From a bacterium (GTDB lineage Bacteria; JAMCPX01), in the NCBI GenBank assembly GCA_021787665.1, contig JAJYLN010000001.1, positions 186,001 through 250,000 on the forward strand: DNA of 64,000 bases. The letters run 5' to 3'. The notes beneath the pieces were generated by a model that ran no database searches, was not told the DNA's origin, and saw only the letters and a list, made by a program, of their open reading frames with translations. The position numbers and the translations under genes were made by a program. Every line of letters starts with the position of its first letter. Positions within the stretch are counted from its first letter, which is position 1. Shown here one piece after another: positions 1 through 64,000 of this stretch.

Positions 1-816
1 AGCCCATGTTATTCTTTTGTGAAGGCCCTTCTTTATGAGGAGATGCGACAGCTCCATTGCTCTTTTTTTGTCCAATAAGAATGTATCATCAATAAAGATG
101 AATTGCGTCGCATTATTTTTTATGCCCAATTCCATCTCTTCGATGACTCGTTCAGGACTCCTGTACCGGACCATTCTGCCGGCCAATCGGTGACAGAATT
201 TACATTGAAACGGGCATCCAAGCGTCATATAGGTCGGGAGTTCCAAGCCTGAAGTAAAATTCTGGATGGGATAATATCGTTCCAATGGTAATAGATCATA
301 GGAAGGAAGTGGCATTTTATTAAGATCTTCCAGGTAGGGCCGTGGAACTGTTATTTTTATTTCTCCACCGTCTCTGTATGCTATTCCTTTAATGGTCTCA
401 GGATTGGCATGTGATTGAAGGAGCTCAGGCAGTGTTTGTATCCCTTCTCCATATACCGCAAAATCAATGTGCGGGAATTCTAGCAGAGTTTCCTTCGGTA
501 AAGCTGTGGCATGAGCACCACCGACTATTGTTATTATCTTATTATCTATACCTTTTACAATTTCACACATTTTATGGACGTCGTTTATCTGTTCAGTAAC
601 GCTCGTAAACCCAACAGCGTCCGGGCTGAGCGACATTATTCGCTCTCTGAAACTGTTCATATCCAATCGCTCTGCCACACCATCAATAATGTTGACCTTA
701 ATCCCCCGTTCTCTGAGCGCGGACGCAAGCACTAATAATCCGTAGTGAATAATGGGCCTACGCACCAGCCGTTTGAACGGATCCCTAAGCAAGGGGAAAA
801 CAAGCGTAACTCTCAT
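1..816 (-). CDS. B12-binding radical SAM protein (partial, C-terminus beyond window)
   Basis: The minus strand is open without a stop from the ATG at 816 to the left edge, giving 272 codons of an N-terminal part. The start MRVTLVFPLL is followed by a Rossmann-like cobalamin-binding domain (GGAHATALP, then YGEGIQTLPELL) over about residues 1-140. The radical SAM cluster motif CPFQCKFC (CX3CX2C) lies near residue 200, followed by FIDDTFLLDKKRA. This order is typical of the cobalamin-dependent radical SAM family whose members methylate or rearrange unactivated carbons, often in lipids or sugars. It starts 13 bases after the stop of the next B12-rSAM gene at 830 and is probably co-transcribed with it. 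The substrate cannot be deduced. The ribosome-binding site is weak. Confidence 0.88.
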   Translation of the reverse strand, partial: MRVTLVFPLLRDPFKRLVRRPIIHYGLLVLASALRERGIKVNIIDGVAERLDMNSFRERIMSLSPDAVGFTSVTEQINDVHKMCEIVKGIDNKIITIVGGAHATALPKETLLEFPHIDFAVYGEGIQTLPELLQSHANPETIKGIAYRDGGEIKITVPRPYLEDLNKMPLPSYDLLPLERYYPIQNFTSGLELPTYMTLGCPFQCKFCHRLAGRMVRYRSPERVIEEMELGIKNNATQFIFIDDTFLLDKKRAMELSHLLIKKGLHKRITWA

Positions 817-829
817 TTCAGATCCATGC

Positions 830-2242
830 TTAATCATGTATCCTATTGATGGAGAGATTTTTAAAGATGAACCGGCGAAACAGGTAAGACATGAGTGTAC
901 CTAATCTCACGATCTTGAACATATTCATAAATTTTTGGGGCCTCAGATAAAATCTCATGTATGCCTTCCTCTGGAGTTTCTCAAGCTGATTTATGCTGAC
1001 CGTATCGAGCTCGAGCGACCTGCCGACGTGCTTGTTGTAATCCCTCCAATCGTTCGAGATCATCTTTAATCCTCCCCTGCCGTCTTTAACCATATCGATA
1101 AGTCCTGTCCCGGGAAACGGCGTTAGGACCGAAAACAATGCAGCGTCAATATCGAGGGAGTTAGCAAGATCGATAGTCCGATTGATGGAATCGACCGTAT
1201 CATAGGGGAGACCTATGATAAAATTGGCGTATATATCGATGCCTGCGTCCTTTGTCCATGTTATAGCATTTTTTATCTCTTCTATCTTAAGACCTTTCAC
1301 GGCCTTATCGAGTATCGCCTGATCACCCGACTCTATACCATAAGAAATTATCCTGCATCCAGCCTGCTGCATTTTTTTGAGCAGTGGTGCATGAACGACA
1401 TCGGCCCGTGTTGCGCAGTTCCATGTAATCTCTTTATGAATGCCCGTTTTGATCAATTCGTCGCAGATCGATTCTGCCCGCTTCATATTGATGGTAAAGG
1501 TATCATCCATAAACGTTATCCTGTTGGCATGATACACTTCAATATCTCTTATTATCTCATTGATAACCAAGTGCACATCTCTATACCTTATAATCTTGCC
1601 TATGGTCCTAAAACAGAAGACGCAATCGTAAGGGCAGCCTCTCGATGTCATGACCGGCAGCTCGGTGATTTTATGGTTCGGGAATACATAAAAAGGCCGG
1701 TATAATTTCAAGTCGAAACCTTCAAAATCGAGAGGAGGAAGTGCATTGACGTCGAGATACGGTCTTTGAGGAGTTACCACGACATCCTTGCCGTCCCTAT
1801 AAGCGATACCCTGGATACTTCTGAGGACATCCCTGTTGTTAGAAGCTATTGCCTTCAGCAGTTCCGGGAGTGTCAGTTCGCCCTCGCCATAGACAAGGTA
1901 GTCAAAGCTGCTGAATTCTTTCAGTGTTTGCTCCGGCAGCGCAGAGGCATGATAACCACCGAGTATCGTCTTGACCTCCGGCGACATCTCTTTAATTTTT
2001 TTTGCAAGTAATGACGCTTCGTAGACCTGCTCTGTCAGGGCTGTTAGACCTACGATATCCGGCTTTATCTTCTGTATCCTCTTTATCAGTTCCGCTCGTG
2101 AAAGACCTTCTGCAATGGCATCTATACTAGTAACATCGTATCCCTTTTGTCTCAGAATGGTAGCCATATAAATTATACCGATATGCGGAACAGACCAGCC
2201 GCCACGTGTAGAAAATGGCGGAATAATGAAAAGTATTTTCAT
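830..2242 (-). CDS. B12-binding radical SAM protein
   Basis: A full-length 470-residue protein. Residues 1-145 form the cobalamin-binding domain (start MKILFIIPPF, GGYHASALPEQTL, YGEGELTLPELL); there is no DXHXXG cobalamin-ligating motif, as in many members of this family. The radical SAM domain has CPYDCVFC (CX3CX2C) near residue 205, then GKIIRYRD, FMDDTFT, GIESGDQ and PFPGTGL. The protein closely resembles the one encoded at 7203-8594 through most of its length, so the two are paralogues. It sits downstream of the rSAM gene at 2327-3910 on the same strand with an 84-base spacer. Family knowledge suggests methyl transfer or ring chemistry on a lipid or glycan; the substrate is unknown. Confidence 0.9.
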   Translation of the reverse strand: MKILFIIPPFSTRGGWSVPHIGIIYMATILRQKGYDVTSIDAIAEGLSRAELIKRIQKIKPDIVGLTALTEQVYEASLLAKKIKEMSPEVKTILGGYHASALPEQTLKEFSSFDYLVYGEGELTLPELLKAIASNNRDVLRSIQGIAYRDGKDVVVTPQRPYLDVNALPPLDFEGFDLKLYRPFYVFPNHKITELPVMTSRGCPYDCVFCFRTIGKIIRYRDVHLVINEIIRDIEVYHANRITFMDDTFTINMKRAESICDELIKTGIHKEITWNCATRADVVHAPLLKKMQQAGCRIISYGIESGDQAILDKAVKGLKIEEIKNAITWTKDAGIDIYANFIIGLPYDTVDSINRTIDLANSLDIDAALFSVLTPFPGTGLIDMVKDGRGGLKMISNDWRDYNKHVGRSLELDTVSINQLEKLQRKAYMRFYLRPQKFMNMFKIVRLGTLMSYLFRRFIFKNLSINRIHD

Positions 2243-2279
2243 GGGGACAGAATAAAAGAAATAAGATTATTAGTCAATA

Positions 2280-2310
2280 GCTCCTCTGAATGATTGCTCC
2301 TCTGAATGAT
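2280..2310. repeat. 15-bp tandem duplication in spacer
   Basis: The 15-mer GCTCCTCTGAATGAT occurs at 2280-2294 and again at 2296-2310, separated by one T, in the spacer between two B12-rSAM genes. Nothing else was recognised in this spacer. Confidence 0.85.
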
Positions 2311-2326
2311 AAATGATGAAGTCCCC

Positions 2327-3910
2327 CTATTTAAACAATCTTTTCAGGACAAAAGAAGCAAGGGTGTCTATGTACCTGAGGGAATAGCTTGGTCTGAATT
2401 TGGTGGCGACATGAGAAACAGAGCATAGGTATTTGCCGAAATTCGGATTTATAAAACAGTAATTTTTACATTGAACCTTCATCATTTCTTTTTCCGAAGA
2501 GCCAGCCAGACAATATCCTCTGCTGAACCATGACCGTGCATGGTCTTTGTAATAATCAAGGAAGGTCTTTCTCGTTAAGACGATATTAAATTTCTCTGGA
2601 TAATAAAACATGGGTGAAGCCGGGTCAAGTTCCAGCGGGACAGTAATGACCTGTTTTATATTATTGTATTTTTTGAGCTGCTTCTGCAAGGTGACTGTTT
2701 CCTGAATATCCTTTCCTGTTTCCATCGGCAGTCCTCCGGAAAAATAAATACCTGTATTTACCCCTTTTTTCTCCATATAGCTCAGGGTCTGCAAAAAATC
2801 AGCGTTGGTATAAAAATAACCTTTATTGATTTTTCTCAGCCTCTCGGATCCGCTTTCCGGCGAGATAATTATCTGGGAATCTGCGGTGAACGTGGCGCTG
2901 AACTCGTCTATGAAATCAACGGACGGCAGCGCGTATGCGTTGAAGTTGTAAGTTATCTTGAGCTTATGATCTCGTATGGTTTTAAAAAGCTCTAAAAAGA
3001 ATTTCCTCGAGTTTTGTTCGGGAAGATCAAAATCCGTGTTGAAGCTTTTAAAACCCCACTGCAGACCTTCTCTTATGTTATCTACTATCCTTTCTGGCGA
3101 TCGTAACACGATCCGTGCTCTGCCGTTTATGATACCATTCGCATCATAGCCTCCGCCACAAAAGCTACAATTTGCCGTACAGCCCTTGCCGATCGGGAGA
3201 TACATGGATGCAACAAGGGAGCTCTTATAAATGATATCGTTTATGACCGGACTGGTGTTAAAGTTAAAGAAAAATAACTGCGGATAAAACTTGTAGTTCT
3301 CCATGAGAGAATAATTGCTGTAAGAAGCACTGTCCAATATCTCCTTGGTCGTTACATAATTCTGGGCATTTTGTACAACACTGCCGCTGTTCCGCCTCGT
3401 AAGATTGGGTACCGAAGCCATGTCGCCGCAATTTTTAACGATCTGATCGACTACCGCAAGAAGCGGGACTTCACCATCTCCGGCTATGATTGCATCGATG
3501 AATCCGAAGTTTTCCAGTATCTCGTCTTTAAAAAAGCTCGCTGTGAGACCACCCAGGACCAGAAATGTATCGGGTAAGACCCGCTTTACTTCTTTTGCAA
3601 TCTCGATAGCGTCAAACGACTGGTGATGCCAATGGAGCGCAACACCTACAACCTTTGGCTTTGTAGACAGGAGGTATTCCCGCAGAGAAAAGTCCTTTGT
3701 GAATAGCCTCTCGATACCGAGGTGCAAGACCCTGCTTTTGAATCCATGCCTTTGCAAGAAGTCTGCCATAAAAAGAAGGCCCATGGGCATAAGATTAATA
3801 AATTGTACCTTATTGAAGGGGTGTACATAATGGCTGAATTTGGGGGTATGTATAAGAAGGCAATCGAGGTTTCTGCTGTTATCATTGGGTGATACTCGTA
3901 CCATACTCAT
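2327..3910 (-). CDS. B12-binding radical SAM protein, divergent type
   Basis: A 527-residue protein with an N-terminal B12-binding-like domain (residues about 10-190: LLIHTPKFS, VLGGLTASFF, GDGEVPLL) and a radical SAM domain with CTANCSFC (CX3CX2C) near residue 265, then SPESGSERLR and a C-terminal cysteine-containing tail (CKNYCF, near residue 490). It is clearly less similar to the other rSAM proteins here than they are to one another. The start is either the ATG at 3910 or the third codon ATG at 3904; neither has a strong Shine-Dalgarno, and the 10-bp palindrome GACACGTGTC lies 5 bases upstream. A promoter and a leader ORF lie about 210-285 bases upstream. Its function is unknown beyond the family. 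Confidence 0.87.
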   Translation of the reverse strand: MSMVRVSPNDNSRNLDCLLIHTPKFSHYVHPFNKVQFINLMPMGLLFMADFLQRHGFKSRVLHLGIERLFTKDFSLREYLLSTKPKVVGVALHWHHQSFDAIEIAKEVKRVLPDTFLVLGGLTASFFKDEILENFGFIDAIIAGDGEVPLLAVVDQIVKNCGDMASVPNLTRRNSGSVVQNAQNYVTTKEILDSASYSNYSLMENYKFYPQLFFFNFNTSPVINDIIYKSSLVASMYLPIGKGCTANCSFCGGGYDANGIINGRARIVLRSPERIVDNIREGLQWGFKSFNTDFDLPEQNSRKFFLELFKTIRDHKLKITYNFNAYALPSVDFIDEFSATFTADSQIIISPESGSERLRKINKGYFYTNADFLQTLSYMEKKGVNTGIYFSGGLPMETGKDIQETVTLQKQLKKYNNIKQVITVPLELDPASPMFYYPEKFNIVLTRKTFLDYYKDHARSWFSRGYCLAGSSEKEMMKVQCKNYCFINPNFGKYLCSVSHVATKFRPSYSLRYIDTLASFVLKRLFK

Positions 3911-4121
3911 CTCTCGACACGTGTCAACCTTGTTTGTTTTAGTCCGAAGCGGAAGTAGTTTCCGATTTTCTGCTCTGTCCTTTTCATGCCGATATACTAT
4001 ACCGAACGACTTTGGGTAGTCTTATATGATCAACGAAAAATATAACCCTTCCGTCGAATAAAAACAAAATAATTCCCCGGCATAACTTGACCTCAGACTA
4101 TCAGAAGATCCGCGACTCTAT

Positions 4122-4145
4122 TTATCTTGGTGCAGGCCGCCACAT
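4122..4145 (-). CDS. Leader peptide MWRPAPR (copy 1)
   Basis: On the minus strand GAGGAG (4152-4157) is followed by ATG at 4145 and seven sense codons reading MWRPAPR, then TAA. The start lies 21 bases after a TATACT -10 element, so a transcript would begin only about 15 bases ahead of it. The same seven residues are encoded by different codons at 7062-7091 (CGG against AGA, CCT against CCG, GCA against GCT). Both copies precede a B12-rSAM gene; the stop here is 211 bases from the gene start at 3910. A role as an attenuating or ribosome-pausing leader is an inference; only the conservation and the signals are seen. Confidence 0.6.
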   Translation of the reverse strand: MWRPAPR

Positions 4146-4166
4146 ATTTTTCTCCTCGTATAGTAC

Positions 4167-4194
4167 AGTATAAAGAATTTTCAACGATTGTCAA
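4167..4194 (-). promoter_or_regulatory. Sigma-70-like promoter for leader and rSAM gene
   Basis: Read on the minus strand: TTGACA (4194-4189), a 16-base spacer, then TATACT (4172-4167). It points toward the MWRPAPR leader and the rSAM gene at 2327-3910. The -35 is perfect and the -10 matches 5 of 6. Confidence 0.7.
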
Positions 4195-4309
4195 ATAGTT
4201 TTTTTCTCTCTTGTTTTTTTCTCTCTATTTCCAATTTATCTTGCTCATCAAAGGGCTCTATACTACGATACTTGTACAGATATGATTACACAGGGGGAAT
4301 GTGCTCATA

Positions 4310-6856
4310 ATGAAACACCTTAAGAGGTTCTTGCCATACCTGATAGTCGCCCTCGTCTCTTATCTTTATCTGTCCCTGTACAGCCATTACCTGTTCGCCA
4401 CCAACCCGGGCAACGATGAGGGCCTGATGAGCGGGGCATGGAGGATCATGCACGGACAGATGATCTACAGGGACTTCTTCCAGGTGTTCTTCCCGGGGGA
4501 CTTCTACCTCATGGCATGGCTGTACAGACTGTTCGGATTCGGCATCGTAGTGTCCAACTATATCATTATTATCATGTCGTGTATAATCAGCGTCCTGCTG
4601 TATCATATATCGCGGCTCGTCATAAAAAGGTGGTATGCAGTCCTCGCGCCACTGCTCTTCCTGACCTTCGGATACACGGAATGGTTCACCCTCAACTATT
4701 ATATCCCATCTACCATTACGCTCCTGCTGGCCCTCATAGTCCTCGACAGGTTTATGCACACCGACAAGAGTCTCTATCTGTATCTAGCCGGCCTGCTCGC
4801 CGGGCTGACCATGTTGATATTGCAGTCAACCGGCGTATACATGATAGTTATCCTCACTCCTCTTATCTATTTCACCTATGTGCCAGGTACAGCAGGGAGA
4901 GATCAACAATCGGTCAGACGTCAGAGGCTCTATGCATCGCTGAAATTCCTATCAGGCGCAGCTGTGCCTTGTGTTCTCATGCTGGTGTTTCTGGCGGCAA
5001 ACGGGGCATTTCTGCCTTTCTTAAGGGACCAATACACATTGTTTGTCCTGTATCCAAAAATAAACCTGTTCTATATGAAGCCGGTCGCATCGCTAAGGTA
5101 TATTGTAGAGCCGCTGAAGCTGCTCTTTATTTTCACGCTTGCGGCAAGCCTTTTCCTCCTGTTCACAAAAAGATATCATTTACCTGAAGAACTTCTACTC
5201 TGTATTGGCAATATTATATTATTTTTAAATGTTCCTCATCACATTATGCTGGTCATTCCGGGAACTACCTATATAAACATGGGGTTGAGCATCGTATTCT
5301 CCGTGTATATCCTCTGGAGACTTGAGGAACTTCTCAAGAGGATTAGTTGGGAGCCAATCTTTCGGATTATCAGGAGGCTGTTCAGTATAGCGGCTTTTGC
5401 AGGTATTGGGGCAGTATGCGTACTTATGTTCCAAAACATGAGATTGATCGACACACAGGCCTATCATTTCAAACTTATGCATGAGCACCTATGGTCCTTC
5501 GACAGATACGGCGCATCAACGCTTGTTGACTTCATCAGTAAGGCCGACAGGATCATAGGCAGTGACAGAAATGTACTCGCCTATCCATTTGCTCCTCTCC
5601 TCTATTCTGTCATGAATATAGAAAATCCCACGGGATATGATTCAATTCCAAGCTTCGGAGTTAAGTATGGTGCCCCGAGATTCATGCTTGCAGACATCGT
5701 CAACAAGCTCAAAGCTTCGCACAATAAATATATAATTATACACAATTGGTCTTACTCGACACTTATGCGCCTCTATAAAATGAACAATATGAAGTTCCAT
5801 CCCAATGTATTGGAAAAATTTATATTGGAGCACTATCAAAGTGTCCTCACTATCGGTAATTTCTCCTTGTTAAAGTTTACGACCTCTGCACGTGCCTCTT
5901 TTGTGGAAGTCCTTCTTATCGGCGCAGTCAAAAGCACAGGTGTTTTTACCCTTCTTGCGGATAACAACAAGACCACTCCGACCCTCTTAGACCTTTTAAA
6001 ATATGCAGGCGTGGTCAGACAAAGAGCCGATTTCAGCAACATAATTATAATCCGGAACGGCGAAGAGCGGATCGTAGACTTGACCAAGTATTTTCAAACA
6101 GGCGATCAACGCTATAACCCGCGTCTGTATGATCATACTGTGATCTATGTTCCGGGCAACACTGCCCCTCTCGATTCAAAACGAAACATGAAGCTCATTG
6201 AAGATTTTCTTAAAATAGACTTTCAGCAGAGCAGCCACATACTCATGAACAGCAATGGAATTCATTCAGGCAATATCGTTCAGAAGACCATATCTGTTAC
6301 TATTGCCGGCGACGTGCAGCATGCAGGTAGCTTTACGCTCGACAAGGGTGCGAGGCTTGCGAATGCCTTCACCATGACAGGCAGGCACCTGCAAACAGCG
6401 GATTACAGCAAAATCGTCATCCTGCGGCATGACCATTTGATAAAGGCGAACCTTTTACGCTATGTACGGACAAAGAACCATGTCTATAACCCGATTCTCC
6501 ATGACAACGATTTTATTTATTTCCCCGTCGTCAGATACAAGACCATCTCGATAATCATTATCGGCGCTGTGAAGCATACCGGGGACTTCACCTTGCGCGA
6601 GCATACGAGACTGGCAGATACCTTTACCCTGACCGGCGGACCGCTTCCCGCATCGAACCTCAGCCGCATCGCTATCCTGAGACACGGCAGACTGATAACA
6701 ACTAACTTTCTAAACTATATACAGATGAAGAATGCTGCCGACAACCCACTTCTGCAGAATAATGATATTGTGTATGTGCCCAAGGGCAACGAGCGTCCTG
6801 ATACCGACTACATTAAACAGCTGGTACATGGCACCACCTCTGGTGCCGGGAAATAG
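4310..6856 (+). CDS. GT-C type membrane glycosyltransferase fused to three SLBB domains
   Basis: An 848-residue protein. Residues 1-390 are a polytopic membrane region with an acidic DEG motif in the first loop and a FFPGDFYLMAWLY segment, as in PMT_2/ArnT-like GT-C enzymes that use polyprenyl-phosphate sugars. About residues 390-530 are a soluble, presumably periplasmic, domain. Three SLBB-type beta-grasp domains follow at about 530-620, 660-742 and 744-828, each with the signature I-I-G-V-x-H-x-G-x-F-T-L, an A/G-rich helix and N-N-D-I-V-Y-V-P. SLBB domains normally belong to Wza-like polysaccharide export proteins, so this fusion is unusual. The start is taken at ATG 4310 (GGGGG 12 bases upstream); a GTG at 4301 is possible but too close to the Shine-Dalgarno. 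The N-terminal part is homologous to the proteins at 8605 and 19497. Confidence 0.85.
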   Translation: MKHLKRFLPYLIVALVSYLYLSLYSHYLFATNPGNDEGLMSGAWRIMHGQMIYRDFFQVFFPGDFYLMAWLYRLFGFGIVVSNYIIIIMSCIISVLLYHISRLVIKRWYAVLAPLLFLTFGYTEWFTLNYYIPSTITLLLALIVLDRFMHTDKSLYLYLAGLLAGLTMLILQSTGVYMIVILTPLIYFTYVPGTAGRDQQSVRRQRLYASLKFLSGAAVPCVLMLVFLAANGAFLPFLRDQYTLFVLYPKINLFYMKPVASLRYIVEPLKLLFIFTLAASLFLLFTKRYHLPEELLLCIGNIILFLNVPHHIMLVIPGTTYINMGLSIVFSVYILWRLEELLKRISWEPIFRIIRRLFSIAAFAGIGAVCVLMFQNMRLIDTQAYHFKLMHEHLWSFDRYGASTLVDFISKADRIIGSDRNVLAYPFAPLLYSVMNIENPTGYDSIPSFGVKYGAPRFMLADIVNKLKASHNKYIIIHNWSYSTLMRLYKMNNMKFHPNVLEKFILEHYQSVLTIGNFSLLKFTTSARASFVEVLLIGAVKSTGVFTLLADNNKTTPTLLDLLKYAGVVRQRADFSNIIIIRNGEERIVDLTKYFQTGDQRYNPRLYDHTVIYVPGNTAPLDSKRNMKLIEDFLKIDFQQSSHILMNSNGIHSGNIVQKTISVTIAGDVQHAGSFTLDKGARLANAFTMTGRHLQTADYSKIVILRHDHLIKANLLRYVRTKNHVYNPILHDNDFIYFPVVRYKTISIIIIGAVKHTGDFTLREHTRLADTFTLTGGPLPASNLSRIAILRHGRLITTNFLNYIQMKNAADNPLLQNNDIVYVPKGNERPDTDYIKQLVHGTTSGAGK
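6290..6735 (+). repeat. SLBB-encoding DNA repeat, copy A
   Basis: This stretch encodes the second and third SLBB domains and is highly similar at DNA level to about 10774-11219 in the next GT-C gene (offset 4484). Bases 6374-6471 are identical to 10858-10955 (98 of 98), including synonymous positions, while flanking parts diverge. This indicates recent duplication or gene conversion. Confidence 0.85.
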
Positions 6857-7010
6857 TAAATGACGATGAGTTGCAGTGCAGGCTGAAAGTGGTTCTATTT
6901 CTGTCTGGCCTATCTGCATCGGTATGCCGGTGGACTTAATACTGAAAGGCGGAACATAACATCAGGTGTTTGACATCATGTGGCTGTCCCTGCCTGTGGC
7001 TGTCCCTGCC

Positions 7011-7039
7011 TTGACATTATCTCCTATTTTACTTATTCT
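7011..7039 (+). promoter_or_regulatory. Sigma-70-like promoter for leader and rSAM gene
   Basis: TTGACA (7011-7016), a 17-base spacer, TATTCT (7034-7039). It lies 22 bases before the MWRPAPR start codon, almost the same geometry as the minus-strand copy at 4167-4194. Confidence 0.65.
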
Positions 7040-7061
7040 CCTTAAAAAGGAGGGAGTTGCT

Positions 7062-7091
7062 ATGTGGAGACCGGCTCCAAGAATAAATTAA
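7062..7091 (+). CDS. Leader peptide MWRPAPRIN (copy 2)
   Basis: AAGGAGG (7048-7054) is followed 7 bases later by ATG 7062 and nine codons reading MWRPAPRIN, then TAA. The first seven residues equal those of the minus-strand mini-ORF at 4122-4145, with different synonymous codons, and both follow a TTGACA promoter at the same distance. The downstream gene is a B12-rSAM protein 111 bases further on. Conservation of the peptide rather than the DNA argues for selection on translation; the regulatory role is inferred. Confidence 0.62.
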   Translation: MWRPAPRIN

Positions 7092-7202
7092 CGATAATCC
7101 GTAATGAGAGATCATGTGTCTACGTTTTGGAGGGCTCTATATTGTGTGGGAAAAGTCATTATGTAAGGTCACGCTCTTTCTAAAGCGGGTTACCCTGCTC
7201 TC

Positions 7203-8594
7203 ATGAAAATACTCTTTATAATACCTCCGTTTTTGTCAGAGGAAAAAGCCTTTACGCATACCCCCCAGGTTGTCCTGTATCTCGGAATGGCCTACCTTTC
7301 TGCATTTTTAAAACATGAAAAATACGAAGTCCATATTATTGATGCAATTGCTGAAGGGCTATCGAAACAAGCGCTTCTCAAAAAGGTTGCCGAAATAAAG
7401 CCTGCTGTTGTTGGCCTGACTTCTCCGACACAGCAAATCTACGATGCAGCGGTTGTCGCAAAAGAAATCAAAGATATGTTTCCAGAGATTAAAACAATTA
7501 TTGGAGGCTATCATGCATCTGCCCTACCAGAGCAAACACTAAAAGAATTTAATAGCTTTGACTATCTTTTGTACGGTGAAGGCGAATTGACTCTGCCAGA
7601 ATTGCTGGCAGCAATAACTACCGACAAGGATGATATACTTAAAAATATAAAAGGGATCGTCTATAGAGACGGTAATAGAATTATTGTAAACCCTCCACGA
7701 CCGTATATTGACATAAATGTGTTACCGATGCCCGACTTCGACGGCTTTAATTTAAACCTATACAAACCATTTTATACCTTTTTTAATAAAAAACTATTGG
7801 AGCTTCCCATCATGACATCAAGGGGTTGTCCTTATAATTGTGTTTTTTGTTTTAGAACAAATGGTAAGAGCGTAAGGTATAGAAATTTGCAGTCAGTGAT
7901 AGATGAGATAAAGAGAGACATAGAAATTTATCATATTAGCCATCTTCTGTTCGTCGATGAAACATTTACTTTGAGTATGAAGCGTGCCGATGCCCTGTGC
8001 GATGAATTGATCAGGACTGGTATAAACAAACAGATAACGTGGGGATGCGAGACGAGGGCTGATCTCGTTGATGAAGCATTGCTCAAGAAAATGAAGCAGG
8101 CAGGATGCAGATTCATATCTTACGGAGCTGATTCAGGGGATCAGGAGATACTCAATTATGCTGAAAAGAGCATGAAGGTGCATGATATTAAGAATGCCGT
8201 GCAATGGACAAAACAGGCTGGCATAGATGTATACACTAATTATGTCATAGGTCTGCCATATGATACTGTTGACACAATAAATAAGACCATAGACTTTGCC
8301 ATAGGGCTTGATCCTACTGGCCTATCATTCACAATATTAACACCGTTTCCAGGGACCGAGGTCGTTGTTATGGCCGAAAACGGTGTGGGTGGATTAAAGA
8401 TACTATCATATGATTGGAGAGATTATGGAAAACAGCTCGGCAGTGCACTTGAACTTGAGAAAATTAGCAGGAAACAACTTGAGAAACTTCAAAGGAAGGC
8501 ATATTTGAAATTTTATACAAATCCAAGGAAAATTGCAACGATGTTTAAAACTGTAGGGCTGCGGGCAATAATATCGTACCTTTCCTATAGATAA
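7203..8594 (+). CDS. B12-binding radical SAM protein
   Basis: A 463-residue paralogue of the protein at 830-2242. The cobalamin-binding domain occupies residues 1-145 (MKILFIIPPF, GGYHASALPEQTL, YGEGELTLPELL) and the radical SAM motif CPYNCVFC lies near residue 210, followed by VDETFT, GADSGDQ and PFPGTE. The gene is noticeably AT-rich compared with the window average, as is the first half of the next gene, suggesting joint acquisition. Only 10 bases separate it from the GT-C/SLBB gene at 8605, so the two are surely co-transcribed and probably act on the same polymer or lipid carrier. The substrate is unknown. Confidence 0.9.
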   Translation: MKILFIIPPFLSEEKAFTHTPQVVLYLGMAYLSAFLKHEKYEVHIIDAIAEGLSKQALLKKVAEIKPAVVGLTSPTQQIYDAAVVAKEIKDMFPEIKTIIGGYHASALPEQTLKEFNSFDYLLYGEGELTLPELLAAITTDKDDILKNIKGIVYRDGNRIIVNPPRPYIDINVLPMPDFDGFNLNLYKPFYTFFNKKLLELPIMTSRGCPYNCVFCFRTNGKSVRYRNLQSVIDEIKRDIEIYHISHLLFVDETFTLSMKRADALCDELIRTGINKQITWGCETRADLVDEALLKKMKQAGCRFISYGADSGDQEILNYAEKSMKVHDIKNAVQWTKQAGIDVYTNYVIGLPYDTVDTINKTIDFAIGLDPTGLSFTILTPFPGTEVVVMAENGVGGLKILSYDWRDYGKQLGSALELEKISRKQLEKLQRKAYLKFYTNPRKIATMFKTVGLRAIISYLSYR

Positions 8595-8604
8595 ATAATA
8601 AAGA

Positions 8605-11340
8605 ATGAACTTTATAAAGAAATTAATACCTTATATTGTAATAATCTTGGCCTCTTATTTTTATCTTATCCATTATGTACATTGGCTATTCCTGCTCAGT
8701 GATATAGATGTAGAACATACAATGGCTGAAGCGTTACGAATAACTAATGGACAGGTAATATATAAAGATTTTTTTGAGATCTTCGCACCAGGTAATTTAT
8801 TTTTGCTTGCGCTCCTTTATAAATTATTTGGATATAGTATTATAGTCACGAATAAAGCCTTAATTGGTATAGATATTATTATCAATGTTTTATTATATCG
8901 TATGGCATACATAGTTATAAAACGATGGTATGCTATAATACCATCTTTCATATTGCTTATTGCTGGCTTTACTCGATGGTTTATCTTTAGTCACTATTGG
9001 ACAACGACTATTACAGTTTTGCTGACACTTATAATGCTAAATAATTATTTTGGTGAACAGGCTGATCTTGCAGATAAACAGCACAGCTTATATCTTTTTT
9101 TGACAGGCTTTTTTGCAGGATTGACAGGGATTTTCTTACAATCGGTAGGTGTGTATACGATACTTACAACAGTTATAATCATTTATTTCAAAACAAAAAA
9201 ATACAAAGGGTTGTTAAACAAATTTCTAATTTTTAGTATTGGCATAATATTACCTGTTGCACTATTTATAGTTTATCTGATTATAAATCATGCATTAATA
9301 TCATTTTTTTATGATCAAATTATATTGTTTCGATATTATTATAGGGTAGCCAATTTTGTATTCTATCCTTGGATGTCATGGTCCAGTATATTTAAGCCGT
9401 TACGATTGTTGCTAGTTATATCTTTTATCATCAGTATGTTATTTATTCTACTTAAAAAAGATAAGCCTACACATGAGCTCTTGCTGTTCGGCGGAAATGT
9501 AATCTTTTTTTTGGCTGCAATACATAGAATATTTGATAAGGAAAAGATTGTAACATCCGACGCTAACACTGCGTTCGCTATTCTACTGCTTGTTTATATC
9601 ATAGGGAAAACACCGGACTACCTTCGAAGGGTCAACAAAAGACTTTCTACCATATCATGCTTAGCTTCAAACATACTCTTGGCAGCTATAAGTGTATTTG
9701 CTGTGTTTACAATGTATAAAAATGTAATGGCTCTACAAAATCACTCATACAGCTTTAATATTAACAATACAGAATATTGGTCATTTAATAAAGAGAAGGC
9801 AGAGAATCTGGTTACTTTTATAAAAAAAATGAAAAGAATAATAGGTGACGACTACCAAGTCTTTCCTTATCCCTTTATAGGCGCTCCCTTTACCCTGCTT
9901 AATCTGCACAACCCGACAAGATATGATACATTTTCGAGTTTTGGAAAAGCAGCAAGTGCCCCCGCATACATGATGAACAATATTATAAAAGATTTAATAC
10001 TTACAAAAACGAAATATATTATAACATTCCATTGGTCACACAGGATCTTAATTTTCTGGTCACAGATGAACGGCGTTGTGTATGAGCCGAATACCTTTGA
10101 GCAGTTCATATGGGACAACTTTAAGGATGTGCTCCATGTTGGCATGTATACGCTCTGGAAACTGAATACACTGGAGCCGGGAGATACGATTGTCATATCA
10201 GTAAAAGGCCATCCTGAACTGAATGAGACTGTCACTGTAGCAGACGATGGCTCTATCACCGGTCCCGACAACGTCACTATGAAGGTGGGAGGGCTACCTC
10301 TGTACGCGGTAAAAGGCCTTTATGCAAGAACAATGGGCAGATACGGCATCCCGCCAGACGATATCCGCGTGAGCCCCTATACGGAGCATCTCTTCAACAC
10401 CTCGCACAATTTTATGACAGCCCTTCCCTCCCCACCAGTATTAGGGGACTGTACCTTCTGGGTCTGGAACCAATCGACATGCTACCAAACGGCAAACGCA
10501 CAATCTATCACTACGAAAACAATCACGATCACCTTGCTTCATACTCCATGGAAAGATAAGAAGCTTGTTATCCCTGACAGGACGAGGCTTATGGACGCAT
10601 TGATTAAGGCTGCAGGGACCCTTCCCTCATCGGCCTTTAAGCGAGTCATCATCATACGTGGAAATACGGTCATAAAGGCAGACCTCCTGCGCTACGAGAG
10701 TGATCACAATCCGCGGGACAATCCCCGGTTAATGAACAACGACATCGTGTATTTAAATGACCGACACAAGACTATCTCGGTATCTGTTTTTGGCGACGTT
10801 AGCCATGCAGGTAGCTTTACGCTCGACGTCGGTGCAAGACTTGCAGACGCCTTTTCAATGACAGGCAGGCACCTGCAAACAGCGGATTACAGCAAAATCG
10901 TCATCCTGCGGCATGACCATTTGATAAAGGCGAACCTTTTACGCTATGTACGGACGAAGAACCAGGTCTATAACCCGATTCTCCATGACAACGATATTAT
11001 TTATTTTCCCGTCGTCAGGCACAAGACCATCTCGGTAATCATCATCGGCGCTGTGAGGCATACCGGTGACTTCACCTTATCCGAGCATGCGAGACTGGCA
11101 GATACCTTTACCCTGACGGGCGGACCGCTGCCCATAGCGAACCTCAGCCGAATCGCTATCCTGAGACACGGCAGGCTGATAAAAACCAATTTTTTATACT
11201 ACATACAGACGAGGAATGCTGCCTACAACTCACTCCTGAAGGATAACGATATTGTGTTTATACCAAATAGTAAGGAGCACCCGGGCATCACCGAAATAAG
11301 AGAAGCCGCAAAGGCATGTATCCCGAAAGAAAAGGAATAA
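8605..11340 (+). CDS. GT-C type membrane glycosyltransferase fused to Poly_export-like and three SLBB domains
   Basis: A 911-residue protein. Residues 1-380 are polytopic and homologous to the proteins at 4310 and 19497 (QVIYKDFFEIFAPGN, VIKRWYAIIPS); 380-515 is a soluble domain. About residues 520-592 read like the Poly_export (PES) motif of Wza-type outer-membrane export proteins: LEPGDTIVISVKGHPEL, then TVADDGSITGP. Three SLBB domains follow at about 638-720, 722-804 and 806-890. The DNA is AT-rich up to about 10130 and then changes abruptly to the GC-richer composition of its neighbours, so the gene looks like a mosaic of an acquired membrane part and a local SLBB tail. It is translationally close to the rSAM gene before it. 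An envelope role in polymer synthesis or export is inferred. Confidence 0.85.
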   Translation: MNFIKKLIPYIVIILASYFYLIHYVHWLFLLSDIDVEHTMAEALRITNGQVIYKDFFEIFAPGNLFLLALLYKLFGYSIIVTNKALIGIDIIINVLLYRMAYIVIKRWYAIIPSFILLIAGFTRWFIFSHYWTTTITVLLTLIMLNNYFGEQADLADKQHSLYLFLTGFFAGLTGIFLQSVGVYTILTTVIIIYFKTKKYKGLLNKFLIFSIGIILPVALFIVYLIINHALISFFYDQIILFRYYYRVANFVFYPWMSWSSIFKPLRLLLVISFIISMLFILLKKDKPTHELLLFGGNVIFFLAAIHRIFDKEKIVTSDANTAFAILLLVYIIGKTPDYLRRVNKRLSTISCLASNILLAAISVFAVFTMYKNVMALQNHSYSFNINNTEYWSFNKEKAENLVTFIKKMKRIIGDDYQVFPYPFIGAPFTLLNLHNPTRYDTFSSFGKAASAPAYMMNNIIKDLILTKTKYIITFHWSHRILIFWSQMNGVVYEPNTFEQFIWDNFKDVLHVGMYTLWKLNTLEPGDTIVISVKGHPELNETVTVADDGSITGPDNVTMKVGGLPLYAVKGLYARTMGRYGIPPDDIRVSPYTEHLFNTSHNFMTALPSPPVLGDCTFWVWNQSTCYQTANAQSITTKTITITLLHTPWKDKKLVIPDRTRLMDALIKAAGTLPSSAFKRVIIIRGNTVIKADLLRYESDHNPRDNPRLMNNDIVYLNDRHKTISVSVFGDVSHAGSFTLDVGARLADAFSMTGRHLQTADYSKIVILRHDHLIKANLLRYVRTKNQVYNPILHDNDIIYFPVVRHKTISVIIIGAVRHTGDFTLSEHARLADTFTLTGGPLPIANLSRIAILRHGRLIKTNFLYYIQTRNAAYNSLLKDNDIVFIPNSKEHPGITEIREAAKACIPKEKE
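10774..11219 (+). repeat. SLBB-encoding DNA repeat, copy B
   Basis: Counterpart of 6290-6735. It contains the 98-base perfect match 10858-10955 and encodes SLBB domains 2 and 3 of the 8605 gene. Confidence 0.85.
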
Positions 11341-11418
11341 GGCATGTTGGAGGAGGATTGATTTCATGCCATGGCTATGATAGCTGGTAAGCTATAAAGC
11401 CGGGATTGCAAAGGGGTT

Positions 11419-13638
11419 ATGTACAAATCTTTTTTTACGAAACAGTGGGACTACCTTAAACAGGAATACCTCTCGACTATTGCTCCGGGCTTTATATTCA
11501 ATCTGATAGCGTCCCTCGCCTTTCTCGCTATTGTCTTGTTTATATACAGGGCTTCTTTCATATCATCGTTTCTCTTCCTGATAGACGATCGAATCTATAT
11601 CATCCTGAACCCATTCATACAGGAGATCAGCCTGCACAACATAGAGCACATATTCACCCATACATTTTGTGCGAAATGGGCCCCCTTCCACATACTTGCC
11701 TATATGATTTTATACCATTTCTTCGGTCTGAACGCGCCTGCGTTCCATATAGCGAACGCGGTGCTCTTCGTCTCAAACGGCTTTCTGCTGTACCGCATAG
11801 TCTATGCGATGCTCGGAGACAAATACGCCGGCTTGCTGGCTGGCCTGCTATACCTCATTGCCCCCATACAGGTCGAATCCGTAATGTGGGCAGCGGAGCT
11901 CAAGACGACCCTCTCGATCACGTTCATATTCGGCTCTTTCTTAAGCTACATTCGCTACAGAAAGGGCGAAAGGCGAAGCGATCTGCTTATAAGTTTGTTC
12001 TTCTGGGCAATGGCCCTCATGAGCAAGGCCATTGCGTTTACGCTGCCGGTCATGTTTCTTCTGTACGATGTCTTATTCTATCCTGACAAGGTGCGGAAGA
12101 AATACCTGTTATACCTCATACCGATCGCGATAGGCATGCTCTTCGCCGTCAGTTACCTGTTGATCCTCAACGATGTAAGCTCCCAAACGCCGCTGATGCA
12201 ACACCTGAAGACAGCTATCATAAATACTGCCGGGCTATTCTCCTACCCTCTGGGCCAGATATTCCCGTTTCTGGTAATGCCCTACTATAATACCCTACCT
12301 GTCTTCCCCTGGCTGAGCCTACCCGTCATAATATCGATCGTATTCCTCGGGTTAATAGCCTATGTCCTGTGGCGCTACCACAGGACCGTTCCCTATATAA
12401 CATTTTGGCTGATGTGGTACGGCATCAACTTTCTTCCCGGAAGCGGGATCGGTAACGTACCGATGCCGTTTATGGGCTTTATCCCGCAGGGATATAACCA
12501 CTACCTGCCCCTGCCCTTCGCCGGGATAGCCGTCGTGGGAGGCTTTGTGCTGATAAGGCTCTTTGCTATGCTCAGGACCTACGCGGCCAAAAGCGCCTAC
12601 ATTTTATCTGTGGGCCTGATTTTAGCAACGATGTCCATGACCTCAGCTCACGGCGCCTCATGGTTCACAGATAACAGCAACCTGTTAAAGGCCCTCCACA
12701 AAAACTATAGCAACGACCCCGTGGTGACAGCGATGCAGATCAACAGCGACTTTAAGAGCGGCAAGAAAGCGTCGGCATTACGACATCTCTCTGAAATGGA
12801 AAAACAGTTCCCGGACAATCCGCTCACTCACTACTATAAGGGGGTCTCCCTTCTGTTAAAAAACGATAAACGGGAGGCAGAACGGGAGTTCAATATGATG
12901 GTACATGCAATCGGGACTTATACGATAACGAGCCACCTCGATGCATTTCTCTTTGTCGAACTACTGAATAATACGCCATACTCGCAAAGAGACATGGATA
13001 AACTCAGCTTGTCTACAGCTATGACCGAAAACTCGAAAGAATTCTATCCGCATCTCCTGTGCCATGGTACCATCCAGGGGCTGATTGCAGACAAAATCTG
13101 GAACAAAGACATGGACATTAAATTCGCTGCACAAGACTATCTACCCTATATAGCGTATGGCTGCGCTTACCTGCAGCAGCCAGGGAAGAAAGAGAATGCA
13201 TGCGATGCATTCTATAATGCCCTATTAAAAGAACGATTCTTCATGACCAATCCAAAGACATACCACAGTATGCTCCTTAAAGAGACTATACGCGCACTGC
13301 AATGCGAGGTGCCGGTACCTGTCCAAACGGAACTGATACTCTTAGGGGCTGTAAGGCACCCTGGAGATATAGCGCCGGATCCCGGCTTCATGCTCAGGGA
13401 TGCAATCATCTTTGCAGGAGGTCCTTTGCCGGTAGCGGATCTGCGTAACATCTTGATCCTGAGACAGGACAAGATCATCAGGGTAAACTTTATACGGTAT
13501 ATACAGACCGGGGACATCGCTGACAACCCATTGCTGAAAGACAGCGATATTGTGTACATACCAAAAATAGATGAGCAGATCACCGTGTCAGGGATACAGG
13601 ACAGGGCGCGGAAATATCTTGAAAAGGATGATGAATGA
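11419..13638 (+). CDS. TMTC-like membrane protein with TPR and C-terminal SLBB domain
   Basis: A 739-residue protein. Residues 1-430 form a polytopic GT-C-like region with features of the TMTC/O-mannosyltransferase-like bacterial family: a DDR motif in the first loop, FHIANAVLFVSN, LIAPIQVESVMWAAELKTTLS and MALMSKAIAFTLPVMFLLYD. About residues 435-500 contain TPR-like helices (HYYKGVSLLLKND). A single SLBB domain at about 638-725 has the same layout as those in the two upstream genes (LLGAVRHPGDI, FAGGPLPVADL, KDSDIVYIPK). It is thus a different GT-C class carrying the same tail. Its stop overlaps the next start by four bases (ATGA at 13635). A probable role is glycan assembly at the inner membrane; donor and acceptor are unknown. 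Confidence 0.82.
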   Translation: MYKSFFTKQWDYLKQEYLSTIAPGFIFNLIASLAFLAIVLFIYRASFISSFLFLIDDRIYIILNPFIQEISLHNIEHIFTHTFCAKWAPFHILAYMILYHFFGLNAPAFHIANAVLFVSNGFLLYRIVYAMLGDKYAGLLAGLLYLIAPIQVESVMWAAELKTTLSITFIFGSFLSYIRYRKGERRSDLLISLFFWAMALMSKAIAFTLPVMFLLYDVLFYPDKVRKKYLLYLIPIAIGMLFAVSYLLILNDVSSQTPLMQHLKTAIINTAGLFSYPLGQIFPFLVMPYYNTLPVFPWLSLPVIISIVFLGLIAYVLWRYHRTVPYITFWLMWYGINFLPGSGIGNVPMPFMGFIPQGYNHYLPLPFAGIAVVGGFVLIRLFAMLRTYAAKSAYILSVGLILATMSMTSAHGASWFTDNSNLLKALHKNYSNDPVVTAMQINSDFKSGKKASALRHLSEMEKQFPDNPLTHYYKGVSLLLKNDKREAEREFNMMVHAIGTYTITSHLDAFLFVELLNNTPYSQRDMDKLSLSTAMTENSKEFYPHLLCHGTIQGLIADKIWNKDMDIKFAAQDYLPYIAYGCAYLQQPGKKENACDAFYNALLKERFFMTNPKTYHSMLLKETIRALQCEVPVPVQTELILLGAVRHPGDIAPDPGFMLRDAIIFAGGPLPVADLRNILILRQDKIIRVNFIRYIQTGDIADNPLLKDSDIVYIPKIDEQITVSGIQDRARKYLEKDDE

Positions 13639-14999
13639 AGGCCGTCATCGTCCTATTCGTTGTAGGCTGGCTTACCGGGTATTTCATGCTCTCGATCCTT
13701 GATTTAAGAAAATACTCGAAAGGCGTGATCATGCAGGTGCTGGTCGATTATGCAGCAGGGGCCGGCACAGTAACGCTGCTTATGTTTGCAACAGCCGTAA
13801 CGACCGGGAGCCTCAACAACGAGGTAATCTATGTGCTTGTTCTCTGTCTCTTCATAGTATACCTGACCATGACAGGGGGCCCGGCACGGGTAACGGCGCA
13901 CAGGCCCCCGTACGATATAAAGCAATACCTCTATCTCATACCGGCCCTGATAGTGGTCATCCCTATGGTCGCTCTTTCCTACAAGGCTGTCCCCCTTGGA
14001 TGGGACACGAGATTTATCTACCTTTTCAGAGCGAAGATGCTCTTTGTCGAAGGCCAGCTCCGGACAGCCTCTTTTACTGAACCGCAATACCTGTTCGCTC
14101 ACCCTGACTATCCCCTGAACATACCGCTCCAGATCGCCTACCTGTATCAGTTGCTCGGCCGCATTGCTCCGGACGCCGGGAAGCTCGTCCTCATGACGTA
14201 CCTCCTTTTGATATTCCTCTTTATGTACAGCTTCCTGAAATCCATGATGCCCGCATACGCTGCCGTACTATCGGCCCTTACATTCTTCACGCTGAGGAGG
14301 GTGATGGGACTGGCATACACGGGCATCGATCTCCCGCTCGCCCTGTACATCCTCATCGGCACCTCATTCTATTATCTCTATATAAGGGACGGCGACGTCC
14401 ATTACGTAGTGCTCTCCGGTCTGTTGCTCGGTATCGGTGCATGGACAAAGCTCGAGGGGATTACCTATTTTATGGGAACAGCTCTATGTATATGCATCTT
14501 TACCAGGTACCATCTCAAAAAGCCCCTCTCTGTATCGTTTAAGCGTATGACCTGTTTCCTGCTGCCAGGGCTTACCTTCATAGTACCATGGCAGATATTT
14601 ATCCACAGCGACCACTTTCCGGTAAACTGGATTGTGAAGGGCCGAGGCGCTACTTCCCTGACCACTGCTTTCTCACGACTATGCAAAATTTCTGAATATT
14701 TTGGAAGGGAAATAGTGTTCAACGAGCCTTTCTTTGCCATCGTTGCACTGTCCCTGATCTACATGGTCTTTAAAAAGAAATCAGGGCTCTTCCTCTCTGT
14801 ATCTGCGGTATTCATGCTTCAACTCATTGCATACATTATCGCACTCTATCTCCAGCCGAACCCCCTTTCTGCGGAACTCGGGGTCACGGTGCAAAGGCTG
14901 TTGCTACAGATAACACCGTCGATCCTGCTGGTAAGCCTCGCCCTGCTCTTTGACCCCACCGGTAAAGACTTAACAAAGGACACCGTTCATGAGTCATAG
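13635..14999 (+). CDS. Polytopic membrane protein, GT-C glycosyltransferase-like
   Basis: A 454-residue protein with about 10-11 hydrophobic segments. A WDTRFIYLFRAKMLF segment followed by FAHPDYPLNIPLQ resembles the acidic loop and the DYP motif of ArnT/PMT-like and related putative GT-C enzymes, but no family is certain. It is translationally coupled on both sides: ATGA overlap with the TMTC-like gene and an 11-base overlap with the YfhO-like gene at 14989. The context says it belongs to the same glycan assembly pathway. No SLBB tail is present. Confidence 0.7.
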   Translation: MKAVIVLFVVGWLTGYFMLSILDLRKYSKGVIMQVLVDYAAGAGTVTLLMFATAVTTGSLNNEVIYVLVLCLFIVYLTMTGGPARVTAHRPPYDIKQYLYLIPALIVVIPMVALSYKAVPLGWDTRFIYLFRAKMLFVEGQLRTASFTEPQYLFAHPDYPLNIPLQIAYLYQLLGRIAPDAGKLVLMTYLLLIFLFMYSFLKSMMPAYAAVLSALTFFTLRRVMGLAYTGIDLPLALYILIGTSFYYLYIRDGDVHYVVLSGLLLGIGAWTKLEGITYFMGTALCICIFTRYHLKKPLSVSFKRMTCFLLPGLTFIVPWQIFIHSDHFPVNWIVKGRGATSLTTAFSRLCKISEYFGREIVFNEPFFAIVALSLIYMVFKKKSGLFLSVSAVFMLQLIAYIIALYLQPNPLSAELGVTVQRLLLQITPSILLVSLALLFDPTGKDLTKDTVHES

Positions 15000-17361
15000 A
15001 TACAGGCTTTTACTGGCATGCTCTGTCCTTGGAGCAACCCTCCTTATACTCTTTTCGCATGCGATCTTTACCGATAAAATAATGCTTGTGTCCAATTTCC
15101 ATCAGACTAATCCGTTCTTTACGGTAAAGGGCGTATCGGCATTCCCGGTAGAGCCATTCGATACGGTCAATCAGTTTCTGCCGTGGTTCCACTTCGACAG
15201 GGAATCCCTGAGAAACCTCACCCTTCCGCTGTGGAACCCATACAATGGCTGTGGAGCGCCCTACATGGCAAACATGCAGTCCGCATTGTTTTACCCCCTT
15301 AATCTGTTCATATACCTTTTTAACTGGAAATGGGGGCTGCTGCTCCTGTACTTCTTTAAATTCTTTTTAGTCGGGCTTTTCTCATACCTCTATTTGACCG
15401 AGGTTGGTACGGACTATCGCGCAGCGACCGTTGTATCGATAGCCGCCATGTATTCTGGCTTTATGAGCATGTTCGAATTCCAGATGACCGGTGCGGCATT
15501 CTGCTTCTTCCTCGGCTTATGGTCGATAGAGCTCATAGTTCGGCATCCCGATAGATTCAAAGGATATGTTTGGCTCATGATCGGATTTGTCGTTGCCGTG
15601 TTTACAGGGCACCCGGAGATACTGTTCTTCATGACGTTTGTGCTCGCTCTGTATCTTTTAATCAGGCTCTTTGATCAACACGGATTCCATAAAAAGTCAT
15701 ATCTTATTATAGCGAAAACGGGCCTGGTTGCATGCATCGGTGTCCTTATATCGGCAATCCAGTTGCTGCCGTTTATCCAATACTTGCATGCGAGCACGAC
15801 ATTTATATCACGATCATCGGGCACGGCGCCCTTTTACCCTTTCTCGCTAATTCTGCCGGTAGTAGGAAATTTTTTCGCCCAGCATATTATTACCATACAC
15901 ACACCGCAAAACTGGATCAACGCCGGGCTGAACTATATCGGTATCGTATGCTTTCTCTTCGGCATTGCAGGTGTAATGAGCCTTTTCAAAGAGAGGCTCA
16001 TAAAGACCTACTCTGCATTATTCATAGTTACTTTGGCTATACCATTCAATATACCCGTTCTCCACGATATATTCGCCAATATACCTGGCTTTACTGTCGC
16101 TGAAAAGAGCCATTTATGGATATTCTCGGGCTACCTGCTGATGCTCGTAGGAGCAAGATACCTCGATGCCCTCCTCAACCGGAAATGCAGCACGAAGGCA
16201 TTGCACGTAGCGATATACATCACACTATCCATAGTCCTCGCCTTGTTTTTGATGTCCGGGGCCTACTACAGGCTCAATATGCAACTCGTCTACATGGTAT
16301 TACTTATGATCATAGCAGTCCTCTTTGTAACGAAATTAAAGAACAAAAACGCCGTTGCCATACTACTTGGTATTATAACCTTCATACCAACGGCATTCAT
16401 GGCCACCTCTCTATCGCTTCTGGCGCCCCGATACTTTTTCCCGACCAATACCATCATCGACAGGATAAAACAGGATGCATCTATATTCCGTGTAGTCCCT
16501 TTGATGAAAGACGGCATAAAGGCATGGGAACCGGACCTGAACACCTTCTATGGCATAGAAGACCCCAGGAACTACGACACCATGGGTATACGGTGGTACG
16601 ACAAGCTTGTTCTGAGTTCCCTGACCGAGCCAGGCATCATAAACTTTTTGAACGTAAAATATCTTATTTCCCCGGGAGCGGTGGCCCTCGCTCAGGCATC
16701 GGCTTACCGATCACGAATCCCGGAGACTGTACTCAAAAAAAACAACACGATAAGCACCTATGGGAACAGGAATTCCTTCGATATCGATATGTCTGTGCAG
16801 GGATTCAAGGCCGTCGCTTCGGCCAACGGCTTTACGCTTTATGAGAACCCCTCTGTATTCGACAGGGCATTCATGGTCTATGATTACAAGGTAGCTCATA
16901 CCCATGACGAGGCCTTCGACCTTGTAAAGGAGTATGCCTCGCAATTGAGCACGACAGCGGTCGTCTTCAGGGATGAAGCACGGTATACCTCAGGTATACC
17001 TGACGCTGCTGGCGGAGTGCCCACCGGTGCGGCTGTGGGCATAATGCAAGGGAAGACACCGGCCCACAAGGTAGCATTCGAGAAGTACACGCCGAACGAC
17101 ATAAAGATGCGTGTGTCTACTTCTTCACCAGGGCTTCTTGTCATAAGCAATGCTTATTTCCCTGGCTGGCACGCGTACATCGATGGCAAAAAGTCCAAGG
17201 TCATACGAACAGACTATGCGTTTCAGGGGGTATTCGTGCAGAAGGGACGGCATGAGGTAGAGATTGACTATCTGCCCCTGAGCTTTATCATCGGGCTCAT
17301 CCTCTCGGGGGTGGGTATCGCGGCTGTCCCTTTGCTCTATATCCTGTGGTTCCGGTCATGA
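14989..17361 (+). CDS. YfhO-family membrane protein
   Basis: A 790-residue protein with about 12-13 membrane segments and a C-terminal extracytoplasmic domain. The N-terminal loop LPLWNPYNGCGAPYMANMQS and the C-terminal segment YFPGWHAYIDGK, followed by QGVFVQKGRHEVE and a last membrane helix, are characteristic of the YfhO family (putative GT-C proteins; Gram-positive relatives glycosylate lipoteichoic acid or help bacteriocin production). In this Gram-negative setting it more likely decorates an envelope polymer; that is an inference. It overlaps the preceding gene by 11 bases and the next rSAM gene by four (ATGA). Confidence 0.85.
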   Translation: MSHRYRLLLACSVLGATLLILFSHAIFTDKIMLVSNFHQTNPFFTVKGVSAFPVEPFDTVNQFLPWFHFDRESLRNLTLPLWNPYNGCGAPYMANMQSALFYPLNLFIYLFNWKWGLLLLYFFKFFLVGLFSYLYLTEVGTDYRAATVVSIAAMYSGFMSMFEFQMTGAAFCFFLGLWSIELIVRHPDRFKGYVWLMIGFVVAVFTGHPEILFFMTFVLALYLLIRLFDQHGFHKKSYLIIAKTGLVACIGVLISAIQLLPFIQYLHASTTFISRSSGTAPFYPFSLILPVVGNFFAQHIITIHTPQNWINAGLNYIGIVCFLFGIAGVMSLFKERLIKTYSALFIVTLAIPFNIPVLHDIFANIPGFTVAEKSHLWIFSGYLLMLVGARYLDALLNRKCSTKALHVAIYITLSIVLALFLMSGAYYRLNMQLVYMVLLMIIAVLFVTKLKNKNAVAILLGIITFIPTAFMATSLSLLAPRYFFPTNTIIDRIKQDASIFRVVPLMKDGIKAWEPDLNTFYGIEDPRNYDTMGIRWYDKLVLSSLTEPGIINFLNVKYLISPGAVALAQASAYRSRIPETVLKKNNTISTYGNRNSFDIDMSVQGFKAVASANGFTLYENPSVFDRAFMVYDYKVAHTHDEAFDLVKEYASQLSTTAVVFRDEARYTSGIPDAAGGVPTGAAVGIMQGKTPAHKVAFEKYTPNDIKMRVSTSSPGLLVISNAYFPGWHAYIDGKKSKVIRTDYAFQGVFVQKGRHEVEIDYLPLSFIIGLILSGVGIAAVPLLYILWFRS

Positions 17362-18839
17362 ACGTCCTATTGATCCAGCCCCCGGCATACCTAAGTAAGT
17401 CAAGAGAGCTCGGACAGAAACAATTGAGCACGAATATAGGTCTTGCCTATATCGCTTCTTATATCAGGGAGAAGGGTACAGAGGTGAGCATACACGATGC
17501 AACCATCCGGAAATTCGATCCGTCCGTCTTCAGGGAGATCATACGGGAGCGGCGGCCCGGCATCGTGGGTATCTCCGCCTTCACGACCCAAATAGCTGAT
17601 GCGAGCTACCTTGCAGGGCTGATTAAATCGATAGACAGCCGTATCACCACGGTCATCGGCGGCGCGCACGCGAGTGCGATACCCGAGCAGACGCTCGAAG
17701 AATTCGGGGCGTTCGATTATGCCGTCTTCGGCGAGGGTGAAGAGACATTCTATAGATTGATCCTGTACCTGTCCGGGAAAGGCGTGTTCGATGACAAGGG
17801 GCTGTGCTACAGGGCTGACGGACATATAAGAAAAGGTAGTAACAGGCCTTTGATTGAAAATATCGACAGCATACCGATGCCGGCATTCGACCTATTCACC
17901 CTGGCGCACTATAAGCCGCAGTATTCGCATAACAGGGGATTGTCCCTGCCGATACTGACGTCAAGGGGCTGCCCATACGGATGCACATTCTGCTCCGGGC
18001 CACTCGGCAGGAGGATAAGGTTCCACTCGGTCGAGCGGATCATAGGCGAGCTCAAGGCAGACATTGCCGTGTACCATCCACAACAGATCCTCGTCGCTGA
18101 CGATACATTCACGGTAAATAAAGCCAAGGTCATCGATCTCTGCGACCGAATCGTCCGGGAAGGCATCCATCGGGAGGTCGAGTTTATATGCGAAACGCGA
18201 GTCGATCTTGTGGACAGGGAAATTTTCGAATCGATGAAAAGGGCCGGCTTCAGAAGCGTCAGCTTCGGTATAGAGTCAGGTGACGCGTACATACTTGATA
18301 AGGCCCTGAAGAAGATAACGCCTGCACAGGCCCGCAGCGCTGTTGCTGCTGCAAAACAGGCCGGGCTGGAGGCAGACGGTAATTTTATCCTCGGACTACC
18401 TTATGATAACAAGGAATCAATCATGAAGACTATAGGCTTTGCGTGTTCGCTGCCCCTTGACTATGCCAGTTTCTTCCTGCTCGTCCCGTACCCCGGGACA
18501 GAGGCAGCAAGGATGGCAGAAAACGACGAGGGTGGCCTGGTGCTCCTGTCGAAGGACTGGACCAGGTACGGCAAGCAGACTGGCGGTGTTCTGACCCTGT
18601 CGGGTATGAGCTACGACAGGCTTAAGGCCTATCAACTGTATGCTTACCTCAGGTTTTATCTCCATCCAAGGCGGTTCTTTAATATACTGAAAAGGGTCAC
18701 ACCATTGACCATTGTCCTGTTTGCGCTTCAGATGGTAAAGACCTTTTTTAGAAAGGGACCAGCACCCCCCTCTATACGAGCATCGAATATAAGTTCGACC
18801 AATTCGCAGGACCGCCCCTGTCCTCCGTCATCTTCTTAA
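17358..18839 (+). CDS. B12-binding radical SAM protein with extended C-terminus
   Basis: A 493-residue protein from ATG 17358, which overlaps the preceding stop as ATGA; a GTG at 17346 is less likely. The cobalamin domain (MNVLLIQPP, GGAHASAIPEQTL, FGEGEETF) is followed by CPYGCTFC (CX3CX2C) near residue 205, then DDTFT, GIESGD and PYPGTE. The last 25 or so residues (after TFFRK) are proline/serine-rich, unlike any paralogue, and are translated from DNA that on the other strand is the end of a truncated rSAM gene. The native stop was therefore probably lost at a deletion junction near 18770. The core of the enzyme looks intact. Confidence 0.88.
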   Translation: MNVLLIQPPAYLSKSRELGQKQLSTNIGLAYIASYIREKGTEVSIHDATIRKFDPSVFREIIRERRPGIVGISAFTTQIADASYLAGLIKSIDSRITTVIGGAHASAIPEQTLEEFGAFDYAVFGEGEETFYRLILYLSGKGVFDDKGLCYRADGHIRKGSNRPLIENIDSIPMPAFDLFTLAHYKPQYSHNRGLSLPILTSRGCPYGCTFCSGPLGRRIRFHSVERIIGELKADIAVYHPQQILVADDTFTVNKAKVIDLCDRIVREGIHREVEFICETRVDLVDREIFESMKRAGFRSVSFGIESGDAYILDKALKKITPAQARSAVAAAKQAGLEADGNFILGLPYDNKESIMKTIGFACSLPLDYASFFLLVPYPGTEAARMAENDEGGLVLLSKDWTRYGKQTGGVLTLSGMSYDRLKAYQLYAYLRFYLHPRRFFNILKRVTPLTIVLFALQMVKTFFRKGPAPPSIRASNISSTNSQDRPCPPSSS

Positions 18840-19500
18840 ACGACGGATTGAAGCAATACGAGCATGCGTTCGGGCATCCCCTGCCACTGATGAACCTCTT
18901 CAGAGGGAAGTCCCGTATGAACCTGTATCTGTAGTAAACCTCTCTGTCCGGCAGGGGCATCGCGTTGAGATCGGTAAGTGGTCCCATGGAGTTCTTATAT
19001 AGGGTGCCCCCATGCTTCACCCAAATACTGTGAACAGAGGTAATATCGCCACCGGACCCGAGCCTCTGCAGAAACTCCGGTACTGCATAGTCAGCCTCTC
19101 CCCTGAGTATCGCATCGACGCCTTCTTCGTCGATAGCATCGTTGAAGAACGTCGGGTACGTGCCTGTAAGCATGCACAGGACCCGGGGCATGGCCGATTT
19201 TATCCTCCGGGTCATAGCTATGCCCCATTGCGGCCTTATAATGGAGGTCGGGATGATAACCACGGACGGATTGTACGCGGCTGCAACCTTCAGGAAGTCG
19301 CCTTCCTCCCTTTCGATCAGTACCCGGTAGGGATAGCCCTGCTCCCTCAGAATGCCCGCAAGCTCGGTAAGGGCAAGCGACTCATTGATGGCGTTGTCCT
19401 GTACGAACAGGACTCTTACCGGCGATTTAGGCCTAACATCTTCGTTTATCATGTTATAGTATAGCATGCTGGCATTAAAATTTCCTGTTAACTTGTTCAA
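18772..19500 (-). CDS. C-terminally truncated B12-binding radical SAM protein (probable pseudogene)
   Basis: Only 242 residues. A B12-binding-like domain (VRVLFVQDNAI, EADYAVPEFL) leads to the radical SAM motif CPNACSYC near residue 213, and the frame ends about 25 residues later, so almost the whole catalytic barrel is missing (paralogues are about 460-530 residues). Its 3' end overlaps the opposite-strand rSAM gene by 68 bases. The start overlaps the stop of the upstream GT-C gene by four bases (19497-19500), so it was once the second gene of a GT-C/rSAM operon. It is unlikely to be active unless the short form has another role. Confidence 0.75.
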   Translation of the reverse strand: MNKLTGNFNASMLYYNMINEDVRPKSPVRVLFVQDNAINESLALTELAGILREQGYPYRVLIEREEGDFLKVAAAYNPSVVIIPTSIIRPQWGIAMTRRIKSAMPRVLCMLTGTYPTFFNDAIDEEGVDAILRGEADYAVPEFLQRLGSGGDITSVHSIWVKHGGTLYKNSMGPLTDLNAMPLPDREVYYRYRFIRDFPLKRFISGRGCPNACSYCFNPSFKKMTEDRGGPANWSNLYSMLV

Positions 19501-21221
19501 GGCACTGGATTTTTCATCTGCAAGAGCATAAAGCCATCGTTTGAAATAACGGGCGTGTAATGACCCAGTATGAAATTATCGAGTATATTCGGCGTATACT
19601 GCATGCCGAGCGAGCGGGAGACTGCCCGGAACACATTGGGTGCCCAGTCATAGGTTATAACGAACCGTACCGGCATGCTTTTCAAACGTCGTATGGCATC
19701 CACGAGTATACTATCGGGGGTACCTTTATCATTCCCGAGCTTTATCAGAATATCGTACTTTAGGGGATCCTGCAGATTAAGCAGGGTATAAAGGATGGGG
19801 GAGTAAGGATAGACAAGCGCCGTGCGGTCCCCGCCCATGATCCGTTCCGCTTTTCCGGAAAAGTCAGCCAGCGCTTTACCCATCTGTCTGTTGAATGTCC
19901 ACAACCGTACGTTGTTGACGGTAAAATGATAGGCATCCTTCTGTACTCGCTTCGCGCCGGCGAAAAGCGCGGAGCAGATAACTATGATTATGATGGTTGC
20001 AACGATGCCGATAAGCCTTTCCACCCCTTTATACAACAGCACCCATAATCTCGGCTTCAGATAGCCGAGTAACAGCGTGAACAGCCAAACATACATTATG
20101 ATAGCACAAGGCACATTAACAGGCACAACGCTCATGGGGTTATAGAGTAGTCTCTGCCCTGTATTTAAAAACAGGACTGCACAACCTATAAACAGTATTA
20201 TGTGCTCGGGGGGGGTATTTTTTTTAAACGCCAGAAAGTACAAACTGACGATGCCTGGAACACTGAACAAAAGCACAAGCATGAGCACCTTTTGGGGCCA
20301 TCCTGTTACAACCCCCCGAAAGAGCATGTCCAACGAAAAGGTCGTAAACTCCCATGCCCGTGCTGCAAGGACCTCGTTCTGCACGAAATCGTGGAACGCA
20401 CCCTTGGCGGCCATATAGGAAAAAGCGACTGTCAAGACAGAAAAGACAGCTATCGTGAAGTAACCCATGGGTCTGAGGCCGGGCCATCGCACGGCATTTT
20501 TCGGACCTTTCTTTGTCCCCTGCTCTCCCCCGGCCGTACCGTCTATCCCCGTCCCGTCCGGCTCCATGCCCCCTCGGTATCTGCCCCTGCTATCCATAAA
20601 AATAACGAACAGAAACACACCCAGGGCTATCACCCCCTTCGTTTGAAGAAACAGCGTCGTGAGCCCCACACAGGCGCCCGCCCCCCATAGGGCCACGATC
20701 GATCGCCGGTCGAGATATGCATAGAGACAGATCAATGAAGCGAAGAACATCGCCATACTGTTTACATAATGGCTGTATCCCATGACGGCTGTGCTTCCAA
20801 AGACAAGGAACAGCAAGGGCGGTATGACGGCGAACCATCTCTTGACGATGATCCTCGACAGACGGTAGATGAGCAGGTCCGAGACGACGTCTATGATCAC
20901 TACGAACTCACGGGTAACAGCGAAGCTGTAGCCGAATATCTTGTAAACGAGCGCAAGGAGGTAGTAATTGCCCGGGAATAGAATGGCACCGATGTCCTTG
21001 TACAGCACCTTGCCGTGCAATATCTGATAGGCCCTGTACGGGAACATCCCCTCGTCTTCCGTGGGTGTCGGAAGATAATATTTGTACAGGTGCAGGTAGG
21101 TATAGCTGAGGAGAGCTATGATGATGTACGGTACGACCCGCCGCAATCCCAGATGAGCTCTGTTATACAGAGACCCCTGATTCTTTTTATCGTGTTTTCC
21201 GGTGAGGGTCATAACATGCAT
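19497..21221 (-). CDS. GT-C type membrane protein without SLBB tail
   Basis: A 574-residue polytopic protein homologous to the membrane halves of the proteins at 4310 and 8605: TEDEGMFPYRAYQILHGK, ILFPGNYYLLALVYKIFGY and IIVKRWFAVIPPL match closely. The acidic DEG in the first loop is retained. A glycine-rich low-complexity cytoplasmic loop (about residues 215-240) is peculiar to this copy. It ends with the soluble domain and has no SLBB domains. The start may be ATG 21221 or the internal ATG four codons on; neither has a good ribosome-binding site. It is coupled to the truncated rSAM gene downstream. Confidence 0.8.
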   Translation of the reverse strand: MHVMTLTGKHDKKNQGSLYNRAHLGLRRVVPYIIIALLSYTYLHLYKYYLPTPTEDEGMFPYRAYQILHGKVLYKDIGAILFPGNYYLLALVYKIFGYSFAVTREFVVIIDVVSDLLIYRLSRIIVKRWFAVIPPLLFLVFGSTAVMGYSHYVNSMAMFFASLICLYAYLDRRSIVALWGAGACVGLTTLFLQTKGVIALGVFLFVIFMDSRGRYRGGMEPDGTGIDGTAGGEQGTKKGPKNAVRWPGLRPMGYFTIAVFSVLTVAFSYMAAKGAFHDFVQNEVLAARAWEFTTFSLDMLFRGVVTGWPQKVLMLVLLFSVPGIVSLYFLAFKKNTPPEHIILFIGCAVLFLNTGQRLLYNPMSVVPVNVPCAIIMYVWLFTLLLGYLKPRLWVLLYKGVERLIGIVATIIIIVICSALFAGAKRVQKDAYHFTVNNVRLWTFNRQMGKALADFSGKAERIMGGDRTALVYPYSPILYTLLNLQDPLKYDILIKLGNDKGTPDSILVDAIRRLKSMPVRFVITYDWAPNVFRAVSRSLGMQYTPNILDNFILGHYTPVISNDGFMLLQMKNPVP

Positions 21222-21392
21222 GTTGGGAGCGGCAAGCTACCGCAGGAGATCCATGTCCAGTTTTTCAAGGTTTTGGAGCCTCAGCTTGTGGAGATAAGGT
21301 CTTTCCGGATGTGATAGTTTGCGACCAGGGATGGATGCGGAGAAAACCCGTCTCAAAAACCGGCTCATCGCCAACGGTCCTTAATTCCATTA

Positions 21393-21422
21393 CAATAACT
21401 GAGCATATTTGCTCAGTTATTG
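21393..21422. promoter_or_regulatory. 13-bp-arm palindrome, possible operator
   Basis: CAATAACTGAGCA (21393-21405), loop TATT, TGCTCAGTTATTG (21410-21422): a perfect inverted repeat. It lies 24 bases upstream of the -35 of the promoter at 21447 and is not followed by a T-run, so an operator is more likely than a terminator. Confidence 0.6.
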
Positions 21423-21446
21423 CAACTAATGTGCATCCTTGCTCTA

Positions 21447-21475
21447 TTGACATTCATGCTGCTTGAATATATAAA
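21447..21475 (+). promoter_or_regulatory. Sigma-70-like promoter
   Basis: TTGACA (21447-21452), 17-base spacer, TATAAA (21470-21475). It faces the DUF4143 remnant and the mazG-tlpA-ccdA-suf-thi gene series. Confidence 0.7.
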
Positions 21476-21495
21476 ATGCAATTAGCATAAACAAA

Positions 21496-21954
21496 ATGAT
21501 ACCGAGGATATTAGCGGAAAAGCTCACAGAGAGCGCACGGCGCTGGTTCTCTGTACGTGAGGCAAGTTTCATTATCGTACTCCTGAGGCCGCATTACAAA
21601 AACTTCGGAAAGAGACTGATAAAGACTCCGAAGCTCTATTCCCTCGACACAGGTCTTCTCTGCTTCCTGTTAAGGATACAAGGCCCCGACGAGCTTTACT
21701 TCTGGCGCGATTCCGGGGGCCATGAAATCGATATCCTGATCGACAGGGGGAAGGCCCTTATACCTGTCGAGATCAAATCGGCACAGACGATTGCCGATGA
21801 CTTCTTCGATGGCTTTAAACATTGGCTCAAGCTCGCAGGAAAGGGCAACGGACAATCGGCGCTGGTCTACGGAGGGGACAGGGCCGCGATGCGGGCCGGT
21901 ACGGCGGTATACCCATGGTTCACACTGTACATGATTGCTCGGGTCCCAAGGTAA
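21496..21954 (+). pseudogene. Remnant of COG1373-type ATPase (DUF4143 domain)
   Basis: A 152-codon frame that preserves pieces of the C-terminal DUF4143 region of archaeal-type AAA ATPases: KNFGKRLIKTPKLYSLDTGL, then YFWRDSGGHEIDILID and IPVEIKSAQT. The entire N-terminal ATPase domain (P-loop) is absent, and the segment that normally lies between the DTGLL motif and YFWRD (the LFEN..V..EL part) is missing, so there are at least two deletions. Full-length family members are about 380-450 residues. It is probably a relic that left its promoter to the mazG operon. Confidence 0.8.
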
Positions 21955-21969
21955 AAGGAAGGTACAGGT

Positions 21970-22638
21970 ATGAAATCGTTCGATGAGCTCGTACACATCA
22001 TGGCGAGGCTGCGCGGTAAGGACGGCTGTCCCTGGGACAGGGCGCAGGACATCGACAGTTTAAGGCAGTACGTGATCGAAGAGGCGTACGAGGTCGTCGA
22101 TGCCATCGAGTCCGGCAGGCCCTCTGCCATCAGGGAGGAGCTCGGGGACCTCGTTTTACAGGTCGTCTTCATCGCGGAGATCGCCAGGGAGCACGGATGG
22201 TTCGACGTGGACGAGGTGTTGAAGGGCATTATCGCCAAGCTGATCCGCCGGCATCCCCACGTGTTCGGCGGCGTGAACGTAAGGTCCAAGGAGGATGTCC
22301 TGAAAAACTGGGGCAGGCAGAAGCACAGCGAGAAAGGCGCAAAGGTGTTCGACATCCCCCTGCAGATGCCTTCCCTGCTCGCCTCCTACCGGCTGCTGGA
22401 GAAGGCCAGGCGGCTGGGCATAAGCCCGGTCAGGGTAGACAAGGACATGGCTGCGAGGGTGGGGACCGGCACGAGACAGCGGATGCAGAAGCGGATAGCC
22501 GACCTGCTCCTCTCGATCGTGGCCATAGCGCAGGAAAACGCCATAAACCCGGAGGACCTGTTGCGGGAGACTAACAGGGCTCTCACAAGGAAATTGAAGG
22601 GCCGCGCAGGCAGGCATAGCTCCGGAGATATACTTTGA
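21970..22638 (+). CDS. mazG: Nucleoside triphosphate pyrophosphohydrolase MazG
   Basis: A 222-residue protein. The first MazG domain (residues 1-110) is canonical: GCPWDRAQDIDSLRQYVIEEAYEV with the metal-binding EEAYE and EELGD motifs, then RRHPHVFG and NWGRQKH. The second half keeps the helix pattern (PSLLASYRLLEKA at about 137-149, AINPEDLLRETN near the end) but has lost the second set of acidic metal ligands and is about 35 residues shorter than in typical 255-265-residue MazG. It hydrolyses non-canonical or excess NTPs to NMP and pyrophosphate. It is the first intact gene after the promoter at 21447. Confidence 0.92.
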   Translation: MKSFDELVHIMARLRGKDGCPWDRAQDIDSLRQYVIEEAYEVVDAIESGRPSAIREELGDLVLQVVFIAEIAREHGWFDVDEVLKGIIAKLIRRHPHVFGGVNVRSKEDVLKNWGRQKHSEKGAKVFDIPLQMPSLLASYRLLEKARRLGISPVRVDKDMAARVGTGTRQRMQKRIADLLLSIVAIAQENAINPEDLLRETNRALTRKLKGRAGRHSSGDIL

Positions 22639-22719
22639 CAATTTTTATATGAACCTTATATTACGTGATACTGCTATCGAGAGGGGTTTCATCACGAAAC
22701 CGGGGATTCAGCAGAAGGC

Positions 22720-23280
22720 ATGAAGACGATAAAATACATTTTTACTATAGCGATCGTCATAGGGCTGGCGGCGTTCGTCGTATCGCGCGTAATCCCACGA
22801 GCACAGCCACGGCATCGAAGCAAGCAGGTAAGCACCCAAAGCGGTACGGCCGAGGGCGATGCCGTACCGCCGTTCACCCTGCAGGACATAGACGGGAACA
22901 GCGAGTCCCTGAACCACTATACCGGCAAGCTGGTCCTCGTGAACTTCTGGGCGAGCTGGTGCGGGCCGTGCAACGAAGAGGCGCCGTCCCTCGAATCGAT
23001 GTACAAAAAACTGCGGCCGGACGGGCTGACCATCGTTGCGATAAGCATCGATCGCCAAAAAGAGGAAGTGGAGTCGTTCGTCAGGAAATACTCCCTAACA
23101 TTCCCGGTATTGATGGACACGGACGGGCGTGTCGCCGCGGAGTACGGCATCACCGGCGTGCCGGAAACCTTTATACTGACATCTGATCATAAGCTGCTGA
23201 AGCATATCATCGGCCCGCTCGACTGGACTTCGGACAATGTCATGGGCTATCTGAAGATGCTCATCACGGAGGAAAAATGA
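22720..23280 (+). CDS. TlpA/ResA-type thioredoxin, membrane-anchored
   Basis: A 186-residue protein with an N-terminal membrane anchor (residues about 5-22) and a thioredoxin fold. The active site is WCGPC in NFWASWCGPCNEEAP (near residue 84), with the cis-Pro segment GVPETF. The family reduces periplasmic disulfides, most often apocytochrome c CXXCH cysteines. It is followed with a four-base overlap by a second TlpA-like gene and then ccdA, which supplies electrons from the cytoplasm; the multihaem cytochrome at 34007 is a plausible client. Confidence 0.9.
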   Translation: MKTIKYIFTIAIVIGLAAFVVSRVIPRAQPRHRSKQVSTQSGTAEGDAVPPFTLQDIDGNSESLNHYTGKLVLVNFWASWCGPCNEEAPSLESMYKKLRPDGLTIVAISIDRQKEEVESFVRKYSLTFPVLMDTDGRVAAEYGITGVPETFILTSDHKLLKHIIGPLDWTSDNVMGYLKMLITEEK

Positions 23281-23864
23281 CGACGAAACAGAAGGCCCTC
23301 GGCAAAAGCGGCCTGATAATCATCGGATCGATCATAGGCATCATGTTCGTCATAGCGATGGTGGGCTATATCGGCAGCCGGGTCTCCCGCAACGGGACAG
23401 CTGGCGCCGGTACCCGGAAAAGCGGCCAGACGGCCGCTGAGAACGAAGTCGCGCCGGACTTCTCGCTGATGACCGTAAACAAGAGGACGGTCAGGCTCTC
23501 AGACTACCGGGGCAAGATCGTGTTCCTCAACTTCTGGGCGACATGGTGTCCTCCCTGCCGCATGGAGCTGCCATCGATGGAGAAGCTCGCCGAGAGATTC
23601 AAGGGGAAGCCGTTCGTGATACTCGCCGTCAACGTCGACGAGAGCGACCCGGGCAACGTGGAGGCATTTGTCCGGCAGATGGGCCTCACCTTCCCGGTCC
23701 TCATCGATGACGGCTCAATATCGGCCAGGTACCGGGTGAACTCGATCCCCACGACGTTCATCATAAAGAAGAACGGCGTCATCTACTCCATCATCAGCGG
23801 CGCAAGACCATGGAACGAGCAAAGCTATGTGAACGCCATCGATAAGCTCGTCGCCGCACCGTAG
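23277..23864 (+). CDS. TlpA/ResA-type thioredoxin, second copy
   Basis: A 195-residue protein with an N-terminal membrane anchor (about residues 12-32) and active site WCPPC in NFWATWCPPCRMELPS (near residue 88), the cis-Pro segment SIPTTF and a TlpA-type insert. The CPPC dipeptide differs from the CGPC of the preceding paralogue, suggesting a different redox potential or client. It starts within the last codons of the upstream gene (ATGA) and lies 11 bases before ccdA. Confidence 0.9.
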   Translation: MTTKQKALGKSGLIIIGSIIGIMFVIAMVGYIGSRVSRNGTAGAGTRKSGQTAAENEVAPDFSLMTVNKRTVRLSDYRGKIVFLNFWATWCPPCRMELPSMEKLAERFKGKPFVILAVNVDESDPGNVEAFVRQMGLTFPVLIDDGSISARYRVNSIPTTFIIKKNGVIYSIISGARPWNEQSYVNAIDKLVAAP

Positions 23865-23875
23865 AAGGGCCAGAC

Positions 23876-24583
23876 ATGCCGGGGTCAAGCAACGTCTCCA
23901 TACTCATAGCCTTCGTGGCAGGACTGCTCTCGTTCGCCTCGCCGTGCGTGCTCCCGCTGATACCCTCGTACCTGACGTTCATAACGGGCCTCTCGTTCGA
24001 GGACTTCGAAGCGGAGAACAGCGCTGCTGTCAGAAGGCTTACCGTCCTCCACTCCCTGCTGTTCATTCTCGGGTTCTCGATGGTATTCATCGCACTCGGC
24101 GCATCAGCTACGGCGATTGGAGGCTTGTTCAACAAGTACAAGGAGATGATCAGGATAGTCGGCGGTATCATCGTGATCATCTTCGGCATACACATAACCG
24201 GCCTTATCAACCTGAAGTTCCTCGAGAACGAGAAGAAGGTACACATCAGGAACAAGCCGGCAGGCTACCTCGGCACGCTGCTCGTGGGGATAACCTTCGG
24301 TGCTGGATGGACCCCGTGCATAGGGCCCATACTCGGCACCATCCTCTCCCTTGCGATAAACATGAAGACCGTATATGCGGGTATCACCCTCCTGGCGGCG
24401 TACTCGCTGGGGCTCGGCGTTCCGTTCTTCCTCTCATCGCTCGCCGTGAACAGCTTCCTCGCTTATTTGAAAAAGTTCAGGAAATACATAAAGGCGGTGA
24501 CCGTGACGTCCGGGGTATTCCTCATCATCATCGGGGTACTGCTCATCAGCAATCATTTTGAGGCGATTACCCGTTATTTTTAG
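23876..24583 (+). CDS. ccdA: Cytochrome c biogenesis protein CcdA
   Basis: A 235-residue protein with six membrane segments. It has the two conserved cysteine-proline motifs of the DsbD/CcdA transmembrane family: ASPCVLPLIPSYL near residue 22 and GWTPCIGPILG near residue 145. It carries reducing equivalents from cytoplasmic thioredoxin across the inner membrane to periplasmic TlpA/ResA proteins, here encoded directly upstream. Confidence 0.93.
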   Translation: MPGSSNVSILIAFVAGLLSFASPCVLPLIPSYLTFITGLSFEDFEAENSAAVRRLTVLHSLLFILGFSMVFIALGASATAIGGLFNKYKEMIRIVGGIIVIIFGIHITGLINLKFLENEKKVHIRNKPAGYLGTLLVGITFGAGWTPCIGPILGTILSLAINMKTVYAGITLLAAYSLGLGVPFFLSSLAVNSFLAYLKKFRKYIKAVTVTSGVFLIIIGVLLISNHFEAITRYF

Positions 24584-24603
24584 ATCGACGAAACACGGAG
24601 CGC

Positions 24604-25836
24604 ATGATGGACATTGAAAAGATAAGAAAGGATTTTCCGGTATTGTCCCGCATGGTGCGGGACCGGCCCCTCGTGTACCTGGACAATGCAGCGACTACGC
24701 AGAAGCCGGCCGCTGTCATAGAGGCGATAACTGGTCTCTACAGGAATTACAACGCGAACGTCCACCGGGGCGTGTACCTGCTCGCGGAGGAGTGCACCCA
24801 GGCATATGAGGACTCGAGGGAGGCCGTCAGGAGATTCATAAACGCCGGCAGCACCGAAGAGATCGTATTCACACGCAATGCCACCGAGGCGCTGAACCTT
24901 ATTGCATACACGTGGGCTGAGGCGAACCTCCGGGCCGGGGACGAGATCGTTGTCACCATCATGGAGCACCATAGCAACTATGTGCCATGGTTCCGGCTTG
25001 CCCGCAGGAAGGGGGCCGTCATCAGGATCGTTCCCGCGCGGAAGGACGGCGAGCTCGATATGGACGCCTACCGATCCCTGCTGAGCAGCAGGACAAAACT
25101 CGTCGGTATCGCTCACATGTCGAACGTGTTCGGTACGATCAACCCGGTGAAAGAAATGATAGCTCTCGCCCACCGGCAGGGGGCCGCGGTGGTCGTCGAC
25201 GGGGCACAGAGCGCGCCACACATAAGAATCGACATGCAGGACTTGGACTGCGATTTCTTCGCCCTGTCCGGTCACAAGATGCTCGGGCCCACCGGCATCG
25301 GCGTTCTGTACGCGAAGTCGTCCTACTTCAAATCGATGGAGCCGTTCCTGAGCGGTGGGGAGATGATCCTCAGAGTCACTCTCGACGACATCGTGTACAA
25401 CGATCTGCCGTGGAAATTCGAGGCCGGCACCCCCAACTACGAAGGGGCCATAGGGCTGAAGGCCGCCATAGAGTATCTCGAGGCCCTGGGAATGGACACT
25501 ATCGAGGCGTACGAGAGGGAACTTACCACCTATGCGCTCGAAAAAATGAGGACTGTGCCGGACATCTTTGTCTACGGTCCATCGGACCCGTCAAAGAAGT
25601 GCGGGATCGTCGCCTTCAATATCAGGGGCGTCCACTCGCACGACATCGGCACCATACTCGACAGTGAGGGCATAGCCATCCGGGCCGGGCACCACTGCGC
25701 ACAGCCGCTCATGATAGACTGCGGCGTGTCCGCCATGGCAAGAGCGAGTTTTTATTTTTATAATACGAGACAGGAGATAGACATGCTGGTAAAGGCGCTG
25801 AACAAGGCGAAGGGGATGTTCGGTCATGTCGCTTGA
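24604..25836 (+). CDS. sufS: Cysteine desulfurase SufS
   Basis: A 410-residue PLP enzyme of the group II (SufS/CsdA) type. The start of the protein has VYLDNAATTQKP; VHRGVYLLAEE follows; the PLP lysine is in ALSGHKMLGPTG (near residue 223) and the catalytic cysteine in RAGHHCAQPL (near residue 365). It takes sulfur from cysteine for Fe-S cluster and thio-cofactor synthesis. The next gene, sufU, overlaps its 3' end by 11 bases, the usual SufS-SufU partnership. A second Met codon immediately follows the first, so the start is uncertain by one residue. Confidence 0.94.
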   Translation: MMDIEKIRKDFPVLSRMVRDRPLVYLDNAATTQKPAAVIEAITGLYRNYNANVHRGVYLLAEECTQAYEDSREAVRRFINAGSTEEIVFTRNATEALNLIAYTWAEANLRAGDEIVVTIMEHHSNYVPWFRLARRKGAVIRIVPARKDGELDMDAYRSLLSSRTKLVGIAHMSNVFGTINPVKEMIALAHRQGAAVVVDGAQSAPHIRIDMQDLDCDFFALSGHKMLGPTGIGVLYAKSSYFKSMEPFLSGGEMILRVTLDDIVYNDLPWKFEAGTPNYEGAIGLKAAIEYLEALGMDTIEAYERELTTYALEKMRTVPDIFVYGPSDPSKKCGIVAFNIRGVHSHDIGTILDSEGIAIRAGHHCAQPLMIDCGVSAMARASFYFYNTRQEIDMLVKALNKAKGMFGHVA

Positions 25837-26248
25837 AGAGCTGTTCAAAGAGATCATCATAGAGCACTACCAGCACCCGAAGAACCACGGGCACCTCGAC
25901 CATCCTGATGCGAAGTCCGAGGGCTCCAACCCGCTGTGCGGCGACGAACTCCAGATGGAGATCGCCTTCGAGGGCGATCGCATCAAGGACGTCATGTTCA
26001 GCGGCAACGGGTGCTCGATAAGCCAGTCAGCGGCTTCGCTTATGACCGAGGCAATCAAAGGAAAGGCCGTGGGGGACGCAAGGAGGATCATGGAGGAGTA
26101 CAAGCACATGCTGCAGGGCAGCACGTACAATGCAGACATGCTCGGCGATCTCGAGGCCCTGTCTGACGTCAAGAAGTTCCCGGCGAGGGTTAAGTGCGCG
26201 AGCCTGAGCATGGCGGTATTGGACCAGGCGCTGCAGCAGAAGAAGTAG
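25826..26248 (+). CDS. sufU: SufU-type iron-sulfur cluster assembly / sulfur acceptor protein
   Basis: A 140-residue protein with the three conserved cysteines of the SufU/IscU family: NPLCGD (about residue 38), GNGCSIS (about 63) and RVKCASL (about 128). The HPKNHG motif near the start and the spacing insert between the second and third cysteines are those of SufU. It accepts persulfide sulfur from SufS, encoded immediately upstream with overlapping frames. Confidence 0.93.
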   Translation: MSLEELFKEIIIEHYQHPKNHGHLDHPDAKSEGSNPLCGDELQMEIAFEGDRIKDVMFSGNGCSISQSAASLMTEAIKGKAVGDARRIMEEYKHMLQGSTYNADMLGDLEALSDVKKFPARVKCASLSMAVLDQALQQKK

Positions 26249-26261
26249 GGGAAAAGGGGTT

Positions 26262-26294
26262 GTCCGACGCGTCAGACAAGTCGGACCTGTCTGA
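26262..26294. repeat. Short interleaved inverted repeats in sufU-thiM spacer
   Basis: GTCCGAC (26262-26268) pairs with GTCGGAC (26280-26286), and TCAGACA (26272-26278) pairs with TGTCTGA (26288-26294). The two hairpins are mutually exclusive. This resembles degenerate GTCCGAC-type intergenic repeats; no function is evident. Confidence 0.55.
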
Positions 26295-26306
26295 AGAGGA
26301 GGTAGA

Positions 26307-27095
26307 ATGACGATAGACTATTACGGAGATCTTTCGATGATCAGGCGTACGAGGCCCCTCGTTCACCACATAACGAATTACGTGGTGATGAACGTGAGCG
26401 CGAACATCACGCTCTCGCTCGGCGCCTCGCCGGTCATGGCCCACGCCGGTCCTGAAGTCGAGGACATGGCCTCGATCGCGCAGGTGCTCTACCTGAACAT
26501 CGGTACCCTGAGCGATCACTGGATAGACGCGATGCTCGTGGCGGGCAGAACGGCCAACAGGAAACAGGTGCCGGTACTGCTCGACCCGGTGGGTGCCGGG
26601 GCGACCCGGTACAGGACCGAGACGGCGAAGCAGATCCTCAAAGAGATTCACGTGGACGTTCTGAAGGGCAACGCGGGCGAGATGCAGTCGCTCGCCGGCG
26701 AGAAGGTACTCGTAAAGGGAGTGGACGCTGTAACATCCGCAGGTCCGGAGACCGCACGGACCCTTGCACAAGAGTACGGACTCGTCGCGGTCGTGACCGG
26801 CACGAAAGACTTCGTGTCGGACGGCAGGCGGTCGGCCGTCGTGAGCAACGGGAACGCTATGTTCTCGAGAATCACCGGTGCGGGATGCATGCTCGGCTCG
26901 ATCATCGCGAGCTTTATGGCCGTGAACAAGGACTATTTCACAGCGTCCATCGAAGGGCTGGTGTCTTTCGAGATAGCAGGCGAGAATGCCGCGGTAACCA
27001 CGAAGCTGCCCGGGAGCTTCATGACTGAACTGATCAACGAGACCTCGCTCCTCGACAGGGACGCGTACGATCTCGCGCGCGTCGAGCTCGCATAA
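26307..27095 (+). CDS. thiM: Hydroxyethylthiazole kinase ThiM
   Basis: A 262-residue ribokinase-fold kinase. HHITNYVVMNVSAN near the start, SPVMAHA, LLDPVGAGATRYRTE, LKGNAGE and the ATP/anion-hole motif ITGAGCMLGSI (near residue 195, with the catalytic Cys) are all present. It phosphorylates 4-methyl-5-(2-hydroxyethyl)thiazole in thiamine salvage. Shine-Dalgarno GAGGAGG lies just upstream of the ATG. thiE follows 41 bases later. No TPP riboswitch can fit in the short upstream spacer. Confidence 0.94.
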   Translation: MTIDYYGDLSMIRRTRPLVHHITNYVVMNVSANITLSLGASPVMAHAGPEVEDMASIAQVLYLNIGTLSDHWIDAMLVAGRTANRKQVPVLLDPVGAGATRYRTETAKQILKEIHVDVLKGNAGEMQSLAGEKVLVKGVDAVTSAGPETARTLAQEYGLVAVVTGTKDFVSDGRRSAVVSNGNAMFSRITGAGCMLGSIIASFMAVNKDYFTASIEGLVSFEIAGENAAVTTKLPGSFMTELINETSLLDRDAYDLARVELA

Positions 27096-27136
27096 GGTGA
27101 AGAAAAGGCGCTTCCTTTGCTTACTGCATATACCGC

Positions 27137-27781
27137 ATGAGTTCGATTTTGCATGCAAAGCCCCATCTGCCGGCTGGCATATACGGCATTACCTCGCGGG
27201 ACTTCGGGTCCAGCCACGAGCAGTCCGCTCTCTGCCTGCTGAAGGCAGGGGTAAAGATCGTACAGTATCGGGAGAAGGACGCCCCTACGAAAACAATGGT
27301 TGACGAGGCTCTTTCCATAAAAAAACTATGCAGACACTACCGTGCCCTGTTCATCGTCAACGATAGGATGGACATCGCCCTTGCCGTAGACGCGGACGGC
27401 GTCCATATAGGACAGGACGACATGCCCCTCCAGGCCGTGAAAAGGATCTACGGCAGCAGGAGCGGCAAGATCATCGGCGTGTCCGTGGGGGACGAGCAGG
27501 AAGCCAGGGCAGCACAGGCCGGCGGTGCTGACTACCTTGGTGCAGGCGCGGTGTATCCGACATCGACGAAGCACGACAGTACGTCTATCGGGACGGGCAT
27601 GCTCGCACGAATCATGAAGGTCGCACGCGTGCCTGTCTACGCCATCGGCGGTATCCGGCTCCAGCGCCTGAAGGAACTGAAGGCGTACGACGTCTACGGT
27701 GCCGCGGTCATCTCGGCAGTACTGGACACCCCTGACCCGGAGAAGACCGCACAGGTATTCGTGAAGCGCTGGATCTCGTAG
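27137..27781 (+). CDS. thiE: Thiamine phosphate synthase ThiE
   Basis: A 214-residue TIM-barrel enzyme that joins HMP-pyrophosphate and thiazole phosphate. Signature segments are VQYREKDAPTK (about residue 36), FIVNDRMDIALAVDADGVHIGQDDMP, VSVGDEQEA, DYLGAGAVYPTSTK and YAIGGI near the end. It is the last gene of the plus-strand series and converges on rimI with a 21-base gap. Confidence 0.94.
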   Translation: MSSILHAKPHLPAGIYGITSRDFGSSHEQSALCLLKAGVKIVQYREKDAPTKTMVDEALSIKKLCRHYRALFIVNDRMDIALAVDADGVHIGQDDMPLQAVKRIYGSRSGKIIGVSVGDEQEARAAQAGGADYLGAGAVYPTSTKHDSTSIGTGMLARIMKVARVPVYAIGGIRLQRLKELKAYDVYGAAVISAVLDTPDPEKTAQVFVKRWIS

Positions 27782-27802
27782 GGCACGGCCTGCGGACCGC
27801 TC

Positions 27803-28282
27803 CTACAGGACCTTCTTCATGACAAGAGCATCCTCGCCGTTGTCCGCATAGTAGCCCCGCCTGACCCCTATCACCCTGAAATCGTGCCTTATGTAGAGTG
27901 TCAGCGCTGTTATGTTCGATCGCCTTACCTCGAGGAACACAGCGCCTGCACCGAGCTGCCGTGCCGTGCCGATCGAGGTCGCAAGGAGGTTCTTCGCTAT
28001 ACCGCAGCGCCGGTAGGCGGGCAGGACCGCTATGTTCAGGACGTGGAGCTCGTCCACCACCAGGGTGTTCAGGATAAACCCGCGGACCACGCGATCGTGC
28101 CTGTGAGCTGCCACGAAGTTCAATGAATTCGGACTGCGCAGACTTTCGCCGAGCAGGCTGCCGGACCACGGATGCACATACGACCCGATCTCCACCTCCA
28201 GAATGGAACCGAGATCGTCCGGGACCGCACGCCGCACATCGACGGATACTATGCTCTCCAGGAGTTCTTCGTCAACTGCCAT
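27803..28282 (-). CDS. rimI: Ribosomal protein alanine N-acetyltransferase RimI-type GNAT
   Basis: A 159-residue GNAT-fold protein. The acetyl-CoA binding motif A is VLPAYRRCGIAKNLL (about residue 88; R-x-x-G-x-A/G), followed by FLEVRRSNITALTLY and RHDFRVIGVRRGYY, all typical of RimI. It would acetylate the N-terminus of ribosomal protein S18 or act as a related protein acetylase. It lies four bases after fabH at the 3' end of the rib-nusB-fabH operon. Confidence 0.87.
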   Translation of the reverse strand: MAVDEELLESIVSVDVRRAVPDDLGSILEVEIGSYVHPWSGSLLGESLRSPNSLNFVAAHRHDRVVRGFILNTLVVDELHVLNIAVLPAYRRCGIAKNLLATSIGTARQLGAGAVFLEVRRSNITALTLYIRHDFRVIGVRRGYYADNGEDALVMKKVL

Positions 28283-28286
28283 CTAT

Positions 28287-29282
28287 TTACCATCTGATAA
28301 GGGCGGACGCCCAGGTGAAACCTGCCCCGAACGCGGCCACGCAGACGAGCGCGCCTGGCTTCAGCCTGCCGTCCTCCAGTGCATCGTACAGACAGAGCGG
28401 TATCGTCGCAGCAGTCGTGTTGCCGTACTTCTGGATGTTGTGAACGACCTTCTCCGGCGGTATGCCGAGTACACCGCTGACGTACTCGTTGATCCTCATG
28501 TTCGCCTGATGGGGAACGAGCAGATCGATGTCCGGTATTTGGTATCCGTTCGCATTGAGGGCTTCCATGATCGCCTCCGGCATCCGTGTCACCGCGTGTT
28601 TGAATACGTTCCTGCCGTTCATTTTCGGGTAGTGTTTCCCCTGATCGAGCATCTCATGCGTCAGCCTCGGATGATAGACGCTCCCTGGCGCCTCGACCCA
28701 GAGGTCCTTCGCATACTTACCTTCCGCATGCAGGTGTATCGAGAGTATCCCCTTCTTCTCGTCATCGACGGGTCCCACGACGACCGCGCCGGCCCCGTCG
28801 CCGAACAGAACGGCGACGTCCCTGCCCCTCGTCGCAAGCTCGATACCGGTGGAATGAACCTCCGAGCCGATCACGAGCACGTGCTTGAAGGTTTCCGTCC
28901 TGATATACTGGTCCGCCACGGACAGTCCGTAGAGAAAGCCGGTGCACTGGTTTCGCACGTCGAGTGCCCCTATGGTATCGATACCGAGCATGTCCTGCAC
29001 GAGCACACCGGATCCGGGGAAGTTGTAATCCGGGCTCAGCGTCGCGAATATGATGAAATCGATGTCTTCCTTTTTCAGGCCCGCACGTCTGATGGCCTCT
29101 TCGGCGGCCTTTGTTCCCATGAGGGCCGCGCCCTCGTTCTCCGCGGCGAAGCGGCGCTGCTCTATCCCGGTACGCTGCCGTATCCATTCATCCGACGTGT
29201 CCATGAGCTTCTCGAGGTCAACGTTCGTAACGACCTTCTCCGGCAGATACCTGCCCACGCCGAGTATGCGAGACCTTTTCAT
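28287..29282 (-). CDS. fabH: 3-oxoacyl-ACP synthase III FabH
   Basis: A 331-residue thiolase-fold enzyme that starts fatty acid synthesis from acetyl-CoA and malonyl-ACP. The catalytic triad is visible: Cys in DVRNQCTGFLYGL (about residue 113), His in LLVPHQANMRI (about 254) and Asn in YGNTTAATIP (about 286). The N-terminal GVGRYLPEKVVTN and DEWIRQRTGIEQRR motifs are canonical. It is encoded three bases after the M17-N-like gene. Confidence 0.94.
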   Translation of the reverse strand: MKRSRILGVGRYLPEKVVTNVDLEKLMDTSDEWIRQRTGIEQRRFAAENEGAALMGTKAAEEAIRRAGLKKEDIDFIIFATLSPDYNFPGSGVLVQDMLGIDTIGALDVRNQCTGFLYGLSVADQYIRTETFKHVLVIGSEVHSTGIELATRGRDVAVLFGDGAGAVVVGPVDDEKKGILSIHLHAEGKYAKDLWVEAPGSVYHPRLTHEMLDQGKHYPKMNGRNVFKHAVTRMPEAIMEALNANGYQIPDIDLLVPHQANMRINEYVSGVLGIPPEKVVHNIQKYGNTTAATIPLCLYDALEDGRLKPGALVCVAAFGAGFTWASALIRW

Positions 29283-29285
29283 CGT

Positions 29286-29852
29286 TCAATCCTCCTTTTC
29301 TATTATCGACAACGATGCCTCGGGAAAAACACCCATCGCATCCTTGAACGAGCTTATGATGTCGCTGTGGGATACGCTGTCCCACAACAGCCATAACTTA
29401 TACTCCGCTTCCCCCTGCGACGTAAACTTCATAACGCTCAGCGCGATGCCATCCAGCGTCTCGCGGATGTCTGACCCTGCATCGTACAGGGGCGGCAGCA
29501 CATACACGAAGCTGCGGATCGAGAGCCCGGCCAGAGTAGAAAACAGCCCGTCCGTGACCGACGACAGCCTCCCGCGGGAGAGCCCCTTCCTGCTGCCGAG
29601 CCCGTAGACGAGCACCTTCCTCTCCGGATGACACGACTCGGTGAGGCGGAGCAGTAGCCGATCCCCCTCATTCCCGCTGAACCTTCCGGACGCAATCATC
29701 CGGGAGACCTCCCCGCACACCTCCCAGTCGATAACGCCCGTATACCCATGCAGTGGCACATGGCCCTCGAAGACGCCCATGACGATCGGCACCTCCTGCA
29801 GCCCGTCCGACAGTCCGTCGAACGACGTGTCCAGATTTATCTCGACGCTCAC
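29286..29852 (-). CDS. Stand-alone leucyl-aminopeptidase N-terminal (M17_N) domain protein
   Basis: A 188-residue protein resembling the N-terminal macro-like domain of M17 leucyl aminopeptidases: VPIVMGVFEG, IASGRFSGNEGDRLLL, KVLVYGLGSRKGLSRGRL and SFVYVLPPLYDAG match its usual blocks. No catalytic zinc-peptidase domain is present, nor is one found nearby, so it cannot be a peptidase. It overlaps the nusB stop by four bases (ATGA at 29849-29852) and precedes fabH, so it is expressed with them. The function is unknown; ligand or protein binding by the macro-like fold is a guess. Confidence 0.7.
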   Translation of the reverse strand: MSVEINLDTSFDGLSDGLQEVPIVMGVFEGHVPLHGYTGVIDWEVCGEVSRMIASGRFSGNEGDRLLLRLTESCHPERKVLVYGLGSRKGLSRGRLSSVTDGLFSTLAGLSIRSFVYVLPPLYDAGSDIRETLDGIALSVMKFTSQGEAEYKLWLLWDSVSHSDIISSFKDAMGVFPEASLSIIEKED

Positions 29853-30247
29853 ACGCTCCTGCCGATCTGTCGTGCGATCGCATCGAGCACTGCATTGACA
29901 AACTGGAACGAGTCCTTCGCTCCGTATTTCTTGGCCATCTCGATCGCCTCGCTGATCACGACCTTCATCGGTGTCTGCTGCTCATACGCGAGTTCGTACA
30001 CGGCCAGTCTCAGGACGCTCCTGTCGACGACGGCAATCCTCGGAACGGTCCAGCCCTTGAGGTTCTGTGCTATGGATTCGTCTATGGTCACGCGCTTTGC
30101 TGCGATGGCGAGCAGCTTATCCACGGTTATCTGGTCCCACCCGTTCTTCTCTGCGAACTGCCGTACAGAGGATTCCCCATAATCACCGAGAATATCTATG
30201 CTGTACAACGCCCTCAGGAGCCTCTCTCGCTCTTCCCTTTTGCCCAT
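29849..30247 (-). CDS. nusB: Transcription antitermination factor NusB
   Basis: A 132-residue all-helical protein. It starts GKREERERLLRALYSIDI and contains PRIAVVDRSVLRLAVYEL, ISEAIEMAKKYG and FVNAVLDAIAR, the classic NusB pattern. It binds boxA RNA with NusE (S10) in rRNA antitermination. Its start lies inside the end of ribH (34-base overlap), the common ribH-nusB arrangement. Confidence 0.94.
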   Translation of the reverse strand: MGKREERERLLRALYSIDILGDYGESSVRQFAEKNGWDQITVDKLLAIAAKRVTIDESIAQNLKGWTVPRIAVVDRSVLRLAVYELAYEQQTPMKVVISEAIEMAKKYGAKDSFQFVNAVLDAIARQIGRSV

Positions 30248-30723
30248 TTCTTATCGATTTCTTTCGCCATCTCTCTCCTGAGGTTGGCGATCTCCACTGC
30301 ATTCATGGCGGCCTCGTACCCCTTGTTGCCCTGCTTGGTGCCCGCCCGCTCTATCGCCTCCTCTATGGTCTCCGTGGTAAGTATCCCATAGATGATCGGA
30401 AACCCGAGCTCCAGAGACGCATGCGCAATGCCCTTGGTCACTTCGGCGGCGAGGTACTCGTAATGCGACGTGCCGCCCCTGATGATGGCGCTCAGGGCAA
30501 TGACAGCATCGAAGTCCTTTTTTGCAAGCTCCTTTGCGAACAACGGTACCTCGAAGGCGCCCGGCACTTTGACCAGCACCACGTCATCATCGCGGACACC
30601 GAGTCTGGTAAGCGCGTCCCTTGCCCCGTCGACGAGCTTGTCCGTTATAAAATGATTGAATCTGCTGACAACGATACCTATTCTCAGACCCTCACCCTTA
30701 AACTGTCCTTCCACTATTTTCAT
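30214..30723 (-). CDS. ribH: 6,7-dimethyl-8-ribityllumazine synthase
   Basis: A 169-residue protein with the lumazine synthase signatures VSRFNHFITDKLVDGA, VKVPGAFEVPLFA, ALSAIIRGGTSHYEYLAAEVTKG and the C-terminal GTKQGNKGYEAA. It condenses the RibBA product with the RibD product to form lumazine. AAGGAGG lies just before its ATG. It is separated from ribBA by a 215-base spacer. Confidence 0.95.
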   Translation of the reverse strand: MKIVEGQFKGEGLRIGIVVSRFNHFITDKLVDGARDALTRLGVRDDDVVLVKVPGAFEVPLFAKELAKKDFDAVIALSAIIRGGTSHYEYLAAEVTKGIAHASLELGFPIIYGILTTETIEEAIERAGTKQGNKGYEAAMNAVEIANLRREMAKEIDKKWAKGKSERGS

Positions 30724-30938
30724 CGCTACCTCCTTATAAGGGATGTCGTATGATGTCCCTTACTCTTATGCTTCCGTGTTATCCCTCGTACTCGATCACC
30801 CATCCGCAGGATGAGTCGGAGATAAAGGGAGTTACTTTTTTCATGCACCGATCATCCAGCTGCATCATCACGCCCGACGCAAGCCCTGCTTTTGTACCCC
30901 CTCCCCCCCTTATCGTAAGAGAGGAATTATGCAACCCT
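30724..30938. other. Spacer between ribBA and ribH
   Basis: 215 bases holding a pyrimidine-rich tract on the plus strand (G-rich on the transcribed strand) near 30898-30911 and a possible 29-codon minus-strand frame at 30779-30868. No FMN riboswitch core was recognised. Confidence 0.5.
30779..30868 (-). CDS. Possible small ORF, 29 residues
   Basis: ATGATG at 30868 opens a frame with Cys residues at positions 8 and 21, a plausible residue mix (KKVTPFISDS, then CGWVIEYEG) and a TAA stop. It has no clear Shine-Dalgarno and no recognised relatives. It lies between ribBA and ribH on the coding strand and may be chance or a gene remnant. Confidence 0.25.
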   Translation of the reverse strand: MMQLDDRCMKKVTPFISDSSCGWVIEYEG

Positions 30939-32144
30939 TTACTTGATATGCAGGATGTGTCCCATCTTCTCCTGCTTCGTCTTGAGATATCTCTTGTTCA
31001 TCTCATTGGGTGCGATCTCTATCGGTACCCTCTCGGTGACCTCGAGCCCGTAGCCTGCAAGGGCATGGAGCTTCTTCGGATTGTTGGTCATGAGCTTCAT
31101 CTTCTTTATGCCGATATCGGCGAGTATCTGTGCCCCGATGCCGTAGTCCCTGAGGTCCGCCGGGAGGCCGAGCGCGTTGTTTGCCTCGACCGTATCGAGC
31201 CCGTTGTCCTGCAGCTTGTACGTGAGTATCTTGTTCGCGAGCCCGATGCCCCTGCCCTCCTGCCTCAAATAGAGAATAACGCCCTTCCCTTCCTTTTCTA
31301 TCATCTTCATGGCCTCGTGGAGCTGGTTCCCGCAATCGCACCGCAGCGAGCCGAACACGTCGCCGGTGACACACTCAGAATGCACTCTCACGAGCACAGG
31401 CTCTCCGGTGCCCACATCGCCCTTTATCATCGCGAGGTGCTGGTTGTTGTCGAGGTCATTCTCGTAGACGATCGCCCTGAAGACACCGCCGTACGCAGTA
31501 CCGACCTCGGCCTCCGCGACCTTCCTCACGAGCCTCTCCCGCTTCATTCTGTGTTGTATGATGTCCGCTACGGTCACGATGGATATACCGTGTTTCCGCG
31601 AGAATTCTTCCAGATCCGGCATCCGTGCCATCGTTCCGTCGTCCTTCATGATCTCGCATATGACGGCTGCCGGCTTCAGCCCGGCCAGCTTGGCGAGATC
31701 AACCGAACCCTCGGTCTGCCCGGCCCGTGCAAGCACCCCCCCGGCGCTGTACCTCAGGGGAAAGATGTGGCCCGGCCTCACGAGGTCCCACGGCTTCGAT
31801 CCTTCGTCGATAGCGACCCGTATCGTACGGGCCCTATCGTACGCGGATATGCCTGTCGAGACTCCCTCTCTCGCATCGATGGACACGGTAAATGCCGTAC
31901 CGAACCTCGATGTGTTCTCGTTGACCATCGGGGAAATCTGGAGCGCTCTCAGTCGCTCCTCGGTCAGAGACAGGCACACGAGCCCACGGCCGTATGTCGC
32001 CATGAAATTGATGACGTTCGGCGTGACCTTCTCGGCTGCTATGCTGAGATCTCCCTCATTTTCCCTGTTTTCGTCGTCCACGAGGACGACCATCTTTCCC
32101 TGCTGTATCTCCTCTATGGCCTTGTCTATGCTTATTATCGACAT
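30939..32144 (-). CDS. ribBA: Bifunctional DHBP synthase / GTP cyclohydrolase II RibBA
   Basis: A 401-residue fusion. Residues 1-205 are 3,4-dihydroxy-2-butanone 4-phosphate synthase (VLVDDENRENEGDL, FMATYGRGLVC, GHIFPLR); residues 206-401 are GTP cyclohydrolase II with the zinc cysteines in SECVTGDVFGSLRCDCG and YLRQEGRGIGL, RDYGIGAQIL and LMTNNPKK. It feeds both branches of riboflavin synthesis. Its ATG shares a base with the ribE stop (32144), so the genes are translationally coupled. Confidence 0.95.
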   Translation of the reverse strand: MSIISIDKAIEEIQQGKMVVLVDDENRENEGDLSIAAEKVTPNVINFMATYGRGLVCLSLTEERLRALQISPMVNENTSRFGTAFTVSIDAREGVSTGISAYDRARTIRVAIDEGSKPWDLVRPGHIFPLRYSAGGVLARAGQTEGSVDLAKLAGLKPAAVICEIMKDDGTMARMPDLEEFSRKHGISIVTVADIIQHRMKRERLVRKVAEAEVGTAYGGVFRAIVYENDLDNNQHLAMIKGDVGTGEPVLVRVHSECVTGDVFGSLRCDCGNQLHEAMKMIEKEGKGVILYLRQEGRGIGLANKILTYKLQDNGLDTVEANNALGLPADLRDYGIGAQILADIGIKKMKLMTNNPKKLHALAGYGLEVTERVPIEIAPNEMNKRYLKTKQEKMGHILHIK

Positions 32145-32776
32145 TATGCGAACCCTCTCTCTCTAAGAAATGCTTCGGTCATCGTACCGCCCTTCCTGGT
32201 CTTCAGCAAACGTTCCATATACTTTGCAATAATGTCAAACTCTATATTGACGATATCGCCGACCTTTTTGCTCCTGAGATTGGTGTGCTCATAGGTGTAC
32301 GGCAGTACGGCCGTCGTAAACAGCCGCTCGCGTATATCGTACGGCGTAACGCTGATGCCATCGATCGCGATAAACCCTTTTTCTACAAGATAATGCGTTC
32401 TTTCGGACAATTCAAATGTGACGATACGGTACGTGCCGGACGGATGTATCCCGGAAACCAAGGCCGTGCAGTCTATGTGGCCGTTCACGAGATGCCCGTG
32501 CAGCCTGTCCGAGGGCCTGAGCGGCTGTTCCACATTGACGAGATCTCCGCTTCTGCTGCGCTCAAAGTTGGTCTTCTGTATCGTCTCGGAAGATAGGTCG
32601 AAGGTATACCGATCGTGCGCAAGGGACGTCAGGGTAAGGCACGCGCCGTTCACGGCGATGCTATCCCCGATAACCGCCTGCGGGAGCGATCCGATCTCGA
32701 GCGTCATGGATGCACCCGCGTCTTTCCTTTCGATGTTCCGGACAATGCCGGTCTGCTCTATCAATCCCGTAAACAT
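32144..32776 (-). CDS. ribE: Riboflavin synthase alpha subunit
   Basis: A 210-residue protein from the ATG at 32776 (MFTGLIEQTG); a frame opening at 32821 adds 15 non-family residues and is rejected. The two tandem lumazine-binding repeats are seen: GDSIAVNGACLTLT (about residue 35) and the second with GFIAIDGISVTP (about residue 130). It dismutates lumazine to riboflavin. The start follows the ribD stop (32778) by one base. Confidence 0.94.
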   Translation of the reverse strand: MFTGLIEQTGIVRNIERKDAGASMTLEIGSLPQAVIGDSIAVNGACLTLTSLAHDRYTFDLSSETIQKTNFERSRSGDLVNVEQPLRPSDRLHGHLVNGHIDCTALVSGIHPSGTYRIVTFELSERTHYLVEKGFIAIDGISVTPYDIRERLFTTAVLPYTYEHTNLRSKKVGDIVNIEFDIIAKYMERLLKTRKGGTMTEAFLRERGFA

Positions 32777-32777
32777 A

Positions 32778-33881
32778 TCAGTTCCATTCCGGATAGCCCT
32801 GGATAACGCACTCTCCGTCATGGGTATGGACGTCCGCGTCTTTCAGGATAATCGCCTTACACATGTTTTTCAATACTACACCCTGGAACGGATAAAGTCC
32901 ATCCTCTCCGAGGATCTTCGGGGCTATGAACGCATGGACTTTGTCGACGGCCCGCTCCCTGAACACGGCGCCCATGATCCCGGCACCTCCTTCAACGAGT
33001 ACCGACCCAAAGTATACCCCGAGAAGGTCCATCGCATGCTTCATGGATACATAACCGCCGTGCGCCCTGACGCGCACGACCCTGGCCCCTGTTCTCTCGA
33101 GCGCCCTAATCCGTGCAACGTCCCGTGAGGCAGTAACGAGCATCGTCCTGTAGCTATCGTCCTGGTTCTTTATGACCCGCGCGCCGGGCGGTGTCGTGAG
33201 GTAGGTATCGAATATGACCCTGAAAAGCGGCCGGTCCCGTACCGTGACGAGCCTTACCGTGAGTTCCGGATCGTCCTTGATAATGGTGCCCACACCGACA
33301 ACGACCGCGTCGACCGTGTTTCTCAACCCGTGGGCGAGCCTCCTCATATACTCCGAGGTAATCCACTTCGAAGACCCGTCTCCTGCCGCCATCTTCCCAT
33401 CGATGCCCAGGGCCACTTTCACATCGACAAAGGGCAGCCCGGTCGTCACATGCTTGAAATACGCTTCGTTGAGCCTCCTTGCTTTTTCCTCGCAGACGCC
33501 GGATACGACTTCGACACCTGCCCGCCGCAAGTACCGTATCCCCCCTCCCTTTACCCCGGGATTCGTGTCCTTTGCCCCGACGACCACCTTCTTTATCCCG
33601 GCCTGCCTGATGGCGAGCGTACAGGGAGGGGTCCTTCCATAATGGTTGCACGGCTCGAGGGTAACGACCATCGTAGCGCCTGCAGGGACACTTCCCGCAT
33701 CCCTGAGCGCCATGACTTCAGCGTGGGGCTCGCCGGCTCTCTTGTGGAAGCCCCTGCCAATAACCTGCCCTTTCTTATCGACGATGACGGCGCCAACAAG
33801 CGGATTGGGAAACGTCATCCCTGCAGCCTTACCGGCAAGCCGCAGGGCAAGCTCCATATACGGCGAATAGTCCGTAGCCAT
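32778..33881 (-). CDS. ribD: Bifunctional riboflavin deaminase/reductase RibD
   Basis: A 367-residue fusion. The N-terminal cytidine-deaminase-like domain has the zinc motifs HAEVMAL (about residue 53) and LEPCNHYGRTPPC (about 77); the C-terminal reductase domain starts near residue 147 (VDVKVALGIDGKMA, DPELTVR, VEGGAGIMG). It is the first gene of the minus-strand rib-nusB-fabH-rimI operon. The 125-base divergent spacer toward the cytochrome gene is too short for an FMN riboswitch and no core is seen. Confidence 0.94.
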   Translation of the reverse strand: MATDYSPYMELALRLAGKAAGMTFPNPLVGAVIVDKKGQVIGRGFHKRAGEPHAEVMALRDAGSVPAGATMVVTLEPCNHYGRTPPCTLAIRQAGIKKVVVGAKDTNPGVKGGGIRYLRRAGVEVVSGVCEEKARRLNEAYFKHVTTGLPFVDVKVALGIDGKMAAGDGSSKWITSEYMRRLAHGLRNTVDAVVVGVGTIIKDDPELTVRLVTVRDRPLFRVIFDTYLTTPPGARVIKNQDDSYRTMLVTASRDVARIRALERTGARVVRVRAHGGYVSMKHAMDLLGVYFGSVLVEGGAGIMGAVFRERAVDKVHAFIAPKILGEDGLYPFQGVVLKNMCKAIILKDADVHTHDGECVIQGYPEWN

Positions 33882-34006
33882 AGATACGATTTATGCATGC
33901 TTTGTGCCTCCTGACAAGCATGACGCCGGTCCGCAGCATGGTATGCCCAAAAAAAATAGTGCTATCTGGCATGTTTCATGCATATGATTTCGCGGAGGAA
34001 ATGGAC

Positions 34007-35410
34007 ATGTTGAAAGGCAAAGGAGGCGGACTTTGGGGCTTTATAAGGACACACAAGATCATCGCCGGCATGATGGGTATGCTCCTGCTGATGGTCATCG
34101 TGTTCTTCAGTTTCGTCCGCTACAGCGAGAGCCCTGACTTCTGCAAGAGCTGCCACATTATGAGTCCTTACTACAAGGCATGGAAGGCATCCGTACACAA
34201 TTTCGTCCCGTGCGTTGAATGCCATTACCCGCCCGCCACCAGCATCGAGACAGCGGCGTGGCACAAGATCCAGAACTTCTCCATGGTCGTACGCTATTTT
34301 ACCAGGACGTATGACCCGAGGCCATTTGCCGACATACAGGATGCAAGCTGCATGCGCGTCGGGTGCCACTCCACGAGGCTGCTTGTCGGGAGTGTCGTTA
34401 CCCCGAAGGGGGTGGCCTTCAACCATATCCCCCACATGGAGAAGCTGAAGAGCATCAAGCTCAGATGTACGAGCTGCCACTCCCAGATCGTGGTCGGAAG
34501 ACACATAGAGGTCACCTACGAAACGTGCTTCCTCTGTCATTTCTCCAAAGCCAGCAGCGCTTCGAACAACATGGGCGAGAACAACTGCCTTCAGTGCCAC
34601 CAAATACCGAGGAAGACCTTTACCCTTGGAAACATACGGTACAACCACCTCGATTTCGTCGAGCGGAACCCGAATATACGGTGCGTGGACTGCCATCTGG
34701 ACGCCATCCAGGGTACCGGGGATGTCCCCCGGGAACGGTGTTACGCCTGTCACAACATACCATCGAGGTTCACGTACTACACGGACACCGCCTTCATCCA
34801 CGAGCAGCATGTGACGAAGCACAAGATCACCTGCACGCTGTGTCATCTCGAGATAAAGCACGGGCTCCAGACGTCCATCAAGCCGCTCGAGTATGCCAGC
34901 AACTGCACGATATGCCACAGCAAGAACATGCATACGGCCCAGGAAGATATGTATATGGGCACCGGCGGCATAGGGGTAAAAGGCTCTGCAAGCCCGATGT
35001 TCAGGGCCAACGTCAAGTGCATAGGCTGTCACAAGGTCGCGACGCAGCACGGTCTGAGGGCAAAGCTCCTCGGCCAGACGTACATTGGCGGCGTCATAGG
35101 GTGCAAGACATGCCATGGTAAGGACTACGAGGACATCTACATCATGTGGAAGTCGAGCCTCAAGTCCGAGACGGCAGACGCGGACAGCCAGTATGCGAAG
35201 GCGAAAGCACTGATCGGCTCTGCGGACAAGAGTAACCCGTCCTATGCAAAGGCGCTCAAAATTTACAACACAGCGGCCTACAACCTTCTGTTCGTGAAGA
35301 CGGCGAAGGGCATCCACAACATTGACTACGCATCGAGCCTCCTCGACAGTGCATCATCCGGCTTCGGAAAGGTCGTGGACCTGCTGAAGAAAGGGGACAC
35401 GGGCAAGTAG
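34007..35410 (+). CDS. Dodecahaem NapC/NirT-type cytochrome c
   Basis: A 467-residue protein. The start is set at ATG 34007, eight bases after GGAGG; an upstream frame to 33893 lacks a ribosome-binding site. A single membrane anchor at about residues 18-40 is followed by a periplasmic part with eleven CXXCH motifs (CKSCH, CVECH, CTSCH, CFLCH, CLQCH, CVDCH, CYACH, CTLCH, CTICH, CIGCH, CKTCH) and one longer CMRVGCH (CX4CH) as the third, giving twelve likely haems. The N-terminal part resembles NapC/NirT quinol dehydrogenases. The last 70 or so residues are haem-free and helical. A role as quinol oxidase feeding periplasmic or outer-membrane electron acceptors is inferred; the acceptor is unknown. 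Confidence 0.88.
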   Translation: MLKGKGGGLWGFIRTHKIIAGMMGMLLLMVIVFFSFVRYSESPDFCKSCHIMSPYYKAWKASVHNFVPCVECHYPPATSIETAAWHKIQNFSMVVRYFTRTYDPRPFADIQDASCMRVGCHSTRLLVGSVVTPKGVAFNHIPHMEKLKSIKLRCTSCHSQIVVGRHIEVTYETCFLCHFSKASSASNNMGENNCLQCHQIPRKTFTLGNIRYNHLDFVERNPNIRCVDCHLDAIQGTGDVPRERCYACHNIPSRFTYYTDTAFIHEQHVTKHKITCTLCHLEIKHGLQTSIKPLEYASNCTICHSKNMHTAQEDMYMGTGGIGVKGSASPMFRANVKCIGCHKVATQHGLRAKLLGQTYIGGVIGCKTCHGKDYEDIYIMWKSSLKSETADADSQYAKAKALIGSADKSNPSYAKALKIYNTAAYNLLFVKTAKGIHNIDYASSLLDSASSGFGKVVDLLKKGDTGK

Positions 35411-35471
35411 CAGGCCGCTCGCCCAAAGGGACGGAGGTTTCCAAATAAATTTTCCTGATTACATGCATAGT

Positions 35472-36135
35472 ATGCAGATGAATGTATTCGGGTCTCCGGA
35501 TTCGAAATACAGGTTTTTTTCCTTTCGGCGATTGCCGCGGTAATCGGTCTGCTGGCCGGGATCGTCTCGTTTATCCTGTATCGGCTGATCGGACTCTTTA
35601 CCAACCTATCATTCTATCAGCGGTTTTCATTCCAATTCGTAAGCCCGGACGCCTCCACGCTTGGCTGGATGGTCATAGTCATACCCGTCCTCGGGGGCTT
35701 GATCGTCGGTGTCATGGCGAAATACGGCACTCCCAAGATCAGGGGACACGGTATTCCGGAGGCCATTGAGGCCGTTGTAACGGACAAAAGCAGGATTTCA
35801 GCGAAGGTAGCCATCTTGAAGCCGCTTTCCGCGGCAATTGCAATTGGTACGGGAGGGCCATTCGGCGCAGAGGGACCGATCATTCATACCGGGGGCGCGC
35901 TTGGCTCTCATATCGGGCAGGCCATCCCCACTGCGGCAGCAGAACGTAAGATTCTTCTCGCATGCGGGGCTGCCGCCGGCATGGCAGCGAGCAGGTTGCA
36001 GCGCTTGTCGATACGATCGTGCACGTTGCGCAAAAATACAATGCACACCGCTCGTTTCCGGTCCTCGACGATACCGGTAGCCTGATCGGGGTTGTCACGC
36101 AGGGCGATCTGCTGAAAGCCGTGGAAGCAGGCAAT
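35472..36135 (+). pseudogene. Decayed ClC chloride channel with CBS domain
   Basis: The reading frame must change twice to recover the protein. ATG 35472 opens MQMNVFGSPDSKYRFF, then at a T7 run (35514-35520) the frame shifts to one that reads as the ClC N-terminal half (AAVIGLLAGIVSF, HGIPEAIEAV, TGGPFGAEGPIIHTGGALGS). This is abruptly joined near 35985-35995, in a third frame, to a CBS domain (VAQKYNAHRSFPVLDDTGSL, then GVVTQGDLL). The second half of the channel is missing (a family member would be about 600 residues). It is a clear pseudogene. Confidence 0.82.
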
Positions 36136-36448
36136 CAGACGAAGCGGGTGGAGGAACGCTTCGTTTCGCGGATTTGCAGATTATATGCAGACCGAAGAAT
36201 TCGACCGGGGACTGGACCATCTGAAGGAGATAGCACAGAAGCAGACAACTGCCGTCATGTGCGCCGAAGCCATGCCCTGGCGGTGCCATCGGTCGCTCAT
36301 CGCCGACGCGCTGACCATGCAACACTGGACGGTCCTGCACATCCAGAGCAAAGCAGCGGCCCGTCGTCACCGGCCCACGCCCTTCCTGAAGGTGCGCGCC
36401 GGGAAGCTGCTGTACCCGGTCAGCAAACAATCGACGCAACCCGCTTGA
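36136..36448 (+). pseudogene. 3' remnant of a DUF488 gene
   Basis: A frame from about 36143 reads SGWRNASFRGFADYMQT, then EEF and AVMCAEAMPWRCHRSLIADAL, which are the hallmark motifs of the C-terminal half of DUF488 proteins. The N-terminal half is absent and the fragment abuts the CBS remnant of the ClC pseudogene without a spacer. The two gene ends were probably joined by a deletion. Confidence 0.8.
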
Positions 36449-36550
36449 CGTCAGAGAAATCGATTTTCCAGTTCCCCCTCGTCGTTCAGCTACGGGCAGC
36501 GTTATACGGGCACTTGACAAAGGGAGCTTTCGTCATCACCTTATGGCTGA

Positions 36551-36574
36551 GACATACCAGAAATACGGTATGTC
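36551..36574. promoter_or_regulatory. Inverted repeat upstream of small membrane gene
   Basis: GACATACC (36551-36558), 8-base loop, GGTATGTC (36567-36574): perfect arms ending right before the Shine-Dalgarno AAGGAGG of the gene at 36587. It could be an operator or an RNA hairpin masking the ribosome-binding site. A TTGACA lies at about 36515 without a good -10. Confidence 0.5.
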
Positions 36575-36586
36575 GAAGGAGGTTCT

Positions 36587-36928
36587 ATGTTAAAGATTGG
36601 AGCCGTTCTGTTTCTGCTCGCAGCCATCGGTGGCATGACCATGTCTATCCGCAACCATCAAAAGAAATCGATCCCGTGGACACTTGCCGCCGGACATGGT
36701 GTTCTTGCCGCGGCCGGCCTGATAGTATTCATCGTTGCTGCTCTGTCCATGAGCCTTGCCACGGCGCTCTCGGTATCGCTCGTCCTGTTCATCATAGCTG
36801 CGCTCGGCGGCTTTGTGATTTTCTCGTCTTACCTGCGCAAACAGCCGCTTCCCGGGACCTTGATTTACGTGCACGGACTTATCGCCGTCATCGGGTTCGT
36901 GCTGCTCCTGTACGGCATCTATTACTGA
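36587..36928 (+). CDS. Small four-helix membrane protein
   Basis: A 113-residue protein of four hydrophobic segments (LKIGAVLFLLAAIGG, the 35-55 region AAGHGVLAAAGLIVF, LSVSLVLFIIAALGGFVIF, and GLIAVIGFVLLLYGIYY). Shine-Dalgarno AAGGAGG precedes the ATG by 6 bases. It has no recognised family. It lies upstream of a DUF2231 gene in the same direction and may be co-transcribed; a small inverted repeat directly precedes it. Confidence 0.75.
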   Translation: MLKIGAVLFLLAAIGGMTMSIRNHQKKSIPWTLAAGHGVLAAAGLIVFIVAALSMSLATALSVSLVLFIIAALGGFVIFSSYLRKQPLPGTLIYVHGLIAVIGFVLLLYGIYY

Positions 36929-37013
36929 ACGGGTATACCGCTCGCTTATCCCGTACCGACGAGGGACCACGCTGGTGACGGCGTCGACCTTCAACAAACA
37001 GGAGGTAGAGAGT

Positions 37014-37487
37014 ATGGACTTATGCAAGGACCGGGGACGCCGGCTGTTCGGGCATCCGCTCCATCCCGCCCTGGTCCATTTTCCTGTTGCGCTGCTGTCG
37101 ATATCCCTGTTGTGGGACATCACGGGAATGATGGTCAACGGCCCTTTTTGGCCACGCATGTCTCTTTGGTGTATCATTGCCGGGCTTGTTACTGCGCTGC
37201 CGGCGGCAGCCACGGGCATGAGCGATTACGTACTCATCGGCAATAAACATCCCGGGCTGCATACGGCGACCACGCACATGATAGTCATGTTCGGCGCTTT
37301 GTCTTTTTATACGGCAAGCCTGTTTTTTCGTCTCCGGATCACCGTCTCCTCCCGGCACGCCATGCTCGTCCCGATCCTGCTTTCCCTGCCGGGGTTTGTA
37401 TTGATACTGATAGGCGGATGGCTCGGCGGAGAGCTCGTTCTCCGATACGGCATCGGCACAACCGCCGGCAGGGACGATGAGGAATAA
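37014..37487 (+). CDS. DUF2231 membrane protein
   Basis: A 157-residue protein from ATG 37014, eight bases after GGAGG; the frame could open at 36975 but without a ribosome-binding site. It has the DUF2231 hallmark GHPLHPALVHFPVALL near the N-terminus, a conserved LPAAATGMSDY segment and four membrane helices, ending LPGFVLILIGGWLGGELV. The family is often found beside haem or electron-transfer genes but its function is unknown. Confidence 0.85.
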   Translation: MDLCKDRGRRLFGHPLHPALVHFPVALLSISLLWDITGMMVNGPFWPRMSLWCIIAGLVTALPAAATGMSDYVLIGNKHPGLHTATTHMIVMFGALSFYTASLFFRLRITVSSRHAMLVPILLSLPGFVLILIGGWLGGELVLRYGIGTTAGRDDEE

Positions 37488-37503
37488 CAGGTGGCCGCGC
37501 CCG

Positions 37504-38955
37504 CTACCTCGTCATCTGAAACATCATGTGCATGGGATGTTGCAGGTCCTGCAGCGCATAGTTGTTCGGTATGGCGTTGCTGCTGCACTCCGTCGGGCTC
37601 GTGGCACTCAACGTCAGATACTGGTCCACGGTACCCACGAGCGTGTTTGCATCGAGATCCGAGAATGCAAGCTTGGTGACCTCGTTGATTGAGCAACTGT
37701 AAGAAACCTTGTTCACGGGGTCATAGATGCTGTCTATCCAGTAGTCCGTGGAGACCTCGGAAGCGGATGTGCTCGAAGAGTAGATGAGCTCGCCGAACAT
37801 GAACCTCGATGCCGGATTATGGCCATCAAAGTCGATAAACGGCGTGCTGCTGCCGTCCGTCAGCGCCGTGTTCGGAATGTATTGGAAGCCCTGGTCGTCC
37901 CATATATAATTCCTGTTCTCCATGCAGTATGATGTTGTGTATTCGAAGTCATAGAAGTTGTCCGCATAGCACATCTGCTGGCATTGCCCGGGCTGATAGA
38001 AGACCCATGCGCCGGTCGCATCGTAATACCCCCATCCCTGAGCATTCGTCACCTGCGAGCACGAAATCGTTGTCGGAGCGCCGCATTCACCATAGAAGTT
38101 CTGGGTCTGGGCGTCGAACGCAGGCTGCCAAACGCTGTCATACGCGAATTGGAACGGCCCGTCCGGTTGGTCCAGCGCTACGGTCGTGCCAGACACCGGA
38201 CCTTGCCCGGTCATACATCCCGACGTCGAACACAACCCCTCCACGTTCCCGCACGCGTTATAGTTGGCCTGGGATTGCCATACGCCCATGGCGTAATGCC
38301 GATTACCATCCGAGGAGAATATGCCGCTGATCCGGTCGAGGTATAAGGAAGTCAGCGGATTTTGAGGGCAGGTATAAACCGGGTCACCGCTGGGCGATGT
38401 ACAACTGAAGTTCCACGCCCCTGTGGGGTCGAACAGGGTGCCGGTGTTGTTGCTGCCCGATACGCCGCCCACGCCCCCGACGTCCGCAACCGCCCGGCCG
38501 CTGTCCTGGTCGACCGTGATCGTGCCGATATCGACATTGCCGGTAAGCTCGATGCTGCCGGAGTAGACGCCAGCCGATGAGCCGAGGCCACCAAAGAGCA
38601 GGTCTGCTACATGCTGGCCGTTCGCGTTAAGTACAAAGCAACCGAAGGGCGTGTAGGACTTTATGGTCAGGGAAAAACTCCCGGTGCTGTCCGCAGTGCC
38701 GGTTGCCGCAGACGGCGCGCTCTCGAACGTCACGCAGTACAGCTTGTAGTTTGCAAGCGGCGTGCCCTGCGTATGCAGGCTATTCCCCTGCGATGCCATG
38801 CCCATGGCAGACAGAGTGCCCTGCTGCATCATGCCGGAAAGGGTCACCTGCTGGCCCGGCTGCACCACCTGCTTGTGCGAAGGCCCCGAGCACCCGATGA
38901 GCCCTGCCATACCTATCAAGGCCGTCAAAACGAATAGTACTTCCTTTGCATGCAT
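37504..38955 (-). CDS. Cysteine-rich lipoprotein of unknown function
   Basis: A 483-residue protein with a lipoprotein signal (hydrophobic stretch then LIGC at about residue 22). The mature part has fourteen further cysteines in pairs or clusters (GLCSTSGC, GQCQQMC), many aromatic residues, and beta-strand-like repeats rich in Ser/Thr/Gly, suggesting a disulfide-stabilised beta-rich surface protein. No family is recognised. The ATG has a good AGGAGG upstream. It ends 17 bases from the convergent DUF2231 gene. A TATAAT-like sequence lies about 25 bases before the ribosome-binding site. Confidence 0.78.
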   Translation of the reverse strand: MHAKEVLFVLTALIGMAGLIGCSGPSHKQVVQPGQQVTLSGMMQQGTLSAMGMASQGNSLHTQGTPLANYKLYCVTFESAPSAATGTADSTGSFSLTIKSYTPFGCFVLNANGQHVADLLFGGLGSSAGVYSGSIELTGNVDIGTITVDQDSGRAVADVGGVGGVSGSNNTGTLFDPTGAWNFSCTSPSGDPVYTCPQNPLTSLYLDRISGIFSSDGNRHYAMGVWQSQANYNACGNVEGLCSTSGCMTGQGPVSGTTVALDQPDGPFQFAYDSVWQPAFDAQTQNFYGECGAPTTISCSQVTNAQGWGYYDATGAWVFYQPGQCQQMCYADNFYDFEYTTSYCMENRNYIWDDQGFQYIPNTALTDGSSTPFIDFDGHNPASRFMFGELIYSSSTSASEVSTDYWIDSIYDPVNKVSYSCSINEVTKLAFSDLDANTLVGTVDQYLTLSATSPTECSSNAIPNNYALQDLQHPMHMMFQMTR

Positions 38956-39078
38956 ATAAGCCTCCTTTTTGGATGTATTATAGCTTACCTCATAGCTTCC
39001 CCTTCGTCAATTATACGACATGAGCCGTACAGGCAAGAGTGGTTGACTTTTCGAGCGCCGCCATTGTAAGAATCTGGC

Positions 39079-40965
39079 ATGATAAGGAACTGGATCAGCA
39101 AAAGTATTGCGTACAAGCTCACTGCACTGTTAAGCGCCGTCATTATAATCACCTTCGGTATCGTGCTGTTCCTGTACATATCTCTGGGGAAAGAGTTCGT
39201 CTACAGGTCCTCGCAATACCAGTCGGCCATGATAACGAGGACGATCTACGACCTGCTGCAACTGACCGGCAAGAAGGGGCACACCGTACCGCCGAAGGAA
39301 ATCATAGAGGAGATAGCCGGGGCTTCAGGGGTAGACTACATAACCCTGTACGACAACCAGGGCAGGCCCGTCGTCTCGAGCAGACAGCCCGTACGGTCGG
39401 TCCTGAGCAGCGCTGAGCTGTCGCGGCTCAAGTCCCTGAGCTACGACAGCTCCATAATGCAGATGTCCGCAAAGACGATAGACTACACGGCCCCTATACG
39501 GCTCTATGCGAGCTGCCAGGGGTGCCACGAAAACCGGGCAAGGCTCGGGTTCATCCGGGTGAGTTCCTACTATAGCCGGCTCTATGGGCATACCTACAGC
39601 ACGGCGAAAAAATTCGGTATACTCTTTGTCACGATAATCATCCTGTTCAGCGCAATCGCCCTCTCCATTATAGACCGCATCGTCGTGAGGCCGCTCAATA
39701 AATTCACCGGGCTGATCCACAGGGCCGAGGCCAACAGCTTCCTGCCCCGGGCTGCATCGGGCAGCAGGGACGAGATAGGCGAGATGGAGAGCAGCTTCAA
39801 CCTCATGCTTTCGCGGATCACGCAGCTCATGGCCACGAGCGTGGAAAAGGAGAGGGAGCTCATCTCCGCCAAGGAGGAGCTGAAGTATAAGGACATACTG
39901 ATGAGGCACTCCGAAGAGCTGGAGCAGGTCAACAGGGAGCTCGAAGAGAGCGTCAAGGAGCTCTCCACTCTGTACAATTTCGCGCAGTACACCGTCTCGA
40001 TAGTCGATATGAACGATCTCCTGCGTATCATTACCACGACCATCTCCGAGACCCTCAACTACAAGGAGTGCGCGATACTGCTCAGGGAAGGCACTGTCCT
40101 CAGGACGGTCGCCGCCTGGGGGTTCGACGACAGCGCGAAGCTCATCGGGATAGAGTTCGCCAACGACGAGGGGATAAGCGGGGCGGTCGCATCGACAGGC
40201 CAGCCCGTGCTTATCAACGATACCGGCAAAGAGACGCGCTACCTTCACTACAAGGGGCAGAAGAAGACCGAGGGCTCGTTCATGAGCCTGCCCCTGAAGT
40301 ACAAGGACAATGTCATCGGCGTCCTCAATGTCAGCAACAACATCCCCAACAGCTTTACCAAAAAAGACATGGACTTCCTCCTGTCCATAGGCGCCCAGAT
40401 TGCGGTGGTCATAGAAAACTCGAGGCTGTACGAGAAGACCAAGGAGCTCTCGATCACGGACGATCTTACGGGTGTGTTCAACAGGAGGTACATGCGTCCG
40501 GTCCTGGACAAGGAGTGGGAGCGATCGAAACGCTACGGCAAGCCCCTGTCCGTTCTGATGATGGACGTGGACTATTTCAAGAATTACAACGACACCTTCG
40601 GCCACCTCAAGGGGGACGAGGCGCTCGTTATGCTCTCGCAGATCTTCAAGACGAACATCCGCGGTATCGACACGATCGTGAGGTACGGCGGAGAGGAGTT
40701 CATCGTCATACTGCCCGACACGGAGGCCGACGGCGCGATGGCCGTGGCGGAGAAGCTCAGGAGCGCGGTCGCCGGCACCTTCAAGCAGGCAGACGGCAGC
40801 CAGCTCACGGTGAGCATCGGCGTAGTGACGTCGCCCTCCGAGGACATCGACAGCATGGGCGAGCTCCTGTACGCCGCAGACATAGCGCTCTATCAGGCGA
40901 AGAAGAAGGGCAGGAACAAGATCATGAAATACGAGAGCAGGTATCTCGAGGAGGACAAGGGATGA
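39079..40965 (+). CDS. Diguanylate cyclase with haem-motif periplasmic sensor, HAMP and GAF domains
   Basis: A 628-residue protein. A membrane helix at about 12-33, a periplasmic sensor (34-180) with CQGCH near residue 150 for covalent haem c binding (as in DUF3365/Tll0287-like sensors), a second helix (about 178-200), HAMP (200-255), a coiled-coil, GAF (about 300-450) and GGDEF (about 460-625). The active site is GGEEF, preceded by an RGID inhibitory-site motif five residues upstream, so product inhibition by c-di-GMP is expected. It should make c-di-GMP in response to redox state or a gas. The stop overlaps the pheA start (ATGA), an unusual link to amino acid synthesis. Confidence 0.9.
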   Translation: MIRNWISKSIAYKLTALLSAVIIITFGIVLFLYISLGKEFVYRSSQYQSAMITRTIYDLLQLTGKKGHTVPPKEIIEEIAGASGVDYITLYDNQGRPVVSSRQPVRSVLSSAELSRLKSLSYDSSIMQMSAKTIDYTAPIRLYASCQGCHENRARLGFIRVSSYYSRLYGHTYSTAKKFGILFVTIIILFSAIALSIIDRIVVRPLNKFTGLIHRAEANSFLPRAASGSRDEIGEMESSFNLMLSRITQLMATSVEKERELISAKEELKYKDILMRHSEELEQVNRELEESVKELSTLYNFAQYTVSIVDMNDLLRIITTTISETLNYKECAILLREGTVLRTVAAWGFDDSAKLIGIEFANDEGISGAVASTGQPVLINDTGKETRYLHYKGQKKTEGSFMSLPLKYKDNVIGVLNVSNNIPNSFTKKDMDFLLSIGAQIAVVIENSRLYEKTKELSITDDLTGVFNRRYMRPVLDKEWERSKRYGKPLSVLMMDVDYFKNYNDTFGHLKGDEALVMLSQIFKTNIRGIDTIVRYGGEEFIVILPDTEADGAMAVAEKLRSAVAGTFKQADGSQLTVSIGVVTSPSEDIDSMGELLYAADIALYQAKKKGRNKIMKYESRYLEEDKG

Positions 40966-42050
40966 TAAACGATCACATCGCCGGACTGAGAAAGCGGATC
41001 GACGAGATCGACGGGCAGTTGCTCGATCTCCTGAACAGGCGCATGGACATAGCGATCCACATAAACCATGAGAAGAAAAAGACGGCGGCGCCGGTATACT
41101 ATCCTTCGCGGGAGGCCTTTATCCTGAGCCGGCTCACGCGACTCAACAGAGGCCCCTTGAAGAACGACCTTATCCGTCACATCTTCCGGGAGATACTCTC
41201 CGCCTCGAGGGCGCTGACAGCGCCGCAGCGGATATCGTTCCTCGGTCCGGACGGATCGTTCTCGCACCAGGCGGCGCTCATCGAATTCGGCAGCGCTTCC
41301 CCCCTTGCGCCGGCAAAGGACATCCCGGAGATCTTCAGCGAGGTCGAGTACGGTACCTGCGACTTCGGTGTCGTACCCATAGAGAACTCGATCAACGGCA
41401 CCGTACCGCAGACCCTCGATCTCCTGACGGACACGGGCCTCCTGATAGCGCGCGAGGTGTTCGTACCGGTAAGCTATACGCTCGCCGCACGCAGGGGCGT
41501 GCGTCTCAACTCGGTACGGCGCGTGTACGCACACCCGCAGGCAGCCGCACAGTGCAGGCGGTGGCTTCGGGAACATCTGCCGAACGCGACCATCGTCGAT
41601 ACCGACAGCAATTCCCGCTCCGCAACGTTGGTCAGGACAAAGGCCAATGCTGCGGCCATAACGACCGGGCTTGCAGCGGAACTGTACCGGCTCGGGACAA
41701 TCGCTGAAAAGCTCGAGGAAAACCCCAGGAACGTCACCCGGTTCGTCGTCATGGGGAGGATTATGCCGGACTCGACGGACGACAACAAGACGTCCGTTCT
41801 ATTCGCCGTAAAAGACAGGGCCGGCGCCCTGTACTCGGCGCTGAAGCCCTTCTCCGAGCACAGGGTGAACCTCACCAAGATCGAGTCCAGGCCTTCGAAG
41901 AAGAAGGCCTGGGAGTACCTCTTTTTCGTTGACATCGACGGACATGTCGAAGACCCGAAGATTAGGAAGGCAATAGCAGCGCTCAAGACACACACGGTGT
42001 TCTTCAAGTTCCTGGGCTCCTACCCCAAAACGCGACAGGAGATCCTATGA
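40962..42050 (+). CDS. pheA: Chorismate mutase / prephenate dehydratase PheA
   Basis: A 362-residue protein from ATG 40962, which overlaps the cyclase stop; a much longer open frame upstream is an artefact. An AroQ-type chorismate mutase (1-90; LRKRIDEIDGQLLDLLNRR) is fused to prephenate dehydratase (FLGPDGSFSHQAA, VVPIENSINGTV, NVTRFVVMG) and a C-terminal ACT regulatory domain with ESRPSKKKAWEYLFFVDIDG. It makes phenylpyruvate; the ACT domain implies feedback by phenylalanine. Confidence 0.95.
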   Translation: MINDHIAGLRKRIDEIDGQLLDLLNRRMDIAIHINHEKKKTAAPVYYPSREAFILSRLTRLNRGPLKNDLIRHIFREILSASRALTAPQRISFLGPDGSFSHQAALIEFGSASPLAPAKDIPEIFSEVEYGTCDFGVVPIENSINGTVPQTLDLLTDTGLLIAREVFVPVSYTLAARRGVRLNSVRRVYAHPQAAAQCRRWLREHLPNATIVDTDSNSRSATLVRTKANAAAITTGLAAELYRLGTIAEKLEENPRNVTRFVVMGRIMPDSTDDNKTSVLFAVKDRAGALYSALKPFSEHRVNLTKIESRPSKKKAWEYLFFVDIDGHVEDPKIRKAIAALKTHTVFFKFLGSYPKTRQEIL

Positions 42051-43153
42051 CCTACCGGTTCGTTCCGCCATACATAAGGGACATCGTCCCCTACCCGCCG
42101 GGTAAGCCCATCGAGGAGGTCGAGAGGGAGCTCGGCATACCGCACTCCGTCAAGATCGCATCGAACGAGAACCCGCTCGGGACCTCGCCCCTTGCCCTCA
42201 GGGCCATGAAGCGGGCGCTAAAAGGCCTGAACCGCTATCCGGACGGCAGCGGTTTCTACCTGAAAAACAAGCTCTCTGCCATGCACGGCGTACGGCCTGA
42301 AGCGATCGTACTGGGCAACGGGTCAAACGAGATCATCGAGCTCATCATCCGTACTTTCATGCAGCCGGGGGACGAGGCGATCATCGCCGATCCGAGCTTC
42401 CTCATCTATTCGATCACCGTGAAGGCCTCCGGCGGGAGACCTGTCGTGGTGAGGCTCCTGGACGACTGCGGCTACGACATCGCCGGCATGCTCCGCGCGG
42501 TGGGCAGACGTACACGGCTCCTCTTTGTCTCGAATCCGAACAACCCTACCGGCACGATCCTGTCCAGGAGAGATTACCGCCGGCTCGTCCGGGGACTGCC
42601 CGGGCACGTCATCGTCGTGGACGACGCCGCCTACCGTGAGTTCGTCCGGTCTGACGACTATCCGGACGGCATCGACGAACTGAAGAAGAGGCCCCGGCAC
42701 CTCATCGTGCTGAGGACCTTTTCGAAGCTTTACGGTCTGGCCGGGCTGAGGATCGGCTACGGCGTCACCACCCCGGAGCTCGCCGGCTATCTGGAGCGTG
42801 TGCGTCAGCCCTTCAACGTGAACAGCCTTGCACAAGCTGCGGCGCTTGCGGCACTGGACGACAGGACCTTCATACAGAGGACCCTCAGAAACAACAGGAA
42901 TGGGCTCGCGTACCTATACCGGTCGCTCGACCGGATGGGCGTCCGGTTCATACCCACCGAGGCGAACTTTTTCCTCATCAAGGTGTCCCCGACCATGACC
43001 GGGAGACAGGCGTTCGCCCGCCTGCTGAAGAGGGGTATTATCGTAAGGGACATGACGTCCTATGGGCTCGGGGACTACATCCGGATCAACGTGGGCACGC
43101 CCTCGGAGAACAGACGGTTCATCGGGGAGCTCAGGGAGATCCTGGGGCTATGA
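42047..43153 (+). CDS. hisC: HisC-type aminotransferase, probably aromatic
   Basis: A 368-residue PLP enzyme of fold type I, histidinol-phosphate aminotransferase family: ASNENPLGTSP, RYPDGSG, VLGNGSNEIIEL, SNPNNPTG, and the PLP lysine in TFSKLYGLAGLRIGYG (about residue 227). It overlaps pheA and tyrA by four bases each, so in this context it likely transaminates phenylpyruvate, hydroxyphenylpyruvate or prephenate; a histidine role is also possible. Confidence 0.9.
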   Translation: MTYRFVPPYIRDIVPYPPGKPIEEVERELGIPHSVKIASNENPLGTSPLALRAMKRALKGLNRYPDGSGFYLKNKLSAMHGVRPEAIVLGNGSNEIIELIIRTFMQPGDEAIIADPSFLIYSITVKASGGRPVVVRLLDDCGYDIAGMLRAVGRRTRLLFVSNPNNPTGTILSRRDYRRLVRGLPGHVIVVDDAAYREFVRSDDYPDGIDELKKRPRHLIVLRTFSKLYGLAGLRIGYGVTTPELAGYLERVRQPFNVNSLAQAAALAALDDRTFIQRTLRNNRNGLAYLYRSLDRMGVRFIPTEANFFLIKVSPTMTGRQAFARLLKRGIIVRDMTSYGLGDYIRINVGTPSENRRFIGELREILGL

Positions 43154-44022
43154 GCAGACCGTTCTACGAGCAGATCGCGATCATCGGCGTCGGGATGATG
43201 GGCACATCGCTCGGCATGTCCATCAAGAAAAAAGGGCTGTGCAAAAAGGTCATCGGCATCGACAGAAACTTCGACAACCTGAAGACCGCGCGAAGGCTTT
43301 CTGCGATAGACAGCTATACGGACTGCCTGAAGGACGGCATCGCGGACGCCGTGCTGGTCATCTTCGCCACCCCCATACTGTCGATGTTCGAGATAGCAAA
43401 ACGGATAGTATACGCCGTGAGAAAGGACGCCATCATTACGGACATCGGCAGCACGAAGGCCGAGTTGGTCTATAGAATGACCGAGTTGTTCCACGAGCAC
43501 GGCAATTATATCGGCAGTCACCCCATTACCGGCACCGAGAAGTCCGGTGCGATCAACGCCATCGATGGCCTCTACGTTGGCCGCAGATGCATCGTCACCC
43601 CGGTCGACACAACGGACAGGTTCACCATAGAGGCGATAACACGGTTCTGGGAGGCCATTGGGAGCGAGGTGTCCGTCATGAATCCGGACACGCACGACAA
43701 GGTCATGGCGACGGTATCACACCTCCCGCACGTGGTGGCGTATGCGCTGATTTCGGGCATCATGGAAGGGGAGAAGTCCGGACACGATTTGCTGAGGTAC
43801 GCCGGTGGCGGGCTGAAGGACTTTACCCGCATCGCGGGAAGCGACCCGCTCATGTGGAGGGACATACTCATGTCCAACGCGAAAGAGGTGCTCGGATCTA
43901 TGGAGCGGTTCTCGAAGACCCTGGAGCGGCTGGCCGCCCTGATCCGGGACAAGGACATGAAGGGCGTGTACGAGTTCCTCGACCAGGTGAAGGACGTCCG
44001 GCGGCGCTTCACGGACACGTGA
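43150..44022 (+). CDS. tyrA: Prephenate/arogenate dehydrogenase TyrA
   Basis: A 290-residue protein with an N-terminal NAD(P) motif GVGMMGTSLGM (GXGXXG, about residue 14), GSHPITGTEKSG (about 120) and the helical C-terminal domain with SHLPHVVAYAL. It oxidatively decarboxylates prephenate or arogenate on the way to tyrosine. It is the last gene of the cyclase-pheA-hisC-tyrA operon and converges on the ubiA-type gene. Confidence 0.93.
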   Translation: MSRPFYEQIAIIGVGMMGTSLGMSIKKKGLCKKVIGIDRNFDNLKTARRLSAIDSYTDCLKDGIADAVLVIFATPILSMFEIAKRIVYAVRKDAIITDIGSTKAELVYRMTELFHEHGNYIGSHPITGTEKSGAINAIDGLYVGRRCIVTPVDTTDRFTIEAITRFWEAIGSEVSVMNPDTHDKVMATVSHLPHVVAYALISGIMEGEKSGHDLLRYAGGGLKDFTRIAGSDPLMWRDILMSNAKEVLGSMERFSKTLERLAALIRDKDMKGVYEFLDQVKDVRRRFTDT

Positions 44023-44034
44023 CAGCCCGGCCGC

Positions 44035-44898
44035 CTAAAGCCCGACCTTGAGCCATAGGTCCAGTGCCGAGAAGAACAGCATGATCCCGCTCACGCCGAT
44101 GTTGGTCTCGTAGAAGGCCTTCTCGACCTTCGAGAAGTCGTCCGGCCGAATGAGCCCGTGCTCATACACGAGCAGGACCACGACGCATGCGACCCCGATA
44201 AAATAGAGGAGGTGCATGGGGTAGAGCAGCCCGAACAGGACCAGGGCAATCACCATGAGCGCATGCATCAGGCGGGATACGAGGATCCCCCTCGGCACGC
44301 CGAATATCACCGGGATGGAAAACAGGTGCTCCCTCCTGTCGAAATCGAGGTCCATGAGCGAGTAGAGTATATCGAAGCCGCCGACCCAGAGGACCACGGC
44401 GATGCTCAGGAGCACGATACTGAAGGGAAGGTCGCCACGAATCGCGATCCAAGCGCCGGCCGGCGCCATCGCATCGACGAGGCCGAGCACGAAATGGCTC
44501 AGCCACGTGAACCGCTTGAGGTAAGAATAGGCCAGTATGACGAGCAGCGCCGGAAAGCTCAGGATAAAACTCAGCCTGTTGAGCATGGAGGCAGAGAGCA
44601 CGAACACGCCGCACGACAGGACTAACATCACGACGGCAGACCTGACGGAGACAAGGCCCTTCGGTATGGCCCTGCCCATGGTCCTGGGATTGCGCGCGTC
44701 TATTTCCGCGTCTACGATCCTGTTCCACAGCATCGCGACCGTCCGCGCGAAGGTCAGGGCGACGAGGATCCAGAACATCTGGTACAGCGTCGGCACGCCT
44801 TCGGCGGCGAGCATCATCGCGATGATAGCGAAGGGTATCGCAAACAGGGTGTGCTCGAACTTGATCATCTCGAGCAGAATTTTCAGCTTTTTTATCAT
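44035..44898 (-). CDS. UbiA-family prenyltransferase (probable MqnP/UbiA)
   Basis: A 287-residue membrane protein with eight or nine helices. It has the two aspartate-rich motifs NRIVDAEIDARNPRT (about residue 65) and DILYSLMDLDFD (about 183) that bind prenyl diphosphate and magnesium. It resembles 4-hydroxybenzoate polyprenyltransferase; since mqnC lies in this window, the organism makes menaquinone by the futalosine route and this protein is likely the corresponding prenyltransferase (MqnP). That assignment is inferred from context. It overlaps the O-antigen-ligase-like gene by four bases. Confidence 0.85.
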   Translation of the reverse strand: MIKKLKILLEMIKFEHTLFAIPFAIIAMMLAAEGVPTLYQMFWILVALTFARTVAMLWNRIVDAEIDARNPRTMGRAIPKGLVSVRSAVVMLVLSCGVFVLSASMLNRLSFILSFPALLVILAYSYLKRFTWLSHFVLGLVDAMAPAGAWIAIRGDLPFSIVLLSIAVVLWVGGFDILYSLMDLDFDRREHLFSIPVIFGVPRGILVSRLMHALMVIALVLFGLLYPMHLLYFIGVACVVVLLVYEHGLIRPDDFSKVEKAFYETNIGVSGIMLFFSALDLWLKVGL

Positions 44899-46178
44899 GC
44901 CTTCCGGACCGTCCCTTTCCGTACAAAGCTCTCCACGGCACCGAGCAGGAACAGATAGAAGAAGAACGGCGGCGTAACGAATATGTTGAACAGGGAGCCG
45001 AACAGGTATGCCCCGATGCCCGCAGCTATGCCGTACACCATGAACAGGGACCTCCGGTCGTCCACCCTGATGCCCTTCAATCTCGACAGCAGCCTCAGGA
45101 AATAGATGTATATCAGCACCATGTAGGCCAGCCCGAGTAACCCGTCGTCTATGTACTCGCTCACGAACGATACGGACTCGAACGAAGAGGTCACCGGCAG
45201 GGGCCCGTAGTTTATTCCCCGTAGGGCCGCACCGGCCCTGAACCCATGGCCGATCAGGAGGTTGAGGTACCGCCCGTGCCTGATGTCCGATCTGACGACC
45301 CTGAAGGCCGCATCCAGCTTGTACAGTCTGCCCGAGGTTATCGTGTTCATCTCTTTGTACGTCACCTTTTCTCCGGCGATAATCCTCCCGATAAGCAGGA
45401 ACCTCTGGTCATGCCTCGCAAAGAGGCCCAGGGAGACCCCGAGCATCAGGACAAGCGCAAGCCCCGCCAGCACCAGGGACCTATTCCTGATCTTCATATG
45501 ACCGAGAGACACGTAGAGAAAAAAAGCGGTACCGAAGCCCAGATCGAGCCACGCCGTCCGCTCGAATGTCAGGACAATCGTGCTTGCCATAAAGAAGAAG
45601 GCGAGTACGGAGAGAACTTTCCACAGCCCGTCCTCCGCAGAGGAAGACACTATCATGCCCAGTGCTACCATGGCCGACAGAGAGACGAGGTTCCCCAGCT
45701 CGAACTGGCTGCCCCATAGACCGTGCGGCGCAGGGGCCCTGAAGACGAAGAACTTAATGTAGGCTGTCGCGGCCCATAGGATCCCGCCCGCAAAGATGAT
45801 GTAGCCGTACCGCTTCAGGAGCCTCGCGTCGGCCTGGACCGCGAGCGCCGGCAGATAGGCCAGCGCAAAGAAGGCCCTTGCAAACCCCTGGCCCGCGTAC
45901 CTCGAATGCACGGCAAACAGCAGGGTCGGGACGGTCATGCCGACGATATACAGGATGACCGGAACGGTAAAATCGCCCCTCAGCCCGGCGAGACGGCTTC
46001 CGTCGTTACCTCTGTAGGTAAAAAAGAAAAAAAGAACCACGAGTACCAGAAGGGCCTCGTACACCGATATAGAAATGTATATCGACGCCGCGAGTGCAAG
46101 AAAGGGCACGCGCATGTCCATGCCCTTCAGACGGTACCGTACGCCATCCCCCTGTGGAAAGCCTTTCCCGTTTCCCAT
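44895..46178 (-). CDS. O-antigen ligase / polymerase-like membrane protein
   Basis: A 427-residue protein with about 11-12 membrane helices and a large periplasmic loop after LIGRIIAGEK with RLYKLDAAFRV and LLIGHGFRAG, the usual pattern of the Wzy_C/WaaL superfamily (the conserved H/GxG region in the long loop). It would join or ligate polyprenyl-linked glycans at the periplasmic face. AAGGAGG lies just ahead of ATG 46178. It is flanked by purC upstream (31 bases) and the ubiA-type gene, an unexpected operon company. Confidence 0.82.
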   Translation of the reverse strand: MGNGKGFPQGDGVRYRLKGMDMRVPFLALAASIYISISVYEALLVLVVLFFFFTYRGNDGSRLAGLRGDFTVPVILYIVGMTVPTLLFAVHSRYAGQGFARAFFALAYLPALAVQADARLLKRYGYIIFAGGILWAATAYIKFFVFRAPAPHGLWGSQFELGNLVSLSAMVALGMIVSSSAEDGLWKVLSVLAFFFMASTIVLTFERTAWLDLGFGTAFFLYVSLGHMKIRNRSLVLAGLALVLMLGVSLGLFARHDQRFLLIGRIIAGEKVTYKEMNTITSGRLYKLDAAFRVVRSDIRHGRYLNLLIGHGFRAGAALRGINYGPLPVTSSFESVSFVSEYIDDGLLGLAYMVLIYIYFLRLLSRLKGIRVDDRRSLFMVYGIAAGIGAYLFGSLFNIFVTPPFFFYLFLLGAVESFVRKGTVRKA

Positions 46179-46209
46179 CGCAGCCTCCTTCCGTACAGCC
46201 GCGACAGGG

Positions 46210-47106
46210 CTATTGCAGGTCCCTGCCGGTTATGCGTTTATATGCCTCGAGGTACTTCTCGCGTGTCTTCCGGACGATATCATCCGGCAGCGCCGGCGCA
46301 GGGGGCTTCTTGTTCCAGTGTATCGATTCGAGCCAGTCTCTCAGGAACTGCTTGTCGAAGCTCTTCTGAGGCCCCCCCGGCTTATAATCCGCTAACGGCC
46401 AAAACCTCGACGAGTCAGGCGTGAGCATCTCGTCTATGACGATGAGCCCTTCGCTGTCTGTCACCCCGAACTCGAGCTTCGTGTCCGATATGATGATGCC
46501 CTTCGTGTACGCGTACTCGTACGCTTTTTTGTAGATCGAGATGGTCTTCTCAATGATGGAAGCGGCGTACTCCATGCCCACGACCTCCTCGAACCTTTTG
46601 CGGTCGATATTCTCGTCGTGGCCTGCCACGGCCTTGGTGGAAGGAGTAAAGATGGGCTCCGGGAGCCTGTCCGACTCTACGAGCCCGGGTCTGACACTGA
46701 TACCGCATATCCTGCCGGACTCCCGGTACTCCTTCCATCCCGACCCGGCGAGGTACCCCCGCACCACGCATTCCGCTGCGAACGGTCTCGCCTTCTTCAC
46801 GATCATGGACCTTCCCCTGATTATGCTCTCGTACTGCTTGAGCTCAGGCGGATAGTCTTTTACATCGAATGCCACGACGTGGTTTTTGACGATATCACTG
46901 GTAAAGTCGAACCAGAAGAGGGAGAGCTGGTTGAGTATCTTCCCCTTGTCCGGTATGCCGCTCGGCATGATACAGTCGAAAGCCGATATCCGGTCCGTTG
47001 CTATGATGAGAAGGCTGTCGCCGAGGTCATAGATGTCCCTGACCTTGCCCCTGCCCTTCAGCGTCAGCCCTTTCAAGTCCGTCTTCAGCAAAACATCGCC
47101 CGCCAT
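46210..47106 (-). CDS. purC: SAICAR synthase PurC
   Basis: A 298-residue enzyme of the longer PurC type: [62 protein letters not shown] and [14 protein letters not shown]. It adds aspartate to CAIR in purine synthesis. GAGGAGG precedes the ATG, and a promoter at 47139-47167 fits its transcription. Confidence 0.95.
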
Positions 47107-47138
47107 TCTGCTCCTCCTCTGAAATAGATTCTGGCACG

Positions 47139-47167
47139 ACGATAGAGTCTTTTGGGGGACAGGTCAA
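47139..47167 (-). promoter_or_regulatory. Sigma-70-like promoter for purC
   Basis: On the minus strand TTGACC (47167-47162), 17-base spacer, TATCGT (47144-47139), about 33 bases upstream of the purC ATG. Confidence 0.55.
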
Positions 47168-47168
47168 C

Positions 47169-47196
47169 CGAAACAGCCACAGCGAAACAGCCACAG
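47169..47196. repeat. 14-bp tandem duplication in purC-kinase spacer
   Basis: CGAAACAGCCACAG occurs at 47169-47182 and 47183-47196, exactly adjacent, between two divergent promoters. Confidence 0.85.
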
Positions 47197-47211
47197 CGGT
47201 CTCTGGAGAGG

Positions 47212-47241
47212 TTGACTTTTGTTTGTATGACATTGTATACA
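47212..47241 (+). promoter_or_regulatory. Sigma-70-like promoter for the TPR-kinase gene
   Basis: TTGACT (47212-47217), 18-base spacer, TATACA (47236-47241), only 16 bases before the ATG at 47258, so the untranslated leader would be very short. Confidence 0.55.
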
Positions 47242-47257
47242 TTTTTCAACACCTGTT

Positions 47258-49642
47258 ATGGATACCATTGTTGACACGATCGCAGCACTGCTCGGCAGGC
47301 TACTTGATACATTCGTGTATCTTTCCTCTACCGCCCCGTACAGCATCATCATAAAGTTTGCCGGCGCGGCCCTCGTGCTGTACATCGTGGCCACAATCGT
47401 CTCCAAACTCTTCAGGTCCGGCAGCGGCAAGCAGACGAACTTCTCGGGATCCGCGAGGAGTGCGCTGCGGCACGGAGACTATGTGGCAGCCGCTGACTTC
47501 TATGCCTATGATGGCAAGCTGTCGAAGGCATACGAGTTCTATATCAAGGGCGGCGCCAAAAGGAAGGCAGCCGAGGTGGCCCTGAGACTGAACAACATCG
47601 ATACCGCCATCACCCTTCTCATCGAGGCCGGGGACCCGTCCGGAGCAGCACGCATAGCGAGATCAAACAACAACCTGAAGAAAGCGGGGGACATCTACAG
47701 AACGCTGAAGAGCTACACCGAAGCGGCGTCTGCTTACGAGCAGGCCAGGGAGTACCCTCAGGCCGCGCAGATGTACGAACTCGCGGAGATGTTTCAGCCA
47801 GCCGCGGATATCTACCTGAGGATGAACGATACCGTCAGAGCGGCCCAATGCTCCCTCAAGGCGTTCAACGCAGACTTCTCGATAGAGAAGATGGAATTCG
47901 ACCACGAGTACACCACACGGATGATCGGCTCCGCACAAAAAACGGGTGCGCTCCTCCTCAAAGTCGGCATGCCGGAAAAGGCAGGGAAGGTGTACGCCGC
48001 GATGAAGCTGTACGATCTTGCTGCCGGTGCCTCTATGACCGCGGGCAAGTTCGCCGAAGCGGGTGAGTTCTTTACCATGGCAAACAGGCCGATCGATGCC
48101 GCTCAGGCGTTCGACAAGGCCGGGGACACGGTGAAGGCTAACACCGTCCGGGCAGAGCACTACCGGGGCACCGGGCATCCGCTGAAGGCCGCGGAGTGCT
48201 ACGAGCGCATCAACGAGTACATGAATGCGGCGGAGCTGTACGCAAGCGCGGAGAGCTATCCGAAAGCAGGCCAGATGTACGAGAAGGCAGGCGAGTACGA
48301 GCTCGCGGCTCAGATGTACGAGAGCGCGAACGATATGCAACACGCCGCATCGCTCTACCAGCGCGCCGGTCACCTCGACAAGGCAAAGCAGATCTACCAA
48401 TTCGTCGGTGATGAGAAGAACCTCATCGGGACACTCCTCAAAGAGAATAAGTTCATCGAAGCCGCGGAGCAATACATCAAGCTCGGGGAGACCGATGCTG
48501 CCATCCAGGCACTGCAGAAGGTTGCCCAGTCCGATGAGAAAGGATACTACACGGCCTGTGTCCTCCTCGGCGGCTTGTTTGTCGACAAAGGCATGTCCAC
48601 TCAGGCGATCGAGAAGTACCGCAAGGCGATCGGCAACAAACCCCTGGACCGGGGAACCGTTGACGCCTACTACGGTATCGCGACAGCCATGGAAGCTACC
48701 GGCGAGGCATCCAAGGCGCTCCTTATCTACAACAAAATCCTTGCCGAGGACTACACCTATAAAGACACCAAAAAAAGGATAGATAGACTCGGCGATCTTT
48801 CACAGAAGATCCAGCAGATAAAGGCGACCGAGGGCACCCGGTACAGCATCGTGAAGGAAATTGGCAGGGGCAACATGGGCAAGGTGTACGAGGCATACGA
48901 CAACGTGCTTGAGCGGAAAGTCGCCTACAAGATACCCAGCCTCGACCTCACGCACCACCCGGAGCTCGTGACCGACTTCCTGAGAGAGGCAAAGTCCGCT
49001 GCCGCGCTGAACCACCCGAACATCGTGATCGTTTACGACGCTGGGAAGCAGGGCGACGAGTACTACATAGCCATGGAGCTGATGAGCGGACAGACACTCA
49101 AGGACATCCTCCTCAGCAAGGGTCGGCTGAGCATACCGGATGCCCTGAAGGTGTCCGAGCAGCTCGTGCGTGCCCTGGTATACGCGCACAGCAAGAACCT
49201 TATTCACCGTGACATAAAGCCAGGCAATATCATGATTACGGAAGGCGGTATCGTGAAGCTCATGGATTTCGGGCTCGCGAAGATCATCCACGACACGACC
49301 CAGCACATGACAAAGGCGATCGGTACCCCGTATTACATGTCGCCCGAACAGATCCGGGGAGACAAGATTAACTACGAGACGGACATATATGCGTTCGGTG
49401 CGGTGTTCTATGAGATGCTCACCGGCACACCGCCCTTCTCGAAGGGCGACGTCTACTATCACCACATGCACTCCCCTCCGCCGTCGCTCAAGGACGCCAC
49501 GCCCCCGCTGTCCAGCAACGGCTCTGCAAGGCAAGTCGACAGACTCGAAGATATCGTGAAGAAATGCTTGCAGAAGGAGCCGGAGAGGCGCTTCCCGAGC
49601 ACCGCGGATCTCCTCTCCACCATCGTAGCGGCGAGGGCGTGA
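47258..49642 (+). CDS. Membrane-anchored TPR protein with C-terminal Ser/Thr kinase
   Basis: A 794-residue protein. A hydrophobic segment at about residues 28-52 is followed by a long array of TPR-like helix pairs (about 65-510; repeated A-x-x-Y-x-x-A patterns such as AAELYASAESYPKAGQMYE) and a complete Hanks-type kinase domain (about 525-790). The kinase has GRGNMGKVY, VAYK with the ATP lysine, HRDIKPGNIM, DFG, SPEQ and the downstream DIYAFGAVFYEMLTG. Most bacterial kinases have the kinase first, so the order is reversed. It is followed 7 bases later by mutM. Partners and substrates are unknown. Confidence 0.9.
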   Translation: MDTIVDTIAALLGRLLDTFVYLSSTAPYSIIIKFAGAALVLYIVATIVSKLFRSGSGKQTNFSGSARSALRHGDYVAAADFYAYDGKLSKAYEFYIKGGAKRKAAEVALRLNNIDTAITLLIEAGDPSGAARIARSNNNLKKAGDIYRTLKSYTEAASAYEQAREYPQAAQMYELAEMFQPAADIYLRMNDTVRAAQCSLKAFNADFSIEKMEFDHEYTTRMIGSAQKTGALLLKVGMPEKAGKVYAAMKLYDLAAGASMTAGKFAEAGEFFTMANRPIDAAQAFDKAGDTVKANTVRAEHYRGTGHPLKAAECYERINEYMNAAELYASAESYPKAGQMYEKAGEYELAAQMYESANDMQHAASLYQRAGHLDKAKQIYQFVGDEKNLIGTLLKENKFIEAAEQYIKLGETDAAIQALQKVAQSDEKGYYTACVLLGGLFVDKGMSTQAIEKYRKAIGNKPLDRGTVDAYYGIATAMEATGEASKALLIYNKILAEDYTYKDTKKRIDRLGDLSQKIQQIKATEGTRYSIVKEIGRGNMGKVYEAYDNVLERKVAYKIPSLDLTHHPELVTDFLREAKSAAALNHPNIVIVYDAGKQGDEYYIAMELMSGQTLKDILLSKGRLSIPDALKVSEQLVRALVYAHSKNLIHRDIKPGNIMITEGGIVKLMDFGLAKIIHDTTQHMTKAIGTPYYMSPEQIRGDKINYETDIYAFGAVFYEMLTGTPPFSKGDVYYHHMHSPPPSLKDATPPLSSNGSARQVDRLEDIVKKCLQKEPERRFPSTADLLSTIVAARA

Positions 49643-49649
49643 GGCGCCG

Positions 49650-50444
49650 ATGCCCGAGCTGCCGGAGGTGGAATCGAGGCGCAGGGCCATCGAGGCAGCC
49701 TTCCTGGGCAAACGTCTGGTATCCTTCACTATCTATAAAAAGAACGTGGTAAAGCGCCCGGAGAGCGGCCTACAGAGGGCTATCATCGGTATGGCGCTCG
49801 CGCACACGGACAGGAGAGGGAAATACCTGATACTCACCTTCGGCCCGCACGCGCCGTCCCGCACAGCACACGCAGACGGCTTCGACGTCACCCTCCATTT
49901 CGGATTGTTCGGCACGATGGATATTGCCGGTGCAGATACCAATCCTGTGTCCGTATGTATACGGCTTGCGTTCGACAACCGGAAGGCGCTGTTCCTGCTA
50001 CGATGGGTCAACCTGTGGCTCGGCAGCGGCGTTTCTGCACTCGGGAAGCTGGGACCTGACCCGGTCGCAGAACCCGGTACGTTTACACCAGGCTACCTTG
50101 CAGAGGTCCTGTCCGGCAAGAAGGCCACCATAAAACAGGTCCTCATGGACCAGTCCGTCGTGGCCGGCATCGGCGCTGTCTATGCGGACGAGGTGCTCTT
50201 CCAGTCCGGCATCCTGCCCACGCGGTCCGCAGGGCTCGTTTCCGAACAGGAGGCCGCTATGCTGCATCGCACGATCGACCGGGCCATGAAGGATGCCATA
50301 GAACGGACCGTCGCATCCGGGAATGAGGACAGGCCGTTTCTATCGCTCGAGGGCAGACAGGACTGTCCGGTGTGCATGACACCCCTGATCAGGACGAGGG
50401 TCGCGGCGAGGAGAACGATCTACTGCCCCTCCTGCCAGCACTGA
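49650..50444 (+). CDS. mutM: Formamidopyrimidine-DNA glycosylase
   Basis: A 264-residue protein with the N-terminal catalytic PELPEVE (Pro after the initiator Met), the lysine in DRRGKYLIL (about residue 57), the helix-two-turn-helix QSVVAGIGAVYADEVLF and a C-terminal zinc finger CPVCMTPLI to IYCPSCQ (CX2C-X16-CX2C). It excises 8-oxoguanine and other oxidised purines. It is in an operon with the TPR-kinase gene. Confidence 0.93.
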   Translation: MPELPEVESRRRAIEAAFLGKRLVSFTIYKKNVVKRPESGLQRAIIGMALAHTDRRGKYLILTFGPHAPSRTAHADGFDVTLHFGLFGTMDIAGADTNPVSVCIRLAFDNRKALFLLRWVNLWLGSGVSALGKLGPDPVAEPGTFTPGYLAEVLSGKKATIKQVLMDQSVVAGIGAVYADEVLFQSGILPTRSAGLVSEQEAAMLHRTIDRAMKDAIERTVASGNEDRPFLSLEGRQDCPVCMTPLIRTRVAARRTIYCPSCQH

Positions 50445-50514
50445 GTAAACCACGACGCCAAAGATCGGGAAGGGACTCCCGGTGTCTCCCCGCCCCGTAT
50501 GAGCACACGCCCTA

Positions 50515-50543
50515 TTGCCTGTTTTACCATAAACTGGTATAGT
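50515..50543 (+). promoter_or_regulatory. Candidate promoter for the zinc-ribbon gene
   Basis: TTGCCT (50515-50520), 17-base spacer, TATAGT (50538-50543), about 95 bases before ATG 50639. Confidence 0.45.
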
Positions 50544-50638
50544 AATCCTTAATATGAAGACGTGCGGCTTGCATAGAGAGGTAGACTCCCTCTGTTTTGA
50601 GGGAGATTCGGGCATATGAAAGGGACCGGAGCAACAGC

Positions 50639-51754
50639 ATGATTGTTATATGCGACAAGTGCAGTACAAAGTATAAGCTGGACGATTCCGCAATAACCGA
50701 GGACGGCGCGAAGGTACGGTGCTCGAAGTGCGGGAACACCTTCATCGTAAAAAGACCGAGGGCCGAGGATCTACAAAAGATCGCGCAGCCGGCCGGACAG
50801 GATAACCATAACCAGCAGGCCAATATCCATAGCGACCTGGACAGGGCAATCAGCGAGACCCTCAGCGACCTGACCGAACAGCCTCCGGAGCCGCAGGAGG
50901 CATCTGCTCCGACTCCCAACGAGTTCGACTGGTCCAGCCTTTCCGAGGAGAAAAAGGGACCCGGAAAAGAGGAATCCCTGGAGCTCGAATGGACCCCCGG
51001 GGGGCCCTCACCCCAGCGGGAGGAGCCCGTACCGGAACTGCTCGATACCGTCGAGCCGACGCCGAAAAAGGACCCCCCCGTGCAGGAGACCAAGCATGCT
51101 GCGTCGACAGCCGACGCTAAGGTGCCGGATCTCTCCAGCCCGACGGTCGAGCATGCCATAAACGAGTCGATCAGGCAGGACAGGCTCGAGGACACCTCCG
51201 GCACGGTCACCCCCATCATTAAAAAGGTCGTTATCGTGCTCATCACGTTCGTCCTGATCGCCGTGGCTGGCTACTCTGCCTATACGTATAAATCCGAGCT
51301 TCTTTCCGTAAGCCACACCTTGTACACGAGCGTGTCCGCGTACCTTAGACCGCCCAAGCCGGTGAATATCGGCGTCAGCGTGAGCGACGCGAAAGGGTAT
51401 TTCATGAAGAACGTGAGGGGGCAGCAGTTGTTCGTCATAGAAGGAGACGTGATGAACACCGAGGCGCACACCGTGAGCTTCATAAAGCTCACGGCGAACA
51501 TCTCAGACAACAACAATGCTACGATAGCTTCGAAATCCTTCTATGCGGCGAACATACTGACGGACAATGAGCTCAGGACGTTCACGAGCGATCAGATAAA
51601 CGCCAAGCTCGCCAACGAGATGGGCCAGTCGCTGAAGAACTTCAACATTCCCCCACAAGGGAAGATACCGTTCATGGTCGTCTTTTTTGACGTCCCTGAT
51701 AATCTCACCTCGTTCACGGTAACGCCCTCGGGCGTGCATACCGACGTCCAGTAG
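50639..51754 (+). CDS. MJ0042-type zinc-ribbon, DUF3426 membrane protein
   Basis: A 371-residue protein from ATG 50639 (MIVICDKCSTKYKLDD); the upstream extension of 14 codons is rejected because family proteins begin at the zinc ribbon. The ribbon is CDKC...CSKC (residues 5-30), followed by a low-complexity Pro/Glu-rich linker to about residue 190, a membrane helix (about 197-218) and a C-terminal DUF3426 domain (VRGQQLFVIEGDVMNTEAH, near residue 265, then FMVVFFDVP). The ribbon is cytoplasmic and DUF3426 extracytoplasmic. Function unknown; similar proteins accompany envelope or motility genes in delta-type proteobacteria. Confidence 0.85.
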   Translation: MIVICDKCSTKYKLDDSAITEDGAKVRCSKCGNTFIVKRPRAEDLQKIAQPAGQDNHNQQANIHSDLDRAISETLSDLTEQPPEPQEASAPTPNEFDWSSLSEEKKGPGKEESLELEWTPGGPSPQREEPVPELLDTVEPTPKKDPPVQETKHAASTADAKVPDLSSPTVEHAINESIRQDRLEDTSGTVTPIIKKVVIVLITFVLIAVAGYSAYTYKSELLSVSHTLYTSVSAYLRPPKPVNIGVSVSDAKGYFMKNVRGQQLFVIEGDVMNTEAHTVSFIKLTANISDNNNATIASKSFYAANILTDNELRTFTSDQINAKLANEMGQSLKNFNIPPQGKIPFMVVFFDVPDNLTSFTVTPSGVHTDVQ

Positions 51755-51757
51755 CCT

Positions 51758-52528
51758 ATGTCCGTAAAGGATACTGAACGAATCGCGACAGAGCTGCTGG
51801 ACAAGCTGTCGGCGTACCGGGAGCCTGCGATTCGGGAAGGCGTATTCTCACAGAAGATAAAGGAGCTCCCCCTGGAAACAGTCGTCGACATCATCATGTA
51901 TGTCGTAGACAGAGCGTACCGTAAAGAAGAGCGGTTCACCGACACCATGGGGATGTTCACGGACAAGATGCTCCTGCGAGACGCACTCGGGGAAAAGGGG
52001 ATGTACCTGCTGGCAAGACTTGCTGCCGAGAGAGGGTACGATGCGCTGTTTGTCTTCCTGATCGATCGTGCACACAGGAACAAACACGGGCGGGGCCGCA
52101 GCGAGATCGACGAGCCGCTCCCCGAACCTGGTATAGCCGGTATGCCGCTCGGATTGAGGAAATCGCTCTCAAAATCCCACGACAGAAACACCCTCGGCAA
52201 GCTCCTGTATGACCCGGCACCATCCGTGGTAGGCATACTGCTGGACAACCCCAGGACCACAGAGTCCGATGTCGTAAAGATCGTCGCACGGAGGCCGAAC
52301 TCCGGAGACATCCTGAGGACGGTCTACCGGCATGAGAGGTGGAAGCACAGATACGCGGTCCAGTGCGGCCTTGCCATGAACCCCTACACGCCCACCGAAA
52401 TCACCATGCGGATACTCCCGTATTTATTGAGCTTCGATCTCATAACGATCATCAATGACACGCGGCTGCCCAACACCGTGCGTGAGCAGGCAAGGGCTAT
52501 CTTTCCCCGGCACGGCGCAGCCGTATAA
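51758..52528 (+). CDS. Hypothetical helical protein
   Basis: A 256-residue soluble protein begun 3 bases after the DUF3426 gene stop, hence co-transcribed. It is predicted to be helical, and the part around residues 148-250 (GKLLYDPAPSVVGILLDNPR, then TESDVVKIVARRP and RYAVQCGLAMNPYTP) looks like HEAT-like repeats with a recurring N-P-x-T motif. No enzyme motif is visible and no family is recognised. It converges on mqnC, with a terminator hairpin between. Confidence 0.75.
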   Translation: MSVKDTERIATELLDKLSAYREPAIREGVFSQKIKELPLETVVDIIMYVVDRAYRKEERFTDTMGMFTDKMLLRDALGEKGMYLLARLAAERGYDALFVFLIDRAHRNKHGRGRSEIDEPLPEPGIAGMPLGLRKSLSKSHDRNTLGKLLYDPAPSVVGILLDNPRTTESDVVKIVARRPNSGDILRTVYRHERWKHRYAVQCGLAMNPYTPTEITMRILPYLLSFDLITIINDTRLPNTVREQARAIFPRHGAAV

Positions 52529-52543
52529 TCGTCCTTGATCCTC

Positions 52544-52568
52544 CCCCTTTGTCAAAAGGGGAATTTTT
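52544..52568 (+). terminator. Rho-independent terminator
   Basis: CCCCTTT (52544-52550), loop GTCA, AAAGGGG (52555-52561), then AATTTTT. It follows the plus-strand gene ending at 52528. Confidence 0.7.
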
Positions 52569-52612
52569 CTGATTGCAGGAATGGGCGGGATGTCTTCGGG
52601 CACGACTCGGCA

Positions 52613-53653
52613 TCAGAATGTCCGTACGGTATCGTAGGAAGTCGTGCGCTGGACCGGCGTAAAGCCGGCGTCCCGAATCAGATGCACGATCTCGTCCTCC
52701 TGGGCGACGAGCCTGTGTCCGGCGAGCCGCATGACGTTCTCCTCGAACAGCAGGCTCCCGAAATCGTTCGCACCGAAGTACAGCGATAGCTGGCCTATGT
52801 CTTTGCCCTGCGAGGACCACGAAGCCTGGATATTCCTGAAGGTGTCGAGGTAGAGCCTTGCGATGGCGAGTATCCGCAGATAGGTCTCGGCACTGTGTCT
52901 GGTCACTATACGTCTGCCGAGTGCAGTATTGGCCGGCTTAAAGTCCCACGCTATAAACGCCGTAAACCCACGGGTCCTGTCCTGGAGACCGCGCAGCCTG
53001 TCGAGATGCTCTATGACTTCCTCCGGCGTCTCGACGTGACCGTACATCATAGTAGCGGTCGTCGGTATGCCCATGGTGTGTGCCGTCTCCATGACGGAGA
53101 GCCATGCAGCGACCGGCGGCTTAGCCGGACTGATCTCTGACCTGACCCTCTCCGTGAGTATCTCGGCGCCCCCCCCCGGCATGGACATCAGCCCGGCAGA
53201 TTTTAATGCGGCAAGGACGTCCCGTTCGCTCATCCCGGATACACCTGCCATCCTGATAATCTCCGGCGGCGAGAAGGCATGGATATGTATGTCCGGAAAG
53301 CGGTCCCTGATGAATGCGATCATTCCGGTGTAGTAATCAAGGCCGAGGTCAGGGTGCATACCGCCCTGCAGAAGCACGGTCGTAACACCGTGTTCCCGCG
53401 CCACAGCGAGCTTCTTCTCCAATGCCTTTTGGTCCATGACATAGGCTTCTGTATGGCCCTTCGGTCTGTAGAACGCACAGAAGAGACAGCCGACGTCGCA
53501 CACGTTCGTGTAGTTGATGTTCGTGTCCATCACGAAGCTCACCACCTGGTTCGGGTGCATCTCCATCCTCGCCTGGTGTGCGCGGCTACCCAGCGAGAGG
53601 AGTGGCTCGGATGTGAGCAGCCTCAGTGCGGTTTCCTTATCAAGCCTCTTCAT
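52613..53653 (-). CDS. mqnC: Cyclic dehypoxanthinyl futalosine synthase MqnC
   Basis: A 346-residue radical SAM enzyme of the futalosine menaquinone pathway. The cluster motif CDVGCLFCAFYRP (about residue 53) and LLQGGMHPDLGLDYY, AFSPPEI, GLMSMPGGGAEIL, MMYGHVETPEE and FGANDFGS are the MqnC pattern. It cyclises dehypoxanthine futalosine. It stands alone on the minus strand, with terminators on both sides; a UbiA-type prenyltransferase for the same pathway lies at 44035. Confidence 0.94.
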   Translation of the reverse strand: MKRLDKETALRLLTSEPLLSLGSRAHQARMEMHPNQVVSFVMDTNINYTNVCDVGCLFCAFYRPKGHTEAYVMDQKALEKKLAVAREHGVTTVLLQGGMHPDLGLDYYTGMIAFIRDRFPDIHIHAFSPPEIIRMAGVSGMSERDVLAALKSAGLMSMPGGGAEILTERVRSEISPAKPPVAAWLSVMETAHTMGIPTTATMMYGHVETPEEVIEHLDRLRGLQDRTRGFTAFIAWDFKPANTALGRRIVTRHSAETYLRILAIARLYLDTFRNIQASWSSQGKDIGQLSLYFGANDFGSLLFEENVMRLAGHRLVAQEDEIVHLIRDAGFTPVQRTTSYDTVRTF

Positions 53654-53690
53654 GTTGCATTAACCATCACTGTTCATGACCGTCACAGGA

Positions 53691-53731
53691 CAAAAAGGGG
53701 AAAAGTTTTCGTCAAAAAACTTTTCCCCTTT
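53691..53731 (-). terminator. Rho-independent terminator of the envelope-motor operon
   Basis: Perfect 16-base arms AAAGGGGAAAAGTTTT (53694-53709) and AAAACTTTTCCCCTTT (53716-53731) with a 6-base loop; on the minus strand a T-run follows. It lies 25 bases after the stop of the gene at 53757 and just ahead of mqnC, separating the two transcripts. Confidence 0.85.
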
Positions 53732-53756
53732 GACCAACAGCAGGGTCTCACCTTCA

Positions 53757-55115
53757 TCAGGTGCCCGCCGGAACGAAGATGAACGGAAATTTCACGTCGA
53801 CAGTCCCGCTGTACGGCCGGGGGAATATCCAACGCCGTATGACCATCGCGATGCACTGCTCGACGTCCTTCTCGTGCATGGTCGTTCCGATAATCTTCGA
53901 TGACATGACCGAGCCGTCCGTCCCGATCATGAACTCGACCACCACCTTGCCCTTCAGCTCGGGGTTCTTCTTCAGTCCCTTTTCATAGCAGTATTTCACC
54001 GAGGCCAGGTTTGCGTTTACGACCTGTCGGATGATATCGCCGGAGAGTCCGCCCCGGACACTCAATTCGCCTTCGGAGGTATTTGCCACCTTCGCGAGTT
54101 TACCGCCGCGTCCGCCACCGAGACTGAGCGACTTGCCCGCTCCGCCACCTATATCTGCAATAGTGGCGGTCCCTCCCGCAAGTCCTGTGCCCCGCGCCTC
54201 CTTCAATTCACCGGCGCCGCCAGCGACCTTAAACCCCCCTATGCCTTTCAATGCCTTATTCAGGGACATTGCCGATGACTTCGAGAGCACGTCAGCACTC
54301 GCGCCCGTGCTCCTCTTCCTTGATACAATGAGCGCGAGCAGCCCCTTCGCGCTAACAGCGGCCCGCATCTGTTTCCTGGTGGGCTTCTGCGGCGCCGCGC
54401 CGTGCCTCGCCTCGCCAGCGCCAGCCCCCCCACCCTTCTCCGGCGTGGGCTTCGTCTCGGCCTTCTGCGGCGCCGGTGCCGCCTTCGCAACCTTGACCGG
54501 CTTGGGCGGCTGGATGAGCAGTTTTGCGAGCCTCGGCGGAATACCCTGGAACTCTGCGGGCCCGCGCATTTGACTCACATTCATGGTGTTGACCATATAG
54601 ACGAACCCTGTCGTCAGTATGGTCACGATGACGAGGATGGCATAGAACAATCTGCTCTCCCGCTCTACATACTTTCTCTTGAACTCCTTGGGGAGCTTCG
54701 CCTTTACTATCTTGATGGGCTTGGGAGGAGGCGGAGGAGGAGCGGCAAACTCGAACTCTATCCTCAGGGTGCCTATCACGAGGCTACCCTTCGTATCTTC
54801 CGATAGGTATAGCTTTAAAGCCCTCTTGCTGTTGGCAGGGTTATAGAACCTGCCGAGGTCCTTGATCTCCAGAGTGGTCTTGGAAGTCGAAATGGTGCCA
54901 TTGATCCAGAGAGGTATCTTCAGATAAAAAGTTCGGCCCTTCTTTACACAGAGGCGATGCGAGGCAGGCATCTCCTTCGTCTTTAACACCACATCGTTGT
55001 CTTCCGATGTACCGATGGAAATCGACTTGTTCGTGAGGTAGATGACGTCGGGCCTCTCCTCACCTTTATAAATTACAAATCTCGGTACTAATGCAGGCAT
55101 CTTTTTGTCAGGCAT
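53757..55115 (-). CDS. FHA-like / TonB-like AgmX/PglI-family protein
   Basis: A 452-residue protein. Residues about 20-125 look like an FHA domain (IYLTNKSISIGTSEDNDVVL, then SHRL); a proline-rich stretch and one membrane helix (about 160-180) follow; then a long Pro/Ala/Lys and Gly-rich spacer (200-360) and a C-terminal domain (about 365-452) with VKYCYEKGLKKNPELKGKVV and MSSKIIG that matches the AgmX/PglI C-terminal family, a TonB-like element. It would span the periplasm and couple the ExbB/ExbD motor encoded upstream to an outer-membrane partner. The FHA-like part suggests control by phosphothreonine; a kinase gene lies at 47258, though any link is speculative. Last gene of the operon. 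Confidence 0.82.
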   Translation of the reverse strand: MPDKKMPALVPRFVIYKGEERPDVIYLTNKSISIGTSEDNDVVLKTKEMPASHRLCVKKGRTFYLKIPLWINGTISTSKTTLEIKDLGRFYNPANSKRALKLYLSEDTKGSLVIGTLRIEFEFAAPPPPPPKPIKIVKAKLPKEFKRKYVERESRLFYAILVIVTILTTGFVYMVNTMNVSQMRGPAEFQGIPPRLAKLLIQPPKPVKVAKAAPAPQKAETKPTPEKGGGAGAGEARHGAAPQKPTRKQMRAAVSAKGLLALIVSRKRSTGASADVLSKSSAMSLNKALKGIGGFKVAGGAGELKEARGTGLAGGTATIADIGGGAGKSLSLGGGRGGKLAKVANTSEGELSVRGGLSGDIIRQVVNANLASVKYCYEKGLKKNPELKGKVVVEFMIGTDGSVMSSKIIGTTMHEKDVEQCIAMVIRRWIFPRPYSGTVDVKFPFIFVPAGT

Positions 55116-55149
55116 ATGCTCCCTTTATTGAGTCTCCCGTGCCGGTCCG

Positions 55150-55644
55150 CTATGAAGTTGTCTTTTGCAGTACTTCCAGGTTTATGGTGTTATAGCCCGC
55201 CTGGCCCGCCGTGTACATGATCTTTTCGAGGAGCCTGAACGGGATCGACTTGTCTGCCTGGATCATCATCTCGCCCCTGAACGGATTGGCCCCCTTGCTC
55301 AATCTCTCTATCTCCAGTCCCTTATCGGCCTCCTTTTTGAGCGAGGCGTAGAGGTCCGTGAGGAGCATGTTCTGCGATGTCATGTCCGCCGGCCCTACCG
55401 CTTCCACCTCTTTGCCCTCGACAAGCATGTACTTCTGCGTTACGGCAACGGTCAGGACGGCCTGCGGCTGCTTCTGGGACGTGGAAGTCGGCAGTCTGAG
55501 GTTCTGCGCCACGTTGCCCACATATCCTGTGGAAGAATAATTCTTGAGCAGAAACACCACGAGGATAGTGAACATATCGATCATCGGCGTCAGATTCAGG
55601 GAAATGGACGAGTGTTTCCTCTCTTTTGTTCTTCTGCGCATCAT
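55150..55644 (-). CDS. ExbD/TolR-type motor protein
   Basis: A 164-residue protein with the typical layout: a short cytoplasmic N-terminus (KHSSISLNLTPMIDMFTILVVFLL) containing the conserved membrane Asp in the single helix, and a periplasmic domain (QAVLTVAVTQKYML to MIQADKSIPFRLLEKIMYTAG). It works with ExbB to convert proton flow into movement of a periplasmic partner. It is the second of two adjacent ExbD genes; only 1 base separates it from the other. Confidence 0.88.
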   Translation of the reverse strand: MMRRRTKERKHSSISLNLTPMIDMFTILVVFLLKNYSSTGYVGNVAQNLRLPTSTSQKQPQAVLTVAVTQKYMLVEGKEVEAVGPADMTSQNMLLTDLYASLKKEADKGLEIERLSKGANPFRGEMMIQADKSIPFRLLEKIMYTAGQAGYNTINLEVLQKTTS

Positions 55645-56151
55645 TTATTTTACGACCTCCCCTATCGAGATATCCGGGAACAGGGCCATCGCTCTCTTCT
55701 GACCGTTCTCCGTGACTATCGCCTCCCGTAGCGTGTCCATGACGTGGATCAGGATATCGTACTTTATGTCAGGCTCCGAGAGCAGGATAACGTCCGTGGT
55801 GTCCGGGTACATCTTCTTTATCTCGATGAGCTTTTGAGACAGGGCGTCGTAGTCGTAGCCGCCGTTCTTCAGCGTTATCTCCGGCAGCACTGCCCCGGAG
55901 CCGCCGATGGTAAACCCCGTGTGCCGGATCGCGACCGTAAGGGTGATGCTCGGTTTCTGCTCCTGCTGGGCCGGGGCCACGGTCGGCGCGCTTGCCGACG
56001 GCAGGTTTATGTTCAGTATCGCAGCCGGGGCAACGATGATCGTCGCTATCAGAAAGACGATAAGGGTCACGAGAAAGTCGATGTATGGCGTAAGGTTGAG
56101 CTTCAGCTCTTCCCTCTCCATATGGCTGCGCCCGGAGGGCTTCTGTATCAT
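55645..56151 (-). CDS. ExbD/TolR-type motor protein, first copy
   Basis: A 168-residue protein with ELKLNLTPYIDFLVTLIVFL as membrane helix with the conserved Asp, and a periplasmic part containing YDALSQKLIEIKKMYPDTTD and ILLSEPDIKYDILIHVMDTL. Two non-identical ExbD copies after one ExbB are common in such operons and may form a heterodimer in the channel. Confidence 0.88.
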   Translation of the reverse strand: MIQKPSGRSHMEREELKLNLTPYIDFLVTLIVFLIATIIVAPAAILNINLPSASAPTVAPAQQEQKPSITLTVAIRHTGFTIGGSGAVLPEITLKNGGYDYDALSQKLIEIKKMYPDTTDVILLSEPDIKYDILIHVMDTLREAIVTENGQKRAMALFPDISIGEVVK

Positions 56152-56790
56152 CTATCCTCTCCTGAGGTGCGTAACGAGGTTCAGGAACTTTATGGAGAGT
56201 TCGTCTATTTCGTCGATGATGGAAGACTGCCGCGTAAACAGGTACGCGTGGGACATCATGAAGATGATCGCAAGAAACAACCCGAATGCCGTGTTGTTCA
56301 TAGCCATCGATATACCGTACGCGAGCAGCGACGCCTTCTGCGCGGGGTCCGCCTGTGCGACAGCGGCGAACGCCTTGATAAGGCCCGTTATCGTCCCCAG
56401 CAGTCCGAACAGCGTGGAGACGTTCGCGAGCATCGCGAGGTAGTGCGTCCTCTTCTCCACGATCGGTATAATCTCGAGCGTCGACTCGTCCATCGCGTTC
56501 TGGATGTTCTTATCGCTCTCGTGGAACCGGTCGATGGCCACGGAGAATATCCTCGCAACCGGCGCTTTCGTCGAATCGCACAGCATCTTCGCCTCGTTTA
56601 TCTTTCCCTCCGTCACATACCGCTTGACCTTGTCCCAGAAGGCCTTGCCGTTGAGATTCCACAGGAACACGAGCACGATAAACCTCTCTATCACGATCGA
56701 CAGACCTATGACCGCCACGATCAGTATGGCGTACATAAACGGTCCGCCTTGCTTAAAGAAATCTATCAGAAAGTTTAATGGTCCGCCCAT
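56152..56790 (-). CDS. ExbB/TolQ-type proton channel
   Basis: A 212-residue protein with three membrane helices. It starts with a hydrophobic FMYAILIVAVIGLSIVIERF and ends with two helices containing LAMLANVSTLFGLLGTITGLIKAF and AYGISMAMNNTAFGLFLAI, the classic MotA/TolQ/ExbB proton channel signatures. It overlaps the gene for a small secreted protein at its 5' end and is followed by exbD directly. Confidence 0.9.
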   Translation of the reverse strand: MGGPLNFLIDFFKQGGPFMYAILIVAVIGLSIVIERFIVLVFLWNLNGKAFWDKVKRYVTEGKINEAKMLCDSTKAPVARIFSVAIDRFHESDKNIQNAMDESTLEIIPIVEKRTHYLAMLANVSTLFGLLGTITGLIKAFAAVAQADPAQKASLLAYGISMAMNNTAFGLFLAIIFMMSHAYLFTRQSSIIDEIDELSIKFLNLVTHLRRG

Positions 56791-57092
56791 TTTTCCTCCT
56801 CTTTCCTAAATGTTTTGTCTTTCATTGTCTTGAATATCTTCTTCGAAAAGTCTTTCGAGTCCTCCTCGAGAGGCGTGGTCTCGTATATCTGTGCAGAGGA
56901 CTTATGAATGATGTACATAGCCTGAGGCTTCGGCAGCCTGCCCCGTACCAGGAAGCCCGAGAGTTTGACCCGCTCCTTCAGTAAGGCGCTCTCCTCTTTC
57001 TTTTTCTTTGCAGGCCCCGCTCCCAGGGACACGCCCGCAGTCATCACGAGAATCATGCCTACCACAACGGCCATTTTAAGCAAGGTTTTCAT
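56775..57092 (-). CDS. Small secreted protein of unknown function
   Basis: A 105-residue protein with a signal peptide (TLLKMAVVVGMILVMTAGVSLGAG) and a mature, lysine-rich, helical part (LKERVKLSGFLVRGRLPKPQA). Its 3' end overlaps exbB by 16 bases and its 5' end overlaps the preceding TPR gene by four bases, so translation is coupled to the motor proteins. It is probably a periplasmic accessory of the motor. Confidence 0.78.
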   Translation of the reverse strand: MKTLLKMAVVVGMILVMTAGVSLGAGPAKKKKEESALLKERVKLSGFLVRGRLPKPQAMYIIHKSSAQIYETTPLEEDSKDFSKKIFKTMKDKTFRKEEEKWADH

Positions 57093-58324
57093 TTACCCAT
57101 ACCTTTCCCGCCTGGGGAGACCGTCGGCTCCGTGAAGACGCGAACTGCCGTCGGCGTCGGGGCAGTCGTACCGGACACCGGAGACGAGACCGTCGGCGTC
57201 GGGGCAGTCGTACCGGACACCGGAGACGAGACCGTCGGCGTCGGGGCAGTCGTACCGGATACCGGAGACGAGACCGTCGGCGTCGGGGCAGTCGTACCGG
57301 ACACCGGAGACGAGGTCGTCGCGGTAAACACGATTGGTGCGGCCGGTGCAGCATTACCGACGCTCGACTCGGCAAGCTGAAGGTTCATGATTTGCCTCTT
57401 CACCTGCACCCGCTGCTTGTCGTCCGGGGGCAGCAGCGACTCATACGTCTCGAGGTAGTTGATAGCGTCAGGGTAGTTATGAAGGTACCCCTGCTCGAGC
57501 ACCGCCAGATTGAAGTACGCGTCCTTAAAGGCCTGGTCTATCATGATCGCTTTCCGGTAGCAGAATTGCGCGTCCTTGTAGTCGCCCAGGAACCGGTATG
57601 CAACGCCCAGGTTGAGATAACAGTAGGTACAGTCCGGGTTTTTCAGGATCGCCCTGCTGAAATATCGAATGGCGTCATGGTAGGCACCGATGTCCGAATA
57701 GACAATGCCGATGTTGTTCAGTATTACCGGATCGTCCGGCTGAATCGCGCTCGCCTTCGAGAACGACTCGAGGGCAAGGTCCTTTCTGCCGAGCTTGTAG
57801 TAAACCGTGCCGAGCTTGTTATACACGTACGGATCATTCGGGTACCTGCTTTCCAGCTCCTTTAGGATCGACAGTGACAGCTCGGTAAGCCCGGTCGAGA
57901 GATACGCGTCCGAGATATCTTCGAGTATGTCCTTATGGCTGAAGTATTTCTCCTTCAGGCCCTGGATGAGCTGGATGGTCTTATCGGACTTACCCGCGAC
58001 CTGATAGGCATGCGCGAGTGCCATGATGATATAGGAATTGCCGTCGGTCGCTTTCATCCCTTCTTCGCCGTAGCTGATTGCATCGTTCACGTCGCCCTTT
58101 TCGGTAAGCCACCGTACGAGGTCGATGTACGCTATTGTTAGCCTGTTGTTGAGCCTCACCTCCCGTTCCAGCATACCTATCGCCTGGTCCGTCTTTCCGG
58201 ACCGGTAGAGCTTCTCTGCCCGGTGCACCGTATCCAACGATTCGATCCCCCGGTTCATCGCCGGAAGACCGGACACCGGCAGCAGGAGCAGCACACCTAT
58301 CATGAGAAGTGAACGCCGTATCAT
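57089..58324 (-). CDS. Secreted TPR protein with C-terminal tandem repeat
   Basis: A 411-residue protein with a signal peptide (LLMIGVLLLLPVSGLPA) and about eight TPR units over residues 30-310 (for instance DPYVYNKLGTVYYKLGRKDL and DCTYCYLNLGVAYRFLGDYK). The C-terminal 80 residues are low-complexity and include four copies of a 14-residue unit PTPTVSSPVSGTTA encoded by a 42-bp tandem DNA repeat. It is a presumed periplasmic scaffold for the adjacent motor; the repeat may be a flexible tether. Confidence 0.85.
   Translation of the reverse strand: MIRRSLLMIGVLLLLPVSGLPAMNRGIESLDTVHRAEKLYRSGKTDQAIGMLEREVRLNNRLTIAYIDLVRWLTEKGDVNDAISYGEEGMKATDGNSYIIMALAHAYQVAGKSDKTIQLIQGLKEKYFSHKDILEDISDAYLSTGLTELSLSILKELESRYPNDPYVYNKLGTVYYKLGRKDLALESFSKASAIQPDDPVILNNIGIVYSDIGAYHDAIRYFSRAILKNPDCTYCYLNLGVAYRFLGDYKDAQFCYRKAIMIDQAFKDAYFNLAVLEQGYLHNYPDAINYLETYESLLPPDDKQRVQVKRQIMNLQLAESSVGNAAPAAPIVFTATTSSPVSGTTAPTPTVSSPVSGTTAPTPTVSSPVSGTTAPTPTVSSPVSGTTAPTPTAVRVFTEPTVSPGGKGMGK
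57150..57317. repeat. Four 42-bp tandem repeats within the TPR gene
   Basis: Copies begin at 57150, 57192, 57234 and 57276; copy 3 differs by a single base (GGATACC for GGACACC) and the last copy ends with a variant. The unit keeps the reading frame, so copy number can change without breaking the gene. Confidence 0.95.
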
Positions 58325-61300
58325 CAGTCTGTCCCCGCACTGTATGTCGTTACAGCATAGCCTTTTTCTGTCTCGAAAAACAAGAGAAATGGCCCGCGGT
58401 AGCTCTTCGTCAGAGCGCCGCGTCCAGTGCCTGACAGGTTGAGCTTCTCCGCAGAGACGGGCAGCAGGGGAATCCTCAGGATATTCTTCTCCCGCGGAGG
58501 GTACGAGAGACTCTCCGCAGGATCGAGCCTCTCGAGGCCGTCCTTCGCCATCTCCACGAACTTACTTTTTATGCCGAGCTGATAGGCTTTGTCGAGTGTC
58601 TTCTTATATATGCTGATAGCGTTGTCCTTAACGGACCCCACCTTCTCGGCCAGCATGGACTTATAAAGACCCTGCTCCTCGTCGCTTAACCCTCTGGGTA
58701 TCGGTGAGTTTATCACATCGGTGTAGAACTGCTCATAGGCGTTGGCATCCAGATACAGCGACGAGATCGCATACGCCGGCGCCCCGAGCTCCACGATGGC
58801 AGTCAGCTTCCGGTTCAGCTTCGCAAGCATCCTGGTTTTCTTACCGAAGACCTTCTGCAGCGTTGCGGTGGACTTGAACTGAACCTCGCCATAGAGATTG
58901 TAATACTGCTCCGAAAAGAAGAACTGCGCTCCCGCATAGTAATACACATAGGGCTGGCTCTCCTCCTTGCTCAACTGCGAGAACAGGTCTATCACCCTGC
59001 GGTAGAACTTCTCTGCCTTCTTCGGAGAGTCCTTCTCCCACAGCTTCGCCGCCTTGAAGCACGCCTGGATGGACAGCTTGACGTTCTGCGGCTTGTCGCA
59101 CAGCCTCTGGTAGATCTTCAGGGCCTTGTCCGTGTCGCCCGCCTTGAAGTAGTCCTCAGCAGTATACATAGAGTACTGCGGCCTCTCCTTCTTCGAGGCA
59201 TATTGCCCCTCGTAGTTCTCGTAGTACCCTGCCGCTCTCTGGTAGTCGCCTATCTTCTCCTTCAACACCGCAAGGTTGTAGGTCGCATCCTTTGCCTGGG
59301 GACTGTTGGAGTACTTCCCGACGATGGAGGCGTACATGTCCATCGCCCGATCGAATCTGAGAGCCTTCTCATAGGACAGGCCAAGTTCCAGGATGGCAGA
59401 CGGGATAAGGTCGGAGGAAGGATAGTTCTTTATCAAGTCTTCGAACGCGGCCCTTGCCTGCTTCACGTTGCCCATCTTGTTCAGCACGACGCCCATGTTG
59501 TAGACCGCCTTGTCCCTGGTGATAGATGTGTCGGTCTGTACCAGGGCTATGTAAGCGATGGCCTTTGCGTAGTAGGTATGGGCCTTTTCCCAGTCACCCG
59601 AATCGAATGCAGTCTTCGCTTTGATAAACCAAAGCTTCCCCAAAACGTCCTTCAGGTACGCCACCGCTTCCCTATGGTCCGAAAGAACATGGTATCTGAG
59701 TATCTGCACGCCCCACTGCTCCAGTCCAGGCTGGTCCTTTATTGCTCCGTACGCCGATACGATATACTTGAGCGCGTCCTGCGTGAGCTTGCTGCTCCGG
59801 TACGTGAGCAGGAGCTTCTGGAAGGTCTTTATGGCCTCCGCGTAGTGCTTTGCACTGTACAGCGTCTCTCCTGCCTTATAGAGCACCTTCGGTGCGTCGC
59901 TCGCCTCCGGGTACAGGGACGTGTAGATGTCGCACGCATCCACGAACTTCCCCAGCCTCTCGTCATAGGGGGGGGTATCGCCGGTCATGGTCAGGGCCTC
60001 CTCGTACGACTTGACCATGTCGAACGCGGCATCGTTGCGATACTTCTCGTTTACATACCTCGACGTCAGAGCCACCTTCTTGTAGAAATCTCCCGCGATC
60101 ATGAACTCGTTCAGCTTGTACGCCATGAGCGCATAGAAGAAGTGCACGACAGGGATCTCCTTGTCTCCCGGGAAGTCATTCATATACCTGAGGAGGACCT
60201 TCTGAGCCTCTTCGTACTGCGACGGCAGGGGCGGCTTGCCTTTCTGCTCGGATATACCTATCAGATCGGTGACCAGGGACAGCGTGGCCTTCTTGAGGAT
60301 GTCGAGCGCATGCCTTTTTGGCCCCGGCGCCTGGAGCGAGGCCATGAACGGAGAGCCCAGGCCATAGTTCTTCGTGATGATCAGCCGCACCTTGTTTGCA
60401 TCGCCGAACCTGCCGATCTTCTCGTACAGGAGCATCTCGTCATAGAGCGCCTCGATGGCATCGATCGTGCCCGGCAGCCTCTGGATAATATTGTTGTACG
60501 CCTGGATCGCGAAGTTGTAGAGGTTCAACTTCACGTACACCCCCCCCACCTTTCCCATGATAAGAGCGTAATACCGGTCCCATTTTACCCTGTTCAGAAA
60601 CGCGTCTGTATCGGACGGGGTCCTGTTCTCGCCGAGGATAAGGCTTATGTACTCGAACGCCTCGGCCCGCATAGACTCGCGCTTTTGCGCACCCTGCGCG
60701 CGGTCCGCCCTGTCGACGACCTCCACAAAATCAGCGAGTGCCTGATCGTACTTGTCCTCCCTGAAGAACGTCCAAGCCTCTTTGTACAGGGCCATGTCGT
60801 AAAACATGCTGTTCTTGTACTGGAGCACCTTCGCATAGGCATCCTCCGCGGATGATAGCCACCCGTTGTTGAAGTAATATTCTCCGAGCCTGAACCATAC
60901 CTCGGGAATGAGCTGCGAGGTGGGGAACTTCTTCGTTATCTCGAGGTAGTTGTCAGCTGCCTGTTTCTCCATGCCTTCCTCTCCGGAACAGTACCCCCTG
61001 AGGTAGTAAGCAAGATATGCATACTTGTTGTCCGGGTAATGATCGATAAACCGCGTGTACATGTCGATGGACCTGCTGTAGCTTATGCGGGGCGGAGGGC
61101 CCGGATTCCGGCCCCTATCGAGCTCGTGCTCGTACGATTTCATGTCCTGCATGAACTGCTGGTTTGTCCGTTCGTAGTACAGTTCCGCGAGTCTCAGCAT
61201 CACTTCCGGTATGAGGGGAGAATCCGGATAGGTCTTCAGGACGTGCTCCAGCCCGGTTATCTCATCGCTCCTCTTCTCGATCTCGGTCTTCAGCAGCGTG

Positions 61301-61533
61301 CTCGTTGCCCTTGCCAGGCTCTCTTTCGCCGACTGCACGGCCGCCTCCTCGCTCCTGATGATCAGGGCTTTCACCTGTTTATTCATCTGCCCCAACTGCA
61401 TGGTCGTATACTGGATATCGATCCTCGTGTCGATGTCCGCGCGTGCGTCACCCAGCATGTCTGCGCGCAGAACAGGCACGGCGGCCAAGGAGGAAACGAG
61501 CAGGAATCCGGAAATACAAAGGCTACCTCTCAT
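58324..61533 (-). CDS. Large periplasmic TPR protein
   Basis: A 1069-residue protein with a signal peptide (GFLLVSSLAAVPVLRA), a coiled-coil near residues 40-90, then an unbroken TPR/SEL-like solenoid to about residue 880 (repeats such as MLRLAELYYERTN, AYLAYYLRGYCSGEEG, VWFRLGEYYFNNG and AAGYYENYEGQYASKKERP). Its N-terminal part resembles the large TPR proteins that accompany TolQR/AgmX-type machines in delta-type proteobacteria (gliding-motility accessory proteins). It is likely a periplasmic or outer-membrane scaffold. It overlaps both flanking genes (1 and 11 bases). Confidence 0.85.
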   Translation of the reverse strand: MRGSLCISGFLLVSSLAAVPVLRADMLGDARADIDTRIDIQYTTMQLGQMNKQVKALIIRSEEAAVQSAKESLARATSTLLKTEIEKRSDEITGLEHVLKTYPDSPLIPEVMLRLAELYYERTNQQFMQDMKSYEHELDRGRNPGPPPRISYSRSIDMYTRFIDHYPDNKYAYLAYYLRGYCSGEEGMEKQAADNYLEITKKFPTSQLIPEVWFRLGEYYFNNGWLSSAEDAYAKVLQYKNSMFYDMALYKEAWTFFREDKYDQALADFVEVVDRADRAQGAQKRESMRAEAFEYISLILGENRTPSDTDAFLNRVKWDRYYALIMGKVGGVYVKLNLYNFAIQAYNNIIQRLPGTIDAIEALYDEMLLYEKIGRFGDANKVRLIITKNYGLGSPFMASLQAPGPKRHALDILKKATLSLVTDLIGISEQKGKPPLPSQYEEAQKVLLRYMNDFPGDKEIPVVHFFYALMAYKLNEFMIAGDFYKKVALTSRYVNEKYRNDAAFDMVKSYEEALTMTGDTPPYDERLGKFVDACDIYTSLYPEASDAPKVLYKAGETLYSAKHYAEAIKTFQKLLLTYRSSKLTQDALKYIVSAYGAIKDQPGLEQWGVQILRYHVLSDHREAVAYLKDVLGKLWFIKAKTAFDSGDWEKAHTYYAKAIAYIALVQTDTSITRDKAVYNMGVVLNKMGNVKQARAAFEDLIKNYPSSDLIPSAILELGLSYEKALRFDRAMDMYASIVGKYSNSPQAKDATYNLAVLKEKIGDYQRAAGYYENYEGQYASKKERPQYSMYTAEDYFKAGDTDKALKIYQRLCDKPQNVKLSIQACFKAAKLWEKDSPKKAEKFYRRVIDLFSQLSKEESQPYVYYYAGAQFFFSEQYYNLYGEVQFKSTATLQKVFGKKTRMLAKLNRKLTAIVELGAPAYAISSLYLDANAYEQFYTDVINSPIPRGLSDEEQGLYKSMLAEKVGSVKDNAISIYKKTLDKAYQLGIKSKFVEMAKDGLERLDPAESLSYPPREKNILRIPLLPVSAEKLNLSGTGRGALTKSYRGPFLLFFETEKGYAVTTYSAGTD

Positions 61534-63607
61534 TCTGGATCTGCTCCCGCATGGTCTTGAGGTTCCTCAGACGGTCCTTCAGCGCCTGCAGGTACTTGTT
61601 TAAAGCACCCTGGTCTCCGCGTCTCACCTCTATGGTGGTGGAGGTCGGTATCGTCCCCACGACCTTTCTTTCCTGCGCCCTCACCCCATGGTACCGCACC
61701 GTGATGCTGTGCACCTCTTTCTCGCTCTCCGAATACTCCTTGTTTATCCGCTCCGTGTACGCCTCCTTGCTCAGCATCCTCGTATCGATAAAGGCGACCT
61801 CTGCCTGCGATGCAAGGATACTGAGAGACCGCGCGATGTCCGTATACATGTCTTTCACGGTCCTGTCGCTTGCGGAGCGGAGCCATGACCCCGCCATACT
61901 GCCGTAGGATGCGTCAAGGTCCTTTGCTTCCCTCGAAGTATCTGCATACTTGACATCGATCAGGTTATTCAGGGTCGCGTTGACGTTGGTGAGCATCTTC
62001 CTCTCGTTCCCCATGGTACTCAGTACCTGTTCGCCGGCAGTACCGATGGAGTTGCTGCGCAGAGCCATGCTCTGCTGGACGTCGAGCGAAACCGCCCTTA
62101 TATCGTTCAGGCCCTTCTCCAGCGACAGCGTATCTTCGTAGGGGTCATACCGATAGAAAGGTTTCCCCTGTTTCTGCGCCCAGCCTGCCGGCCCGAGATC
62201 CTTGATGTTTGTAAACGAGAGGGTGATGTAGTACCTCATGAGCATCTCCCTCGCCAGGGCAGCGTCCCGGAAGCTGTTCAGGATGCCCAGCTTATCACTT
62301 GCCTTGGTGAAACGACGGGTCAGCACGAGCCTCAACAGGGAGTCCCGGTCATCCGCCAGGGCGAGAGAGTAGCCCCTGAGCGACTTCTCGTCCAGAAAAA
62401 TGTCCTGATCGAGCACGGATCTTGAGCTTTCGATATAGGTACCCATCCCCTTCAGCCCGCTGTCGATCTTCATGGCCTTCCCGTATACCGCCTGCATCCG
62501 CGTGTAAACCGTATCCTGCAGCAGGTATCCGCCGATCTCCCTCGCCACCCAGTTCCGATTCTTCGCGAGCTCTGGCAGCGGAGGGTCGGACCTCAGGATA
62601 GCGACTGCCTCGTTGTACTGCCGTATCGTATCGGAGAAATAGTCCGTTGCTACATCGTACTGCCTGAGCTTCGTGAGCACGTATCCCTCCTGCAGCATCG
62701 CCTTCAATTTCAGCAGACTCGGTGACCGGATGGACATCAGTCTGTTGGCAAGATCGCGGGCCTCCTGAAAATTGTTAACCTTTTGTGCAGCCCAGAAGGA
62801 CTCATAGAGCGCATCGACGTAGTAGGACGATGTCGGCGGTATCTGCATATAGATCGCCGTGGCACCGGTAAAGTCTCCTCCGTCGTAGTACATCCTCGCG
62901 AGTGCCAGTCTTGAGAGTACGCCGACCTTGCTCCCCGCAGCTATCGTCGTGTCGCTCACCAATCTGGCGAACAGCGCCATCGCGGATGCAGCAGCGCCTT
63001 GTTTCAGCAGTGCGACGGCCCTGAGATACGAGGCCTCTGCCACCAGCGACGGGTCCCCGGTGACCTTCTTCAGGAACGACGTAGCGCTCGCCGGGTAGCC
63101 GGCAAGAGACAGGAACCAGCCAGCCGAAAAGTTGAACTCGTCGTCGTCCACGGCACCCATCCTCCCAATACCATCGCTCAGTACCGACGCCAATCTGCCG
63201 TCTCGGCCCCGGGAAAAGTATTCCATCCCTTTCAAGAGCGCAGACCTGAGCAGCGTCCTGTCGGTCGTGCTGCGTATGACCGGGACAAGGTAATGCACGG
63301 CGCTCGCTATATCTCCGGTCAGAGCGAAGTCCTGCGACAGGACGTAAAGAATGCTGTCTTTGTTCTCCATCCCTGCGAATGCCGGCGTTGCTACCACCGC
63401 AGTCAGGTAGATCAGGCCGTCCGCATAGTTGCCGGAATTGGAGAGTATCAGACCATTGTTCAGCAGGATATCGACCGGCCTGACGTTGCTCTTTGCGTTA
63501 TTATAATAGATGACCGAAGGGTACTTCGTATCCGCACGTGAACTGGACGCGAGGAGCAACAGGAACACAGTCGCTGTCACAGCAATGACCGGGGACTTTC
63601 TGATCAT
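61523..63607 (-). CDS. Periplasmic helical-repeat protein
   Basis: A 694-residue protein with a signal peptide (VIAVTATVFLLLLASSSRA) and TPR-like helical repeats in the first 300 residues (LLSRLALARMYYDGGDFTGA, then KAMLQEGYVLTKLRQYDVAT). The C-terminal half is helical and coiled-coil-like and ends in a charged segment (YLQALKDRLRNLKTMREQIQNE). No enzyme domain is recognised. Its 3' end overlaps the 1069-residue TPR gene by 11 bases; probably a scaffold of the same machine. Confidence 0.82.
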   Translation of the reverse strand: MIRKSPVIAVTATVFLLLLASSSRADTKYPSVIYYNNAKSNVRPVDILLNNGLILSNSGNYADGLIYLTAVVATPAFAGMENKDSILYVLSQDFALTGDIASAVHYLVPVIRSTTDRTLLRSALLKGMEYFSRGRDGRLASVLSDGIGRMGAVDDDEFNFSAGWFLSLAGYPASATSFLKKVTGDPSLVAEASYLRAVALLKQGAAASAMALFARLVSDTTIAAGSKVGVLSRLALARMYYDGGDFTGATAIYMQIPPTSSYYVDALYESFWAAQKVNNFQEARDLANRLMSIRSPSLLKLKAMLQEGYVLTKLRQYDVATDYFSDTIRQYNEAVAILRSDPPLPELAKNRNWVAREIGGYLLQDTVYTRMQAVYGKAMKIDSGLKGMGTYIESSRSVLDQDIFLDEKSLRGYSLALADDRDSLLRLVLTRRFTKASDKLGILNSFRDAALAREMLMRYYITLSFTNIKDLGPAGWAQKQGKPFYRYDPYEDTLSLEKGLNDIRAVSLDVQQSMALRSNSIGTAGEQVLSTMGNERKMLTNVNATLNNLIDVKYADTSREAKDLDASYGSMAGSWLRSASDRTVKDMYTDIARSLSILASQAEVAFIDTRMLSKEAYTERINKEYSESEKEVHSITVRYHGVRAQERKVVGTIPTSTTIEVRRGDQGALNKYLQALKDRLRNLKTMREQIQNER

Positions 63608-63614
63608 GGCTCTC

Positions 63615-64000
63615 CTACTGTATTCCCGGAGGCGCCCTGAAGGATTGCTGGAACTTTACGCCCGGCCTTTCCGGGATATCCCCCTTGCCCTTATCGAAGC
63701 ACAGGAGGTCGAGGTGCGTCATCATGTCCGGCTTGGCGTCGAGGACGCCGGACACGCTGACATTAAAGTTTTTTCCAGTCCCGAGACCGAACAGACCCGA
63801 GGTCTGCAACATCATGTATACCTCGACGCTGTGCTTCCCCGGCACCAGCGCTCCGTTAAACAGGACCTCTTTGGTGTTCGACAGGGAACCCTCGTGCAGC
63901 GGTGGCAGCTTGAACCCGTCCACATAAACCGAGATCTTCTCCGGAACCAGATCGTTGTGGGGAAACGACGTGTCGAGGGCTATCTGGACGGGAGCACCCT
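63615..64000 (-). CDS. Secreted/beta-rich protein (partial, N-terminus beyond window)
   Basis: The minus-strand frame is open from the right edge to the stop at 63615; about 128 codons of the C-terminal part are seen (a GTG at 63923 is only an internal codon). The visible sequence has beta-strand-like segments (PEKISVYVDGFKLPPL, GKHSVEVYMMLQTSG, FNVSVSGVLDAKPD) suggesting an immunoglobulin-like or beta-sandwich extracytoplasmic domain. It precedes the TPR genes by 7 bases and belongs to the same operon. Confidence 0.7.
   Translation of the reverse strand, partial: GAPVQIALDTSFPHNDLVPEKISVYVDGFKLPPLHEGSLSNTKEVLFNGALVPGKHSVEVYMMLQTSGLFGLGTGKNFNVSVSGVLDAKPDMMTHLDLLCFDKGKGDIPERPGVKFQQSFRAPPGIQ

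What the first reader, a model, noticed from the sequence alone, without database searches (positions are those of the whole stretch)
1..21221. Recurrent pairing of B12-radical SAM and GT-C genes
Six B12-rSAM genes and five GT-C/YfhO-like genes are interleaved, with three tight pairs: 7203/8605 (10-base gap), 14989/17358 (ATGA overlap), 19497/18772 (ATGA overlap). Known B12-rSAM enzymes methylate hopanoids, aminoglycosides and other lipids or sugars. The repeated coupling suggests a pathway in which the radical enzyme modifies a polyprenyl-linked sugar or lipid acceptor used by the partner transferase. I know of no named pathway with this set.
Basis: partly seen in the sequence, partly recalled or inferred. 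Interest (0 to 1): 0.7.

Follow-up and report, generated by a model that had tools for sequence, protein, structure and literature searches.

The report
Glycan island: radical-SAM genes, membrane glycosyltransferases

Summary
The window's first 21 kb hold six B12/radical-SAM genes and six (not five) GT-C-like genes, in a low-GC island (45.8% against 57.1%) that continues at least 14 kb upstream. The co-localisation is not chance: it recurs in the sister genome and a second genus, and outside the family such rSAMs have a GT-C next door about 5 (strict Pfam) to 10 times more often than expected, though only roughly one in six does. The tight pairs are weak. 7203/8605 and 18772/19497 are not kept in the sister genome, and the rSAM at 18772 has lost its radical barrel. 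Only YfhO/17346 persists in the genus. I found this fusion only in three genomes of one family (376 searched, not exhaustively). Most likely the island makes or decorates an envelope glycan: GT2 and rSAM enzymes prepare lipid-linked sugars or acceptors in the cytosol, and GT-Cs, tethered to the polymer by SLBB domains, transfer them in the periplasm. No substrate is shown.

The parts
1..837 (-). B12-binding radical-SAM gene, N-terminal part; continues upstream in L008:19362-20000
   Evidence: PF02310 78.9 bits, PF04055 35 bits; CxxxCxxC
830..2242 (-). B12-binding radical-SAM gene; orthologue 70% in G001 beside the 2327 orthologue
2327..3910 (-). B12-binding radical-SAM gene of another subtype (best NCBIfam TIGR04190, below cutoff); divergent from a GT-C/SLBB fusion in all three genomes that have the fusion
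4301..6856 (+). PMT_2-type GT-C with C-terminal SLBB domains (about 535-619, 661-748, 746-834)
   Evidence: Pfam PF13231 33 bits, PF22461 54 bits; own HMM
7203..8594 (+). B12-binding radical-SAM gene, 10 nt before 8605; G001 orthologue (L152:9235, 76%) has no GT-C beside it
8605..11340 (+). GT-C with Poly_export (522-577) and three SLBB domains; C-terminal half models as Wza-like
11419..13638 (+). GT-C-like membrane protein with weak TPR match and one C-terminal SLBB domain
13635..14999 (+). GT-C-like membrane protein, no Pfam match in the protein scan; orthologues in G001 and G004
14989..17361 (+). YfhO-family membrane protein
   Evidence: PF09586 68.8 bits
17346..18839 (+). B12-binding radical-SAM gene; likely start 17358 (ATGA overlap with YfhO); pair with YfhO kept in G001
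18772..19500 (-). remnant of a B12-binding radical-SAM gene: 792-nt in-frame internal deletion against L046:7874-9340
19497..21221 (-). PMT_2-type GT-C without SLBB; orthologues stand without an rSAM neighbour in G001 (L036) and G004 (L039)
6281..6580 (+). 300-nt direct repeat in the SLBB array of 4301
   Evidence: 89% to 10765-11064
10765..11064 (+). second copy of the 300-nt repeat, in the SLBB array of 8605

Best explanation
This is an envelope-glycan island that grew by duplication of two gene classes. GT2 enzymes of the ArnC/GtrB/CsbB kind (one lies upstream, L008:4846-5793) would charge polyprenyl phosphate with a sugar. Cytosolic B12/radical-SAM enzymes would alter that sugar, its nucleotide precursor or a lipid acceptor by C-methylation, deoxygenation or ring chemistry. 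GT-C proteins (PMT_2/ArnT-like and YfhO-like) would transfer the sugar on the periplasmic face. In 4301, 8605 and 11419 the C-terminal SLBB (and Poly_export) domains would hold the transferase to the polysaccharide being exported, or to its export machinery. Shown here: gene content, domains, recurrence, loss of one barrel, exchange of SLBB segments. Inferred: substrates, sidedness, order of steps.
For: Domains. One acidic EL1 residue is invariant in the eight aligned fusions (E40 of 4301) and a DE pair is present in six of eight. SLBB parts match solved Wza by sequence (E 6.6e-11) and by Foldseek on the model's better half. rSAMs resemble BchE and HpnJ models (210 and 188 bits, below cutoffs) and AprD4, OxsB and TokK structures, of which the first two act on a sugar and a nucleotide (AprD4 recalled; OxsB from PMC13142503). 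A GT2 gene (PF00535) lies beside an island rSAM in both G000 and G001. The mixture recurs in G001 and G004 and outside the family. Precedent: CsbB/GtcA/YfhO puts GlcNAc on lipoteichoic acid from C55-P-GlcNAc (PMC7389260, passages).
Against: No substrate, lipid or sugar is known. Two of three tight pairs are not conserved in the sister genome. Most outside-family rSAMs (72 of 86) have no GT-C neighbour. Thirteen GTDB loci with related GT-Cs have no SLBB, and none has a strong rSAM match (one weak, 44 bits). The membrane half of the model is of low confidence, and a crude positive-inside count did not settle topology.
Confidence: 0.55

Rival explanations
1. Shared neighbourhood only: rSAMs and GT-Cs both accumulate in variable surface-polysaccharide islands and work on different products; their adjacency is a by-product of island assembly and duplication.
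For: Flat GT-C rate out to six genes and a similar rate for weaker rSAM relatives, 3 of 21 anchors; partners switch: the 17346 type sits with YfhO in G000 and G001 but with a 4301-type GT-C in G004, and the 7203 orthologue stands alone in G001; GT2 genes are equally common neighbours.
Against: 14 of 15 outside-family adjacencies are same-strand and seven of those overlap by 4-52 nt; the 18066/15582 pair keeps a 3-nt gap in both G000 and G001, and the 2327 type is divergent from a fusion GT-C in all three genomes that have the fusion.
Confidence: 0.3
2. The rSAMs modify membrane lipids (hopanoid, ladderane or tetraether kind of chemistry) and the GT-Cs glycosylate these lipids as headgroups.
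For: HpnJ and ladderane-type models are among the better NCBIfam matches, all below cutoff.
Against: No hopanoid or lipid biosynthesis gene was identified among the island genes that I scanned; SLBB/Poly_export fusions point to polysaccharide.
Confidence: 0.12
3. A decaying paralogue cluster with little present function.
For: In-frame loss of the barrel at 18772; SLBB-only protein L008:10136; recombined SLBB segments.
Against: Long intact frames and about 62-84% protein identity between G000 and G001 for most members with an orthologue.
Confidence: 0.03

Closest known systems
CsbB/GtcA/YfhO lipoteichoic-acid glycosylation (and ArnC/ArnT, GtrB/Gtr; the latter recalled)
   Same: GT2 plus polytopic GT-C-like transferase using a polyprenyl-phosphate sugar; YfhO family present here
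   Different: No GtcA flippase identified in the island; B12-rSAM genes and SLBB fusions added; unlikely to be a Gram-positive lipoteichoic acid
OPX polysaccharide exporters (Wza; three classes of PMC9603273)
   Same: Poly_export and SLBB domains, sequence and Foldseek match to Wza
   Different: OPX classes begin with Poly_export (GfcC first in two small subclasses); here the domains follow a GT-C membrane half, and 4301 and 11419 have no Poly_export match
BchE/HpnJ-like Cbl-dependent radical-SAM enzymes
   Same: B12-binding plus radical-SAM architecture, CxxxCxxC, best NCBIfam models
   Different: Scores far below equivalog cutoffs; substrates unknown
AprD4 (6fd2), radical-SAM enzyme of apramycin biosynthesis
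   Same: Best solved-structure match to the rSAM profile (E 1.3e-32)
   Different: Match covers only the radical-SAM half (profile 170-392)

Membership tests
GT-C glycosyltransferases (PMT/ArnT type) | PMT_2 or PMT domain over Pfam cutoff | tested here: inconclusive
   Met for 4301 and 19497; 8605 none in the protein scan; 11419 and 13635 only by genome search, 28.5 (over cutoff) and 24.3 bits (below)
GT-C glycosyltransferases (PMT/ArnT type) | Acidic residues in the first extracytoplasmic loop | tested here: met
   Glu invariant in all eight aligned fusions; DE pair in six, spaced acidic residues in 8605 and L042:4897; catalytic role is recalled
GT-C glycosyltransferases (PMT/ArnT type) | Use of a lipid-phosphate sugar donor | not testable with these tools
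   needs biochemistry
YfhO family | PF09586 over cutoff | tested here: met
   14989-17361, 68.8 bits against 28.5
OPX exporters | N-terminal Poly_export then SLBB, exported protein | tested here: not met
   Domains are C-terminal to a membrane GT-C; Poly_export found in 8605 and L008:15582 only
OPX exporters | SLBB domains | tested here: met
   PF22461 in 4301, 8605 and 11419
Cbl-dependent radical-SAM enzymes | B12-binding domain, Radical_SAM domain and CxxxCxxC | tested here: met
   830, 2327, 7203, 17346
Cbl-dependent radical-SAM enzymes | Same, for 18772-19500 | tested here: not met
   barrel deleted, both Pfam scores under cutoff
HpnJ | TIGR03471 cutoff 577.6 bits | tested here: not met
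   best 188.1 bits
BchE | TIGR02026 cutoff 481.35 bits | tested here: not met
   best 210.1 bits
Cbl-dependent radical-SAM methyltransferases | Methyl transfer through methylcobalamin | not testable with these tools
   BchE, HpnJ and OxsB show that relatives need not methylate (PMC13142503, passages)

The most novel reading that the evidence does not exclude
A lineage-specific envelope pathway in which the periplasmic glycosyltransferase carries its own Wza-like export module, so that radical-modified, lipid-linked sugars are added to the polymer as it enters the export channel. Segments of the export module are exchanged between paralogues, and each transferase works with interchangeable radical enzymes that vary the sugar.
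Probability: 0.15. Interest if true: 0.78.

Novelty: new variant of a known kind. Interest (0 to 1): 0.5.

Why it matters
B12/radical-SAM enzymes are a very large pool of enzymes, most without known substrates (recalled). A repeatable link to lipid-linked-sugar transferases would give a whole subgroup a testable class of substrate. The GT-C fused to exporter domains would, if real at the protein level, put sugar transfer and polymer export in one molecule, which I found described in neither of the two SLBB/OPX papers that I consulted by passages.

Tried and rejected
Rejected: (1) strict one-to-one pairing, because pairs 7203/8605 and 18772/19497 are not kept in G001 and one rSAM lost its barrel; (2) HpnJ, BchE or any named NCBIfam identity, because scores lie below cutoffs; (3) calling the fusions OPX proteins, because a defining feature is not met.

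Led nowhere: the single-protein scan of genome contigs found no relative; the rSAM structure model had mean pLDDT 56.5 with four sequences and was not used; a simple positive-inside count was inconclusive; literature searches for the rSAM/GT-C link or the SLBB/GT-C fusion gave no paper whose listing described either (listings only, except the papers named in the report; subscription papers and most preprints are not held).

Limits of the counts: outside-family regions were picked by me from the top rows (about 150 rows shown, more not listed), leaving out rows at contig ends or overlapping a chosen region; one fetched region (L089) gave no recognised rSAM frame. GT-C calls there used my own profiles. 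Of the 17 distinct adjacent proteins (14 first tier, 3 second tier), Pfam supports 8 at or over cutoff and 2 below it, and finds no GT-C domain in 7. Own-family loci were chosen for their GT-Cs, so that part is biased and is not used as evidence; one search replaces it. In one search only two candidates per genome were scored, so absence of the fusion elsewhere is not proven. In one search the background is an even spread of PMT_2 hits; frames outside roughly 400-650 aa were dropped by me.
Full report
WHAT IS THERE. The window is G000:C15:186001-250000 of a 2.25-Mb, 35-contig assembly, 92.66% complete. Its sister genome G001 has contigs of 48,396 and 63,639 bases, the same lengths as contigs of the MAG Deltaproteobacteria bacterium FK_Sedi_A_Bin.102, so I take them to be the same. 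Positions 1-21221 have 45.8% GC against 57.1% for the rest of the window, and upstream sequence down to about L008:5800 has 44.8%. The island therefore runs over at least 35 kb. Upstream it holds four more radical-SAM frames (L008:5847, 11300, 18066, 19362, the last being the rest of the gene at window 1-837), a YfhO-like gene, a GT-C with Poly_export and SLBB domains (L008:15582), an SLBB protein without GT-C (L008:10136), and at its edge a GT2 gene (L008:4846) and asparagine synthase (L008:2941).

CHECK OF THE FINDING. Six B12/radical-SAM frames are present, one of them a remnant, and six GT-C-like frames rather than five. The 10-nt gap 7203/8605 and the ATGA overlap at 17358 are real. The third overlap is TTGA. 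The frame at 18772-19500 aligns with an intact 488-aa orthologue in G001 (L046:7874-9340) except for an in-frame gap of 792 nt, which I computed from the two BLASTN segments. It keeps the B12-binding part and the CxxxCxxC loop but not the barrel, so the pair 18772/19497 contains no complete radical enzyme. In G001 the orthologue of 19497 stands elsewhere without an rSAM (L036), and likewise in G004 (L039).

THE MISSED FEATURE. 4301 and 11419 carry C-terminal SLBB domains, and 8605 carries Poly_export plus SLBB; my own profile shows three SLBB stretches in 4301 and in 8605 and one in 11419. A profile of eight fusions matches solved Wza over the SLBB part (best E 6.6e-11). The model of 8605 has mean pLDDT 57.8, with about 70-85 in most of 505-911. 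Foldseek puts Wza chains first (E 5.6e-9 to 5.2e-8) and also lists a GT-C enzyme, AftA (E 7.8e-4); linear-ubiquitin chains, which share the beta-grasp fold (recalled), follow. The TM-scores are low because the domains are badly placed. The SLBB parts of 4301 and 8605 are 79% identical in protein against 37% for the GT-C parts, and hold a 300-nt repeat at 89%, which points to recent exchange. Among 376 genomes searched with the fusion profile, matches spanning both halves were listed only for G000, G001 and G004 (two candidates scored per genome, listing cut). A GTDB scan gave 15 loci: two from the G001 MAG with the fusion, and 13 others without SLBB and without a strong rSAM neighbour, one having a 44-bit rSAM match about 6 kb away.

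IS THE ASSOCIATION RECURRENT? Within the family, by coordinates, B12-rSAM frames with a PMT_2 hit within 5 kb number 6 of 17 in G000 (0.68 expected), 6 of 16 in G001 (0.84) and 10 of 29 in G004 (2.01), but 0 of 26 in the six other family genomes together (0.84). Hits in one cluster are not independent. Outside the family I fetched 60 regions around the best hits of the rSAM profile. Of 86 rSAM anchors, 14 have a GT-C-like gene as next neighbour, 23 within two genes and 27 within three. PMT-type neighbours by my profile: 12 of 164 adjacent positions against 1.14 expected from each genome's PMT_2 count. Counting only those that Pfam itself calls PMT_2 at E<=0.001 leaves 6 against 1.14, about 5-fold, Poisson 0.0012. 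Fourteen of the 15 adjacencies are same-strand, and seven of those overlap by 4 to 52 nt. A second set of 20 regions around weaker hits gave 3 of 21 anchors, no different from the first, so the link belongs to this broad rSAM class and not to the window's close relatives. The GT-C rate stays near 8-9% from one to six genes away, apart from 5% at four, and GT2 genes fill 19 of 164 adjacent positions. The general rule is thus rSAMs inside glycan clusters, with close coupling in a minority.

WHICH PAIRS LAST? From: YfhO/17346 is kept in G001 (37-nt gap); in G004 the 17346 orthologue (63%) is 6 nt from a 4301-type GT-C instead. L008:18066/15582 is kept in G001, with a 3-nt gap in both. The 2327 type is divergent from a fusion GT-C in G000, G001 and G004, and at E<=1e-40 is found in no other family member (12 of 376 genomes match in all). 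7203/8605 is not kept: the G001 orthologue of 7203 (76%) has no GT-C beside it, and the nearest relatives of 8605 in G001 and G004 (L035, L042) have no rSAM in the fetched stretch and sit near a gene whose N-terminus I read as CTP synthase (recalled motif). Partners are therefore interchangeable.

HOW IT MOST LIKELY WORKS. Established precedent: CsbB (GT2), GtcA and YfhO decorate lipoteichoic acid from C55-P-GlcNAc (PMC7389260, passages). Cbl-dependent radical-SAM enzymes include methylases and also HpnJ, OxsB and BchE, which do not methylate (PMC13142503, preprint, passages). Inference: a GT2 (L008:4846; also G001 L034:6011) loads polyprenyl phosphate; cytosolic rSAMs alter the sugar, its precursor or a lipid acceptor; GT-Cs transfer it outside. 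SLBB domains are predicted to contact the polymer (PMC9603273, passages) and would keep the GT-C on its acceptor. That the C-terminal half is periplasmic follows from ArnT topology (recalled) and from the nature of SLBB domains; my own count did not settle it.

COMPARISON AND NOVELTY. The parts are known kinds (GT-C, YfhO, GT2, Cbl-rSAM, SLBB). The fusion of a GT-C with SLBB/Poly_export is not among the three OPX classes in the passages of PMC9603273 and was not seen in the passages of PMC1796856. Seven literature searches listed no paper on either the fusion or the rSAM/GT-C link. I file it as a new variant of a known kind, a lipid-linked-sugar glycosylation island, and not as an OPX system or a named rSAM pathway.

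Noticed in passing
window 6281-6580 and 10765-11064: 300-nt repeat at 89% between SLBB arrays of two paralogues whose GT-C halves are only 37% alike in protein: recent segment exchange.
   Followed up: partly
L155 (G004:C46) and L161 (G008:C117): Clusters of several rSAM genes, shared by the two genomes at 88-94% protein identity for some members, in different genera of one family: possible lateral transfer.
   Followed up: no
L043 and L044 (G004:C29, C5): Arrays mixing several GT-C genes with four rSAM genes each, more elaborate than the window's own island.
   Followed up: partly
window 47258-49642: Protein with TPR repeats followed by a C-terminal Ser/Thr protein kinase domain.
   Followed up: no
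window 21496-21954: 152-aa frame matching part of DUF4143, probably a gene remnant between the island and mazG.
   Followed up: no
L008:8848-9807: Protein with a long internal heptad-like coiled-coil repeat inside the island.
   Followed up: no
G000:C7:20188-22389 (L013) and G001:C66: A second, unlinked rSAM/PMT_2 divergent pair kept in both genomes of the genus.
   Followed up: partly

Follow-up and report, generated by a model that had tools for sequence, protein, structure and literature searches.

MWRPAPR, a conserved seven-residue micro-ORF found near B12-radical SAM genes in one bacterial family, and its possible role as an ultra-short leader peptide

Two very short reading frames beginning with the same seven residues, MWRPAPR, lie on opposite strands of the window, i.e., the 64,000-nucleotide stretch of bacterial DNA analyzed here, and each of them precedes a gene for a B12-binding/radical SAM (B12-rSAM) protein. 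This raises the question of whether so short a peptide is a selected product and, if so, what it might do in front of these genes. A first-pass annotation had described both frames as led by a Shine-Dalgarno sequence (SD) and a promoter, and had placed them 211 and 111 nt from the B12-rSAM starts; frames, SDs, promoters and distances were all found to be correct (Table 1). Both promoters rank among the best sigma70-like matches in a scan of positions 3600-7400, and the ATG is found 21 nt (minus strand) or 22 nt (plus strand) past the -10 element. The surrounding DNA is unlike between the two copies, as had been claimed, with 20/60 identities in the upstream flank and 9/39 in the downstream flank, as compared to 17/21 in the core.

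Table 1. Features at the two micro-ORFs and their surroundings. Positions are those of the window, unless preceded by a locus name.
Feature	Position	Strand	Remark
Promoter, minus-strand element	4194..4167	-	TTGACA-N16-TATACT
-35 TTGACA, minus-strand element	4189..4194	-	
-10 TATACT, minus-strand element	4167..4172	-	spacer 16
Shine-Dalgarno GAGGAG	4152..4157	-	minus micro-ORF
Micro-ORF MWRPAPR*, ATGTGGCGGCCTGCACCAAGATAA	4122..4145	-	conserved, 11 copies
Promoter, plus-strand element	7011..7039	+	TTGACA-N17-TATTCT
-35 TTGACA, plus-strand element	7011..7016	+	
-10 TATTCT, plus-strand element	7034..7039	+	spacer 17
Shine-Dalgarno AGGAGG	7048..7053	+	plus micro-ORF
Micro-ORF MWRPAPRIN*, ATGTGGAGACCGGCTCCAAGAATAAATTAA	7062..7091	+	conserved, 11 copies
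B12-binding/radical SAM gene, type B	2327..3910	-	211 nt downstream of micro-ORF; no clear SD
Second B12-binding/radical SAM gene	830..2242	-	same strand; probably one operon with 2327..3910
B12-binding/radical SAM gene, type A	7203..8594	+	111 nt downstream of micro-ORF; no SD
Divergent membrane protein, GT-C-like	4310..6856	+	PMT_2 match and SLBB domains
Large membrane protein, C-terminal SLBB domains	8605..11340		
Large membrane protein, C-terminal SLBB domains	11419..13638		
Terminator-like short hairpin with T-rich tract	4128-4142	+	strand opposite micro-ORF
Terminator-like short hairpin with T-rich tract	L094:7572-7586	-	strand opposite micro-ORF
Terminator-like short hairpin with T-rich tract	L095:9900-9914	-	strand opposite micro-ORF

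The neighboring rSAM proteins carry B12-binding and Radical_SAM domains scoring above the Pfam cut-offs, and no extra peptide-binding Pfam domain was found on them. They are nearest to the BchE, HpnJ and, for type B, TIGR04190 models, far below the cut-offs of these models, and among the listed families no NCBIfam cut-off was reached. Type A and type B enzymes are only 21% identical to each other, and both are found behind MWRPAPR. In this lineage, B12-rSAM genes start without an SD (window positions 7203 and 2242; L101-L107), several of them behind pyrimidine-rich stretches such as ..ctgctctcATG and ..ctgtccccATG. Large membrane proteins with C-terminal SLBB domains, an unusual combination, stand beside the rSAM genes.

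We then focused on the distribution of the element. The genome to which the window belongs (G000; 2.25 Mb, 35 contigs) holds four exact matches to ATG-TGG-Arg-Pro-Ala-Pro-Arg, all on the window's contig, against none for the reversed-pattern control. Among nine genomes of the phylum, three carry the element, with 11 copies altogether and again no control match: G000 has four, its congener G008 three, and G007, from a different genus within the family, four. The initial observation of two copies was thus true, but the set is larger, and its size lies far above chance; a fortuitous match was rejected on the basis of the empty control and because other occurrences of the WRPAPR-coding pattern sit within longer frames. 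The analysis draws entirely on one family, represented by three genomes that include at least one metagenome-assembled genome (MAG), and the 11 copies cannot be treated as independent. When 84,980 bacterial and archaeal genomes were scanned under an SD constraint, 65 loci were retrieved, two of which look genuine (L053 and L091); both lie in the MAG Deltaproteobacteria bacterium FK_Sedi_A_Bin.102 and match two G008 copies (L010 and L008), and this MAG appears to be G008 itself. The remaining loci were discarded, being located inside longer reading frames or lacking a promoter. That scan required GGAG, a condition that misses two of the 11 known copies, and the window's own genome records were possibly excluded. 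The element had no match in the IMG/VR viral contigs; hence neither these nor the 84,980 genomes, under the SD constraint, yielded a convincing copy outside this lineage. Moreover, no mention of MWRPAPR was found in the literature searched.

The anatomy of the element is the same throughout: TTGACA, a TATxxT-like -10 element after 16-17 nt, an SD, and an ATG 19-24 nt past the -10 are present in 11/11 copies, a placement of the ATG that would leave a 5' UTR of approximately 13 nt. GGAG or GAGG precedes every one of the micro-ORFs, as compared to 11 of 65 sampled genes (background 9.5%). After Arg7 the stop codon follows immediately in three copies, while the others add two to five variable residues; the tail therefore spans 0-5 residues, variable in both sequence and length, and the whole frame 7-12 codons. 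The flanks are nearly unalignable between most pairs of copies. Overall, each copy looks like a complete ultra-short gene, with a sigma70-type promoter, a strong SD, seven invariant codons and a stop.

To avoid circularity, conservation of the peptide was evaluated with patterns that specify only half of it. TTGACA followed by ATG TGG MGN CC, with codons 5-7 free, returned precisely the 11 copies, and TTGACA followed by ATG, three free codons and GCN CCN MG returned the same 11; fixing codons 1-4 thus recovers conserved codons 5-7, and fixing codons 5-7 recovers conserved codons 2-4. Allowing one mismatch anywhere added just two matches, both unrelated sequences (MCSPAP) that we read as chance, and this search revealed no degenerate copy of MWRPAPR. 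In addition, a peptide-blind scan for -35, -10, SD and micro-ORF on both strands of 206 kb, made up of stretches chosen around the elements, found exactly the 11 copies and nothing else. Six of the 21 core columns vary, all six synonymously, with Arg3 switching between AGA and CGN. Were columns free to vary, all six would fall by chance among the seven silently changeable ones with a probability of 1.3e-4, a value to be read as indicative only, since the copies are related. It is therefore the peptide that is conserved independently of its codons, as in nascent-chain arrest leaders, and the earlier proposal that selection preserves MWRPAPR at the peptide level is well supported by these comparisons.

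Some additional constraint may act on the nucleotides. Pro6 is encoded by CCA in 8/11 copies and Arg7 by AGA in 10/11, while the genome fractions of these codons are 0.09-0.26 among Pro codons and 0.17-0.38 among Arg codons; although used for a minority of Pro and Arg residues genome-wide, the two codons dominate positions 6 and 7, hinting at a codon-level constraint there. Furthermore, four type-A copies from two genera (L001, L004, L007 and L010) are identical at 21/21 core nucleotides, even though their flanks differ. The codon bias and these four identical cores would point to some nucleotide-level constraint, or to gene conversion, on top of the peptide constraint. Two further copies, L005 and L009, have similar promoters (47/60) and stand beside GT-C genes about 50% identical; this likeness suggests that L009 is under constraint even though it has no gene to lead, but gene conversion may also account for it.

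Regarding the genomic neighborhood, a same-strand gene is found downstream of 9/11 copies, with ATG-to-ATG distances of 26-405 nt. For seven of the copies, three in G000 and two each in G008 and G007, it is a B12-rSAM gene, and element and B12-rSAM family occur in the same 3/9 genomes. Related genomes, where the first-pass annotation had advised searching, thus show MWRPAPR enriched close to B12-rSAM genes. Nevertheless, its description as a leader of B12-rSAM genes fits these seven copies only: of the others, one precedes mfd, one overlaps ubiX, and two have no downstream gene. The mfd copy (L001, in G000) shows no rSAM gene in its 20 kb stretch, while its G008 counterpart (L010), whose leader can be aligned with that of L001, is separated from mfd by an rSAM gene. 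The mfd gene thus follows element and rSAM gene in G008, and the element directly in G000 (L098:11060-15735, L099:6427-10041), as if an rSAM gene had been lost or gained at this locus between the two genomes. In copy L008, stop codon and ubiX start codon share bases (ATGA), and two B12-rSAM genes are found in the vicinity. In G007, ubiX (L125) starts a few bases past a promoter-like sequence, TTGACA...TAGATAAT, and this position suggests that its mRNA may be leaderless. Lastly, the two copies with no gene to lead (L009 and L011, on G007 contigs C43 and C56) are intact and face convergent genes: L011 adjoins a B12-rSAM gene, and L009 is flanked by two GT-C-like genes, with the end of its contig 1 kb away.

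We also looked for the parts of an attenuator, as attenuation had been put forward as one possible action of the peptide. Folding of the leaders was no better than that of shuffled sequences (z from -0.7 to 0.5, with mononucleotide shuffles, a weaker control than dinucleotide ones), an Rfam search of the leaders gave no match, the spacers contain no C-rich, G-poor rut-like tract, and on the sense strand of the window no terminator separates micro-ORF from gene. The peptide, moreover, offers no run of codons for a single regulatory amino acid, as it contains one Trp, two Arg and two Pro, whose codons interchange. With no terminator, alternative fold, rut-like tract or Rfam element found, attenuation in its usual sense is unsupported.

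What, then, could MWRPAPR do? Starting from what was observed directly, namely anatomy, peptide-level conservation, lineage restriction and neighborhood, we infer translation, pausing, a downstream effect and any signal involved, and tentatively favor, at somewhat less than even confidence, an ultra-short nascent-peptide leader acting via the ribosome in cis. The heptapeptide would be synthesized at the extreme 5' end of the mRNA; Arg-Pro-Ala-Pro-Arg, in the peptidyl transferase center or upper tunnel, would slow or arrest the ribosome, or termination, under some condition; and this pausing could alter stability, elongation or initiation on the SD-poor downstream gene (B12-rSAM, mfd or ubiX). 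That a single unchanging heptapeptide precedes unrelated genes suggests a partner common to all copies, for which the ribosome, acting on the nascent chain, is the simplest candidate, and the occurrence of the same peptide before rSAM families as divergent as types A and B makes such a shared partner likelier than each enzyme. The variable tail after Arg7, in turn, fits a peptide that acts during its synthesis. Together, the common partner and the tail are why the cis leader is preferred. Counting against it are the two intact G007 copies with nothing to lead, the missing fold, rut-like, terminator and Rfam signals, and the fact that RPAP is no known arrest motif.

These same gene-less copies and missing attenuator parts, along with the strong micro-ORF SDs as opposed to the SD-less enzyme genes, keep in play the main rival, itself rather unlikely, in which the element is an autonomous microgene and its peptide, once released, acts in trans, either as a minimal precursor for B12-rSAM enzymes or as a regulatory or signal peptide. 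It would account for the element having its own promoter, for the SD difference, by which the peptide may exceed the enzyme in amount, and for the restriction of the element to genomes with this rSAM family; a comparable layout is known from biarylitides, whose 5-residue precursors are encoded beside P450 genes (PMC13417212). However, the enzymes are closest to the BchE/HpnJ type, below all curated cut-offs shown and with no additional peptide-binding domain; one peptide would have to be common to very dissimilar rSAM types; its C-terminal end is variable; and the mfd and ubiX copies do not fit. That MWRPAPR is an independent 7-12-codon gene, among the shortest known, with a trans-acting product that may be the substrate of the adjacent B12-rSAM enzymes, is an unlikely reading.

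More improbable still is a strong translated promoter cassette, in which early ribosome loading stabilizes the transcript or opens it for the SD-less gene behind, and which spread along with cluster duplications. The fixed spacing of promoter, SD and ATG and the SD enrichment at the micro-ORFs would be expected of it, and the four identical type-A cores may reflect recent spread or gene conversion; but it leaves unexplained why seven residues stay invariant while codons change (AGA to CGN), and why variant or degenerate copies are absent. Very improbable, finally, is a DNA or RNA site (a TGGnG-N5-CnCCA operator or small hairpin) spelling the peptide by accident, an already weak idea which draws on the perfect inverted repeat TGGAG-ACCGG-CTCCA of four copies and on the opposite-strand hairpins of three (Table 1), but is contradicted by the preservation of ATG, SD and early stop, and by a conservation that tracks codons and not symmetry: positions 6 and 9 vary, whereas their mirrors, 10 and 7 respectively, are fixed, and the 4/12 pair is broken in 7/11 copies on the sense strand.

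Seven-codon conserved coding sequences escape gene finders, and MWRPAPR stands out by its unusually clean peptide-level selection, its recurrence before unrelated genes and its lack of attenuator parts. TnaC, ErmCL and SpeFL represent the class of nascent-peptide leader ORFs. The favored cis leader resembles this class in being a short SD-led frame near the transcript 5' end, before structural genes in 9/11 copies, with the peptide and not the codons conserved; it differs in its length of only 7-12 residues, in the use of one invariant heptapeptide before unrelated genes, in having no attenuator or rut-like tract, and in the two copies that lead nothing. If correct, this reading would make MWRPAPR a natural leader of very small size that acts on the ribosome and serves several operons.

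A second comparison is offered by the RAPP/RAGP arrest peptides (SecM, ApcA, ApdA and ApdP; PMC10951299, PMC12992588). In case of a pause at Ala5/Pro6 (R3-P4-A5-P6), there would be a formal likeness to these: an Arg would stand two positions ahead of the residue in the P-site, and a Pro would occupy the A-site. However, RAPP-like arrest needs an R-A/G-P/G-P(G) core and a longer N-terminal arrest-supporting region (PMC12992588), while MWRPAPR has the motif RPAP, no long N-terminal region, and neighbors that are not protein-localization genes; membership in the family was rejected on the basis of motif and length. As for the biarylitides, their precursors of 5 residues are encoded no more than about 500 bp from the enzyme gene, and six copies can be present (PMC13417212). 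MWRPAPR does not fit the biarylitide type of RiPP (5-8 residues, aromatics at positions 3 and 5, a P450 nearby), as it lacks the MxYxH/Y pattern and has B12-rSAM genes instead of a P450, some copies being devoid of any adjacent enzyme gene. If the trans-acting reading were true, MWRPAPR would be the microgene of a minimal peptide linked to the B12-radical SAM enzymes, and the tiny size of the sequence makes both readings directly testable in vitro. Nevertheless, the general arrangement is shared with the biarylitides: an ultra-short conserved peptide gene near a tailoring-type enzyme gene, sometimes in several copies per genome.

Follow-up and report, generated by a model that had tools for sequence, protein, structure and literature searches.

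Proteins of the OPX type are defined by a Poly_export-SLBB architecture. The available text of an OPX survey describes most of them as lipoproteins or secreted proteins, in which Poly_export-SLBB is followed by Wza_C, by GfcC, or by nothing more (PMC9603273). Class 3 OPX proteins lack Wza_C, and those of Myxococcus are, in the same text, paired with a beta-barrel (PMC9603273). The D1 domain of Wza, which is its Poly_export (PES) domain, faces the inner-membrane partner and docks on Wzc, where D99 and E102 make contact, according to the accessible part of a report on this complex (PMC12881504). SLBB domains are ligand-binding, and some SLBB proteins bind B12, as stated in the part of the source available (PMC1796856). 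Neither a transferase fusion nor an OPX protein anchored by a membrane enzyme is mentioned in the available text of the OPX survey (PMC9603273). Literature searches for GT-C with SLBB, for Poly_export with PMT_2, and with broader terms found no such fusions among papers that were mostly open, subscription papers being largely outside reach.

The window analyzed here, a stretch of 64,000 nucleotides of bacterial DNA, encodes a 911-residue protein in which a PES domain and three SLBB domains follow a GT-C membrane half (Table 1). Its OPX-type module is anchored by a membrane enzyme, in contrast to the lipoprotein and secreted forms in the available text of the OPX survey (PMC9603273).

Table 1. 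Positions of the fusion gene, its parts, and related genes. Coordinates refer to the window unless locus L013 is named.
Feature	Position	Strand	Basis
GT-C/PES/SLBB x3 fusion protein, 911 aa (P0001)	8605..11340	+	ORF, domain search, relatives
GT-C half, residues 1 to ~515, TM helices and predicted periplasmic C-terminal subdomain	8605..10149	+	Paralogue alignment; predicted topology
Poly_export (PES) domain, residues 521-593, KGHPE loop	10165..10383	+	PF02563; model fit to WzaB and Wza
Linker, residues 594-636, Cys616 and Cys626	10384..10512	+	Alignment; both Cys kept in G001 relative
SLBB 1, residues 637-719, most divergent of three	10513..10761	+	Pfam, local SLBB profile
SLBB 2, residues 721-803	10765..11013	+	Pfam, local SLBB profile
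SLBB 3, residues 806-888	11020..11268	+	Pfam, local SLBB profile
Tail segment common with gene 4301-6856	10765..11278	+	DNA and protein alignment
Matching tail segment in window 851-aa gene	6281..6794	+	DNA and protein alignment
GT-C with three SLBBs, without PES, 851 aa	4301..6856	+	PMT_2 33.0 bits, SLBB_2 54.4 bits
B12-binding radical SAM protein, directly upstream of fusion gene	7203..8594	+	Pfam
Membrane protein of another GT-C-like type, weak TPR, one C-terminal SLBB, 739 aa	11419..13638	+	SLBB_2 31.8 bits
Tail-less GT-C paralogue, 574 aa	19497..21221	-	PMT_2 32.3 bits; outside tailed clade in tree
Second GT-C/PES/SLBB protein, 826 aa, same genome and contig, ~2 kb upstream of window	L013:15582-18062	-	

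Domain Architecture of the Fusion Protein

An earlier note on this DNA had described one protein that joins an inner-membrane sugar transferase half to nearly the whole soluble part of an export channel subunit, with a Poly_export-like segment followed by three SLBB domains. The reading frame, the coordinates, and both sequence strings quoted there are all present as given. A search with PF02563 matches residues 522-577 of the protein (profile positions 8-63 of 77) with an E value of 4.5e-8 and 33.6 bits, above the gathering score of 28 bits, and SLBB_2 reaches 44.6 bits over three separate stretches against a cut-off of 27 bits, bearing out both domain calls. As a reciprocal check, the PES half alone of a profile made from the five fusion junctions described below finds the PES of other proteins in 34 of 383 fusion-free genomes. 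Scores of the tail against the NCBIfam exporter models (EpsE, PRK15078, and XrtA exporter) lie far below the curated cut-offs, which indicates that the tail is a relative of the exporters rather than an ordinary member.

Several features usual in exporters are missing from the protein. Its PES is without the usual P-L-V-G stretch, the outer-membrane helix Wza_C (PF18412) is absent by Pfam both here and in the whole genome of the window, GfcC (PF06251) is not among the Pfam matches of the protein at E values up to 10, and no lipobox was found in it. The PES starts at residue 521 and is preceded by a membrane protein in which a scan shows 9 to 12 hydrophobic peaks. The protein thus departs from the OPX arrangement, in which an N-terminal secretion signal or lipobox goes with a PES near the N-terminus.

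The fold of the PES segment was examined in a model built from a two-row alignment, in which this segment has a pLDDT of 69-81 and the SLBBs are poor (about 41-61). The modelled PES superimposes on that of Myxococcus WzaB (9n9a) with a Z score of 11.2 and an rmsd of 1.5 Å over 72 residues, and on that of a Wza (7xff_B) with a Z score of 10.2 and an rmsd of 1.7 Å over 73 residues; unrelated rows in the same comparison score 6.7 and below. In a full-length model from five rows, the GT-C half is poor (mean pLDDT, 51.5), the SLBB blocks average 54-84, and Wza occupies each of the first six rows of the Foldseek search. These models give no meaningful orientation between domains and deviate by more than 20 Å from whole Wza. 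A profile of the five fused proteins finds Wza (2j58) with an E value of 4.4e-12 for the whole sequence and is colinear with it across the PES and both SLBBs; the SLBB pair contributes 42 bits, and the PES is colinear but weak, at 6 bits. The junction profile by itself gave nothing significant in a PDB sequence search. The fold match and the profile matches together indicate that residues 521-593 are a real PES domain. A lack of PES similarity or an unrelated fold was looked for by profile and model and did not occur; the segment is modelled with the fold of the WzaB and Wza PES. The anatomy proposed in the note, a transferase half with a near-complete soluble export part, is likewise supported by the colinearity of PES-SLBB-SLBB with Wza. 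In the alignment, the DHPE of Wza lies opposite the KGHPE of the fused PES, and, allowing for an offset in numbering, Wza D99 and E102 probably fall in this DHPE loop.

The GT-C half of the 911-residue protein has no match to PMT_2 (PF13231) at E values up to 10. Its paralogues of 851 and 574 residues, to which it is 36% and 27% identical, match this family at the scores in Table 1, and the GT-C identity of the fusion protein is assigned through them; the kinship of its membrane half to the PMT_2 GT-Cs is thus indirect. These PMT_2, or GT39-like, GT-Cs are of the ArnT and PMT type. Glu37 and Asp55 in the first periplasmic loop are invariant in nine aligned relatives.

The averaged hydropathy of nine relatives shows 12 peaks. 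Our 11-TM reading, with the N-terminus inside, sets aside the peak at residue 73, which we take, by comparison with GT-C structures, to be a periplasmic interface helix. In this reading, the cytosolic loops carry 13.3 Lys+Arg per 51 residues and the periplasmic loops 5.2 per 91, a positive-inside distribution that places the PES-SLBB tail on the periplasmic side. The linker cysteines, both kept in the G001 relative, fit a periplasmic location, and Cys616 and Cys626 may form a disulfide between the PES and the first SLBB. The tail of the 911-residue protein is therefore probably periplasmic.

Related Fusions and Their Distribution

The earlier note spoke of one such protein, a count that has to be revised: the same genome encodes a second fusion, and two related genomes encode three more. 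The PF02563 cut-off is exceeded three times in the genome of the window, by its OPX protein on contig C17, by the 911-residue protein, and by the 826-residue protein. The other fusions are an 851-residue protein in G001 (31.5 bits to PF02563) and proteins of 808 and 804 residues in G004, whose PES domains fall below the cut-off at 25.4 and 24.9 bits, respectively, so that three of the five fused proteins are above it. All five have the same junction: L-x-x-G-D, which forms the first strand of the PES, continues from the strand that closes the periplasmic subdomain of the GT-C (LWKL or similar). The KGHPE loop is kept in three of the five; the HPE loop is not kept in the two of G004.

Most tailed paralogues have no PES, and the number of SLBBs per paralogue ranges from 1 to 4. 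In the tail-less paralogue at 19497-21221, nothing follows the periplasmic subdomain, and the protein ends near the point at which the PES of the 911-residue protein starts. The 739-residue membrane protein is a relative of a 798-residue protein in G001. SLBB tails are also found by BLAST on short single-TM proteins of 374, 361, and 273 residues in the same genomes; the last has no Pfam match at E values up to 0.5. These short proteins (L013:10136-11260, L048:7155-8240, and L052:11072-11893) consist of a single TM helix, a conserved domain of ~160 residues for which no Pfam match over cut-off was found, and one or two SLBBs. That SLBB tails occur both on another type of GT-C-like protein and on these short proteins suggests that the SLBB tail is the common tag.

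The junction profile, applied to 465 distinct genomes, detected the fusion in 3, all from the family to which the genome of the window belongs; this family is represented by 9 genomes. The 465 genomes comprise a set of 386 (three matches over both halves), a set of 82 from another phylum, and a further set of 3, with overlaps removed. No match over both halves was obtained in the 82 genomes, three of which are also among the 386, at a stricter E value of 1e-6, or in the set of 3, all of which are also among the 386. These searches are blind to fusions onto unrelated membrane proteins. PF02563 itself matches in 256 of the 386 genomes, and none of 20 long-frame PES proteins fetched from among the matches listed has a multi-TM N-terminus. 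A pattern-limited scan of named genomes returned 24 loci; the tail is covered by only two, both from G001, and the other 22 cover GT-C residues only. No extra OPX sequences were found in the viral contigs scanned.

Origin and Exchange of the Tail

A tree of 19 GT-C halves, from which fragments (L058 and a 291-aa piece) were left out and in which one long branch was flagged, unites the five PES-bearing proteins and an SLBB-only 639-residue protein of G001 in a single clade (100/99). The tailed set excludes most tail-less GT-Cs; a 551-residue tail-less protein of G004 lies within it, beside the 851-residue protein of the window and a 947-residue protein. This placement suggests that the tail was added to an existing GT-C. 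On the same tree, the distribution of the PES takes two changes to explain, in the simplest case a gain and a later loss. The 639-residue protein seems to have lost its PES, because it is placed inside the PES clade; it reads LWELNTLVPKDVL where the 911-residue protein P0001 reads LWKLNTLEPGDTI, and LWELNTLVPKDVL is possibly the stump of the lost domain. As the tree has it, an existing GT-C captured an exporter module and one copy later lost the PES. The proposal in the note of a route from exporter to synthase accessory is thereby reversed: the transferase gained an exporter tail. The note also suggested a coupled synthesis-export device, which may or may not apply. In a PES tree of 59 rows and 75 columns, from which duplicates (L002, L003, L009, and L037) and domains under ~60 residues were left out, the five fused PES domains group together (SH-aLRT 96); the tree does not resolve their nearest OPX relative.

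The tails have histories that differ from those of the enzymes to which they are joined. The last two SLBBs of the 911-residue protein and of the 851-residue protein of the window are 86.8% identical in DNA over 514 nt, whereas the GT-C halves are 36% identical in amino acids. Conversely, the GT-C half of the latter is 70% identical to that of its closest counterpart, the 947-residue protein of another species (G001), and their tails are 74.9% identical in DNA. In the SLBB tree, into which just one of the two SLBBs of the genome's own OPX protein passed the threshold, S2 and S3 of the 911-residue protein pair with S2 and S3 of the 851-residue protein of the window (100/99 and 98/94). The 804- and 808-residue proteins of G004 lie on different GT-C branches, yet their PES domains pair together (97), and the two genes align at 70% over a stretch of 906 nt that starts where the GT-C ends. 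Because tail kinship does not follow GT-C kinship, tails have been copied between genes of one genome, by tail exchange or gene conversion. A shared partner would explain why the tails are maintained; alternatively, the copying may be plain recombination between neighboring genes. A further mosaic is seen in G004 at the edge of a contig, in a GT-C fragment that shares 388 nt with one paralogue at 88% DNA identity and 366 nt with another paralogue's tail at 79% (L051:7671-8546 and L055:426-2081).

Gene Neighborhood

Besides GT-C genes, the cluster carries YfhO-like proteins, a family-2 glycosyltransferase, an asparagine synthase, and a FadL-like porin. The family-2 glycosyltransferase could supply a polyprenyl-linked sugar. 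Many B12-binding radical SAM proteins are interleaved with the GT-C and YfhO-like genes, in the window (830-2242, 2327-3910, 7203-8594, and 17346-18839) and at L013:5847-7286 and 18066-19355. The sole canonical OPX protein of the genome (325-328 aa; 85.5-87.5 bits to PF02563) is on contig C17, where it adjoins the genome's only Wzz-type co-polymerase, with a beta-barrel beside them. No OPX protein, Wzz-type co-polymerase, Wza_C, or BBP2-type barrel was found in the cluster of the fusion gene.

In the related genomes, a PES-bearing GT-C gene adjoins kdsB and pyrG, on different sides (L045:7264-9682 in G001 and L051:412-4570 in G004); the G004 neighborhood additionally holds kdsA and a KdsD/KpsF-type isomerase. 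A link of these GT-Cs to KDO was set aside, because in the genome of the window kdsB lies on another contig than the fusion gene. An IS110-family transposase gene (L045:12888-14111) lies 0.6 kb downstream of the G001 fusion gene, and L013:8848-9807 encodes a 319-residue protein of near-identical tandem repeats of ~25 residues (ASDRRFEASEKRFEAIESELKAMRE).

Possible Function of the Tail

Our preferred reading, to which we give a probability of about 0.45, is that the tail is a docking and glycan-binding module that gathers the tailed GT-Cs on a glycan or export assembly. In this reading, the periplasmic tail of an inner-membrane GT-C is a captured OPX protein of the Wza type, reduced to its soluble part. 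The GT-C half probably uses a polyprenyl-phosphate sugar as donor and passes the sugar on to an acceptor in the periplasm. The PES would sit just above the membrane, at the level where the PES of Wza meets the co-polymerase Wzc, with the SLBBs stacked outward, and the tail itself would not span the outer membrane. The tail would hold the 911-residue GT-C and the other tailed GT-Cs of the cell on one glycan/export assembly, and sugars could thereby be added while the chain leaves. We infer the periplasmic side, the catalysis, the docking, and the ligand in this scheme, through which sugar-chain synthesis and export may be physically linked. Support comes from the PES fold and Pfam score, the colinearity with Wza, the loop charges that put the tail in the periplasm, the SLBB tails on other proteins of the same genomes, the tail exchange, the docking of D1 on Wzc, and the family-2 glycosyltransferase in the cluster. 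The reading is weakened by the location of the Wzz-type and OPX genes on C17 rather than in the cluster, by a PES that is optional and, in both G004 copies, below the Pfam cut-off and without the HPE loop, and by a GT-C half that lacks a PMT_2 match, is poorly modelled, and shows 12 hydropathy peaks against the 11 TM helices proposed.

The tail might instead act only as a lectin-like module for processivity or acceptor binding, in which the SLBBs hold the growing glycan or a lipid-linked acceptor and the PES is a leftover spacer with no link to export. The SLBB is indeed the common part, with the PES confined to one clade, weak in G004, and apparently lost once, and SLBBs are described as ligand-binding in the available part of the source (PMC1796856). 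But the PES fold is preserved, as is the KGHPE loop of three among the five proteins, beyond what a spacer would need, and we consider this explanation a close rival that is less likely than docking.

A true channel is improbable. Here, the PES-SLBB tails would form a ring as in Wza, with the GT-Cs at its base, and the conduit would lead to an outer-membrane beta-barrel, as for class 3 OPX proteins. The intact PES fold and the Wza-like domain order accord with such a ring, class 3 OPX proteins also lack Wza_C and are paired with beta-barrels in the available survey text (PMC9603273), and a barrel of this kind lies beside the canonical OPX gene of the genome. Against these points, the PES is dispensable, paralogues differ in how many SLBBs they carry (1 to 4), neither a BBP2-type barrel nor a co-polymerase is seen in the cluster, and ~11 TM helices per subunit would crowd the ring. 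A variant that we regard as a long shot is a mixed ring or stack, in which different GT-Cs of one cell, bearing interchangeable exporter-derived tails, form a conduit of polymer-finishing enzymes. If this variant were true, it would define an OPX class anchored in the membrane, with a single machine for the synthesis, decoration, and export of the polymer, and the constant copying of tails from gene to gene would maintain compatibility among the subunits.

A role of the SLBB tail in binding cobalamin, or some other small cofactor, for the neighboring B12-dependent radical SAM enzymes is very improbable; several such genes do adjoin, and some SLBB proteins bind B12 according to the accessible part of the source (PMC1796856), but the SLBB sequences match the exporter family, and the radical SAM enzymes are cytosolic while the tail is probably periplasmic. 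The assemblies are draft metagenomes, but chance or an artefact of assembly or annotation that fused two genes is all but ruled out by the curated cut-offs, the reciprocal profile, the fold match, and unbroken frames with the same junction in five proteins of three genomes, whose assemblies would all have to share the error.

The coupling of periplasmic transferases to export is, in our judgment, an open question for many polymers. The natural transferase-exporter fusion and the swapped tails make physical coupling directly testable, through the partner of the tail and through rings.

Comparison with Known Systems

The fusion protein shares with Wza and other OPX proteins a PES followed by 2-3 SLBBs in colinear order, with PES folds that agree to 1.5-1.7 Å. 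It differs in what precedes them, a polytopic GT-C in place of a signal peptide or lipobox, and in the lack of Wza_C, GfcC, and the P-L-V-G stretch. Class 1 OPX proteins (Wza) end in the Wza_C helix and class 2 proteins (KpsD) carry a GfcC domain, both of which the fusion lacks. Class 3 proteins (WzaX, WzaS, and WzaB), which consist of Poly_export-SLBB(1-n) only, have the same soluble architecture, likewise without an outer-membrane helix, and include WzaB, the nearest fold match of the fused PES. They are mostly lipoproteins or secreted in the available survey text, whereas the fusion is anchored in the membrane by an enzyme (PMC9603273). From the side of the transferases, the PMT_2/GT39-like GT-Cs have a paralogous membrane half, whose acidic first-loop residues are kept in the fusion, and the SLBB-bearing GT-Cs of 851 (window), 947, and 639 residues, all of this lineage, share a homologous GT-C half and an SLBB tail, with the PES absent. 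Finally, an inner-membrane GT-C with a PES above it and outward-directed SLBBs is arranged with the polarity that Wza has over Wzc.
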